Part shown: piece by piece, positions 1-64,000 of the stretch | Position numbering within the stretch: the stretch's first letter is position 1 | Layout of the letters: each line of letters starts with the position of its first letter | Assembly: GCA_009746045.1 (NCBI GenBank) | Contig: RPFO01000104.1 | Coordinates: 3,488,534 to 3,552,533, forward strand | Reading direction: 5' to 3' | DNA: 64,000 bases | Source of the DNA: Mesostigma viride | Taxonomy: Eukaryota > Streptophyta > Mesostigmatophyceae > Mesostigmatales > Mesostigmataceae | Notes under the pieces: model-generated | What the model saw: only the letters and a program-made list of their open reading frames with translations | What the model was told of the DNA's origin: nothing | Databases searched by the model: none | Made by a program: the position numbers and the translations under genes

Positions 1-80
1 TGCCCTAGATGACCTGGACACCGTGACTCCGTGACACGGTGACACCGTGACACCGTGACACCGTGACACCGTGACACCAC
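1..80. repeat. GTGACACC octamer array
   Basis: About six imperfect to perfect copies of GTGACACC run from the window edge to about base 80. The array may continue outside the window. The same octamer occurs in reverse-complement orientation at 6,960-7,335. Confidence 0.85.
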
Positions 81-402
81 CATGGCGCCTCATATTGCAT
101 GTAAAGACACATCTTTGCAGAATTGTATTGACATTGTAGTTGTCTAACTATACACATGTAAGCATTCACAAATTGCAGCTAAGCGTTTATTAATTGCTGC
201 TTGCCTTGACAATATTTAAGCATGCACATAATTTATTTCAGCATGGTACGTGGGAACACATCATGTGACTGTATAAAAGAGACAACTAAGTATATTCATG
301 GGTGCCTCATTGACATCATACATGTCTAACTTAAAATGAAAAATTATAACACATTCTCATTGAGTCGTTATAGTGAGGGACATTTATGACATAGAGTCAT
401 CA

Positions 403-1529
403 TTAGAGGGACCATGCCAGGCAAAACATGACCTCGCGATAACCAGCCATGCACTGATTGTTATGCACCCTTGCACACTGCTGTGCAAAGGCACGCTTCA
501 GCCCCTGCAGCACGTCTTGAAACGTCAGCATCAGCACCGGTGGAAGATCTGACACACGGTTCTTGATGCCGTTGTACCACCGGATGAACCAACCAAACCT
601 TTGGTCAGCATCATTGTGTGTGTGTCCCGGTGGAAGCCGGCACACCCTGATGCGAGCAAAGAGGCGGCGGACAATGAGAACAGCTAGGAACCCCAACAAC
701 TCGTTGTTCATGTTGTCCCCACCCCCATCCACTTGAAGGACGAGGTTAGGGGCAAGGCCAAACTCACGAATCTCAGGATCAGTGGACTTCTCCATGGACG
801 CTCAACAACCACTTCCAACAACTGATGCGTGAGCACTGTTGCCGTGACGCGCCCTGAATTACCAGAAACCTCAGAATTAGCTACCCATGGCATGATGACC
901 CAAAAATACGTCCTCACCCCGTGCAAAATAGAGCAGACTAACTGGTACGGTATATGAAGCTGGCGGCTGCTAAGCCACTCTTTCGAGGCGCTCCCCCTCG
1001 TTGGAACCGCTGTCTTCATCTTTGCCAAACCATCCATGACTATGGAAACAAAAAAATGCTTGGCGCCTTCGAACCTTCGCTGCAGATAAGCCATCCGCTC
1101 CCCATTAAAGAAATCAGTGTGATCAGCTAACTTCTCCTTACTGGCCTCCCACCTGGCCCGGTCAGTGGTCCGGTAAAACAAAATGGCATCCTTCAGCTTT
1201 CGACAGCGGGAACATTCACCCATAACCTTTGTGCGAAAACGCTCAACATGGACTTCCATGATTGTCGCCACTGCTTTGAAGATTGTCCTGAAAAGCGAAA
1301 TACTAACCACAGGTGCATTGTAATCTTGTCTCTCCCTAACATACTCCGAGTACAAAGTCTTCTTGCAGGGTTGCTCAAGAATGCTGCGGCCATCTCGAGG
1401 ATCTTTCTCAACTGCTGGGCGTAACCAACGCCGAATCCATAGCTCACAAAGCGCTTTGGCCTCCCCAATCCTGGCAGATATTGAACGGGATCCTCGAACA
1501 CGCCGTCCAGCAGTGCTACCCAAGCCCAC
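403..1529 (-). pseudogene. DUF7869-type transposon-associated gene, frameshifted
   Basis: Two overlapping minus-strand frames together look like one protein. The upstream frame (1,529 to about 800) has a CSRCRKLKDA cysteine pair and the segment KHFFVSIVMDGLAKMKTAVP. The downstream frame (795-403) has LVLQVDGGGDNMNNE followed by VCRLPPGHTHNDADQRFGWF, which matches the GHTHxDxDQxF signature I know from DUF7869 proteins in plants, oomycetes and animals. These proteins are usually transposon-derived and of unknown biochemistry. The frames differ by one base near 795-830. I see no convincing intron there, so a frameshift in a decayed copy is most likely. The 5' end is unclear: meaningful sequence fades above about 1,480. 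No partner genes are evident. Family assignment is fairly secure; intactness is not. Confidence 0.65.
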
Positions 1530-1829
1530 AACGGTATGAAAGTGCCAAAAAATGCCCTTATAAGCCCTACAAGGAGCAAATTGAGTCCAAACATGCTAGA
1601 TATTGGTAGGCAGCATGTCCATGACACCAGTAAAAGGAATTTGACTTTCCAGAATTTTTCGACATCGGTTGGTCTATTTTTGGCATGTCTATTTTTAGCA
1701 ACTTTCCAGATTTTAATACAAACAAATACCATTTGATATGCAAATAAAGAGCTCCTGACCTGGCTGTTTGCATGTAGGCTTATGCTCATGTCTACCATCT
1801 GTGCACCATGTCCCATGGTCATCTGACCT

Positions 1830-2340
1830 CATTTGGTGACAAACTGCCACCAAATGCTAGCAAAAACGCACCGTTTCACCACATCTCATAGCAGTTTCCA
1901 TGGAAGATGTGTTCAGTCGAGGCTGGAAATTTGCAATCACGTTACACATCATAAATGTAGACATGGCACAAAAAATCAGGTCCATCGTACTGTATTTGGT
2001 AACAAAATGCCACCAAATGCTAGCAAAAATGCACGTTTTTCGCGTTTTTTTCACACATTTCATGACAGTTTTCATACAAGATGTGCTCAGTTGGGGCTGG
2101 AAACTTGCAAGCATATTAAATATCATCATAGTAGACATTGCACAAAAATCCAGGTCTGTTGTACTTCATTCATTGACAGCTTGCTAGCAAATGTGAGAAA
2201 AAATGTGCGTTTTTTGCATTTCCGCCACATTTCTTGCAGTTCCCATGCAAGATGTGCTCAGGTGAGGCTGAAAACAAGCGCCCATGTTAATCATCATGTC
2301 ATTTCAGACATTGCACAAAACTTCAGGTCCATCAAGTGTC
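1830..2340. repeat. Degenerate tandem repeat, about 170-bp unit, three copies
   Basis: Three diverged copies share CCACCAAATGCTAGCAAAAA near the start, a CATGACAGTTTTCAT-like block, AAGATGTGCTCAG, and a tail ending in GACATTGCACAAAA..CAGGTC. Open frames across it are compositional and carry no recognisable domain. Confidence 0.7.
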
Positions 2341-2399
2341 ATTGGGTTCACTGGTCCATGCAACACCTGCGAGTTTCCAGCTAATCACTCAACCTTGGA

Positions 2400-3085
2400 T
2401 GCAAAGTTCTTTAGTAACGGTATGGCCAACTCCCACCAACTGTGTTGCTAACTGTTCAGACCTTGCACAGATAATATAACACAACTTTTGTGACACACAG
2501 ACAAAGATATATGAACATGAACAGTGGCTAGACATGGTTGTATATATGTGCATACGGCCATGCTAAGGCAATTTTCAAGTAGGGGCTTGTTAGACATAAG
2601 AACTGCCAACTGTCACGTTGGCTAGCATGATCAGTTCAAACCCACAGCACGCACGGTAGCCGCAAACTCAGCTTGGCAATGTAATAATCTAATCTGATGC
2701 CAGGCATCTCGGCCGTCGGCATGGTTGCGATGTGTTTTGTGCGCCTTGATTTGGTAGCAGCACATCCCTTGGCAACCGGCCCGCCTGACCAAGGTTGCCA
2801 CACATGGTCCTCTGCATCACCATGGATGCCCCCATGTCCCTGTCTCTGTTATAGGGGCCCACGTTGCTGGCAACGCAGCTTCCAAGTTGGACTAGATCTC
2901 CTCAGCCAGCGCTGTGGTGCATAGCCAGACAGCTCATACACTGCTCAGTTGCTACCTCGAGGTTGCCGGCTTGAAATATGCCACCAAAGGACTGCACTTG
3001 GCCGCCATCATACCTAGCATGAAGAAGCCACTGCACATCCCCGGTGAGCCGCTTGGCCACAATACCGCAGTTGTCTTCAACAGAT
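2400..3085. other. No recognisable feature
   Basis: Mixed-composition sequence without a convincing gene, repeat or RNA. Short ORFs here show no domain or codon signal that I trust. Confidence 0.5.
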
Positions 3086-3621
3086 AGTGCAAGCCCAATG
3101 GCCTCTACATAGGCACATGCATCGTGCTCATGCTCTTGCTCTGGCCCTTGTCAACATGAGATGCATGCCCATGCATGCTTCACCATGTTTCTCCAAGCCA
3201 TCCGTGACTACTTGCTTCAGATATGTCATTCAACTCCTGCACGTCCTCAGCCAGACTGTCAAACTAGCTGGTGCCCCATCCCTCACTTTGGTGAGGACTG
3301 CGATTCTGGCTAGCAGCTTAGCGATCGTGCGTGGTTGTGCCTGAGTTTCTGGGTGAGTGGCAGTGGCATTGGAGCAAGAGGTGTTGAGCATGTGCGTGTG
3401 TCTATCCACTTGACAAACAACCCCTCCCACCCCTGACATTGAGGAGTTTGGCCATGTGCCAGGTTGCCAGAATTCCGCAAACATGCATCATAGGGAAATA
3501 AAGGATTGCTGGTTGTGCACACCACATGAGAAAACAAAACACACATACCTGTCAGGAGGGCAGGCTTGGGTTGCTTCATTGGCGCTGGTTGCAACGTGCG
3601 TAATAATAGCCCGCCATTGGC

Positions 3622-4646
3622 TCATTTACCCGTGCCCTTGGCCAGCACGCACAGCCTGAACTGCATGAACTGCATGGATGCGGCCGTCCAGGATGCCCTC
3701 TGCTCATCATTCAGGGGTGTGAAGGCAGCTTGGGTGCTGGCGTGTAAGGCAGCTTGTGCATCAGTGTTTGCCGCCCGGCCGTGTGGCAGCACAGGTAGCT
3801 GGCCTAGCCCGGCCACTGTCCTCTCTCCACTCTCACGCAATATGCCACCCTCTCCACAAACCATGACAGTTCTCATGTGCATGCATGTCTTAAGATGCTT
3901 GTTGAAGGCAGATGCTTTCAGCTTAGAGATGGTGGGCACGTATACAGTGGGTTTTATGGACTCACAAGCATGTGAAGCCATCGAGCATCCAAGAAAGCCA
4001 CCAATTGCTTCAAGGTTTTCCATCAATCTTCGTGGTCAACCATGTCATGCAACATTACTTGCCGTGAGCACAATGCCAATAAATTGCAGCATGTACAACT
4101 AGAGCAAAGCAACAGCTTTGTGATCCATAGCCCTGCCTGCAAATCATTGCCATCGATCGGAGGCAATAGCGCTGCAAGGCTGCCAGCCAGCCCGTAATAT
4201 CTTGCCCGCAATCCGTCATGCACCCTCCCTAATATCCGTGTGAAGAGTTCCTTGACATCCCTAGCCTCTAAGGTAACCTGTACGTCGCTGATGTGAAGAA
4301 AAGGCTCGCCATGAAACCGTAGCTCGCTATACGATTCATGACGCACCTCCCGTAAGATAAGAAGATGACCAAAAGAGAAACTCCGGAGATGGGGAACTGG
4401 TAACATATTCATCCGTGACAAGGTCAGGGATTCAACAAGGAGTGAATTGGCCCGTAGATTTGAATAAGGGAACATACCGCTCGGAGGTATCCATGTCTGC
4501 CGTGCGCTTGATGTCTGTTTCGCACACCCCGCCGCAGAACTCGTTCCGGCATTCACCTGCTGACCGCAGTTTGTACATGTCCAGAGGCTGATAAAAGCCC
4601 CAACATCGTGGGCGTCTTTAGAGTCCACAAAGCCTGCATTAAACAT
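3622..4646 (-). CDS. Unassigned coding-like ORFs, possibly two exons
   Basis: Two adjacent minus-strand frames read like real protein rather than noise. The first (4,646-4,023) includes LWTCTNCGQQVNAG, a possible zinc-knuckle half-site, then a long mixed hydrophobic/charged stretch with LEARDVKELFTRILGRVHDG. The second (4,026-3,622) includes VYVPTISKLKASAFNKHLKT and ends GQLPVLPHGRAANTDAQAAL... before a stop. No domain is recognised and splice sites between them are uncertain. They lie upstream, in transcription order, of the DUF7869-type gene on the same strand and could be 5' exons of that element or separate debris. The true start is unknown. Confidence 0.3.
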
Positions 4647-4805
4647 GACGTTCGGGGCAAACGCATATATATTAAAAATATAATTACTTACAGCAGAGTG
4701 AAATCACTCAAACCAAAGCAAACGCCCAGCTATAAACCTATATACAGAGCCATGTCAAAGCTCTATACTACGATAAGACCAATGGAAACGCCTAACGGGA
4801 GGAAC

Positions 4806-5338
4806 CTAATAGCCCTGCTGCACCGCAAAATCAGCCCGCGTACGGCGGAGCATGATGTCAGCCATGGCCCGAGTCAGCGCCACCGACAAGCGCTGACGCC
4901 AATATGACGTCCAGGTCCGCGCCGACCATGGGGCCCGCTGGCCCTCCAGGTCCAGCCGGTCCTCCCGGAGCCGGCAACACTCCTTGAAGAAGGCGGAGGT
5001 CAGGGGCCCCATGGCCCCAAACTCCTCCAGGACAAAGGGCACCACACGATGGTGCCCGACGTCGCCGTAGGCCAGGAGCTTGGCCCGCTCCGCCCGGTCC
5101 GCCGTGTAACCTGCCGTGAGGGAGGCCCCAGCCACGTGGCTAAGAGCCAAGGGCCGCGCCACCGAAACGTCAATAAGCAGATGCCGGCCACCCCCCTCAA
5201 AGTCCAGCACCACGATGTCAGGCCGGTGGTTGGGGGAATAGAAGGCAGCGCCATCCGCATCCTCGGACCGGATGTTCGCGTGGGGGAAAACCGACCGAAT
5301 CATGGCAACGCATATATATACGAAGTATGGGTCTGCCA
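4806..5338 (-). pseudogene. LINE C-terminal nuclease-like domain, 5'-truncated
   Basis: The minus-strand frame encodes YSPNHRPDIVVLDFEGGGRH followed by LLIDVSVARPL, a spaced pair of acidic residues (PD...D) like the restriction-like or PD-(D/E)XK-like module at the C terminus of some non-LTR retrotransposon polyproteins. It continues with VVPFVLEEFGAMGPLTSAFF and WTSYWRQRLSVALTRAMAD, then a stop at about 4,806. Close relatives lie at 47,100-47,540 (minus) and 50,690-51,000 (plus), so this is a dispersed family. No reverse transcriptase lies upstream, so the copy is a 3' fragment. The frame is open with no in-frame ATG at its left edge, as expected for a truncated retroelement. Exact clade is not determinable. 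Confidence 0.6.
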
Positions 5339-5860
5339 AGCCTGACGCAGCCTTGAAATTGGTCGGAAATATGCGGTAGCTCAGGAAAAAAAAGTTGCAG
5401 CGGTAATGAAGAAAGTCGTTCGGTCAAAGTCTTTAGAATACATTTTACCGATGCAATCTTCCATCGTTGTCGATATATCGGCGTGCAAGTGCACCCGCCT
5501 GGCCCGAGGTGGTGTCACGAGGTCCGAGCTACTCGTGGTCCGCATTGATTGCTCTTGATTCTGAGCGAATCTCAACGGGCCAATCAGGTGTCGGGACCTC
5601 GGGACACCACCTAAATTTGGGCCGCAAGTTCTCGGGACCTCGGGACATCGACCTCGGGAACGAAGGCATGCACCCGATGTCACGAGGTCCGGAGAACTTG
5701 AACGCAAAATAATATACAGATTAAGCTCGACAAGTACTTCTGGACGCACGACGTAGATAATTTGCGTGCCCTCGTGTTTGTTCGTGTTTTTAGGACAGCG
5801 GAGTTTGATAGGATATAGCTGCGATGGCTAGCGGCGAACAGCAGCCGCCGGCAGAAATCC

Positions 5861-6085
5861 ATGAACAGTATGGCTCGGATGAACGTGCATGCAGAGCATG
5901 CCGAGACAGCCGATGATGGCGCTGCTGTAGACGGGAAGGCAGATGAACAACCAAAAGATAAGAAATCAACCGTGTACGTCCGGGGCGCGCTGAATGAGCT
6001 TAATAGAATTAATGCAGCCTCTGATGGCGGTTCGGACGGGGAGCGCGAGCGACCAGGCAAAACTGCATCGCAAGGAAGATCGCAG
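5861..6085 (+). CDS. Candidate 75-codon exon, unknown protein
   Basis: An ATG-initiated frame of 75 codons ends exactly at a consensus donor (CGCAG|GTAAAT). The peptide is charged and disordered-looking: it contains STVYVRGALNELNRINAASD and ends GERERPGKTASQGRSQ. A second ATG at 5,824 in another frame also reads plausibly for 30 codons before a stop, so the true frame or an indel is unresolved. No downstream exon is identified and no domain is recognised. Confidence 0.3.
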
Positions 6086-6138
6086 GTAAATTCCGTAAGA
6101 AAACCCCCATGGTTTGCCCCATTTTCCAAAAAAAAATT

Positions 6139-6243
6139 CCCCTCGCGGGGGGCGCGTGAAAACGGCAAAGGCAAAGCGGAGCCCGCCCAAAGGCGGCGGG
6201 CTCCGCTTTGCCTTTGCCGTTTTCACGCGCCCCCCGCGAGGGG
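6139..6243. repeat. Perfect 49-bp inverted repeat with 7-nt loop
   Basis: Arms at 6,139-6,187 and 6,195-6,243 are exact reverse complements (49/49), separated by CAAAGGC. The arms are GC-rich with internal AAAGGCAAAGC. An A-run precedes the left arm. RNA from either strand would form a long perfect hairpin. No TSD or flanking gene assigns a function. Confidence 0.9.
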
Positions 6244-6959
6244 TTGTTGTTTAGGGGGGTTATCCTGCTTGGGATGTCGACTGCCTGCCTGTATGCTTTC
6301 ATGAATAGAATCGTAGTTGCAGCTTCTATGCAATTCAGCTTGCACGAGGCTGCTGCATGGAGGGTACGATGACGTTTGGTGTCGGAGAAAATACGTAACT
6401 TTCTTGTTTTGCTTTCTTGTTTTGCGTGCTATAAATGCTATTGTTTTGCACCAGGCATCATCGGACGCAGTGCCTCGGAGGCGTCTGGTGAAATACCAAA
6501 TAACAATCTGGAACAAGATGTGTATTATGATGACTATTAAGTGAGACATGCATTGTTTTGGACTAGTTGTCTAATTAATGGTATGCGCCTGGGCATCAAA
6601 CCCAGATGGAATACACATATGCGCATACCTGTTTTAATGGTTTGAGACTCACATGTGACTGCATGGTTGACTTAGTAGATCCATGTCATATTTCAGTAAA
6701 GAATGTGATGCATGCATGGCTATTTAGGAATGAAGGCTAGTTGTTTAGCCTTATCAATATTTGGTGTCAAATGCAGTTGTATCTTGTGCCATGCCACTTT
6801 GTCACCGTGTCCTGGTGTCATGCATGATGCAACAGTGTTCTGAGACGTAGGGCATGTAAGGTTCTTTCTTTTCAGGGGTTCAAAACTAATTATGTTGCCT
6901 TGTGCTTGCATTACTCAAGTTAGAGAAGTGAAAAACGATATCTCCATACATAGCAAGAT

Positions 6960-7335
6960 TCAATGTCACGGTGTCACGATGTCACGGTGTCATGATGTCG
7001 TGCGGTGTCACGTCATGTTGGGCAGCGCTTCAGCTTACATGTGGACATCATGATATCAGTGCTGTACATCACATTACCTTGTGACATCATACAAACTGTG
7101 AAATGCTAGCTAGTGTTGTGATGTCACGGTGTCACGGTGTCACGATGTCACGGTGTCATGATGTCACGGTGTCACGTCATGTTGGGCAGCGCTTTAGCTT
7201 ACATGTGGACATCATGATACCAGTGCTGAACGTCACATTACCATGTGACATCATACAAACTGTGAAATGCTAGTGTTGTGATGTCACGGTGTCACGTACG
7301 GTGTCACGGTGTCACGGTGTCACGGTGTCACCACA
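6960..7335. repeat. Two copies of a ~165-bp repeat with GTGTCACG arrays
   Basis: A unit containing GTGTCACG/GATGTCACG octamers, TCATGTTGGGCAGCGCTT and ACATCATACAAACTGTGAAA occurs twice (from about 6,964 and 7,127). A longer pure GTGTCACG run follows at about 7,285-7,335. The octamer is the reverse complement of the array at the window start. Confidence 0.8.
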
Positions 7336-7446
7336 TGTTGGGACACTGACCTCCATGCTTTGGACCTATGAGAGGCATTAAATAACAATGTTGAAAAAAA
7401 ACCAATTTGTACTAGTGCTGTAGTACAAATCCATATTAGGCTAGGG

Positions 7447-7735
7447 CCAGCCCAGTTTGAGCACCGCATCCACTCTCTCTCCCGTCTTTGGACTGCCATG
7501 CAGGACAAGACGCGGTGGAAGAAGATTGTCAAAGCGCACACGCCCGACCCTGTGGGCAAGCCACCTCCCCCCAAGCGGCGGAGGCGTTTTGATGAGTAGT
7601 GTAGTTAGGATTTTCTAGATAGAGTTAGGATAGTTCGATCACGCGGCTTCCCCCACCCCATCCATCATGGAATCTGTGCTACATGACCTCCCCACGGAGG
7701 CATGTTATAATTTAATTTAATTTAATACAATACTT
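7447..7735 (+). mobile_element. LINE 3' fragment, type-2 end (C terminus + hairpin + AATT-rich tail)
   Basis: The frame ending at the TAG at 7,597-7,599 encodes HRIHSLSRLWTAMQ, then KKIVKAHTPDPVGKPPP and a basic end. This is nearly the same C terminus as the LINE copy ending at about 56,604. The 3' UTR contains GTGCTACATGACCTCC-CCAC-GGAGGCATGT, a hairpin at 7,681-7,705, followed directly by TATAATTTAATTTAATTTAAT. The element is 5'-truncated. Confidence 0.65.
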
Positions 7736-7945
7736 CATGCGTCCAGACATAGTTGTCTCACTTCCTATACTTCTGACCACGAGGCTCCACGCTGATGATT
7801 ATGTGTTTGCCAAGGCTCAGGATGCCAACCTTGCATCGCACCTTACAGGTCAGCTGACGTAAGGTATTATTTCCCGTCCACAGTATATTCCAGGCTCTCC
7901 TCGCGAGTAGTTATTTTTTTATTGCGACGGCTTGTGTGCCCCCAT

Positions 7946-8205
7946 CCGTCCATCCATCCATCCATCCGTCCGTCCGTCCGTCCTAGCCATCCGTCCGTCC
8001 GTCCGTCCGTCCGTCCGTCCGTCCGTCCGTCCGTCCGTCCGTCCGTCCGTCCGTCCGTCCGTCCGTCCGTCCGTCCGTCCGTCCGTCCGTCCGTCCGTCC
8101 GCCCGTCCGTCCGTCCGTCCGTCCGTCCATCCGTCCGTCCGTCCATCCGTCCGTCCGTCCGTCCGTCCCTTTGTCCATCCATCCATCCATCTGCATCCAT
8201 CCATC
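7946..8205. repeat. CGTC/CATC tetranucleotide satellite
   Basis: Mostly pure TCCG repeats (about 50 copies) edged on both sides by TCCA variants. Long frames on both strands (TDGR-type and PSVR-type) are simple products of the repeat, not genes. Confidence 0.95.
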
Positions 8206-8216
8206 CATCGGGGTTA

Positions 8217-8424
8217 ATGCTCCGTGACTCCCCAACGGGAGCACGAGTCTAATTAATTAATTAATTCAACTCGTGCTCCCTTTGGGGAGTCACGGAGCAC
8301 CGAAGTGCTTTTAATCCCTGTGTGTGCACAACATGCAGGAGAAAGGGCAGAGATCGACCCCCAGTCTCCTTCATGCCTAAGGCATGCCACAGCTGCACTT
8401 GTCTCTCGCCACTTGGGTCCCCAA
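8217..8424. mobile_element. Two type-1 LINE 3' ends joined tail-to-tail
   Basis: A plus-strand 3' terminus (GCTCCGTGACTCCCCAACGG...) runs into AATTAATTAATTAATT. Immediately after comes the minus-strand terminus of the same family (GTGCTCCCTTTGGGGAGTCAC) and about 130 bp of its 3' UTR, including ATCCCTGTGTGTGCACA and CTGGGGGTC complement. The whole junction is an inverted repeat centred on the AATT run at about 8,250-8,266. Confidence 0.7.
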
Positions 8425-10307
8425 GGAGGTGGCACCCCAAAAACCTTAAAACTTGACCCATGCTAATATCACTTGAATTTCAGTTGCACCATGCTAAATT
8501 ATGATTGGGGGCACTAAATAACATCTCTAGTGAGTTGTCCATGCACTTGTTGGGGGTACTACCCCCACATATACGCCAATATAGCGCTATAAATAGAAAA
8601 AGACGCTAATTAGGGCTATGTATGCCCCAGCCCATGCACTCATTTGTTGGCCAAAAAAAATGTAGCGTCTATAGTTCCCTGAGTTTGTAGCTTGCTGGGC
8701 TATTTACATCATGAAAATGACAAAACCTTGAACAGTTATTAATTTCCCCGCAAAAGTACCCTTTTTTTACCGGACATTGGGAATAAACATGTCATAAACA
8801 CTTCAGATTAGGCAACAAAATGTAGCGAAAATCCGGCTAACAGGGGGACAGCAGTGGTCCAAGTCCCAGGTCATTCCGACAAGTCTAGCTCAAGTTATTG
8901 CGTTTGGCGTGCTAAAACCTGAACATACGCTAAATGAGGTTTTTCTGTGTATAAGGCCACCTAGGCATCATGTTTTCCATCCAAGAAGCCAAAAAACATG
9001 CCCAACTCGATCACACAACATAAGAAAAGGCTAGGCACCTCATCTGCCCTCCCCTGCCCTCAGCATGGCCAGCCTTGCCAGCGTGCGCATAGCAACACCA
9101 TCGCTAGGCATACACGCACCAAGAGAGCATACAATAAGCTCAGCCCAAGGTTACCACGTAAATTTATGCCAAGAACTCAGCAAGTATACGTGTAAAAACC
9201 TTAGAAAGACTGCCCAAGCAATAGAGGCAACTGCAGCCTGCAAACTTGGCAGCAAATCATACATGTTGTATGCCAAGCATTCACATCCTATCCAGCTTGC
9301 CTTGCTGCACACATAGCAGGGAAGTCTTAATGGTTATAGCTCAAGGAAAGCAATGGAAACACCTATCTAATGCAATGCCACTCATGCAGTATGGCCAGCA
9401 AAAGAACCACTCTCACCTTCCTTTCCAATAGGGCAATTTGCTAAGAAGCTGATGCCAGCTTGTTAGCCTCTAGGCACATGCCGGATGTCGTTCTAAAACA
9501 GGCGTGTCAGATCCGGCACATAACAAAGCGTCTGAGCAAGGTCACGTCCAAAGGATTATGGAAAACAAATGTCAACACATTACCAACAACTTGACCTCGG
9601 CGCATTTAGCATGCCAGCCACAAACTACACGAAATTGTACGAAATAGCTAGGAATCTGACGATGCAACCGAAAGAAATGGAGCGCTTCCTGCAGGGAAAC
9701 TGCCCGAAAAAAAGGCGAAAGGCCGACGTTAATGCACCTGCCTGCGTGGAAATGTTTCATGCATAAACTGGCACGCAAGCTCGAACAATAAAAGACATCA
9801 TCCATTGATCAGGCGAACAAGGAAGGTGCGCCTTCCGTGAATACGTCGAAGGCGACATGCGCAGGCCTGCGTAGGTTCTTACCTTGAATGCCGGAAATGT
9901 AAAAGAAACCGGGAAGCTTCGGCACAAACTCGACAACACCATTAAGTTAGCTTCATAATCGCTCTTTAGAGCCTACGTTGCCTCACAATAGCTGCCGTAA
10001 ACCTGCATTAAATTTCATGATCCGCAAGAGAAATTATATCCTGGACCCCCGCGCCCGTAGCCGTTCGAGAAATTAGCGATATTGCAAACCGTAAACTTTC
10101 CGCCACGCAATGAGGTCATCAACTAACCTTCTGCGAAATTCAAGCATTTTTTCTAGCTGTTTACGTGCCATATCGATTAATATTGCATAAAGGCATGCCG
10201 CCATGGCCACTTCCGCGAGGGTTGAGCGGTCCGGGCACACATTATACACCGTACGGACGGTACCGCGAATTTTTTGGCGCGGAAAATATTCGGCGCGCCA
10301 CGTCCCC
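8425..10307. mobile_element. TTAA-associated non-autonomous element, copy 1
   Basis: A ~1.88-kb unit nearly identical to the one at 10,321-12,189 (offset about 1,895 bp). Start GGAGGTGGCACCCC and end GCGCGCCACGTCCCC look like weak inverted termini. Only short ORFs are present. The most protein-like is a minus-strand 43-codon frame near the right end containing ARKQLEKMLEFRRRLVDDL. A diverged inverted copy at 52,034-54,308 has clearer 16-bp termini and TTAA flanks, which supports a DNA-transposon origin. Confidence 0.6.
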
Positions 10308-10320
10308 AAAGGAGGCTTGG

Positions 10321-12189
10321 GAGGTGGCACCCCAAAAACCTTAAAACTTGACCCATGCTAATATCACTTGAATTTCAGTTGCACCATGCTAAATTATAAT
10401 TGGGGGCACTAAATAACATCTCTAGTGAGTTGTCCATGCACTTGTTGGGGGTACTACCCCCACATATACGCCAATATAGCGCTATAAATAGAAAAAGACG
10501 CTAATTAGGGCTATGTATGCCCCAGCCCATGCACTCATTTGTTGGCAAAAAAAAATGTAGCGTCTATAGTTCCCTGAGTTTGTAGCTTGCTGAGCTATTT
10601 ACATCATGAAAATGACAAAACCTTGAACAGTTATTAATTTCCCCGCAAAAGTACCCTTTTTTTACCGGACATTGGGAATAAACATGTCATAAACACTTCA
10701 GATTAGGCAACAAAATGTAGCGAAAATCCGGCTAACAGGGGGACAGCAGTGGTCCAAGTCCCAGGTCATTCCGACAAGTCTAGCTCAAGTTATTGCGTTT
10801 GGCGTGCTAAAACCTGAACATACGCTAAATGAGGTTTTTCTGTGTATAAGGCCACCTAGGCATCATGTTTTCCATCCAAGAAGCCAAAAAACATGCCCAA
10901 CTCGATCACACAACATAAGAAAAGGCTAGGCACCTCATCTGCCCTCCCCTGCCCTCAGCATGGCCAGCCTTGCCAGCGTGCGCATAGCAACACCATCGCT
11001 AGGCATACACGCACCAAGAGAGCATACACTAAGCTCAGCCCAAGGTTACCATGTAAATTTATGCCAAGAACTCAGCAAGTATACGTGTAAAAACCTTAGA
11101 AAGACTGCCCAAGCAATAGAGGCAACTGCAGCCTGCAAACTTGGCAGCAAATCATACATGTTGTATGCCAAGCATTCACATCCTATCCAGCTTGCCTTGC
11201 TGCACACATAGCAGGGAAGTCTTAATGGTTATAGCTCAAGGAAAGCAATGGAAACACCTATCTAATGCAATGCCACTCATGCAGTATGGCCAGCAAAAGA
11301 ACCACTCTCACCTTCCTTTCCAATAGGGCAATTTGCTAAGAAGCTGATGCCAGCGCTTGTTAGCCTCTAGGCACATGCCGGATGTCGTTCTAAAACAGGC
11401 GTGTCAGATCCGGCACATAACAAAGCGTCTGAGCAAGGTCACGTCCAAAGGATTATGGAAAACAAATGTCAACACATTACCAACAACTTGACCTCGGCGC
11501 ATTTAGCATGCCAGCCACAAACTACACGAAATTGTACGAAATAGCTAGGAATCTGACGATGCAACCGAAAGAAATGGAGCGCTTCCTGCAGGGAAACTGC
11601 CCGAAAAAAAGGCGAAAGGCCGACGTTAATGCACCTGCCTGCGTGGAAATGTTTCATGTATAAACTGGCACGCAAGCTCGAACAATAAAAGACATCATCC
11701 ATTGATCAGGCGAACAAGGAAGGTGCGCCTTCCGTGAATACGTCGAAGGCGACATGCGCAGGCCTGCGTAGGTTCTTACCTTGAATGCCGGAAATGTAAA
11801 AGAAACCGGGAAGCTTCGGCACAAACTCGACAACACCATTAAGTTAGCTTCATAATCGCTCTTTAGAGCCTACGTTGCCTCACAATAGCTGCCGTAAACC
11901 TGCATTAAATTTCATGATCCGCAAGAGAAATTATATCCTGGACCCCCGCGCCCGTAGCCGTTCGAGAAATTAGCGATATTGCAAACCGTAAACTTTCCGC
12001 CACGCAATGAGGTCATCAACTAATCTTCTGCGAAATTCAAGCATTTTTTCTAGCTGTTTACGTGCCATATCGATTAATATTGCATAAAGGCATGCCGCCA
12101 TGGCCACTTCCGCGAGGGTCCACATTATACACCGTACGGACGGTACCGCGAATTTTTTGGCGCGGAAAATATTCGGCGCGCCACGTCCC
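10321..12189. mobile_element. TTAA-associated non-autonomous element, copy 2
   Basis: The second tandem copy differs from copy 1 by rare substitutions and small indels (for example GCGC added near 11,355, and a short deletion near 12,119). Its right end ...CGCCACGTCCCC is followed directly by TTAA, then by LINE ORF1 sequence (GGTGGAGGGCAAG...). This matches insertion at a TTAA within a LINE. Confidence 0.65.
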
Positions 12190-12905
12190 CTTAACCTGGT
12201 GGAGGGCAAGTGCGGCGTGCTCATGAAGAAGCTTGAAGCCATCACCGCCCACACCGAGGCCCCTGGCCTCACAGGTCCCCAAGATAGCGGAGCAGACGAC
12301 CACCATCGCATCCCAGCCACCCCGGCGGGATGCTGGCGACCTCACGCCGCTCTCCTACGCGGACCTGCTGCGATCAGCGACCGCCTCCACCACTGACGCC
12401 ATCGCCACCAAGCTCCAGGAGCTGGAGGACCACCGCCAGGCCCAGCAACGGGAGGTCACCGACCGCGCCCGCCGCGAGTGCCGAGTGGTGCTACGTCGCT
12501 TCCCCCAGAAGCCAGATGAGACGTCAACCTCCCGGCCTTGCTGACGAGCTCAAGAACCTGAGCTTCTTACCCTCATGGGCGTGGTATGAGGTGATGTAGA
12601 ATTACGAGGGTGCCACCGCCTTCCCCACTCACGGGACAAGGCGGCCCCCCCACCAGTCCTGCTCACCTTCCCCTCCCCTGAGGATAAGCAGCGGAACCTT
12701 CCTCTCTCGTCGCAAGAGGTTGCACGACCTCACCTGGACGCTGGACGACGACCTGACCCCCGCTCAGCAGCAGCAGCGACGCGACCCGTGTGGCCGGAAT
12801 ACCTCCGCCATAAGCAGGACCCCCAGAAGCCCAAGGTGTAGTACTGGAGGGGCGGGGACCTGATGATCAACCATGCACAAGATATGGACGCCCCCAGCGG
12901 GCTAG
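12190..12905 (+). pseudogene. LINE ORF1-like protein, type 1, frameshifted
   Basis: Fragments in shifting plus frames give LMKKLEAITAHTEAPG, then DLTPLSYADLLRSATAST, ELEDHRQAQQREVTDRARRE and RVVLRRFPQKPDETS. Further on come PPVLLTFP-like and DDLTPAQQQQ segments, then KAQGV/DLMINH remnants. The best-preserved relative is at 56,829-57,229. The RRM-like block followed by a conserved C-terminal block resembles L1-type ORF1 RNA-binding proteins. Several indels break the frame, and its left edge is interrupted by the TTAA element. Confidence 0.6.
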
Positions 12906-13392
12906 AATAGCAATAGTCCTAGCTTGTATCCATTGGTAGTCAATGCCGCTCTGGCAGCCATGCTTAGAATGTCTGCCTCGCTGTGCCAACATAGTCACGT
13001 GCACGGCTAACGCACGGTACACAACCAGCCATAGCCTAGTCCTAGTACGTACAGTCATGCTACGTCCTGGCTATGATCAGTTTACTAGCCATAACCTTAG
13101 CTTAGTCCTTGTACAGCCATGCTACGTCCTGGCTACGATCAGATTACTTGCTTACGCTCCTTGTTATGATATGCTCGTGAACATGGGTCTTATTGCACCC
13201 ACAGACTGCCGGATCGTTAGCGTGTCCGTTTAGCTAGCGTGCCCGGCATGCACGGCTGTGGCATGCCTTTAATTGGCATGAAGGAGACTGGGGGGCTCTG
13301 CCCTTTCTCCTGTTGTGCACACACAGGGATTAAAAGCACTTCGGTGCTCCGTGACTCCCCAACGGGAGCACGTTTTTAATTTAATTAATTCA
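12906..13392 (+). mobile_element. Type-1 LINE 3' UTR, terminal hairpin and TTAA-rich tail
   Basis: The UTR begins TAGAATAGCAATAG and contains GGTCTTATTGCACCCACAGA, CTTTCTCCTGTTGTGCACACA and GGGATTAAAAGCACTTCGG. It ends in the hairpin GTGACTCCCC-AA-CGGGAGCAC at 13,351-13,371, then a TTTAATTTAATTAATT tail. The same order recurs at 55,030-55,470. Confidence 0.65.
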
Positions 13393-13904
13393 TTAATGCC
13401 ACAGCTGCATTCGGGCACGCTAACGATCCGGCAATCTGTGGGTGCAATAAGACCCATGTGAGCATGGCATAACAAGGAGCGTGGGCGAGTAAACTGATCA
13501 CAGCCAGGGCGTAGCATGGCTGTACAAGGACTAAGCTAAGGCTACATGGCTGGTTGTGTACCGTGCGTTAGCGGTGCACGTGACTAGGTATGTTGGCCGG
13601 CACGGCTAGTCAAACGTTCTAAGCATGGCTGCCATAGCGGCAGTGACTACCAGTGGATACAAGCTAGGGCTATGCTAGTCTAGCCCGCGGGGGGCGTCCA
13701 CATCTTGTGGTTGATCATCAGGTCCCCGCCCCTCCAGTACACCTTGGGCTTCTGGGGGTCCTGCTTGTGGCGGAGTACTCCGGCCACAGGTCGCGTCGCT
13801 AGCTGCTGCTGCTGAGCGGGGGTCAGGTCGTCGTCCAGCGTCCAGGTGAGGTCGTGCAACCGCTTGCGACGAGAGAGGAACCGCTGCTTGCGAAGAATAC
13901 ACAT
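13393..13904 (-). pseudogene. Type-1 LINE 3' part, inverted relative to its left neighbour
   Basis: Read on the minus strand from 13,904 this gives SRRKRLHDLTWTLDDDLTP, ...QDPQKPKVYWRGGDLMINHK and MWTPPAG, then the type-1 3' UTR through GGTCTTATTGCACCCACAGA. It stops about 100 bp short of the usual hairpin, at the AATT run shared with the plus-strand copy. The pair therefore forms a large tail-to-tail inverted repeat. Confidence 0.6.
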
Positions 13905-14285
13905 ATTAATTAATTAATTAATTAGAAACATAACTCCGTTGGGAGTACATGTAGCACATAGTCCCTGAGAAGGGGCATATGGCTTTTAATACATTCTGGG
14001 CTACTTCCTGCAAGGGTGGGAATGTAAGCGACCCTTGCTCTATAGGTGCACCAGGGCACCTGCACCCTCATAATCTTCACACTATGCCCAGCTAAGGGGG
14101 AGTATGTTATGTGGGGGAAGATCATCATGGCTATACGAGAGCTAGGACATGGCTTCTCGACAGAGAGCATCTCTCTGCATGGCATAGCATGGCTAAATTC
14201 TTAATGCAACATCCATGGGGGTCCCATTATAGGCATGGCTTGGCTAAATTCTGAAGGCAACATCCATGGGGGCCATTAATACACA
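13905..14285 (-). mobile_element. Type-3 retroelement 3' end (SINE- or LINE-tail-like)
   Basis: On the minus strand this runs from GGCCCCCATGGATGTT repeats through TCTGTCGAGAAGCCATGTCC, CAGGTGCCCTGGTGCACC and TATTAAAAGCCATATGCCCC to the hairpin ACTCC-CAAC-GGAGT (about 13,931-13,945) and an AATTAATTAATT tail. Relatives lie at 28,300-28,735 (minus) and 57,400-57,740 (plus). Confidence 0.6.
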
Positions 14286-14289
14286 TATG

Positions 14290-15090
14290 CTGCCTTATAA
14301 CACTAGCGTTGTGAAAACCGGCCGTCAACTCCATTGCGGAGGCGCATTTCGGCTTCCAGGTGCTGGCACAGGGCAAGGAGCGAGGCGTGCGACCCATAAA
14401 ACATCGTGAGCTCCAGTATCTTGATGCCAGGGGGCTGTTGAAAATAGCCGGGCCGGTCGACGTCAAACGTGGAAAATAACCTGTCGACGTCAAACGTGGA
14501 AAATAACCTGTCGACGTCAAAGTCGCGCTCGGACCAGCTCGGACACCAGGGCGACTGCGCTTGGGCTCAGGCGATGCCGAGGGCGAGGCAAGCCCGCTAC
14601 GGGCTTTGGGACCTGGTCGACCAGTGGTCGACCAGTGCTCGACTAGTGTCACCGCTGCCTTCCTCGAGCCTGAGGGCAAAGCTGCAGCCGGAGCTGCAGG
14701 CATATTTTCAGGGCTTAGCGCAGCCGCCAGGCTGCCGGTTGCGTAGAGGAGCGTTTGCTCGTCATGATATTGCGTAATAGCTTCGGGAAAATATATCAGC
14801 GCGTGCATCTTAGAAAGACGAAGCGTTTGTGATATTCACCGCCGAATTTGGTGCCCAAATGTGAAACGTATTCATGAGCTCCGCCGTCAGCCATGGATAC
14901 CTCGTGGCTTGTGGTTAGAAATGCTGTCAGTCTATTTTCCTTACGATGAGCATAAGAAGACAAAGGCCACGCGAGCGCGCCTAGATGAGAGGCGCATTTG
15001 GGCTTGCCTTTACTCTTATACATCACGTAGTTGAAAGCGTTATTAACTGACTTTATAGCGCTGACTTCATCCCACAATGTACCTTATGTC
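14290..15090. repeat. Dispersed repeat, family also present inverted at 49.1-49.7 kb
   Basis: Shared blocks with 49,140-49,700 in opposite orientation include CGGAGCTGCAGGCATATTTTC-like, CGCAGCCGCCAGGCTGC-like, AATAGCTTCGGGAAAATATA and AGCTCCGCCGTCAGCCATG. A 29-bp direct repeat (GACGTCAAACGTGGAAAATAACC...) occurs twice at about 14,459-14,516. No coding domain is seen. Confidence 0.55.
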
Positions 15091-16340
15091 ATGCCACCCA
15101 CAGTGGGGACGCCTCATCCAAACAACTGGAAATCAGGCACAGGTAACCAACACTTGGTCCAATGAGCAGCTAGCCACCAAAGGCCAAGGTTCCTTTCTTC
15201 TCACGACTTGGCTACACTTCAGGATTTACTTCAGAAGTCAGAAAAGCTCTTGGTAGCTCTAAACACTCACAGATCCGTACGTACGGCTTATCCAACCTAG
15301 AAACTGTAGGTATCCCTAAATAATATTCGATGCCCTGTCCGTACAACTGATCCATTGGTCCAGACGAACCATCGTAGGTACTCAACTCTATTACCCCCCC
15401 CCCACACACACACGCTTTAAGGTTGGGGTCCGACCAATCCAGGGCCCACGATCTTGATAAATCTTACTTCTGTGATTCGATTATACTAAAGTCTACTACT
15501 AATAGAGGTCAAACCCAGGGTCTCATAATCGTATACCTGGGAATCTTAAACGCGGGGCTGGGGGAGTAGATTTTGCTTGCTGAAAAGGTCCACTCAGCAA
15601 CCCCAATAAGACTTCCGGTCACCAAGTCAATGTGGCCGTTGTTCCTTGCAGGTGTGACGATTCTTCTTCTATAGGCGATCTCTGGAGCTAAATAATAGAG
15701 TATAATTCAATCTGAATGTAAGTGTCACTTTTCACTGTTACAGTGTCCAGGAGTGTCCAGTTGTAAGCACCACTGCTGCGATCGCTCTCCCGCCGTTCGA
15801 AGGAGGAATCTCCCTAAAACAGTTACTCTCACGAGGAATCACCCTCAAGGGAGCTACCATCAATACCTGTCATGTCAGACATCAGGTTAGACATGCCATG
15901 CTGCTACACGTCCAAGACAGATATGGCGATAACAGCACAGGCCTGCAAGGTCAGCTCATGCCAGCCCTGCCTAGGGGGGTATAGGTAGATTATCGACATA
16001 GGTGTAGTTAGACCGCATTCAAGACCAACTCAGGCCACCTCTTTTGCCCCACCACATACCCAACCAAATACCACAGTTGGACGAAGTCCTGGAATCATAA
16101 ATAAAAAATGCATGCATGGTAAGAATGGGGTGGTCGTCCAAGAGTGGTAAGCTGGCCGCATTGGTCCTGCACCGGCTTTGTTCAGTACCAAGGTGTCCGG
16201 ATACTACATCCACGCAGCTTCGACAACACCCAGCATTTTGTTAGCCTTCACCGGGCGCAAGGTCCAGGAGCAGAGGAAGCCCTACACGACGACACGTGGC
16301 GTCCAGCACGCTGCAGCGAACATGAGGCAACAAGGCAACC
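15091..16340. other. No recognisable gene
   Basis: Unique-looking sequence. A short C-run followed by CA repeats lies at about 15,393-15,412. I see no supported CDS, RNA gene or transposon end. Confidence 0.5.
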
Positions 16341-16356
16341 ATGACAGTGATTAAGG

Positions 16357-16870
16357 CAAAAATGAGGGCGAGGGCGAGGGTGAGGGCGAGGGCAAGGGCG
16401 AGGGCGAGGGCGAGGGCGAGGGCGAGGGCGAGGGCGAGGGCGAGGGCGAGGGCGAGGGCGAGGGCGAGGGCGAGGGCGAGGGCGAGGGCGAGGGCGAGGG
16501 CGAGGGCGAGGGCGAGGGCGAGGGCGAGGGCGAGGGCGAGGGCGAGGGCGAGGGCGTGGGCGTGGGCGTGGGCGTGGGCGTGGGCGTGGGCGTGGGCGTG
16601 GGCGTGGGCGTGGGCGTGGGCGTGGGCGTGGGCGTGGGCGTGGGCGTGGGCGTGGGCGTGGGCGTGGGCGTGGGCGTGGGCGTGGGCGTGGGCGTGGGCG
16701 TGGGCGTGGGCGTGGGCGTGGGCGTGGGCGTGGGCGTGGGCGTGGGCGTGGGCGTGGGCGTGGGCGTGGGCGTGGGCGTGGGCGTGGGCGTGGGCGTGGG
16801 CGTGGGCGTGGGCGTGGGCGTGGGCGTGGGCGTGGGCGTGGGCATGGGCGAGGGCGAGGGTGAGGGCGAA
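16357..16870. repeat. Two-phase hexamer satellite: GGGCGA then GGGCGT
   Basis: About 33 copies of GGGCGA (16,357-16,556) change abruptly to about 48 copies of GGGCGT (16,557-16,845), and a few GGGCGA copies close the array. Poly-(AR), (AW), (VG), (HA) and (PT) frames are repeat artefacts. Confidence 0.97.
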
Positions 16871-17179
16871 AAGAGGCACCTGCAAGGGACAGGAGAAGGC
16901 AAACAGGGGAATGCTAAGAAATGTGATGCGCACAATTTTCCTTAAAGCGCACTACAGTAAGTTCATGCAGAGGCCAAAGAGCAAGCACACAGCAGGGGCA
17001 AATCAGCTGTCTACATTATGTTACTAGCACAAGCCAAGGGCCAGCCAAACAAGCAACTCTTGGGGATCAAATAATAGCCATGTAAATTTTGCTATCAACC
17101 TGGTGGCAAAGAACCGGCCAAGAGCACGCCAACAGCTCCGCAACAGGCACTTCGTGATTGATTAATGAGAATTCATGGA

Positions 17180-17450
17180 TTGAAGGACTGAGGGACTGAG
17201 GGACTGAGGGACTGAGGGACTGAGGGACTGAGGGACTGAGGGACTGAGGGACTGAGAGACTGAGGGACTGAGGGACTGAGGGACTGAGGGACTGAGGGAT
17301 TGATTGTTTTAATGGATTGATGGATTGATGGATTGATGGATTGATGGATTGATGGATTGATGGATTGATGGATTGATGGATTGATGGATTGATGGATTGA
17401 TGGATTGATGGATTGATGAATTGAGATGTTGATGTTGATGAATTGATGAA
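17180..17450. repeat. Adjacent octamer satellites GGGACTGA and TTGATGGA
   Basis: About 15 copies of GGGACTGA (17,183-17,300) adjoin about 14 copies of TTGATGGA (17,310-17,420), with TTGATGAA variants at the right edge. Confidence 0.95.
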
Positions 17451-17468
17451 GGAGAGGCCAAGGAGTAC

Positions 17469-17858
17469 CTCTGCGGAAACCCGGCCGCCTTGGCTTGCTG
17501 GACGATGCGGTATGCAGCATCGCAAGCGCCGCCACCCATCCCTGGGCTGTGCATGGCTCCTGGGACTGGCCGATCTGGCAGCTGATGGTCATGGGCATCA
17601 CGCCCATGGTTACTACCAGGGGCTTTCAGCCCATGGTCGGCAGGGCCATTACGTCCAGGCTCAGCGGCGACTCCATTGGCCGTCCCTGGCGTGGCGGGGC
17701 AGTGACGTCCATGGCGACTACGGAGTGCCTGGCCGCCTTGAGGCTGCGGTGGCGGCTCCTGGGTGTCTCCAGGGGGCTCGGGCGGCGGGTGGGATGCCGC
17801 ATGCTCGAGGACGAGTGCGATGAGTTCCGACATCCGCGCCACGGCGTCCGCGGCCACG
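17469..17858 (-). CDS. Candidate 130-codon internal exon, unknown protein
   Basis: A minus-strand open frame is bounded by an acceptor (GCCCCGCAG|C) at 17,858 and a donor (CAGAG|GTACTC) at 17,469, with matching phase. The peptide starts SVAADAVARMSELIALVLEH (helical), then a Pro/Gln/Gly-rich linker, and ends GGACDAAYRIVQQAKAAGFP. No domain is recognised. The octamer satellites begin just downstream, inside the presumed intron. Other exons are not identified. Confidence 0.35.
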
Positions 17859-17934
17859 CTGCGGGGCATGCAAACAGGACATTGAGATCAACCATTTGAG
17901 AATGAGATGAAAACTTGAGATCAACTAAGATTCA

Positions 17935-18178
17935 GAGTATTTTATTACTGTAGTAGTATAGTAGTATAGTAGTATAGTAGTATTACTATAGTAGTATAGT
18001 AGTATTACAATAGTAGTATAGCAGTATTACTATAGTAGTATAGTAGTATTACTATAGTAGTATAGTAGTAATACAATAGTAGTATAGTAGTATTACTATA
18101 GTAGTATAGTAGTAATACAATAGTAGTATAGTAGTATTACTATAGTAGTATAGTAGTATTACAATAGTAGTATAGTAG
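17935..18178. repeat. TAGTA-based satellite, left part
   Basis: Irregular alternation of TAGTAGTATAGTAGTATTAC motifs. The same satellite resumes at 18,940-19,050 on the other side of an inserted element. Confidence 0.9.
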
Positions 18179-18939
18179 TAGGAGGGGGGACATCCCCCCC
18201 TAAAATCGTACATGAGCGTACTCCAGAGTCTGGCCTACCGCGCCGCCCGGCGCCAGCCAAAGTGAAAAATGGTGGAGTGCACTCTGTCAGTCAAAAGGCT
18301 GCGCCGGATCGACTTGGGAGTGTGCTACGTGCTACGTGGCTTGTACGACACGTGGCACTTTTTGTAGAATCTCTTAGTAGAAGCTCTTAGTAAGCGATAG
18401 TATTAGCATGTTCTCCAAGTAGAATATTGATGATTTTGTACTGCAGTGCTCCGGCTTCAGGCTGGTTGTTGGTGCAACGGTGGTCTGCAACTCAAGAATG
18501 ACGTCAAGCCGGCGGAAATTCGATGCCTATTGCCTGACGCCAGGTCCGGTGTCAGAATCAACAACAACAACCTGACGCCTGCCTGAAAGTTGATACGTCT
18601 TCCTAGAATCAACCAATACTTGGTAAGTTCTCAGCGTAAGTTGTAAGTACAGCAGGGCCAAAGCGGACTCCTGCACTTAAAATCAAACACCTGACCAAGC
18701 TAGCGGGATCACCAGAGCGCACTCCTTTCCTAAAACCAGGCGCCGGACCGGCGGGAGGAGTTAGCTCCACAAAATTTTTCTTCGCGCCGCCCTAAAAATT
18801 TCGACTGGAGTACACTCCGTCGCAAAAATTCTGCCGCCGAACACATTTTTTCCCGTTTTTGGAGTCCGCTCCACGTCCGGAGGTGCCGCGCCGGACACAC
18901 GAGTGAGTGTGCTGTTTTGGCTTGATGTCCCCCCTCCTA
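18179..18939. mobile_element. MITE-like element with 16-bp perfect TIRs
   Basis: Left end TAGGAGGGGGGACATC (18,179-18,194) is the exact reverse complement of the right end at 18,924-18,939. The flanks are two halves of one TAGTA satellite, so this is an insertion, with TA a possible target duplication. The interior has no ORF. It repeats short palindrome-like motifs of the form GAGTNNNCTC: GGAGTGCACTCTG, GAGCGCACTCC, GGAGTACACTCC, GGAGTCCGCTCC. These look like subterminal transposase-binding repeats of a non-autonomous DNA transposon. The termini loosely resemble those of the 52.0-54.3 kb element. Confidence 0.75.
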
Positions 18940-19389
18940 TAGTAGTATTACTATAGTGGTATACTAGTAGTAGTATACTTGTAGTAGTACTACCATAGTA
19001 GTATAGTAGTATTACTATAGTAGTATAGTAGTATTACTATAGTAGTATTTGGAGTCCATTAGTTAATCGTAGGAGCCCTGAGATCGGAAAACGCGTGCGC
19101 TGCAACGCCGCACAGCAGGCGGAGAAAATTTGTAGATCAAGCAAAACAAAGGTAAATAATTCTTTTTAAGCCATGGTTATTGTCAGGGGTGGGGGAGAGG
19201 AGACACCAGGATGGATAGGTCATGAAGGGATGCCGTGTGTGACAACTGCATGCCACAAAGAAGTGCATGCCTCTCATTGTTCCATGACCCCGTGGCATAT
19301 ATATATTTCATGAATCTGCGTCCTCGTGGCCTCTGTCTACTTTATAAAGTTCCGTGCCCTCCCCACAGAGGCACCAGACTATGTAACCA

Positions 19390-19990
19390 ACTAGAGGCGT
19401 GCCAAGCAGATGATAAGTGACGCGCAGCCATTGTTGAAGTACGGATGTGCCATGCAGACACAAAGTGACTAGAGGTAATTCATTAAATGAAGGCGTGCGA
19501 TTCTTGAACTAGAGACATGCCATGCAGATGGCAAGTTGCCAGTAGTAATTCTTTAAATGAAGGCATGTAGGTCCTTGCATGAAGGCGTGCTATGCAGATA
19601 GTGAGTGACGAGCCGATTTCACTACAAGCACGGCCTGCAGGTGGTAAGAGACTAACGGATATAACGAAAGGTGTGCCATGCAGGCGATTACATTCGCCAC
19701 GTGGAAACTAGAACAAGATTAACTAAAACAAGAATGAGCACTCCGCCAACATGGGAAAATTATCGCCGACAGGTCAACGTCCTCGTGAACATCAGCTGGT
19801 AGGATTCCATTCGGTAACGCGACATATATCAACGATGCAACCAGCGCAGGCCAGAAATCTGGAGAATCCCCTGGCACAGATATGGCACTTGGTATGCTGG
19901 CAGCTGTGGCTAGTATAAATATTGGCATAAACTTAGACTACCGGCAGCTGTGGTTAGTACAAATGTTGGCATACACTTAGACTACCGGCG
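19390..19990. repeat. Degenerate ~60-bp repeats and a ~50-bp duplication
   Basis: Blocks like GTGCCATGCAGA..GTGAC recur about six times from 19,397 to 19,690. A unit around GGCAGCTGTGG(C/T)TAGTA is duplicated at 19,898-19,985. The string GCGCAGGCCAGAAATCTGGA at about 19,844 recurs near 30,600. Confidence 0.6.
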
Positions 19991-20294
19991 AGTAGTTCGC
20001 ATATCACTGGGTAAATAATCTGGCCCGCAACCTTTAGAGCCGAGCGGCAAAAAAAATCCGGCCAACATACTAACTGATGGTGGTGACACGGGTCAGCATT
20101 ACCTCCGGGGCATGCGTCACTCATCAGCATTACCTTCGACACGCGGCGGAGCCACCAATGGCGTCTGCTCGGTCCTCGTGCGCCGGCGCGCTGGTCTGGT
20201 CCTCGCCATGCTCGGTTCGGGGGTGCCCGCCCTGCTCAGGGGAACGCGTCGGGCAGAACCAGTACGGGCAGAACAATTTACACGAGCAACGCGG

Positions 20295-20385
20295 CGAGAC
20301 CCGTAAGGGGCTGTAGGGGCTTAAGGGGTTTGGGGGGCTTTAGGGGCTTTACGGGCTTTACGGGCTTTAGGGGCTTTAGGGGAGC
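20295..20385. repeat. GGGGCTTTA-type short tandem repeat
   Basis: About nine variants of GGGGCTTTA/CGGGCTTTA. Confidence 0.8.
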
Positions 20386-20770
20386 AAACAGGGGTACACG
20401 CTGACAGAATCGCATCCAAAAAAAGTTACTAACACACAGGCAAGTGTAGAATTAGTAGACAGGGAATGCAGTTCATGTCCGTGGCCTCCAACGCAAAGTA
20501 CACCAGTGCGATGGGGTGACAGGGGGGATGCTAATTGCTAGCACAGGCCACATGGGGCATGCGTGAGCGCCACACCAGGGCAACGGGGAGACAGGACAAG
20601 TTTGTGCTAGCAAAGGCCACTGGAAAGACACTGATGAGGAGGATGCTAGCACAGCGAATACGAAGTATGCCAGCACAGGCACGTTGCTACATGCCCACAT
20701 CAGACGCGGCCGCGTTTGACGGTGCGTGCCAGAGGAGCACCAAAAGTCAGTTGCCAGCAGGGATTGAAAA

Positions 20771-21080
20771 CTCCATTATCCATACCCGCTACTTGATAGG
20801 GTGATGACTCCATTAGCCATACCCGCTACTTGATAGGGTGATGACTCCATTAGCCATACCCACTACTTGATAGGGTGATAACTCCATGATCCATACCCGC
20901 TACTTGATAGGGTAATAACTCCATTATCCATACCCGCTACTTGATAGGGTGATAACTCCATTATCCATACCCGCTACGTGATAGGGTGAAAACTCCACTA
21001 TCCGTACCCGCTACTTGATAGGGTGATAACTCCATTATCCATACCCCCTACTTGATAGGGTGATAACTCCATAAGCCATC
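20771..21080. repeat. 37-bp tandem repeat, about 8 copies
   Basis: The unit contains CCATACCCGCTACTTGATAG and GGTGATAACTCCATTA, with scattered substitutions. Confidence 0.9.
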
Positions 21081-21459
21081 ACCACCGCAACAACCAAAAC
21101 CACGACCGAGCTACCAGCTACTATTGAGTCGATCACTATCAAACACGCTCACCTATTGTAAAACTACAGAGCCAAGGTGGTGCCTTGCACGACCCCATCT
21201 ACTCTTTTGACACCTCTATCTACTCTTTTGACACCTCTATCGACTCGATCACTATCAAATGCGCTCGCTTATTGTGAAACTAGAAACAATCACTATCAAA
21301 CATGCTCGCCTATTGTGAAACTAAAAGGCCAGGGTGATACCTTCTATGACCCCATCTACTCCTTCTGCCCCTTTGTCTACTCTTTTAACCGCTCTGTCTT
21401 ATGTTCTATACTCATTTAACCCTCCCAAAGAGACAGATATACTCATATATACCTCGAAC

Positions 21460-21690
21460 AATGCCATCTATCCTCGAACCTATTCTCTATTCCATCTATC
21501 CTCGAACCTATTCTCTATTCCATCTATCCTCAAACCTATTATCTATTCCATCTATCCTCGAACCTATTCTCTATTCCATCTATCCTCAAACCTATTCTCT
21601 ATTCCATCTATTCTCGACCCTAGTCTCTATTCCATCTATTCTCGACCCTAGTCTCTATTCCATCTATTCTCGACCCTAGAGTATTCCATC
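21460..21690. repeat. 28-bp tandem repeat, about 8 copies
   Basis: The unit contains TATTCTCTATTCCATCTATC and CTCGAACC, drifting to CTCGACCCTAGTC at the right. Shorter related repeats precede it from 21,180. Confidence 0.9.
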
Positions 21691-21715
21691 TATTCTCGAC
21701 CCTCCCCCCACGCAC

Positions 21716-23187
21716 CTCCTTATGGCAAGCACAGAGCGCGAGCAGCACGTCGGCAAACAACGCCTCCAGGCACAGTTCCACCGAGCCATGGGGATAGATG
21801 GATGCCGCCCACAGCTTGTCGCGCCTCCGCTCCCCTTTCTTGCTCAGCACGATGCGTTTGGGTGCGGGCAACGCATGGCTGCGGCAGCCAGCAGCAGCCC
21901 CCGCGACCATGGAGACTCCCCCGCCCCCATCCCGGCCCCCTTTCTCCGTCTCCTCTGCCCCCCCTGCCTCTCCCCTCTCATGCTGCCGACTGCCAAACGC
22001 CCCGCCAGACAGAAGGGTTACACTCCTGCTCCCATCCGCAACCCGCCCACCAGCAGGGCCCGCCCCCGCTGCCCACTTCACGTACTGGCTGCCAGACTCC
22101 GGCTGTGTCCCAGGGTCCCCACCGTGGCTCTTACCCCCTTTAACGATAGGAACCCCCCTTGCGTAGGAATGACTGCTGCCACCTGGCGGCTCGCCCTCGT
22201 GGGCCAGTGTATTCGAACAAAGGGGTGCCGCCCCTTTGTTTATATTTTGTGCTGGCGCCTCCCCCTCGCCACTTGATTCTGTGCGCGTACCCTGGCAATT
22301 CTTCCCTGTTGGCGCCGCGAGTGGACTCCTTCTCTCCGCAGGCCTACGCATCCGGTCCGGCAGAACCACCAGGCTCTTCTCCGCGGGAGTTTTGAGCGGC
22401 GGACGGGACCGTAGGCCGGGCCGTCGGGACTGGGGTGGATTTGAGGAACTTGGCTTGTGAGCCCCACGTGCGTGTGTCCTCTGATCATTGTCCTCGTCCT
22501 CGTCATCCTCTTCTTCTTCCTCGCTCGTGTTGTCATCATGGCCGCCTCTGCGCCTTTTTGCGGCTCGTCGTGCCTCTGCCACGTGGCGGGTGTTGAGCAG
22601 ATGTTAGATATCACCCGAGGACGGGAGCCGCAAAGAAAACGCGCAGAATCATAAGATTGTGTTAGTGATGCATTGTGATGCCACTGATATAGCCGCCCCT
22701 CTCAGAGTGTGCACACTTACCAATTCAAAAATGGGAAGGAAGGGTGCGAGACGATCCGTAAGCCTCCAAGTGCCAACAAGTGCATAACGGCGCGACAATG
22801 CAAGGCACGTGCGATAGTACGCGGCGCGTAACACCCTGTGAGCCAGTGCACGTAACCAACGCCCAACAGTACCTCTCACAATATCACCAGGAGGGCATAC
22901 CATAAACAGGAAGGCGCAACTGTGAAAGGGGGCATATGTCAAGCCAACAGCGGAAGAGAATCTTACAGCAAGGCAGGTTAATAGCAACCACTTTCGAGGC
23001 AAAGTGCCGGGCGCTGATGCCGCCACCACCTACCTTGGGTAGTAACCACTTCCGAGGCGAAGTGCCGGGCGCTTATGCTGCTGCACACGGCCCGGATCGC
23101 GGCCTGCACACAGGTACCCTGGGGGTCGACGTCCTGAGGCTCGTCCTCCAGCTGTAAATAGCGCGGGAGGGTGGCCATGGACAGCAT
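21716..23187 (-). CDS. Candidate two-exon (partial) gene, basic/acidic nuclear-type protein
   Basis: Exon 1 (23,187-23,034) starts at an ATG and encodes 51 residues including RYLQLEDEPQDVDPQG and SSISARHFASEVVTTQ. It ends at donor CAAG|GTAGGT in phase 1. Exon 2 (22,575-21,716) begins after GGCAG, phase-compatible, and encodes EARRAAKRRRGGHDD, an acidic run (SEEEEEDDEDEDNDQ), a long low-complexity Ser/Gly/Pro region, then RIVLSKKGERRRDKLW and CLEALFADVLLALCACHKE. It ends at donor GAG|GTGCGT. The joined product exceeds 330 residues, and the next exon is not found. The basic cluster suggests a nuclear protein. Family is not recognised. The first 50 bp of the intron imperfectly duplicate the end of exon 1. 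Confidence 0.45.
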
Positions 23188-23859
23188 CGTGGACAGAGAC
23201 ACCAAACCACCAAGAAGACGTGCAGGTAGATAGGTGTAAAGCAGGCCAGGAAGGTAGTGTGGATACAGGTAGACTACAGACTGACGATAGATAAAATAAA
23301 CAAAGAAACAAACAAAGAAAGAAAGAAAGAAAAGGACGACCGGGAGGCAGAAAGGTTGAGACAGAGATGCACAGGGTCATGAAACTGGGCCACCACGGTC
23401 CCTCGGGTAGACCTTGCTTTGCAGCACATGCATCTTGTCTTGCAGCACACTCACTTGTTTTGTGGTGTGTTTGCTGCGCATGCTTCCTCTGATGTCAACA
23501 GCATCAGGGCACGTTCACAACAGTGGGCATAATTGTGGCGTGGTTGCTTGGCTAGCCATCCTCCGTGGCAGTTTACTGGGGCTAGCAGTGCGACGCAGCA
23601 TGGTCATATTAATAGCACATATTAATATTAAAAAAAAAAAAAACATAATCTACTGCGAGGTTACGGAGCCACGATGGGTTGCCATGAACGGTCATGAATT
23701 CGACAGCGGATACTAAGGAGCGGAGTGATTGCAAGGAGCGATGGCAAGGAGCTGATTGGGTGCAGTAGTACATGCAGTAATTGCATCCATTAAACCACAA
23801 GAGTTGTGGACCCTGGGGTGGGGAGGGGGGTGGGGTGGGGGGAGGCAGGGGGGGTACTC

Positions 23860-24207
23860 GCACACACGCACACGCACACGCACACGCACACGCACACGCA
23901 CACGCACACGCACACGCACACGCACACGCACACTCACACGCACACGCACACGCACACGCACACGCACACGCACACGCACACGCACACGCACACGCACACG
24001 CACACGCACACGCACACGCACACGCACACGCACACGCACACGCACACGCACACGCACACGCACACGCACACGCACACGCACACGCACACGCACACGCACA
24101 CGCACACGCACACGCACACGCACACGCACACGCACACGCACACGCACACGCACACGCACACGCACACGCACACGCACACGCACACGCACACGCACACGCA
24201 CACGCAC
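23860..24207. repeat. ACACGC hexamer satellite
   Basis: About 57 copies of ACACGC with one ACACTC variant. RV, CA, HT and TR dipeptide frames are artefacts. Confidence 0.97.
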
Positions 24208-24277
24208 ACAAGGACAAGGTTGGGGGGAGAGGGAGGAGTACCGACTAGGCGTCCGGAGGCGGACGGGATGACGCGAT

Positions 24278-24672
24278 GAAGGGAGGAAGGGATGAAGGGA
24301 TGAAGGGATGAAGGGATGAAGGGATGAAGGGATGAAGGGATGAAGGGATGAAGGGATGAAGGGATGAAGGGATGAAGGGATGAAGGGATGAAGGGATGAA
24401 GGGATGAAGGGATGAAGGGATGAAGGGATGAAGGGATGAAGGGATGAAGGGATGAAGGGATGAAGGGATGATGGGATGACGGGATGAAGGGATGAAGGGA
24501 TGAAGGGATGAAGGGATGAAGGGATGAAGGGATGAAGGGATGAAGGGATGAAGGGATGAAGGGATGAAGGGATGAAGGGATGAAGGGATGAAGGGATGAA
24601 GGGATGAAGGGATGAAGGGATGAAGGGATGAAGGGATGAAGGGATGATGGGATGATGGGATGAAGGGATGAC
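24278..24672. repeat. GGGATGAA octamer satellite
   Basis: About 49 copies of GGGATGAA, with GATGATGG and GATGACGG variants near 24,470 and 24,650. Confidence 0.97.
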
Positions 24673-24699
24673 GGGAACACGCGCAACTGAGGGTGGAAA

Positions 24700-27283
24700 A
24701 TGGCCTCCCATGGAGCAGAGATTTTAATTCCAGCCACTGCCACCGTACGCATGCAGGTATCGATCTGTGCGCTCGGCGACACAGGGAGGGCAGGGGCTAC
24801 AGATGCTGCATCGACTGCCTTGGAACGGGTAACACATACAGGTAAAACTTCAAACATATTGGATGGGTTAAGTAATTGGAAGGGTATGCCACAATCAGGG
24901 ACGATTGCATGCTACTCCCATAAACAGCCCGTATACCAGTACAGCCCATAGGCTATATATTAGGGATGCGCATAGGCAGGTAAAGCCCATAGGATATACC
25001 AGCCCATCAAAATATAGAACCATACCAGCACGGTGCACAGGCTGCGTTCGCGGTCGCCAGCAATGGCCTCCTCCGCGTCCATGTCGGCGAGCGCGTGTTC
25101 CATGGAGCACTCCCACAGGGTGCTGAGGGGTGCGACGGGGGGCCCAGGTGGTGGCGGATGCATGGGGCAAAGTTGTGACGGATCCAACGGGGGGGGGCGA
25201 GGGCGAAAAGGGTGCAAGGGGAGATGGAAGAGATTGAGGCCGGCAGATGCGAGGGAGTCAGAACGTAACAGAGTGCAAAGGGGCAATGTGGTGACGTGTG
25301 CGGGGGGGGGCGACGTGGCGACAGATGCCAGGAGAAAGCAAAGGGCCTTTCATGGGCCGATGAAGAGGTGAGGGATGTGTTGGAGGCGCAAGGAATGTGT
25401 TGGAGGTGCGAGGGATGAGAGGAGGCGCAAGGGATGAGAGGAGGTGCATGGGATGTGAGGTGGCGGACGCAAGTGGCGAACCTATTCATGAATGCAAAAG
25501 GGTGGCCAGCAGGAAAACGATGCAGAAAGGGATATATATAGATAGGCAAGGCAAAACCAGGTCTACTGACTGCAAAGACACATTGTGCTACGGCTTTCTC
25601 CGGCAAACTTCATTGCGTTAACCCCCGATAATATTGGTGGGGGGAAGAGAAAGAGCTAGGAATGAAGGCAAAAGATATATGCTAGCATCTTGCCTTTCGT
25701 TTTCATAACTCGACAAGTTTTATCATTATCAAAAGGCATACCCATGCCTACTTTTACGTCAGGCACGAGAGGATACCAGGTCCGCACAGCCTAACTCCTA
25801 AATAAGGCTAGAGCATCATACTTTGAAGAAAACGTAGAAAGCGAATAACCTGGAAGCCAGTCTGTATTTTATGCGATTACTATCATGGCCAGTGGATTCG
25901 GCCACCAACGTAACCAGCACGCTAAGCATACGCTGGTGAGTCTAGCGGGCGGGGTCTATGCGATGACAACTTCACGTACTTGGTGATTTTGTGCCAGCTG
26001 GGGACTCCGGGTATCTCGGACACGTCCAAGGGCCAGGGCGACAGAAGGGCCCTGCATCATCCCCAGGGCACCACATTGCATGTTAACCGAAACACAGCGG
26101 CGCAACGAGACAACTATCTGTGTGAGCGTTCTGCACCGGGCATAACTCCGGTTTCCGCCATGTCCACGACAGATTTCAAAGAGGCAGAATGGCGTGGCGA
26201 TGGAACACGAGACATACATAGACCCAGTGACATCCGAAGCTGAGATCCTAATCCGAAAACCACTGCTGCACCTATAAAAGTTGATGATACAACAAGCAGA
26301 TTTACCCGCGACGGTGAGCTTGTATATGCTCTGATGCCACCACAGAATTGGCAGTGGAGAATGCCTCCTGGCTAAGCCTCCCAATGGCTGCGAGGGCTTT
26401 GTAACTGGAAGTGAGGGGGGCGTCGAGGGATCGAACCGCTCTTTCCCCTTGGGTCGCCTGTTTTGTCCCCATCTTGGCAGAACACTACTGGTTCAAATTA
26501 AAAGACCGAGCCGCCCGTAACAATAATGTGGTATGTAATTACATGAATATAGGCTGGCAGGAAGCCCAATTATTGTCAGACATGGAAGCAAGATAGGCCT
26601 TAACCCTTGCTTTCAGCACCATGTATGAAGTTTGCAGTTGCGGCAAAGCTGGCGAAGCCGCTTTGTCTGCACTGCTGTGATATCTAATGAACCAGTACGA
26701 GATTGGTTAATACCGGCACTCGGGCAGGAAACGTGCACCGGTGTACGTGATAAAATATTTTACGTAACTAACGTATCTATCGTATTGCGAAATGAGGCTA
26801 TGAAGTAACGTGCGTTGTAACTTTCACGTCAAAGCTGCTAAATGGGGCTACCGGCTACTGGCTACAATGCGAAACGACTCAAACGACTGAACGAGGCTAA
26901 TAATGCTAATTCATTATCAAATACCATTAAGTGCGGCGGGAACCCAAGTCTGGGGCTAGAGGTAGAGGCGTTTGATAGAATAATGCACTTGACTTTGGCT
27001 TGGCGGGAAACTTTGTGAAGGTGCGCCAACTACATATACTCGCCACTCGCCAGACGCCACGTCATTCTTACATGATCGCGTATGTTGTTGACTTGTTGAA
27101 TGTTGTTGACTTGTTGTGTCCCACGCCATTGCGTATGTTGAGTTGAGTTGAGTTTATTCCCGCGCAACGCAACGCAACTCAACTCAACTCATCACGTATG
27201 TACACAATGTTGTCATGAAAGATTTTGTACGATACTGGATGCGAACACAATACCTCTTGCATTTATGCATACAAAATGACAAT
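24700..27283. other. No supported gene
   Basis: Several open frames exist (for example minus-strand 26,384-25,956) but none shows a domain, convincing splice pair or conserved neighbour. GA/G-rich degenerate repeats (GGATGTGTTGGAGGCGCAAG) occur at 25,370-25,450. Confidence 0.4.
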
Positions 27284-27410
27284 GAGTTTTTGTAAACATC
27301 AGACACTGATTTCTTCAGACGATGCACAAGGCTGGGCGCGGCGCAGCGTGCGCAAGGCTGGCGTGCGCAAGGCTGGGGAGTGCGCGAGGCTGGGAGTGCG
27401 CAAGGCTGGG
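27284..27410 (+). repeat. Left terminal inverted repeat of the 13.8-kb element
   Basis: Starts GAGTTTTTGTAAACATCAGA and contains direct GTGCGCAAGGCTGG-type 14-mers. It matches the right arm over 127 bp. Confidence 0.85.
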
Positions 27411-28189
27411 AGTGCATCGTGGCTGGGCGCGGCGCGGCAGCGTGCGCAAGGCTGGCGCGTAAAACTGCAAACGACGTAAATCGTATCGGCTGCCTTTGGA
27501 CTTAGCCGAATTTCGTCGTCGATGCGAGTGGTGATGGCCGTTTAGATCTTAGTTTTTAACCCGACGGGTTTCCTTATGATGCGTTCAAAATGGCAGCTGA
27601 TGGCATGATTACTTAACATGTGGCGCGCGCAAAGAGCCTGTAGTCGTGCAGTTTACCCTCAATAATCAATCAATCTGAGTCTCGAGTCCACGTTGGAGTC
27701 CACTGACCCCCCCGACTAGAATTTCCGACCCCCAATGTTGCACGCAAGCTATGCCTGCCATGCTTTTTCTATTTCCTAACACCCACAGTTGGGGGATCAT
27801 AGTCATTGACAATTTCTCCCCGTTGCTTTTTATGCTGCATATCCAACTATATCTGAGTAAGAGGGGTCGAGCGGATGACGCCGACATGGTTTGCATATAC
27901 CTTCATAGTGGCTTCAAATCGTCATATTCTTGAAGCGCGGTCAGTTCAGCCCACAGAACCTTACGTACGTCTTACCAAGGTACATGCACGGTGGGGACGC
28001 GGTCGGCCGGTCGGGGTTTGCCTGCTTTCTTTACCCAACCAGGGACATGTTCGTGATTTTCTTGCAGCGCTGGAAGATCAGTCCCGGGAAGAACCGCCTG
28101 CGACCCCTGGACCGTTCCGTTCCAACGATACCTGTGACTCTTCAGCATCAACGGTACGAATAGCACGAACCCGCCCACGTGCTTGGCCG

Positions 28190-28299
28190 CCATACCCGTT
28201 CCTAGTCATGCCATGCTCCTTCCTAGTCATGCCATGGTCGTTCCGAGTCATGCCATGGTCGTTCCTAGTCATGTCACTCCCGTTCCTAGTCATGCCATT
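28190..28299. repeat. 21-bp minisatellite, left segment
   Basis: Five copies of GTTCCTAGTCATGCCATRSYC-type units. The array resumes at 28,740. Confidence 0.9.
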
Positions 28300-28735
28300 A
28301 ATTAATTAATTAATTAAAATGATAGCTCCGTTGGGAGCATATGTAACACATAGCCCTGAGAAAAGGGCATCTATGGGTTTGTAATACAATCAGGGCTACA
28401 ACCTGCAGGTGGAGGATGTACAACTGTCACCTGCTCTGGGTGCACAAGGTGCACCTGCACCGCCATGATGGTTCATGCCTCCTTAACAAGCACAGGCACC
28501 CAGGGGGGGGCTTGAGGAGAGGGCCTAGAAGGCCTGCATGACATATGGGGTGGAGGGTATGTGGCTAGGCTATAGCTGGTGTACACATGGCATCTCAGCA
28601 GAGAGTAACTCCCTGCATAGGCATCGCATGGCTAAATTCTTAATGCATCATCCATGGGAGGTCCCATTGTAGGCTGGGCGCGGCTAAATACTGAAAGCAT
28701 CATCCATGGGGGCCATTATGGGCGCACATGCGCGT
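28300..28735 (-). mobile_element. Type-3 retroelement 3' end inserted in the minisatellite
   Basis: From the right it reads GGCCCCCATGGATGATG, then CAGGTGCACCTTGTGCACC, and the hairpin GCTCC-CAAC-GGAGC at about 28,325-28,340. It ends in a TTAATTAATTAATTAA tail. The 21-bp minisatellite lies on both sides, so the element landed inside it or was carried by it. Confidence 0.6.
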
Positions 28736-28739
28736 GGGC

Positions 28740-29560
28740 CACGTCATGCCATACCCGTTCCTAGTCATGCCATGGCCGTTCCTAGTCATGCCATGGTCGT
28801 TCCGAGTCATGCCATACCCGTTCCTAGTCATGCCATGCCCGTTCCTAGTCATGCCATACTCGTTACTAGTCATGCCATGCCCGTTCCTAGTCATGCCATA
28901 CCCGTTCCTAGTCATGCCATACCCGTTCCTAGTCATGCCATACCCGTTCCTAGTCATGCCATGCCCGTTCCTAGTCATGCCATGGCCGTTCCTAGTCATG
29001 CCATGCCCGTTCCTAGTCATGCCACACCCGTTCCTAGTCATGCCATGCCCGTTCCTAGTCATGCCATACCCGTTCCTAGTCATGCCATACCCGTTCCTAG
29101 TCATGCCATACCCGTTCCTAGTCATGCTGTACACGCTCCTAGTCATGCCACACCCGTTCCTAGTCATGCCATACCCGTTCCTAGTCATGCCATGGTCGTT
29201 CCGAGTCATGCCATACCCGTTCCGAGTCATGACATACTCATTCCTAGTCATGCCATACCCGTTCCTAGTCATGCTGTACCCGTTCCTAGTCATGCCATGG
29301 TCGTTCCGAGTCATGCCATACCCGTTCCGAGTCATGACATACTCATTCCTAGTCATGCCATACCCGTTCCTAGTCATGTTGTACACGTTCCTAGTCATGC
29401 CACACCCGTTCCTAGTCATGCCATGCCCGTTCCTAGTCATGCCATGCTCTTTCCTAGTCATGCCATACCTGTTCCTACTTCCTAGTCATGCCATACCCGT
29501 TCCTAGTCATGCTGTACACGTTCCTAGTCATGCCATGCCCGTTCCTACTCATGTCATGGT
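28740..29560. repeat. 21-bp minisatellite, main segment
   Basis: About 38 copies of CCATACCCGTTCCTAGTCATG with variants (CCATGGTCGTTCCGAGTCATG, TGTACACGTTCC...). The heptapeptide frames (HAIPVPS, MTRNGYG, FLVMPYP) are repeat products. Confidence 0.95.
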
Positions 29561-29599
29561 TTTTACCTGTATGTCCTCTGCCCTTGGTGCCAGCGTTCT

Positions 29600-30050
29600 G
29601 TGAGCACCTCAATGTATGGTCTGTCGTGAGAACAATAATGGCAGTCTAGCCAACGTCGATACGTTCGAGTTGGGCTCATAGTTAGTTGGTTGTTGTCGAC
29701 CCACACAATAGCTGTTGCTTGTGTTAATTGGGAAATGTGTTTTATTGCAGCTGAACATGTATCAAGCTTCATTGCAATCTAGCTGTCGCGAACGATTCCT
29801 CTAAATCATCTTTAGTGGTGATAGGTACCATTCGAGTGCCAACGGTGGAGACGTACAGGTTCTCACATAGAGGTGGGTTAACTCGTAACAGTGCTATCAA
29901 TTGCGTGCGATAAGAACGTGACTGCACCACGTGAACAAGAGACAATTATCAATATTATAATTAACAAACATCACGTGAGCATTATTAAGTTTACATCATT
30001 TGCAGGTTGTTGCTTAGCACGCTTATAGACCATGTACCCCCTCTCACGGA
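29600..30050. other. No recognisable feature
   Basis: AT-moderate sequence without ORF, repeat or element end that I can support. Confidence 0.5.
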
Positions 30051-30054
30051 CATT

Positions 30055-30450
30055 TAATTAATTAATTAATACCACGTGACTGCGTGAGCAGTATCCTCAT
30101 GAAGGGAATGGATGACATGCGAAAGAAACTATCTAAGCACGGGTAGCAGGATTGTGGGCCCCGCGGCCGGTGGCACTGTGCCGACCGTAGCGGGTTACCC
30201 GAGGTGCCCCTACCGGACATTAATTAATTAATTAATAGACACGTGACTGCGTCACGTGAGCATAAGTCCTCAGTGGGAGGGGAACATGGGATGGAATGGA
30301 TGGTATAAGCTATCTAGGTCCTAGTTACAGGGGTGTGGGCACCGCGGCCCGAATCGCTATGAATGCCATACTTGGTCACACGCGGAGCCCCCACAGACTT
30401 GGGGGTGGTCTCCTTCATCACTACTTGCCATCTATCCTTGCGCACCATCT
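30055..30450 (-). mobile_element. Two type-4 retroelement 3' ends
   Basis: Two AATTAATTAATTAAT runs (30,054-30,070 and 30,219-30,235) are each followed by CACGTGACTGCGT.. hairpin-like sequence. The second, CACGTGAC-TGC-GTCACGTG, is a perfect palindrome with a 3-nt loop. It is followed by minus-strand 3' UTR ending in CCCCCACAGACTTGGGGGTG. A plus-strand copy is at 51,800-52,033. Confidence 0.5.
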
Positions 30451-30469
30451 GCCTTAATATTACAGACTA

Positions 30470-30520
30470 CCGGACATGTGTTACGTGATCTCCCAACGGA
30501 GTAACGCTTCAATTCAATGC
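30470..30520 (+). mobile_element. Type-2-like 3' terminus
   Basis: GTTACGTGAT-CTCC-CAAC-GGAG-TAAC at 30,480-30,504 followed by GCTTCAATTCAAT. This is the terminal hairpin without the upstream LINE body. Confidence 0.45.
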
Positions 30521-31218
30521 AACTAATACGTTAGACAGTATAATATTATCGTGACATGCATCACGTGAGCATAATGAATGCAATATCAAAGCGACTACCG
30601 GCGCAGGCCAGAAATCTGGAGAATATGTCAATATCAACAAGTACTAGGAGCATAGAGTGTACGCATTATGACTGTCCTGGTTAGCCTTGTACTCAGACCC
30701 TACGTGGATCATGCCACGACAAATGAGGGTCGTACACACAACTCTTGGTTTAGCTCCGAGACCATGCAGTCATTGGCAAACTTTGGAATTACCTCTTTCT
30801 CGATACTGTGCCAAAATTCCAAAACAAAAGAGGTGGTAGCCCAACATTGCATGTGACGACTGAAATCACTTTTTAGGTGTTAAAATTATATGAGTAAATA
30901 TTTTAATCCATTAATTCATGCTCCATGCATCACCATCCCACCAGCATTTTGTATTGAAATTCATGACTAAGGTGTAGATGAATTGGAAAACGTTGAGAGC
31001 ACTGTTTATCAAACCCAAATCAATCACAATTGAATTATGAACATGTTATGTTGTCTCTTTGATGTTGCTAAAATGAAAATGCAATTATTTTATCCATGCT
31101 TTAATACAATAACAACATTTTAACTCATCCGCCGGACATGGCACCACCCAAGGGCAGCTATCTCGTGACCGAGTGGTACAATGGACAAGGCTGGGATGGA
31201 CTAATTGAAGGGGATGAA

Positions 31219-38190
<6,972 letters not shown>

Positions 38191-38194
38191 CTGA

Positions 38195-40733
38195 CAAAGC
38201 AACCAAAACCGATAATCCGTGCGACCAAGCCATGAAGTAAGCCAGCGTATCCAGGAACCCTATAGATGTGGTCATCTGAGCCGCGCCTGTCGTTGCCATG
38301 GCCACCACATGAACTGCTTCCACCCTGCAGCAAGGGCGGGCTTGACACGTTTTTTCGTTGTGCCTTGATGAAAGCGGCACCACGACGTAACCACCATTTG
38401 CCGAGGTTGGACTTGAACATAGCACGCCAATAAGAACGTGCATATGACCGGTTGATAAACTTGTCCCCAAAGCAACAAATCAATTTTGCCTGCACCAGAA
38501 CAAGTAGCAAAAAAAAAAAAAGAAAAGAAACATAACATCATTTAAATCCTTTTTCTCTAGCAAAAAATACTCACCTTAAAACTTGCAAGCTAAAAACAAT
38601 CATAACAAATGCACTACCAACAAACAACCATGTGTGTGGAAGCCAGTATGGTGTTGGCGGATTGGGGGGCCCGGCTGGTCTACCCAACCCAATGATACTT
38701 ATCTATTGCCATGCACACTCCTGTTATTAAGAACAACCAAAGCTCGCATGCAAGCAAGGGTGCAAATATTTGGTAACCTTTTCAGGAGACCGCATGAATG
38801 AAGAACTTGGATGTGGTAGTGATGCCACACAGGTCTAGTGGGTGGAAAAATAACACGGACTTTAATTTACCCTATGCACTACTGCTCTAAACCCTAGACT
38901 GTATTCACTCACTTTTGTCAGGCCAACAACCGTCCCGCCTGGTTAAAGAAACATCAGTGATGGCGTAATGTTCTTACAAACGACGTCCCCATTTCAGCCC
39001 TGTATCACTCACCTCACCGCCAAGGCCAGGAGGACACAACTCAGCTCCGTTCATGTCCTTAAAACCTTCTTTCCCGCTGTGATAAGTCGTGCCGTGTCTT
39101 GCCATGCCCTCAAGCACACTGCTCGTGAATGGCACTGTTGAGTGGGCCAGGATGCCGCCCATCACCATCGCCTTAAGGCTTCTGTCATGTAGCACCAGAG
39201 CCCCTTTGGGCCCAACCCATGCGCCATAATGCAAGGCAGTGTCCCGAGTAATCTCCCATAACTGAGCGAGCACCTGTGATGCCCCTGAAGCTTCAAACGT
39301 CTCTCCACCCCATTGGCCGGTTCCGACGACCTTTTTTATGGTTCATTACAGGGAGGATGCCGGGGGGGAGCAGAGGGGAGGGGCGGGAGGGGGGGAGACA
39401 AACAATAGAAGAAAAATTTAGAACCAGAAAGTTAAGCAATTTGTGGGTTGTAATAGTAAAAGAAATCAGTAAACCTATAATGCAGAGTATTGGAGTAATG
39501 TCGTATTGCATGGGCTGGACGGGAATTTCAGGGGGGGAAAATGATAGAAAAAGTTTTGATGGCTTGTCAGAGCTATTGCTCTCGTCTTTTGTACGTCTTA
39601 TTTAGGCGGAAATATAATAACACAAGGTGTGAGTCAACAAACAAACCAATAAGGACGCGCAGTCACCACAATGCAGGTGGCAAAGACCCCGTACAGCAAG
39701 CACATAAACAATTTTACCACTTTCAGTTGTATAGCCCCGCTAGGCATTGAAGAAGCCATGCTGAGTTTACCCGGTAAAGATCACATGGCATACTCTACCA
39801 GACAACAAATACCGAGTTAAGGGCCAAGGGGCAAGGACCCAGGGATATTGTACCTTCATGCACGCACGCATGACTGCACCTTACCTTCCACTCTTGTGTT
39901 CAGTATTCTATACATTCACTACACGAAGCCTGCACATACACGAAGCCTGCATTGCGCTCGAGGTCCCTTTTCTGTTTTAAACCATGGCCTTGAGCTTTCC
40001 GCTCATCAAAACTGTCCAAGGGCCTCAGCAGGGTACAGTACAAGTTGTAAAGCCTTACAAATTACGCTGGGCAGGGCTGTCGCTAACATGATGTCGGAAT
40101 GACAATTTATTTTACCGAGCGTGCCCTGCCAAGCGTCATTTGTAATGCTTTACAAGTGTGTACGTATGACAGTCCATGAAATAAAAGAAATCCTAGTCCT
40201 CAAACCCAGGCCCTACGGTGAATTTTTCGGCAGGCCAGGCTACACATCATATGGCTAGCTGACAAACGCTCACCTGATACGCCGCCAGGATGGTACCCCC
40301 TTCAACATAAACTTCAATCGTAGCCACGTTGCAATGAAGAGTAGCGTGTGGGCTGTTTTCCAACACGCACTTGGCAGCCATGGCTGGCGTTATGCGCATA
40401 CAGAGCGTCATAATCGTGTCCGGCTTGGCGCCGCTGTCAATATCCTGCACGCATGAGGAGCGCCAACCGAAGCTGCAGATATCTTGCTCAATTGATTTTT
40501 TTTTTTTAACCAAGAGCGTGATAAGCAGATTTATGGCAGCGTTTTCCAAGTTGTAAACAATATCTAGACAACACCTAGAACGTAGAACAATACCTAGAAC
40601 GTAAATTATCAAAGTATAACAAAAGGGGAAAACGTACCCATTCATCGCTTGTAATGTTCACATATGACAAGGCCCTGCATGCCGTTAACATGAGTCCTAA
40701 ATAAATAACGGCTAGAATCACGGCCCTAGCCAT
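38195..40733 (-). CDS. 5' exons of the MULE gene or a separate secreted-type gene
   Basis: Candidate exons are 40,733-40,638 (32 codons), 40,444-40,274 (57), 39,273-39,013 (87) and one starting at 38,489. All junctions are phase 0: donors TGG|GTACGT, CAG|GTGAGC, GAG|GTGAGT; acceptors GTGCAG, TCACAG, GTGCAG. Exon 1 starts MARAVILAVIYLGLMLTACR, a good signal peptide by eye. Later exons contain MTLCMRITPAMAAKCVLEN, LHYGAWVGPKGALVLHDR and GGILAHSTVPFTSSVLEG, then GDKFINRSYARSYWRAMF and a hydrophobic GYAGLLHGLVARIIGFGCFV before the CAG repeat. No family is recognised. The fourth exon enters the repeat in a different frame from the transposase, so either a further small intron joins them or this is a distinct gene. 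A signal peptide on a transposase would be odd. Confidence 0.45.
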
Positions 40734-40943
40734 GATGATAGTGCCTATGAAATGAAATCGCAAGCCGCGACGTTCTTCACGAGGATTGCAGTCGGCTAGT
40801 TGCGGCCATGATCACCAGAGGTCGCATCGGCGAATTTGACCCAAGTCCTGCTTGCTCAAAATTTGGCGCCTTTTGCAAGCCACACTTTTACGTCGGTTGG
40901 AGTTTTACGCCGCACCAGTGGGTAGCTGTCAAGTCGCGCCGCG

Positions 40944-41070
40944 CCCAGCCTTGCGCACTCCCAGCCTCGCGCACTCCCCAGCCTTGCGCACGCCAGCCTT
41001 GCGCACGCTGCGCCGCGCCCAGCCTTGTGCATCGTCTGAAGAAATCAGTGTCTGATGTTTACAAAAACTC
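40944..41070 (-). repeat. Right terminal inverted repeat of the 13.8-kb element
   Basis: Exact reverse complement of 27,284-27,410. It ends TGATGTTTACAAAAACTC at 41,070. Likely also the promoter side of the minus-strand gene beginning at 40,733. Confidence 0.85.
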
Positions 41071-41405
41071 TTTTGACAAGGTTGACAATTGACAAGGTTG
41101 ATTGAGGAGTACAGACTAGGTAGTAAAGACCTGCTAAGCTTCGGATAAAATAATTAACGACGACACGTAAGCCCTATGTTTGGAAACGATGCAGGGATTA
41201 CCGCGGTAAGGCAACAACTCGCAACTCCGGAAGATTTTGCTGCTCGGGGTTGCCCGATTCGAAGCCTAAATTTTGCGCATGTACGAGGCGCCCTCCTCTC
41301 TTTCTTATCCGGGAAACGAAATTAGTTGGTCATCCGACGATGTAGTCATGTGCCTTGCAGCTATCTGCTAAAGAATTGGGGTCACCCTGCTCTCCCGTCT
41401 TCACC

Positions 41406-43076
41406 ATGGGCGATTTCGGCGTTTTCCCGTTCCTGCTGGCCTTGCAACAATGCGAGGACGAGGCGGACTTGACAAAGCTGCTCCTTTTACAGGAGGCCAG
41501 GAGAATCGACATGATGCGCCGGCTCACTGAGATTCTGTCGCATTCCCCCGATGCGCTCCTGCTGGCCTCCGAGCCCAGCCCCCGGAGACACCATATCGTG
41601 CCCCGGGCCAACAACTTCGCCCAAGACATGGAATTCTGGATGCGGGAAGACCCCGCGCTCGCGGACGTGCAGCTACGAAAGGTCTGCCACGTGTCCCTGG
41701 ATAGCTTCAAGTACCTCCTCCGCAAAGTCGCGCCCATGCTGGAACGTCAACTCCCCGGAGAAAGCCGCGCTGTCCGCGCGGACGTTGTTCCCCCCCTGGT
41801 CATGCTCATGGGCTTTCTCGAGCACTGCGCCCACGATTTTGGGTACGGCGCTCTCGAGAACGTCTACGGCGTCGCCGCCAACACGTGGTCTAAAAACGGC
41901 GACCGTCCCGGGATCATCCGCGAGGTGCTCGCAGCACTCCGTACTTTACTCCTCGACGGCATAAACCACTCCCACGGCCCCGAGATTTCTTTCGACCCAC
42001 ACCCTGATTCCATCCGCCGCCACTGCGCCGAGTTCCAGCAGCTCTTCGGCCTCCAGGGATGCTGCGGGGCCTTGGACAGCACGCTGGTCCAGGTCCAGCG
42101 CCCGACGCAGGACCACGCGGCCGATGCCGGCACCGCCCCCGAGGACTACCAGGTTTACGGCTCCAAGGAGCAGTACGCGCTAAAAATACTCGCAGCCGTT
42201 GACGCGCGCGGCCGGTACACGTGGCTGGATGCAGGCGCACCAGGGTCCCTGGCCGACGCGGACGCCTGGTCCCGCAGCGGCCTGCGTGCCGCGTGCCGCC
42301 AGGGGGGCGGGACCGCTTTGGACTCGGTTCGCATCGATCTTGGACCAGGAACCTCGGACTCTGTTCCTCCGGCTCACCCTGACCACGCTACATCGACGGC
42401 AGTGTCATCCAGGGTGCCATATGTTGACCAAGGCTCATCGTCCTTGCTGAATTCCATGGTGCCCGGTCAAGGGTCGTCGGCACCGGCATCCGTCACGCCG
42501 GATCTTGGGTCGACTGCGGCAACCCATTCCATCACGCCCTATTTCGTGACGGATGCCGGCTTCCCCCTAACGGACGACCTCATGAAGCCGTTCGAAGACC
42601 CGCGCCCGGGCAGCCCGGAGGAGGCGCTCAACTACCTGCTGGTGCGCGCGTGGCGGCTGGTCGGTGACACCATCGGCAGGACCAAGGCCAAGTGGAAGGT
42701 GCTGTACCATAACCGCTCCGTGCGCGACCCGAGCCACATGGCGGAGCTCGTGCGGGTCCTCTGTGCACTCTATAACTATCTCGCACGTCACGAGGGGGTG
42801 GAGAGCTTCCATGAGCTCGACGAGGCCGGGCCGAATTGGCGGCGGGATGCCGGCATCCTTGTTCCGCCCAATTACCGGCCGGCGGAGACGCACGCTGACT
42901 ATGGGGAACAGGAGGCGGTTCGTTCCGCCCTCCTCAAGCGCCGCACACTCACGCCCGCGGCCCGCGAGTATTGTGTTCGGGAGGGGTTGTATGGGCCGTC
43001 GCCGCGGCTGGAGTGGGACGTGGATTACAACGTGCCGCTCCGGGCAGACGGGCAGCCGGTGCCAGTCAGCCGATAG
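41406..43076 (+). CDS. HARBI1-like (PIF/Harbinger, DDE_Tnp_4) protein, intact single exon
   Basis: An uninterrupted 556-codon ORF. The ATG at 41,406 (TCACCATGG context) is preferred; the open frame extends upstream only without ATG. The N-terminal helical region has [20 protein letters not shown] and [13 protein letters not shown]. The nuclease-type core has [12 protein letters not shown] (Asp near residue 223), [20 protein letters not shown] and [10 protein letters not shown] (Asp near 283). After a Ser/Pro-rich insert of about 80 residues come [14 protein letters not shown] and [15 protein letters not shown], then [19 protein letters not shown]1-family nucleases use Asp-Asp-Glu. At the usual Glu position before (F/I)G.(L/T)K.(R/K)W I read Gly followed by Asp, so activity is doubtful. 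The intact frame with no obvious inverted repeats could be a domesticated gene or a recent non-functional copy. It lies just outside the MULE end. Confidence 0.8.
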
Positions 43077-43715
43077 TGGCTTGGTGATCTGGGTGGGGGG
43101 GAAAGTGGCTTGGTTCTGGGTGGGGGGAAACGTGGCTTGGTTCGGGACAGCGAGGTCCAGGGGGCACGTGTCCCGCCATCAGCCGGTGAGCCGCTAGCGC
43201 GGTTTTTGCATCGAGCTGTCCCATATGGGCGGGGGAACACGTGGGGGCCGTCTGGGTGGGGAGATGCGTGCCTTGGTTGTGGAAAGCGATGTGCCCCCCC
43301 ATCTGCCTGTCCACCGCTACGGTGCTACTGGGTTCACAGGGGCGGCCCCTCTCGCTATCCTGCGCCGAGATCGTGGCTAGTTGTTTCCTGGACACGGAGC
43401 GCAGTGTCCCCGCGTACAGGAGTATTTTATGGCAAGTGTCCCCAAACCCCCATCGGGGTCGCCATCGCAAAGCGTAGGGACAACTGAGTGGGAAAAATGT
43501 ATACTGATATGGGTGTTCAACCTGTGGAAAGGAATGAAGGGGCACATGGGAATATGGCCCCAGTGTACCATCAGCATTGTCTCTTGTCGTCAAGAGACCT
43601 ACATGTATGACCTCATGCATCTCCGAGGTTGCACCCATTGATGTGCATTCGGATCGTAGATGTAGCTGTTGGTGTACTACTGGTAGTATTTGATCATTCT
43701 CGCCTAGACATGCAT
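43077..43715. other. No supported gene
   Basis: G-rich GTGGCTTGGTTCTGGGTGGG-type short repeats follow the HARBI1-like stop. Nothing else is recognised. Confidence 0.5.
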
Positions 43716-43716
43716 G

Positions 43717-43988
43717 CATCCACCCACCCACCCACCCACCCACCCACCCACCCACCCACCCACCCACCCACCCACCCACCCACCCACCCACCCACCCACC
43801 CACCCACCCACCCACCCACCCACCCACCCACCCACCCACCCACCCACCCACCCACCCATCCATCCATCCATCCATCCATCCATCCATCCATCCATCCATC
43901 CATCCATCCATCCATCCATCCATCCATCCATCCATCCATCCATCCATCCATCCATCCATCCATCCATCCATCCATCCATCCATCCATT
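43717..43988. repeat. Adjacent CACC and CATC tetranucleotide satellites
   Basis: About 35 CACC units (43,717-43,857) switch abruptly to about 32 CATC units. HPPT/HPSI and GWVG/MDGW frames are artefacts. Confidence 0.97.
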
Positions 43989-44309
43989 CAGGCGCCTCCA
44001 TTGGGAGAGTACTGGTGACCTTGGCGTGCTTCTTGCTAAGAAGCCACAGAGATTATAAATCGGCTCCACGACAAGTACAGAGCAGGCGCCTCTTGAAAAG
44101 TTGCCACCTGTCAGTTCTTGTCTCCGCGAGCCAACCTGTGATGCCAGTGCCGTTGAGAGTGCGACAAGCGTGACGAGAAAGATGCAAGCGTCGTACATAG
44201 AGGGGCATCGCATTGTAATTTGTGTCGTTTCTCGTGCTTTATAGAGAAGCATGTGCCACATTGACGGTTTATGTAGTTTAGAAGTCAGCCTGGAGAGCTG
44301 CGTTTTTAA

Positions 44310-44700
44310 TTAATTAATCGAACACATGCTCCCGTTGGTGAGTAAAGTCCCTGTGTGTGCACAGCAGGAAGAGACACCCCCCCCCTTCCTCATGCCCCTG
44401 GCGTGCCACAGGTGCAATCGGACACGTCTGACGATCCGGCATCCACTGTGGGTGCAATAAGACCCGTGTGCAAGCATTGCCTTACTATGGAGGCACACGT
44501 TAACAAACAAGCGGTGCTAGGTGGTAAATGATTACTAGGCTGTCTGGGATCAGTTGGTCTACTGGCTAGGCCATATAGGCATGGCTATTCCTTCCACCAT
44601 GCATGAGCATTGCACATGGCATGTCTAGGAGTGTGTCCAGGTACATATGCATCACGTAAACATGGGTATGACTACAATGGCTGTGGCTAATCTAGCCCGT
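44310..44700 (-). mobile_element. Type-1 LINE 3' UTR and degraded terminal hairpin
   Basis: A TTTTTAATTAATTAAT tail at about 44,303-44,319 is followed by a mutated hairpin (GCTCCCGTTGGTGAGTAAAG) and minus-strand 3' UTR including GGTCTTATTGCACCCACAGT. Confidence 0.6.
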
Positions 44701-45951
44701 GGGGGGCTTCCACAGCTAGTTGTTGATCATCAAGTCCCCGCCCTTCCAGAAAACCATGGGCTTTTTGTGGCCTTGCTTGTGGCGAATCGGTATTCCGGCC
44801 ACAGGTAGCGCCGCTGCTGCTGCTGAGCGGGGGTCACATCGTCATCCAGCGTCCAGGGTAGGTCGTGCAACTTCTTGTGGCAAGAGAGGATCAAACCACC
44901 GCAATATCCTCAATTTCCTAGTATCCTCCATGGAGCTAGCCTTATCCTCCATGGAGAGCTCTGAAGGTTAGCAGGACTGGTGGCCGGGGTGCCGCTTTGT
45001 CCCGTGAATGGGGAAGGCAGTGCCCCCGCAGCTCTACTTCACCTTCTAGGTCCAGGTGGGTAAGAAGCTTGCAGTTGCACCTGAGCTCGTCCTCAAGAGA
45101 GGTTGCCGTCTTCCCCGGTTGCTGGGGGAAACGACGCAGCACCACGTGGCCTCAGTGGCGGCGGGCGCGGTTGGTGGCCTCGCGTTCGTCTGCCCGGCGA
45201 TGGGCTTCCAGCTCCTGCAGCTTCGTGGCGATGGCGTCCGTGGTTGAGGTGGTCGCTGACCACAGCCGGTCATCATAAGCCGGAGTGCGGCGAGAGGTCA
45301 CCAGCTGCCTGCCGGATGACCAGGATGGGCAGCAATCAGGTGGCCGTCATGCGCCGCGATCTTCGGGACCTGCGTGGCCATTGCCTCGGTTTGGGCGGTG
45401 ATGCATGGCTTCGAGCTTCTTGATGAGCAGGCAAATTGACCTTGCCCTCCACCCATGTGGTTTAGGCGAGACAGTAGGGCGGCATGTATACATCAGAAGC
45501 CTGCGTCGCGGTCTGCAGCGCCGTGAGCTGGGCTGGTTGGAGCGTTGTGTTGTTGGCAACCTTGGTTTCCGCATTGGAGCCCCTGGCATCCACCGTGTTG
45601 AGCGTCATGGTACCGATGTCAGCTTCTTGGCCAGCAGCTGGGTCACGTGCTCCTCTGGACAGCTAGCACTGTGCGGATGTCATCATCGTTGTGCAAGAGG
45701 GATCGAGGGAGCCGGTGTGGCTCCAGGGTGGGGGCTGGGTTGTGTCCGCCGTCCAGCGCGATAAGCCGGTCGTGCTCATTGAGCTGAAAAAAGCTGGTCA
45801 GGATAATCAGGCGCTGGAGCATCTCTGACGCATTGAAAAGCAACTCAAAGTACGGCTTAATTTTGTAATAGTCGAAAGCCTGAGACCCGGGCCTTGAGCA
45901 AAACAATCTTGTGTTAATTAATAAGCCCGTGACTGCGTACATGGGTGCCAA
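44700..45951 (-). pseudogene. Type-1 LINE ORF1 copy with N-terminal part, frameshifted
   Basis: Minus-strand pieces from 45,951: LFNASEMLQRLIILTSFFQL, NEHDRLIALDGGHNPAP, LLHNDDDIRTVLAVQ; then LLIKKLEAMHHRPNRGNG; then a VVSPSNRGRRQP-type RRM-like block; then LHDLPWTLDDDVTPAQQQQ and a degraded GGDLMINN end at about 44,700. It retains more of the N terminus than the other copies. Several frameshifts are present. The order and strand match the 3' UTR at 44,310-44,700. Confidence 0.55.
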
Positions 45952-46129
45952 TACAGAGTAAAGGAACCTTCAACCCTATATACACAGCGAGAAGTCCTGA
46001 GGGAGGGCGCCCTAGCTTCTCTCACTGCCGCAAGTGGGCAGGCCACAAAGCGCTCTCTCCACAGCATGGTGCACGGCCGGGGCGCAACACTGTGGGTGCA
46101 AAACAACCAGTGCAATACCATAGGTAGGC

Positions 46130-47040
46130 TGACGCATAGCTTATGCTACAAATTAAGGTGAGGTGGGCTCAAGACGTCTGCTAAGGCGCAAGCTGATGGC
46201 CACAAGGTGCCAGAGCTAATTGAAGGTAGTAACTATAACGTTGGGCGCTAATATCTAATAACAATCTTGTGTTCCTGTGCACCATGCAACCAAGTACTTG
46301 ATGACCTAGCTGGGCACATCAATTGTGCATGCCTTGGACAGACATTGCCAGTCGCAGGCTAGCTTGCGCTGCTGGGGTAAAAAAAGCGACTCCATTCATT
46401 GTGTTCGTGGCAAGGTTTCTTAAGGGCTCGGGCGAGGCGTTCGGCGATGGATCGATGGGCGGGTAATTTTGTGGACGGTTGAGCTATAGCAAGAGCAAGC
46501 TAGGCGAGTGGGTTCCGGGCTCAGTGGGAGCGTTACAGCTCCTTTTCCAGATCGACCGCGTTTAGCTTTTGGGGTCCTCATAGCCGGAAATTATCGTGTC
46601 ACGTGCGTAACTTTGTCGATACTGCGTTTCGGCATGCAGACGTAACCGATTATCATGACTGGCGGGTGCACATCGAATGCAAGTGCATCATCTTCGACTG
46701 AATTCGGGGCTCCACCGTCAGCCATGTCGTTCAGCCGTTATCGCATGGTCTTACTTTCAACACATGAACAGCTGCATGCGACCTTGGAAACGGCCATGCA
46801 GCAGCTTTCCAGGCTCCCAGTACGTACTGCAGAGTGGCCCCAGTATATATTCATTGAGAATGATAAATTACGGAGGTGAGAGGGGCATGCAACATAATAA
46901 GGAAAACCCGGAAAAGAAGAAGACGTACCCTGAAGAAATTAATAGGAATCTGACACGGACATCCAAGGATCACGCCAGCTGCACAAGGTACAACTAACTA
47001 CATCACAAAACTACGACCGACGCAGCAACATCGCTGCCGG
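46130..47040. other. No gene; one dispersed repeat block
   Basis: A block containing CCCAGTATATATTC and GAATGATAAATTACGGAGGT (about 46,842-46,884) recurs at 48,957-49,005. CACCGTCAGCCATG at about 46,710 matches the 14.9 and 49.1 kb repeats. Confidence 0.5.
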
Positions 47041-47059
47041 CCCACCATGCAGGCCTGGA

Positions 47060-47540
47060 AGGGATCTAGACCGCATGGGTCGCGACAAAGTCGGCCCGGG
47101 TGCGGCGGAAAAACACATCAGCCACGGTGCGAGTGAGGGCGAGTGACAGGCGCTGCCGCCAATATACGAGGACCACGTGCAGGCAGACCACGGGGCGGTC
47201 TGACCCTCGAGGTCAAGGCGGTCTTCACGGCGCTGGCAGCAAGCTCGTGGAAAAACTCCGCTGTCTTGGGGCCCATGGCCCCGAACTCCTCAAGGACAAA
47301 TGGGATTCGACCCATGCAGTGGGGCCCCACTGACATTGCCGTATAGGAGGCGAACTTGTCGCTCTCAGCCACAGCGGCAGCAGCGCCGGCATCCACATCC
47401 GCTCGGAGGATGTGGCGACCGGAGAGCAGCCGAGCCACGGAGACATCGATGAGCAGGTGGCAACCCTGCCCGTCGTAGTCATTAAGCACGGTAATGTCGG
47501 GGCGGTGGTTGGGTGAGTAGATCGAGGGCGGCCCCATCCG
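47060..47540 (-). pseudogene. LINE C-terminal nuclease-like domain, second copy
   Basis: Minus-strand frame with YSPNHRPDITVLNDYDGQGC, HLLIDVSVARLL, IPFVLEEFGAMGPKTAEFF, then (in another frame) YWRQRLSLALTRTVADVFF and a stop near 47,070. It matches the 4.8-5.3 kb copy residue for residue in the PD...D region. It is 5'-truncated and carries a frameshift near 47,190. Confidence 0.6.
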
Positions 47541-47674
47541 CGTCCTCGCACTAGTTGATGGTGCATGGAGTGGGGATCAGTCGAAAGACCGACCGAACTG
47601 ATGGCACACACCAGTCCCGGAGGAGAGCGGTATATGGACTATAGAGGAACCAGTTCTGGTTCTGCTGGCCACCA

Positions 47675-48800
47675 TATATTCTGATCAGACACTCCGCAAA
47701 GGTGAAAACCTTTGCGTTCAGTGCCAGGCCGCGGAAAACGCGGAAAACGCGATCTGCAAATGAATCCGACCGGAATCGAACTGGGGACCTCTCGCACCAA
47801 TTTTGCTGACTATAGGACGGACGTCTCCGGTTACCATGGCATCGCCAACTTACACCTACAGTCATCCGCAAAAGTTCTCCTGTCCGGGGAGTGATGCAAG
47901 CCTTTCGGATTTGGTACTAGATAAATCACTCGAGATCTGTGTGTAGGAGTACTACACACGTGTCTGCACGCGAGACTTGTTCAGTCTCGCACCGTGAGAC
48001 GGGCTGAACACGGCTGAATCCTTCTTTTTAGTAGAAGGGGGCGTAGCCGGTACTATCGAAATCAGCCAAGCGTATATTCTGATCAGACACTCCGCAAAGG
48101 TGAAAACCTTTGCGTTCAGTGCCAGGCCGCGGAAAACGCGGAAAACGCGATCTGCAAATGAATCCGACCGGAATCGAACTGGGGACCTCTCGCACCAATT
48201 TTGCTGACTATAGGACGGACGTCTCCGGTTACCATGGCATCGCCAACTTACACCTACAGTCATCCGCAAAAGTTCTCCTGTCCGGGGAGTGATGCAAGCC
48301 TTTCGGATTTGGTACTAGATAAATCACTCGAGATCTGTGTGTAGGAGTACTACACACGTGTCTGCACGCGAGACTTGTTCAGTCTCGCACCGTGAGACGG
48401 GCTGAACACGGCTGAATCCTTCTTTTTAGTAGAAGGGGGCGTAGCCGGTACTATCGAAATCAGCCAAGCGTATATTCTGATCAGACACTCCGCAAAGGTG
48501 AAAACCTTTGCGTTCAGTGCCAGGCCGCGGAAAACGCGGAAAACGCGATCTGCAAATGAATCCGACCGGAATCGAACTGGGGACCTCTCGCACCAATTTT
48601 GCTGACTATAGGACGGACGTCTCCGGTTACCATGGCATCGCCAACTTACACCTACAGTCATCCGCAAAAGTTCTCCTGTCCGGGGAGTGATGCAAGCCTT
48701 TCGGATTTGGTACTAGATAAATCACTCGAGATCTGTGTGTAGGAGTACTACACACGTGTCTGCACGCGAGACTTGTTCAGTCTCGCACCGTGAGACGGGC
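47675..48800. repeat. 398-bp tandem array, 2.8 copies
   Basis: Units start at 47,675, 48,073 and 48,471, the last ending at about 48,800 (GTGAGACGGGC). The full copies look identical. ACCATATAT occurs immediately outside both ends. Contents include a CGGAAAACGCGGAAAACGCG duplication, a tRNA-like segment on the minus strand and a GTCTCGCACCGTGAGAC palindrome. Confidence 0.9.
47764..47822 (-). ncRNA. tRNA-like (SINE-type) segment; repeated at 48,162 and 48,560
   Basis: On the minus strand GTCCGTC...GTCGGAT can pair as an acceptor-like stem (6 of 7). CCAGTTCGATTCCGG matches a pol III B box/T-arm, and TATAGTCAGCAAAATTGG is A-box-like. At 59 nt it is too short for a tRNA, the T stem has a mismatch and no clean anticodon arm folds, so it is a tRNA relic or SINE head rather than a functional tRNA. 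Confidence 0.4.
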
Positions 48801-49139
48801 ACCATATATGCACGCGATGTAGTGCTTCCCAGTTCGAGAGCAAGCCCGCAGCTGCCGCAGGACGCACCGGGGCCCCGCTGTGATGAGAGGTTGCGGGGCA
48901 AACAGCTGGTGGCGGAGAGCGATGGCGTAAAGGGCCGGAACCAGCGTGAACAAAGGGCCCAGTATATATTCTGACACTCAGAATGATAAATTACGGAGGT
49001 GAGAGTCACTGGCATGCAGCATAGCTCCCCGAAAATAAGAACCCTAACCCCAGTACTCAATTACATTATCGATATATTGTGACAAGCATGCATGCACACG
49101 TACCGGCGAGGCTTCCGCGAGCCACGAGTGGACATGGCT

Positions 49140-49700
49140 GACGGCGGAGCTCAGAACTTTTGCGTCTGAGCCCCAAATTCAGTCATGCAGATCCGACTTA
49201 TTTGTACCCTATCTGACCCCATTTCTCCCAGGGGTCACCCTCGCGAAGCGTTGACTTGCAACCAATGCTTCTTTTCTAGGCGCATATCTGCTACTATAAT
49301 CGGTTACAGCTGTAACGCAGTATTGCGACCATGCATGCAGCCTGAAGCTATTACGCAAAAGAATGTCCAAATTAAGCACCACGTCTTTCTAAGACGCACA
49401 CGCTGATATATTTTCCCGAAGCTATTCCGCACTAAAACTGGCGAGCAAACGCTCAACTGCGCATTGAACGCAGCCTGGCGGCTGCGATGAGCCAAGAAAA
49501 TACGCCTGCAGCTCTGGCTGTAGTTCCGTCTGGCCTAGCAGGCAGCGGTGACACTATACTCAAGCGTACTACTAACGTTAGTAGTTCACCCGGCCGGCTC
49601 CACCTGCGGCCTCGCCCTCGGCATCGCCTCAGATCCCAAACGCAGTAGCCCATCAGCACCGTGCCCAGCCTAGAACCGCGCTTTCGGCCCCTGCAACCCT
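49140..49700. repeat. Dispersed repeat, inverted relative to 14.5-15.1 kb
   Basis: Shares CATGGCTGACGGCGGAGCTC, TTTCTAAGACGCA, TATATTTTCCCGAAGCTATT and GCAGCCTGGCGGCTGCG-like blocks with the 14.5 kb copy in the opposite orientation. Confidence 0.55.
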
Positions 49701-50039
49701 TCCATGTCGACGACCACGACTGGACTGCAAGTACATGTCCCCAACTGCCCTGCCCTGCCCTGCATCTTCTACGGGGACTACGCCTCGCTTTTATGAGCTG
49801 TGCCGCCTCCATCTCCACAGCATATCAACCGCCTCATCCAGCCGGACGGCACCTAGTGCCCCGCCACTTTGGTGACGGACTGCATGTGGCACCCCCCCCA
49901 TTGAACTCCAGCACATCCGGCATCAGTTCTCTAGCTGCTCCCTCGCTCACGCGCGCTCTGATGCCGGTGAGATCTGGGCTCCTTCCATTTCGACGCATCC
50001 ACCTTCCGCTCCCTCCGGCCTTAACTCCCTCGAGCAGCC

Positions 50040-50345
50040 TGCAGGCCCTCGAGCAGCCTGCAGCACGTCGGACTCCCCTCGCTGCAGATCATGTGGCAGC
50101 AATGGGCAGCACGCTGGCTGCATGCTGGGCTCTCGGCCTCACCTTTCCACCTGACCGTCACCTCCACCTCCACCCTCCTCGATCGCTTCCACCTCCACTG
50201 CCACCACTGCATCCACTGCCGGTCTGCCGCCACATCATGCCGCCCAGCTCCTCGACATCGACAAGCGCCTCCACGACAACGCCATCGCCATTAATTAATT
50301 AATTAACTAACTAATTAATTAATTAATTAATTAATTAATTCATTC
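50040..50345 (+). pseudogene. Probable LINE ORF1 N-terminal fragment with TTAA tail
   Basis: A plus frame contains STATTASTAGLPPHHAAQLL and DIDKRLHDNAIA and runs into a TTAATTAATTAATTAACTAA tail. The assignment rests on the tail and Ser/Thr-rich composition only. Confidence 0.3.
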
Positions 50346-50600
50346 ATTCATTAATTAGACTCGTGCCCCCGTTGGGGAGTCACGGAGCACCGGAGTGCTG
50401 TTAATCCCTGTATGTGCACTGTCAACAGGAAGAAAGGGCAGAGACACCCTTGCTCCTTCATGCGAGAGGCATGCCACAGCTGCAATCGGACCCGATAAAC
50501 GATATATCCCGGGGGCAATAAGACCCATATATCCCGGGGGCAAGATATCTGTGGGGGCAATAAGACCCATGTGAGCATATCATAACAAGGAGCGTGGCCG
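50346..50600 (-). mobile_element. Type-1 LINE 3' end, tail-to-tail with left neighbour
   Basis: After the shared AATT/ATTC run comes the hairpin GTGCCCC-CGTT-GGGGAGTCAC (about 50,364-50,384), then minus-strand 3' UTR with a duplicated ATATATCCCGGGGGCAA block. Confidence 0.6.
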
Positions 50601-50689
50601 GCAAGTAATCTGAGCATATAGCTGCTGCATGCATGCCGCTGTGGCGCTGTCAAGCGCGACAAGTTTGCCTTATATGGAAATTCATGTGG

Positions 50690-51000
50690 GGCGCCCCACC
50701 GGGTAATCCCCCGTTCGTCCTTGACGAGTTTGGAGCCGATCATTGGGCCCGTTTGTCCTTGACGGCGGAGATTTTCCACGAGCTGCCAGCGGCATATGAA
50801 GACCGCCTCAATCGACCTCGATCGAGGGTCCGACTGCCCCGTGCATGCATGTTCTGCCCGGACGTTGTGCTCGTATTGGCGCCAGCGCCTGTCCCTTGCC
50901 CTCACTCGCAAGTCGCACCGCCGGATGTGTGATTCCGCTGCATCCGGGCCGACAGTCTTTGCATCCCGACCCATGCGGTCTTGATTCGTCCCACGCCTGG
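50690..51000 (+). pseudogene. LINE C-terminal nuclease-like domain, third fragment
   Basis: Plus frames give PPFVLDEFGA, LTAEIFHELPAAYEDRLN and TLCSYWRQRLSLALTR, equivalent to the end of the domain at 4.8 and 47.1 kb. Frameshifted, with the PD...D region missing. Confidence 0.5.
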
Positions 51001-51009
51001 TGCATGGCG

Positions 51010-51720
51010 GCAGTGAATGTTGCTGCGTGGCCATCGTAGTTTTGTGTTGTAGTTAGTTGTACCTTGTGCTGGCTTGATCCTTGCATGCCCGTGTCAGAAT
51101 AAATTATTATATTCTTTAGGGCTCTCCTTCTTTTCGGGGTTGTCCTTAATTAAGTTGCATGCGCATCTCATGTGCAGGTCTCCGTATTTTATGATTCTTA
51201 ATGAAAATATGAGGGTTTTGTGGGTGAACGTCCTAGGTATTCGGCCCGTACAAACCCAGATTCAACGGACCTTTTCATTCTTCTCCCAAGTCCCAAACTG
51301 TCTCTATAGCTTTGTCCTTACCTGGACTCCCCCTGGCGTGCCCAGCCAGGCCGCCACCCATGGACCGGACGTTCCATAAGGTGAGTGAACGACTCGAAAA
51401 CGCGGACAAGATAATTAACGGCAGGCTCGAGCTACCATGGTCCGGATTCTCTTGATTTCTGGCCTGCGCTGACCTTGTCTCCTTGATAAGGTGAGTAGAG
51501 ACGAGACATGTGCTAGCACAGGCGCCTGCTGGGCCTACTATAGCAGGGCACCCATGGCCCGCACAGATCATGTAGACACATCAGATAGACTAGCTGGCAC
51601 CAAGCCCGCCCAGCCTGGACGTTACATATGTCCTCACCTGGCGGGCCCCAGGCCGCGCGCGGCATGGCCGCCACCTGTGGACTTTCCGTGATATAGCAGA
51701 CTAGGCTTGGACATGTGCTA
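51010..51720. other. No recognised gene
   Basis: Contains an imperfect duplication around GGTGAGT(G/A)...GACGAGAC and CTGGCGNGCCCAG. No domain. Confidence 0.4.
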
Positions 51721-51729
51721 CCCTATAGA

Positions 51730-52033
51730 CGAGACGGGCTCACACCCGGGCAGCCTCCTGGTTTGTCTGTCATATGGAGGCAGATGGCTCGCAAGGATAG
51801 TAGATGGCAAGTAGTGATGAAGGAGACCACCCCCAAGTCTGTGGGGGCTGTCAGAGTCCGCGTGTGACCGCGTATGGCATTCATAGCGATTCGGGCCATG
51901 GTGCCCACAACCCTGTCACTAGGAACTACTAGATAGCTAGCATCATCCATTCCATCCCATGTTCCCCTCCCACTGAGGACTTCTGATCGATCACGTGACG
52001 CAGTCACGTGTGACGTGTCTATTAATTAATTAA
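51730..52033 (+). mobile_element. Type-4 retroelement 3' end
   Basis: Plus-strand CACCCCCAAGTCTGTGGGGG, then CCCATGTTCCCCTCCCACTG. The palindrome CACGTGAC-GCA-GTCACGTG (about 51,993-52,011) is followed by TATTAATTAATTAA. It is the inverse of the 30.2-30.45 kb copy. The TTAA element starts directly in its tail. Confidence 0.6.
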
Positions 52034-54308
52034 GGGGACGGGACATGCCCGAATATTTTGGCGCCAAAAAATTCGCGCCGGAACCCAAGGTCACAAATTT
52101 CACGTGCACGGTGCCCGCACCCCTTGCGGAAGTGGCCATGGCGACTGCGTTCAGGCGAAACTACCACACTAGGGCAGGTGAAATGCAAAAATTTTACTAG
52201 AATCTTAAAGGCGATGAGTTTATGATGTTAGTTTGTGGCGGAAATCAGCTGGTTTACAATATCGCTGCTGTTTTTTTATGCCATCGGCATGGGGGGTAAT
52301 CTGAATTTTTTGGTCGCGCGGAATGAAATAGAATTCATGATAGCGGCTGTAAAATCGCGGTTTTGGGGGCTGTTCTGACCGTGAAGCAGGCATTAATATC
52401 GGTTGCATCGAGTTCTAAACCGAGCTGGTGCTTTTTGCCAGATTTTCGGCCATTATCGGTAAGTAATTGTTCAGACCTGCGCAGTGCGTGTCTGACCTGT
52501 CCATGGAAGAACGGCTGTTGTTGCGCGCCTGGGCGAGGAATTTACGAGGGCAAGGTACAGATTTGTCGCGAATGTTATCTGCTATCCGTGCTTTCTTCTA
52601 TGAGCTCATTGTTCGAAGTTTTTTGCGTTCTTTTGGGGCAGTTTCCGCCAGCTAGCTCGCCGTTCCTTGCCATTGTGTTGTCGAATACCTGGCAGCTTTA
52701 GATTGTTTTCGTTGATTTTGTGGTCAGGGCCGCTTCAGTCGCAGCCTGTACCTTCTCGGGAAGGTTTAAGGCATTTCATGAAACGTGTTCTAGCAAGGAT
52801 GTTGTGCTTATGGACGCTTCTTGTTGTGTGAGGGTGACGCACCCTCTCTTCGCAGCGGCATCCCAGCGCTCATGCGCTGAAGGGCCGCCAATGGCTTCTT
52901 TGCATTTCATCGTGCAGGGATGGAGGTGTTATAGTGATTAAAATATGGAGATATTGCATTTGTGTGACTGCATGTAGATAGCTGCCACTATTGGTTTATT
53001 TGAGCTTTCCCTTGTTATGATGATGTGACAAGACTACAATGTGCTGAGCTAACCATGGTTGACATGGTTGACTGCATGCAAGCTATGCATACCATGATCT
53101 CCTTGGTTCCTCGCCCTCCATAGTCCCTGTCTGGTGCCCATGGCGGGTAGGGCAGTTTAGGAGGCGTTGTTGTGTTGATTAGCTTGGCTGGAATCAACCT
53201 TCCACTCTAACCTGGGAGAAACATAGAAAATGCTGGTTAGGCATGTTGGTGCTACCATCTTTATTGCTATGCACATAGTTGCAAGGCTGGCCATGCTTGA
53301 GGGGCGGTGAAGGCGTATGAGGTGCGTGGCCGCCCCATTTTACTTTCTAAACATATTTGACTTGGTTTTGGTGCATGTTGGATGGCATATGAAGTGTCAT
53401 TGTGTCAATCTGCTTACTGAGTGGTCCTTAGCGCCTTGTCAGGTGGTCATATAGGAAACCCATCAACTTGAGCAGTTCTTGTCACAATGACCCTCAACCT
53501 TGAGCATGTGTAGTTGTCAGCATGCAAGAGTTAATTATATGCGCTTTGATCAGTTTGCAGAGGTCTTTGATGAAGAAGGAGATTCTAAAGTGGCCAGATG
53601 GTAACTAAAACCTCCTTGTAGCGTCTTTGTGGGTGGCCGTCTTGGAATGGTTGCAACCTGGGCAGTTGTTGTCAGAATGGCGTCAAACCTTGAACATAGG
53701 AGGTACCATATGTGCAGAGGTTGGCAGCACGTGGTTTGGCAAGTTTTTGCATGGTTTGGATGGATAAAGGGGTGTTAGTGTGGTAAGATACACTAAAAAA
53801 CCTCCCTGAGCTTCGTCACAGGTGGCTACCTAGGAAATCCATCAACTAGAGCTGCGCTTGTCAGAATGACCTGAAAATTTGGGGCTGCATGTCCCCCCAC
53901 CTGTAGTATTTGGGAATATATGGTGGAGCATGATATGATGTGTTTATGATTTGATTTTTTTTTTTTGGATTAAAAAAGTACCTGTTTTGCGGGAAATCCA
54001 TCAACGTGAGTAAACATGCTTATTTCTTGGTCCCAACTGGGTAGAATTTCTCAAAAGTGGGGGAACTATGCGGGAATATATGATTTGGTCCCAATATGTT
54101 TGCCCATTGTCCTAGGGAAAATGTGACTAAAATAGCGTCTTTTTCTATTTTTAGCGCGTTACCGGTGTATGGTGGGGGCTAGTACCCCCCCCAAGTGGCT
54201 GGAAAATTTTTTTTTTATCATATTTATGGTCCCCAATCATCATTGGATTTTTAGCACATGCATAGGTGTGGTTTCCAGAAAAGTGCACTTTAGGCATGTC
54301 CCCTCCCC
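52034..54308. mobile_element. TTAA-flanked DNA transposon, diverged third copy
   Basis: Left end GGGGACGGGACATGCC (52,034-52,049) and the reverse complement of the right end GGCATGTCCCCTCCCC (54,293-54,308) match at 15 of 16 bases. Both flanks are TTAATTAA: the element sits inside an AATT tail. The first ~60 bp and last ~200 bp match the ends of the 8.4-12.2 kb elements in opposite orientation (AATATTTTGGCGCC/AAAAAATTCGCG; TGGGGG.TAGTACCCCC). A frame at 52,490-52,655 reads SMEERLLLRAWARNLRGQG and FFYELIVRSFLRSF and could be transposase remnant, but no family is recognised. TTAA specificity suggests piggyBac-type integration by analogy only. Confidence 0.7.
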
Positions 54309-54329
54309 TTAATTAATTTATTTGCTAGC

Positions 54330-55040
54330 CCCGGGAAATTCCCAGCTCGTCGGTGCCAGGCCGCACGCACACGGATTTATCAATCGTCTCATCATTGGCC
54401 ACACAGGTCCCAAAGCTAGCGGAGCAGACGGCCACCATTGCCTCCCAGCCACCCCGGCAGGATGCTGGTGACCTCCCGCTCTCCTATATGCGGACCTGCT
54501 GCGGTCAGCGACCGCCTCCACCACCGACGCCATCGCCACGAAGCTCCATGCAGGAGCTGGAGGCCCCACCGCCAGGCCCAGCAACGGGAGGTCACCGATC
54601 GCGCTCGCCGCGAGTGCCGAGTGGTGCTACGTCGCTTCCCCCAGAATTAGCCAGGTGAGACGTCAACCTCCCTTGCCTGACGAGCTCAAGAACCCTCATG
54701 GGCCTGGTAGGTGAGGTAGAACTGCGTGGATGCCACCGCCTTCCCCACAGTCTCACGGGACAAGGCGGCCACCCCACCAGTCCTGCTCACCTTCCTCTCC
54801 CCTGAGGATAAGCAGCGGTTCCTCTCTCGTCGCAAGCGGTTGCACGACCTCACCTGGAGTCACGCTGGATGACGACCTAACCCCCGCTCAACAACAGCAG
54901 CGATCGACGCGACCTGTGGCCGGAATACCTCCGCCATAAGCAGGATCGACCCCCAGAAGCCCAAGGTGTACTGGAGGGGCGGGGACCTGATGATCAACCA
55001 CAAGATGTGGACGCCCCCAGCGGGCTACTGGCTAGAATAG
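54330..55040 (+). pseudogene. Type-1 LINE ORF1, frameshifted copy
   Basis: Plus frames give QVPKLAEQTATIASQPP, QREVTDRARRECRVVLRRFP, then SRRKRLHDLTW, LTPAQQQQ and GGDLMINHKMWTPPAG with stray insertions (for example GATCGA duplications near 54,903 and 54,946). Confidence 0.6.
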
Positions 55041-55475
55041 CAATAGCCCTAGCTTGTAACCATTGGCGTCACTGCCGCTAAGGCAGCCATGCCTAGAATG
55101 TTTGCCTAGCTGTGCCAACACACCTAGTCATGTGCCGCCAACGCACGGTACACAACCAGCCATAGCCTTAGCCTACTAAGTCCTAGTACAGCCATGCTAC
55201 GCCCTGGCTATGTTCAGATTACTTGCCCACGCTATACTTGTTATGCTACGCTTACATGGGTCTTATTGCACCCACAGTATGCCGGATCGTTAGCGTGTCC
55301 GTTTAGCTAACGCGCGCCCGATTGCGGCTGTACGTGGCATGCCTTTGGCATGAAGGAGACTGGGGGTCTCTGCCCTTTCTCCTGTAGTGCACACACAGGG
55401 ATTAAAAGCACTTCGGTGCTCCGTGACTCCCCAACGGGAGCACGAGTTTAATTAATTAATTAATTAATTAATTAA
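55040..55475 (+). mobile_element. Type-1 LINE 3' UTR, hairpin and TTAA tail
   Basis: TAGAATAGCAATAG through GGTCTTATTGCACCCACAGT and GGGATTAAAAGCACTTCGG. The hairpin GTGACTCCCC-AA-CGGGAGCAC at 55,423-55,443 is followed by seven AATT repeats. The most complete 3' end of this family. Confidence 0.7.
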
Positions 55476-55719
55476 TCGTCTCATTCGTCTGGGGGCAGAG
55501 GACATGCAAGCCACAACGTACACCCATGCAAGTCTGTACGCGGTGGGGAAGATGCATGTGTGAGATGAAACATGGTAAACAAAGCAGTACGTTCGATCGG
55601 ACCGTGGGGTACGCAACCCGCGGTGACTAGAGACTTTAGATAGATCTACCTCGATCGTTAATTCTGGTGTGCACAACACTAGTTGTATAGTAGTACCACT
55701 ACACCATACGTGCTCTCCT

Positions 55720-56605
55720 ACGTACCCTCATCGAGCGCCCCGAGCACATTCAGACCGGGCTGGACTGTCTGGGCTTGGAGGCGCGGGCAGTGGGGTTGGA
55801 GATAATAGTGTCAAAATGGAGGCGATGGTGGTTGGGGCAACCAGTCGCCCGCCGCTGCCGCGGCTGCTAGACGGGAAGGAGGATGAGTTCCGTGATAGAT
55901 CGCTTCAAACTGCTGGGGAGCATGCTCCCTGACACCGCCGAGGATGTGGACATCCGCATCGGCCTGGCCTGGGCTAGGCTTCGTTCGCTCAAAACCTACT
56001 GGCACTAGCTCGAAGGCCCTGCATGCATGGGCGAGCACCGCAAGCCCATGCTCCTCAAGGTCTTGGTCCTCACGGTGCTCACCTATGGCGCCGAAGAATG
56101 GACGCTCACGGACACGCTGCATGGCCACACGGCTGAACGGCACAGTAACCAGGATGCTCCGCCAGGCCCTGAACCTAGGGTTTTCCACACATAGGTCCTT
56201 AGAATCTTTGTACCAGGGTATGCCTCGATCGCATTTCGGACGAGATTAGACAGCGTAGTAGGATAGCATTCGTAGGACATCTTGCTCGCACCAGTCAGGT
56301 AGACACCGACCTCGGTCTGGCCGGCCCCCAGCGGCTTGGCCAGCCATGCAGGGCGGCATGTCCTGACCTGGCCTGGCCCCAGGGACATTCCTAAAAGGGT
56401 AGGTAAACATGTCATGACCTACCCGGCACAGCAGTTGCTGGCTGACCTAGTGGTCCCAGCCCCGTTTGAACATCGCATTCACTCCCTCTCTCTTGCTTGG
56501 ACTGCTATGCAGAACAAGAAGATGTGTAAGACGATTGTCCAGGCTCACACGCCAGCCCCTGTGGGCAAGCCCCCTCCCAAGAGGAAGGGGCGCTTTGCTG
56601 AGTAG
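55720..56605 (+). pseudogene. Type-2 LINE reverse transcriptase C-terminal region
   Basis: Plus frames give DRFKLLGSMLPDTAEDVDIR, IGLAWARLRSLKTYW, HRKPMLLKVLVLTVLTYG and AEEWTLTDTL, the F-x-LGS...I..A..L...W...K..V...L.YG.E.W pattern after the RT thumb in many LINE proteins. Then TVTRMLRQALNLG and the C terminus QNKKMCKTIVQAHTPAPVGK with a TAG near 56,604. At least two frameshifts and an in-frame stop break it. Upstream RT palm motifs are absent, so the copy is 5'-truncated. The C terminus is shared with 7,447-7,599. Confidence 0.65.
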
Positions 56606-56760
56606 AGTATTGTTTTCTAGATTATAGATTAGCTTAGAGTGAGATTAGTTCGGTTTCGCGGCTTCGCTCACCTCCATCCATCCAGCAAGGGAATATGTGC
56701 TACATGATCTCCCAACGGAGTCATGTTATAATTCAATATTTAAGTTTTTAATACGTGCTC
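56606..56760 (+). mobile_element. Type-2 LINE 3' UTR and hairpin
   Basis: UTR with GCGGCTTCGCTCACCTCCAT. The hairpin ACATGAT-CTCC-CAAC-GGAG-TCATGT at 56,702-56,726 is followed by TATAATTCAATATTTAA. Confidence 0.65.
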
Positions 56761-56828
56761 TACACTCCACCATCCATCCCGGCCACCCTACTACTCATGG
56801 AGAATCCGGGCTGCATGGCTCCGAATCC

Positions 56829-57229
56829 GAGTGGTGCTACGTCGCTTCCCCCAGAAGCCAGGTGAGACGTCAACCTCTCTTGCTGACGAGCTCAAGAACC
56901 AGCTTCTTACCCTCATGGGCCTGGTAGGTGAGGTAGCACTGAGCGGGTGCCACCGCCTTCCCCACTCACGGGACAAGGCGGCTCCCCCACCAGTCCTACT
57001 CACCTTCCCCTCCCCTGAGGATAAGCAGCGGTTCCTCTCTCGTCGCAAGCGGTTGCACGACCTCACCTGGACGCTGGATGACGACCTAACCCCCGCTCAA
57101 CAACAGCAGCGACGCGACCTGTGGCCGGAATACCTCCGCCATAAGCAGGACCCCCAGAAGCCCAAGGTGTACTGGAGGGGCGGGGACCTGATGATCAACC
57201 ACAAGATGTGGACGCCCCCAGCGGGCTAG
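56829..57229 (+). pseudogene. Type-1 LINE ORF1 C-terminal two-thirds, best-preserved copy
   Basis: One open frame of 132 codons to TAG at 57,229: VVLRRFPQKPGETSTSLADE, LKNQLLTLMGLVGEVALSG, VLLTFPSPEDKQRFLSRRKR, LTPAQQQQRRDLWPEYLRHK and KVYWRGGDLMINHKMWTPP. The order (short beta-strand VVLRRFP, VLLTF..edk..flsrrk, then the R-R-x-L/KVYWRGG-DL block) resembles the RRM and C-terminal domain of L1-type ORF1 RNA chaperones. The 5' part is truncated, joined to unrelated sequence at about 56,825. Confidence 0.65.
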
Positions 57230-57745
57230 AATAGCAATAGCCCTAGCTTGTAACCATTGGCGTCACTGCCGCTAAGGCAGCCATGCCTAGAATGTTTGCC
57301 TAGCTGTGCCAACACACCTAGTCATGTGCCGCCAACGCACGGTACACAACCAGCCATAGCCTTAGCCTAGTCCTAGTACAGCCATGCTACGCCCTGGCTA
57401 TGTTTAGCCAAGCCATGCCATAATGGGACCCCCATGGATGTTGAATTTAGCCATGCTATGCCATGCATGAGAGATGCTCTCTGTCGAGAAGCCATGTCCT
57501 AGCTCTTGTATAGCCATGATGATCTTCCTCCCCCGTGCCAGGATCCCCCCCTTAGGCGGATTGAACCTGAGACAGCATGGTGGTGCGGGTGCCCTGGTGC
57601 ACCTAGAGCACGCGGGTAGCTTACATTCCCACCCTTGCATGAAGTAGCCTAGGATGTATTAAAAGCCATATGCCCCTTCTCAGGGATATGTGCTACATTG
57701 ACTCCCAACGGCCGGAGCGATGTTGATAATTAATGGCAGCTCGGG
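57230..57745 (+). mobile_element. Chimeric 3' end: type-1 UTR joined to type-3 terminus
   Basis: The first ~170 bp match the type-1 3' UTR (TAGAATAGCAATAG...CCCTGGCTATGTT). At about 57,400 it switches to the type-3 sequence (TAGCCAAGCCATGCCATAAT...ATTAAAAGCCATATGCCCC) and ends in the hairpin ACTCC-CAACGGCC-GGAGC at 57,695-57,723 and TTGATAATTAAT. Confidence 0.6.
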
Positions 57746-58150
57746 CCTGCTGTTAAATCTCTTATGTGTTTGTCGAGCCATTCAGCTAGGATGGTGGAAA
57801 CAAATGGAGGTGGAAATGCGTAATTCAGCAGTCTGCAATTATTTGATTCATACCCACTTGACACAGTTACGCGTAATTAACCAGTGCTATTCAATTTCCT
57901 GAAAAATTCATTATTGTTTCTGCATGGCCTGCTCACCATCGCATGGCCTGCACACCAACATCATGATCCACTAGTTGCCATAAAACTCCACCAACTGCTA
58001 GGTTCACCGTGCTCAAGAGCATCATGAAAGCCTCGTCCCTACATCAATGAGACAACCAACCCTAGATCAACGAGACAACCAGCGCAGGCCTAGATGCCAA
58101 TTGGAAAACCGCGAAACAAAATTTCCTTATCTCTTCGTTACAAAGTTATG
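57746..58150. other. Intergenic or 3' flank of the TRMT2A-like gene
   Basis: No ORF of note. Short CATCATGA/CAATGAGACAACCA repeats at 58,040-58,080. Confidence 0.5.
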
Positions 58151-58153
58151 CAA

Positions 58154-61100
58154 TCATCTCTCCAAGAGGGTCACCATCTCGCAATGGCTGGTATGTGGGA
58201 ACAAGTCGACCGCGATGGCCTTGACGGGCACAAAGGGGTCTCCGCCCCCCTGCCCGCTGCCGCACAGGTACAGCGCATTCTCCGCGAACGAGTCTGGGTT
58301 GCACGACACGTAACTGCAGTTGCAGGACAGATAAAACAAAAGGCAGTTTGTGTCCAGGAAGCCATAGATAAGTAATGATAACGTAGCAGGCAGGTCTTGA
58401 AGTGAAAGTGAAAGAAGATAAGTGAAACTTGGAAGGAACTTTTGAAACTGTGATATAATCAAGTAGGGGTGATGCAATTGTACTGGTCCAGCATAGGTGC
58501 CGCGTTGACGCAAAACAAGGATCAGGGCAAGCCATTCAGAGACAACCCACACTTGGGTTAGATGGTCAGCCCTCTTGGGCAGACAGTCAAACCTCTGCAC
58601 ATGGTAACCTGCTCCATGCATTCCTTGACAGGAATGTAACCCTATCGAACAGTTAGCCTTTTCTAAACATCCTCCCAAACACTTCACCGTCTCCAACAAC
58701 AGAAACATCTCCAGACAGTCAACCCTCTCCAGACTGTAAAGTAAAAGAGTCAGAAGCCCTCACTTGCTTTTAGTGAACAAAGAGAGTATCCCAGCCACAT
58801 GCATGAGGCAGGTAACCCTCTCCAAACATACATTCCATTGAGATACAAGACCCGTCCAGCCAAGTATGGGAGACAAACCCCTCCTCCAAACATAAATGCT
58901 CTCCCGGCAATTGATCTCTCGCAACCCACGGATGAGTCAGTCCACCAATTGCATGAACAGGTAGAGTGTGTGTGTGTGTGTGTAAGTGTGCGTGTGATGG
59001 TTGTGTGAGTGTTTGTGTGTGGTGGTGTTGTAAGTGTGTGTGTGTGGTGGTGGTGTAAGTGTGTGTGTGTGTGTGGGGGGGGTGTAAGTGTGTGTGTGTG
59101 TGGTGGGGGTGTAAGTGTGTGTGTGTGTGTGGTGGGGTGTAAGTGTGTGTGTGTGGTGGGGGTGCAAGTGTGTGTGTGTGGTGGGGGTGCAAGTGTGTGT
59201 GTGTGGTGGGGGTGCAAGTGTGTGTGTGTGGTGGGGGTGCAAGTGTGTGTGTGTGTGGTGGGGGTGTAAGTGTGTGTGTGTGGTGGGGGTGTGAGTGTGT
59301 GTGTGTGGTGGGGGTGCAAGTGTGTGTGTGTGTGGTGGGGGTGCAAGTGTGTGTGTGTGGTGGGGGTGCAAGTGTGTGTGTGTGTGGTGGGGGTGTAAGT
59401 GTGTGTGTGTGGTGGGGGTGCAAGTGTGTGTGTGTGGTGGGGGTGCAAGTGTGTGTGTGTGGTGGGGGTGCAAGTGTGTGTGTGTGGTGGGGGTGTAAGT
59501 GTGTGTGTGTGGTGGGGGTGCAAGTGTGTGTGTGTGGTGGGGGTGCAAGTGTGTGTGTGTGGTGGGGGTGTAAGTGTGTGTGTGTGGTGGGGGTGCAAGT
59601 GTGTGTGTGTGGTGGGGGTGCAAGTGTGTGTGTGTGGTGGGGGTGCAAGTGTGTGTGTGTGGTGGGGGTGCAAGTGTGTGTGTGTGGTGGGGGTGTAAGT
59701 GTGTGTGTGTGGTGGGGGTGCAAGTGTGTGTGTGTGGTGGGGGTGCAAGTGTGTGTGTGTGGTGGGGGTGCAAGTGTGTGTGTGTGGTGGGGGTGCAAGT
59801 GTGTGTGTGTGGTGGGGGTGCAAGTGTGTGTGTGTGGTGGGGGTGCAAGTGTGTGTGTGTGGTGGGGGTGTAAGTGTGTGTGTGTGGTGGGGGTGTAAGT
59901 GTGTGTGTGTGGTGGGGGTGCAAGTGTGTGTGTGTGGTGGGGGTGCAAGTGTGTGTGTGTGGTGGGGGTGTAAGTGTGTGTGTGTGGTGGGGGTGCAAGT
60001 GTGTGTGTGTGGTGGGGGTGCAAGTGTGTGTGTGTGGTGGGGGTGTAAGTGTGTGTGTGTGGTGGGGGTGCAAGTGTGTGTGTGTGGTGGGGGTGCAAGT
60101 GTGTGTGTGTGGTGGGGGTGCAAGTGTGTGTGTGTGTGGTGGGGGTGCAAGTGTGTGTGTGTGGTGGGGGTGCAAGTGTGTGTGTGTGGTGGGGGTGCAA
60201 GTGTGTGTGTGTGGTGGGGGTGCAAGTGTGTGTGTGTGGTGGGGGTGCAAGTGTGTGTGTGTGGTGGGGGTGCAAGTGTGTGTGTGGTGGTGGGGGTGCA
60301 AGTGTGTGTGTGTGGTGGGGGTGTAAGTGTGTGTGTGTGGTGGGGGTGTAAGTGTGTGTGTGTGGTGGGGGTGCAAGTGTGTGTGTGTGGTGGGGGTGTA
60401 AGTGTGTGTGTGTGGTGGGGGTGCAAGTGTGTGTGTGTGGTGGGGGTGCAAGTGTGTGTGTGTGGTGGGGGTGCAAGTGTGTGTGTGTGGTGGGGGTGCA
60501 AGTGTGTGTGTGTGGTGGGGGTGCAAGTGTGTGTGTGTGGTGGGGGTGCAAGTGTGTGTGTGTGGTGGGGGTGCAAGTGTGTGTGTGTGGTGGGGGTGCA
60601 AGTGTGTGTGTGTGGTGGGGGTGCAAGTGTGTGTGTGTGGTGGGGGTGCAAGTGTGTGTGTGTGGTGGGGGTGCAAGTGTGTGTGTGTGGTGGGGGTGCA
60701 AGTGTGTGTGTGTGGTGGGGGTGCAAGTGTGTGTGTGTGGTGGGGGTGCAAGTGTGTGTGTGTGGTGGGGGTGTAAGTGTGTGTGTGTGGTGGGGGTGCA
60801 AGTGTGTGTGTGTGGTGGGGGTGTAAGTGTGTGTGTGTGGTGGGGGTGTAAGTGTGTGTGTGTGGTGGGGGTGCAAGTGTGTGTGTGTGGTGGGGGTGCA
60901 AGTGTGTGTGTGTGGTGGGGGTGCAAGTGTGTGTGTGTGGTGGGGGTGCAAGTGTGTGTGTGTGGTGGGGGTGCAAGTGTGTGTGTGTGGTGGGGGTGCA
61001 AGTGTGTGTGTGTGGTGGGGGTGCAAGTGTGTGTGTGTGGTGGGGGTGCAAGTGTGTGTGTGTGGTGGGGGTGCAAGTGTGTGTGTGTGGTGGTGTAAGT

Positions 61101-62890
61101 GTTTGTGTGTGGTGGGGGTGCAAGTGTGTGTGTGTGGTGGGGGTGCAAGTGTGTGTGTGTGGTGGTGGTGCAAGTGTGTGTGTGTGGTGGGGGTGCAAGT
61201 GTGTGTGTGGTGGTGGGGGTGCAAGTGTGTGTGTGTGGTGGGGGTGTAAGTGTGTGTGTGTGGTGGGGGTGTAAGTGTGTGTGTGTGGTGGGGGTGCAAG
61301 TGTGTGTGTGTGGTGGGGGTGTAAGTGTGTGTGTGTGGTGGGGGTGCAAGTGTGTGTGTGTGGTGGGGGTGCAAGTGTGTGTGTGTGGTGGGGGTGCAAG
61401 TGTGTGTGTGTGGTGGGGGTGCAAGTGTGTGTGTGTGGTGGGGGTGCAAGTGTGTGTGTGTGGTGGGGGTGCAAGTGTGTGTGTGTGGTGGGGGTGCAAG
61501 TGTGTGTGTGTGTGGTGGGGGTGCAAGTGTGTGTGTGTGTGGTGGGGGTGCAAGTGTGTGTGTGTGGTGGGGGTGCAAGTGTGTGTGTGTGGTGGGGGTG
61601 CAAGTGTGTGTGTGTGGTGGGGGTGTAAGTGTGTGTGTGTGGTGGGGGTGCAAGTGTGTGTGTGTGTGGTGGGGGTGTAAGTGTGTGTGTGTGGTGGGGG
61701 TGCAAGTGTGTGTGTGTGGTGGGGGTGCAAGTGTGTGTGTGTGTGGTGGGGGTGCAAGTGTGTGTGTGTGGTGGGGGTGCAAGTGTGTGTGTGTGTGGTG
61801 GGGGTGCAAGTGTGTGTGTGTGGTGGGGGTGCAAGTGTGTGTGTGTGGTGGGGGTGCAAGTGTGTGTGTGTGGTGGGGGTGCAAGTGTGTGTGTGTGGTG
61901 GGGGTGTAAGTGTGTGTGTGTGGTGGGGGTGCAAGTGTGTGTGTGGTGGTGGGGGTGTAAGTGTGTGTGTGTGGTGGGGGTGCAAGTGTGTGTGTGTGGT
62001 GGGGGTGCAAGTGTGTGTGTGTGGTGGGGGTGCAAGTGTGTGTGTGTGGTGGGGGTGCAAGTGTGTGTGTGTGGTGGGGGTGCAAGTGTGTGTGTGTGGT
62101 GGGGGTGCAAGTGTGTGTGTGTGGTGGGGGTGCAAGTGTGTGTGTGTGGTGGGGGTGTAAGTGTGTGTGTGTGTGGTGGGGGTGCAAGTGTGTGTGTGTG
62201 GTGGGGGTGTAAGTGTGTGTGTGTGTGGTGGGGGTGCAAGTGTGTGTGTGTGGTGGGGGTGCAAGTGTGTGTGTGTGGTGGGGGTGCAAGTGTGTGTGTG
62301 TGGTGGGGGTGCAAGTGTGTGTGTGTGGTGGGGGTGCAAGTGTGTGTGTGTGGTGGGGGTGCAAGTGTGTGTGTGTGGTGGGGGTGCAAGTGTGTGTGTG
62401 TGGTGGGGGTGCAAGTGTGTGTGTGTGTGGTGGGGGTGCAAGTGTGTGTGTGTGGTGGGGGTGCAAGTGTGTGTGTGTGGTGGGGGTGCAAGTGTGTGTG
62501 TGTGGTGGGGGTGCAAGTGTGTGTGTGTGGTGGGGGTGCAAGTGTGTGTGTGTGTGGTGGTGGTGTAAGTGTGTGTGTGTGTGGTGGGGGTGCAAGTGTG
62601 TGTGTGTGTGGTGGGGGTGCAAGTGTGTGTGTGTGGTGGGGGTGCAAGTGTGTGTGTGTGGTGGGGGTGCAAGTGTGTGTGTGTGGTGGGGGTGCAAGTG
62701 TGTGTGTGTGGTGGGGGTGCAAGTGTGTGTGTGTGTGGTGGGGGTGCAAGTGTGTGTGTGTGGTGGGGGTGCAAGTGTGTGTGTGTGGTGGGGGTGCAAG
62801 TGTGTGTGTGTGGTGGGGGTGCAAGTGTGTGTGTGTGGTGGGGGTGCAAGTGTGTGTGTGTGGTGGTGGTGTAAGTGTGTGTGTGTGTGT

Positions 62891-62984
<94 letters not shown>

Positions 62985-63409
62985 ACCTGTCCAGCCACGT
63001 CCATGAATCGCTTGCCCCAATGCTAGTGCACGTATACACACACGTGTACAGCCCAAAGACTTAGCGACGCCCTCGGGGATCTTCCAGCCACGTACATGAG
63101 CCGCTTGAGGTTCCGCGTGGACCGCAGCGCCTGCAGCACCTTGAAGTGAAGACCCGGGCGGGGGGGGTCCACGATTGCGACGATGTTGTTGAACGTCTGC
63201 CGCTGGCTTGCCACCGCAGGTGCTGACTGGCCGGAACAAGCAACCCCAGAATCCGTCGCAAGGGAGTCCGTGCCGTTGGCGCCACGGTCGCTGCCCGCTG
63301 GGTCATCCTCACCCTCCTCAGCTCCAGAAGAAGAGATACCCTTCTCCCCCGCCTCGTCCCTCACCAGACGCGTGTACTGCACCAGCAGGCTCTTCATGAC
63401 CGCCTCTGC
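58154..63409 (-). CDS. TRMT2A: TRMT2A-like tRNA m5U methyltransferase, last two exons
   Basis: The penultimate exon (63,409-63,096) starts after CCTCCAG and encodes AEAVMKSLLVQYTRLVRDE, an acidic Ser/Gly-rich insert, then NNIVAIVDPPRPGLHFKVLQ and RSTRNLKRL. It ends at donor CAT|GTACGT. The last exon (58,313-58,154) follows acceptor AACTGCAG. Joined, they give ..KRLIYVSCNPDSFAENALY and PFVPVKAIAVDLFPHTSHCE, then MVTLLER and stop. DPPR.GLH, YVSCNP (catalytic Cys) and HCEMV (catalytic Glu) are class hallmarks of SAM-dependent RNA 5-methyluridine methyltransferases. The VKA.AVDLFP.T.HCEM ending is closest to eukaryotic TRMT2A, which methylates U54 of tRNA. The 5' exons lie beyond the window. The ~50-residue insert before NNIVAIVDPP is unusual. 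The frame joins perfectly, so the gene is probably functional. Confidence 0.9.
58965..62885. repeat. 25-bp minisatellite, about 155 copies, within the TRMT2A-like intron
   Basis: The consensus 25-mer is GTGCAAGTGTGTGTGTGTGG followed by TGGGG. Unit variants are mainly T for C in GTGCAA/GTGTAA and +2-bp GT expansions. On the transcribed (minus) strand it is CCCCCACCACACACACACAC plus TTGCA. The long CVCGGGASV-type and THTLAPPPH-type frames are repeat products. Confidence 0.97.
62891..62981. repeat. GA dinucleotide repeat near the intron donor
   Basis: About 45 GA units (CT on the transcribed strand), roughly 115 bp downstream of the exon end at 63,096. Confidence 0.97.
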
Positions 63410-63589
63410 CTGGAGGTGTAGACGTTGGGGTGCACGGAATGGAGGTGTAGGGTATAGGCGAGTTACAAGTGCGAGCAATAAAACTCTGTAGGTACAGGGT
63501 TTGAGCTTCGTGGTGACAGGTGACAGGTGTGAGGTTAATGGGGTAGGGGTAGGGAAGGCAATGGGGTAGCATGTAGGGTATATGGTCTG

Positions 63590-63725
63590 GGGCATAGATA
63601 GGGTGTCGGGTGTAGGGTGTAGGGTGTAGGGTGAAGGGTGTAGGGTGTAGGGTGTAGAGTTAAGGTTATAGGGTGTCGGGTGTCGGGTGTCGGGTGTCGG
63701 GTGTAGAGTTAAGGTTATAGGGTGT
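63590..63725. repeat. GGGTGTA/GGGTGTC short tandem repeats
   Basis: About 14 units of GGTGTAG or GGTGTCG with a duplicated GAGTTAAGGTTATA spacer. They lie in the presumed upstream intron of the TRMT2A-like gene. Confidence 0.85.
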
Positions 63726-64000
63726 GTGTGCAGGAAGGATGCCGACGACTCAACTAAGAGGCAATAGGGTGTTGGCATGAGTGGCGTACAGACTCGCGGG
63801 CTGGCGGGTTGACAAGTACTGGTATATTTTCCCTGTCAGCTACTTGACTTGAAGAGTTTCCAGGACAAACAAACTGGAAATTTCCACAGCTTGAAATCAT
63901 CCCATTAAAACTGAGTGGCTATAACTGCAACCATCGATATATACCATAATTAGAACCCAACAACTCTCCCAATGGAGGCACGTGAATGACAGAATGACTG
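63726..64000. other. No recognised exon
   Basis: I could not find the preceding TRMT2A-like exon before the window ends. No other feature seen. Confidence 0.4.

Follow-up and report, generated by a model that had tools for sequence, protein, structure and literature searches.

The 3' ends of several different retroelements in the 64,000-nt stretch of Mesostigma viride DNA analysed here (the window) finish with a common hairpin, which is very probably a 3'-terminal recognition signal of stringent-type LINEs (elements with an apurinic-type endonuclease and a reverse transcriptase, RT) that is shared with non-autonomous partners. The loop of this hairpin is nearly fixed while the letters of its stem change together, and as such it is probably, on our analysis, a label through which the copying enzyme selects its RNAs. 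A previous sequence-only reading of the window had listed eleven hairpins and placed them at retroelement 3' ends, immediately before an AATT-type tail; all eleven were found, in that position, and a pattern search added a twelfth, absent from the first list, at the 3' end of an ORF1-bearing copy (44324-44348, minus strand). The limits given for the sites fared less well than the sites themselves, as the full hairpins overrun or shift at 13928-13952, 28320-28344 and 30483-30507. The elements are collected in Table 1. As a separate observation, the two hairpin ends that lie tail to tail around one common AATT array form an 82-bp near-perfect palindrome (8218-8299, 93%).

Table 1. Hairpin-ended elements of the window, and copies of a further AATT-tailed family that ends in another hairpin.
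Element	Position	Strand	Hairpin	Composition and marks
fam1 LINE, 5'-truncated	7447..7728	+	7681-7705	ORF2 C-terminus, 3' UTR, TAATTT-type tail
fam2a LINE copy, 3' end	8222..8265	+	8222-8246	AATT tail; tail-to-tail with 8250..8393(-)
fam2b 3' module	8250..8393	-	8271-8295	AATT tail shared with 8222..8265
Element A, ORF1-bearing	12198..13397	+	13349-13373	ORF2 match absent; fam2b 3' module
fam3 short copy	13907..14277	-	13928-13952	AATT tail; 11-nt target duplication ATATGTGTATT
fam3 short copy	28299..28742	-	28320-28344	Inside 21-bp satellite; 10-nt target duplication ATGGCATGAC
CACGTGAC-GCA-GTCACGTG family copy	30054-30168	-		
CACGTGAC-GCA-GTCACGTG family copy	about 30221-30466	-		
Hairpin of interrupted element	30483..30507	+	30483-30507	Nested AATT-tailed insertion at about 30221-30466(-)
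Element D, ORF1-bearing	44310..45453	-	44324-44348	Decayed hairpin
fam2b 3' module	50330..50618	-	50361-50385	Long AATT array
CACGTGAC-GCA-GTCACGTG family copy	51765-52032	+		
Element B, ORF1-bearing	54393..55473	+	55421-55445	Flanked on each side by 11-nt target duplication AATCGTCTCAT
fam1 LINE	55724..56754	+	56702-56726	Frame-broken ORF2 remains, 3' UTR
Element C	56827..57734	+	57695-57723	B-type ORF1 body; junction with fam3 3' module at about 57402

The combination of hairpin and tail is far from a chance occurrence. A strict hairpin-plus-AATT-tail pattern matched the window seven times and none of 100 dinucleotide shuffles, and GACTCCCCAACGGGAGC with up to three mismatches gave six matches against 0.17 expected; the 12-nt core CTCCCAACGGAG alone, with two mismatches, is weak evidence (nine matches, 4.3 expected). 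The window has 12 rows of long AATT arrays, or 11 arrays when two rows at 50.3 kb are counted as one; eight of these come immediately after the hairpin and three after a different one. A covariance model built from ten window sites and run with filters off returned 11 sites at E 1.2e-6 or better, these being the ten training sites and 55421, which repeats 8222, and the next match stood at E 0.003. The hairpin at 57695-57723 scored only E 0.16 because of its apical insertion. One model match, 19352-19376(+) at E 0.003 to 0.01, lacks an AATT tail and is not included among the elements. Among 140 apex sites in the window and the related loci, seven or more pairs form in 65 of the 67 that have an AATT-like tail and in 15 of the 73 that do not. 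Across the 439.9-Mb assembly the exact fam2 core occurs in at least 6,276 copies, and a second pattern with free arms, which fixes only TGTGYTAC, CTCCCAACGGAG and TAATT, gave 3,139 + 3,248 = 6,387 matches; the reversed-pattern control was 0 in both cases. Related loci sought in viral and prokaryote contigs were not found there.

The proposal that the hairpin is common to distinct families, and not the mark of one element, is borne out by its carriers, which comprise two LINE families and ORF1-coding elements with differing 3' modules. In the first LINE family, a 1032-aa ORF (L031:434-3529, minus strand) matches Exo_endo_phos (E 5e-7) and RVT_1 (E 1e-25), and the hairpin lies about 350 nt past the ORF2 end; at L033 the C-terminal frame stops about 390 nt before the hairpin, and at L032 there is a 463-aa ORF1 upstream, for which Pfam gave no significant match. 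Among PDB entries the ORF2 matches R2 (1e-12) and human L1 ORF2p (7e-12), values that do not separate RT clades, and searches of PDB with ORF1 and an endonuclease-like piece returned matches at E 0.1 or worse only. The second LINE family, recovered by tblastn with the first ORF2, is the source of the window fam1 ends: residues 33-1027 were matched at 44-59% in L039, and the identities were 43-62% in L037 and 41-50% in L041, with the fam1 C-terminus and the hairpin following the ORF2 match in each. The two families are thus 41-62% alike in the aligned pieces of ORF2, and the window fam1 C-terminus is 32% identical to the first family over 84 aa (E 6e-10). Within the window, the ORF2 remains at 55724..56754 match the fam2a ORF2 in three pieces (47-50% aa), the remnant at 7447..7728 matches the other fam1 copy at 72% over 36 aa (tblastn), and the string upstream of the hairpin at 8222..8265, ATCGGGGTTAATGCTCC, is identical to that of LINE copies. 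The copies differ in their 5' extent, and a simple string rule divided the first 30 loci into 17 with a LINE-type 3' UTR, eight with the fam2b module and five without assignment. Searched against Pfam, the frame-broken remains of ORF2 and ORF1 in the window gave nothing convincing (the best was an unrelated match, E 0.32); the RT identity of the carriers comes from their relatives only. A regular expression for the RT catalytic core had two matches in the window, neither of them RT-like.

The non-autonomous carriers are of a less familiar kind. Elements A, B, C and D contain an ORF1-like frame and have no ORF2 match by tblastn; this frame is distantly related to the LINE ORF1 (32% over 125 aa, E 1e-5) and is now broken in A, B and D. 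Its differences from C at codon positions 1/2/3 (A 4/2/11, B 2/2/5, D 19/16/29, and a fragment 0/0/7) form a pattern that points to a coding past. The body of C is 91.5% like that of B, and its 3' module also occurs in the 13.9-kb copy (83.6%) and in the one at 28.3 kb. Elsewhere, at L038/L027 (one place), L042 and L043, a fam3 module and the hairpin follow a related ORF1 with aa identities of 45-56% in its main pieces and 37% in one; over 870-1,230 nt these loci agree at 88-91%. Since both fam2b- and fam3-type ends are found on ORF1 bodies, the 3' modules are of two kinds or more, each ending in the hairpin. The sequence-only reading had called such carriers SINE-like, which is apt only in part: several of the carriers that are not LINEs encode ORF1. 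Nor did we find the tRNA-like Pol III head of a tRNA-derived SINE in the window, where ARAGORN predicted 0 genes and Rfam gave no tRNA match; at the gathering score no Rfam family matched the window at all, and at E up to 1 there were five weak matches to miRNA models only.

In its general form the hairpin has at most ten stem pairs closed by a loop of four nt, and a single bulged base in the 5' arm divides the stem in two. Folded examples are ACATG(A)CCTCC-CCAC-GGAGGCATGT, ACATGA(T)CTCC-CAAC-GGAGTCATGT and CCGTG(A)CTCCC-CAAC-GGGAGCACGA. The loop, expected to be usually CAAC, is indeed CAAC and sometimes CCAC at the window sites; together with the two C-G closing pairs the CAAC loop is nearly fixed, and the stem letters are variable. 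Individual sites depart from this form: the apex of 57695-57723 carries an insertion of 4 nt, the fold energy of 44324-44348 is -1.6 only, and 28320-28344 and 30483-30507, when folded alone, form the structure incompletely. A search of the loci that left the 4-nt loop free but included the tail found CAAC or CCAC in 63 of 70 tailed contexts (39 CAAC in the fam2 register, 17 CAAC and 7 CCAC) and CAAA in one. Because the search strings contain the loop, its conservation is partly built in; the loci were fetched by a fam2 core that includes it, and the loop-unbiased part consists of the fam1 and fam3 contexts only (17 and 7).

That the two sides of the stem change together, as had been asserted from the window, is strongly upheld by shuffling and re-dealing counts in the window, in the loci and in genome copies, even though the example first quoted for it does not survive folding. 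In ACATGAtCTCC/GGAGtCATGT the lower-case T's do not form a pair with each other; the one in the 3' arm is matched with the A, and the one in the 5' arm is bulged. The C/G version has C paired with G and a bulged A. The quoted change is a sliding bulge, and the real two-sided changes are located at other stem pairs. In an alignment of ten window hairpins there are 16 two-sided cells against 5.7 +/- 2.4 in shuffles (0/500), spread over five of ten pairs where 2.7 are expected (as high in 17/500 shuffles), and further pair types are not raised (8 vs 8.9 in shuffles). A larger alignment, fitted to the model and composed of 97 matches (27 distinct rows) from the window and 37 loci with some overlap, scored 0.428 for covariation, compared with 0.203 +/- 0.021 in shuffles, and slid versions of it reached 0.189 at most; paired cells amounted to 88.5% against 76.1 +/- 1.3 and two-sided cells to 42 against 15.5 +/- 3.3, with 0/500 shuffles as high on each of these measures. 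The number of pairs with a two-sided change was not raised there (5 vs 4.5). Because the copies are related, the cells are not independent, and changes shared by descent are counted repeatedly. The cleanest test of covariation is the free-arm genome set, in which four pairs were scored, the 3' arms were re-dealt and either of two bases was allowed at the bulge, in shuffles as well. Among 100 listed copies, the first of one contig, standard pairs were formed in 390 of 400 cases, compared with 335.6 +/- 4.1 on re-dealing (0/5,000), and the 26 distinct arm combinations among them gave 95 of 104 paired against 81.4 +/- 2.5. The pair 5-6' is seen in these copies as A-U, C-G, G-C, U-G and G-U, and the pair adjoining the bulge as A-U, U-A, G-C and U-G. 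Counting against this, the fam2 stem type alone showed no covariation (78 pairs vs 78.6 re-dealt, nine distinct). The eight distinct window hairpins alone gave a modest result, with 206 of 40,320 re-dealings equally or more stable.

Compensatory change of this sort reveals an RNA structure and not the partner of that structure, and the hairpin might instead act in the RNA 3' end (in 3' processing, stability, export or translation) with the RT reading only the AATT tail. The CAAC hairpin is not the sole route to such a tail, given that the three copies of a fourth AATT-tailed family in the window end in the different hairpin CACGTGAC-GCA-GTCACGTG; ends similar to this one also occur in L028 and L036. 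Against this account, which we consider unlikely, the CAAC hairpin is common to the 3' ends of LINEs and of ORF2-less elements and is kept beside the tail, and the arrangement is that of known LINE/SINE pairs, as described in the available part of PMC3747384.

Plain common descent, on which several families received copies of a single ancestral 3' end whose hairpin now serves no purpose, could appeal to the roughly 35-70 terminal nt that fam1, fam2 and fam3 have in common by sequence. It is nonetheless very improbable, in that the arms have changed jointly at several pairs with pairing kept, and a model of sequence alone misses the other stem type. When two models were trained on the same five hairpins (fam1, fam3 and x only), the one with structure (R2) recovered five of six fam2 sites at E 1e-4 to 6e-3, missing 44324, whereas the sequence-only one (R3) recovered 0/6 at E up to 1. 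The structure model therefore carries over between stem types and the sequence-only model does not; R2 also gives the tail-less 19352-19376 an E of 0.007, near its weakest fam2 site.

A feature of the DNA itself, namely an inverted repeat serving as insertion target or as the end of a DNA transposon, is scarcely credible: the AATT repeats are self-complementary and two tails do meet at 8250-8265, but the hairpin is found at the 3' end adjoining the tail, the elements have RT-coding relatives, and target duplications of 10-11 nt accompany some of them. Such duplications directly follow the AATT tail in three of the eight hairpin elements tested (B and the 13.9-kb and 28.3-kb copies), and none was found for the other five, namely A, C, D and two fam2b modules. 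Among 500 random segments, 3 to 11 gave matches as long as these, which were not required to lie exactly at the tail. The nested copy at about 30221-30466, which has the other hairpin, also shows an 11-nt duplication.

The window has further features that we record in their own right. Repeat copies (e.g. 12198-13090, 54396-55227 and 56827-57402) differ most often by 4-nt indels, which make up 57 of 208 indel contexts, some being the same event seen twice; 25 of the 57 are palindromic in some rotation (for instance GA to GATCGA and CA to CATGCA), compared with 10.6% of window 4-mers. A 1.9-kb direct tandem repeat (8425-10307 and 10320-12190, 98.7% identical) ends in GCGCGCCACGTCCCC, and 58966-62887 is taken up by about 155 tandem copies of a 25-bp unit. 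Two open frames at 31219-35563(-) have MULE transposase and SWIM domains, and a 573-aa frame at 41355-43076(+) is DDE_Tnp_4 transposase-like. A repeated frame with a HLLIDVSVARPL-type motif, at 47121-47576(-) and 4806-5339(-) and also in L020 and L030, gave no convincing Pfam match; presumably it resembles the C-terminal part of another retroelement.

The likeness to 3' stem-loops recognised by LINE RTs, suggested at first sight of the sequence, is supported by the covariation, by the structure model that crosses families and by the distinct carriers, and from these we infer recognition by the RT. Following established LINE biology, the endonuclease would nick the target, the AATT-type tail would pair with it, the ORF2 protein would bind the loop and stem of the hairpin, and first-strand synthesis would start from the tail repeats by target-primed reverse transcription. 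If the ORF2 protein does bind the hairpin to start copying, then any RNA carrying it should be copyable in trans, and non-autonomous elements may have spread through such an end, exchanging 3' modules and keeping the hairpin.

Recognition hairpins of LINEs are known from other organisms, and what is new is this clear, abundant and well-sampled case, made less ordinary by its sliding bulge and by riders that code for ORF1. To our knowledge, LINE 3' signals have seldom been defined by covariation. HAL1, the half-L1 elements of mammals, likewise code for ORF1 and are without ORF2, whereas the elements described here have a structured 3' hairpin and at least two 3' modules. Eel UnaL2 and zebrafish ZfL2-1/ZfL2-2, which belong to stringent-type LINE/SINE pairs, similarly have a 3'-terminal hairpin before short tail repeats; the present system differs in its CAAC loop, sliding bulge, AATT tail and several ORF1-encoding partners, and enzyme binding is presumed here. 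In ZfL2 the loop is specifically read and the stems are exchangeable, and a nearly fixed loop on a changing stem is what this behaviour predicts, as far as the accessible portion of the source goes (PMC4176376). In Chlamydomonas, SINEX elements paired with RandI (Dualen) and L1-1_CR are non-autonomous elements with LINE 3' ends, several of them (ATT)n-tailed; compared by description, they resemble our elements in having such ends, and what the consulted text reports is shared ends rather than a CAAC hairpin (PMC3747384). The plant L1 element LINE1-1_ZM and ZmSINE2/3 share a hairpin with compensatory changes that, in the portion of the same paper available, keeps the loop UCU and the 3' flank CGAG, in contrast to the CAAC kept here (PMC3747384). 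A literature search of largely openly accessible papers found no recognised description of the CAAC hairpin.

The thousands of natural variants can show which features are free (the stem letters and the position of the bulge) and which are nearly fixed (CAAC and the two closing C-G pairs), and such a map could guide binding assays directly. Riders that code for ORF1 and have two kinds of 3' module likewise offer a natural setting for the question of whether a template RNA is able to swap its 3' end and be copied by more than one LINE. More tentatively, and as a possibility to which we give only limited credence, LINE families of about half identity in ORF2 may share one hairpin code, so that cross-copying could occur, alongside a long-lived partner lineage that encodes ORF1, lacks ORF2, exchanges 3' modules and perhaps supplies its own ORF1 protein. 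If true, this would be a LINE system divided into complementing parts, and not a case of plain SINE parasitism.
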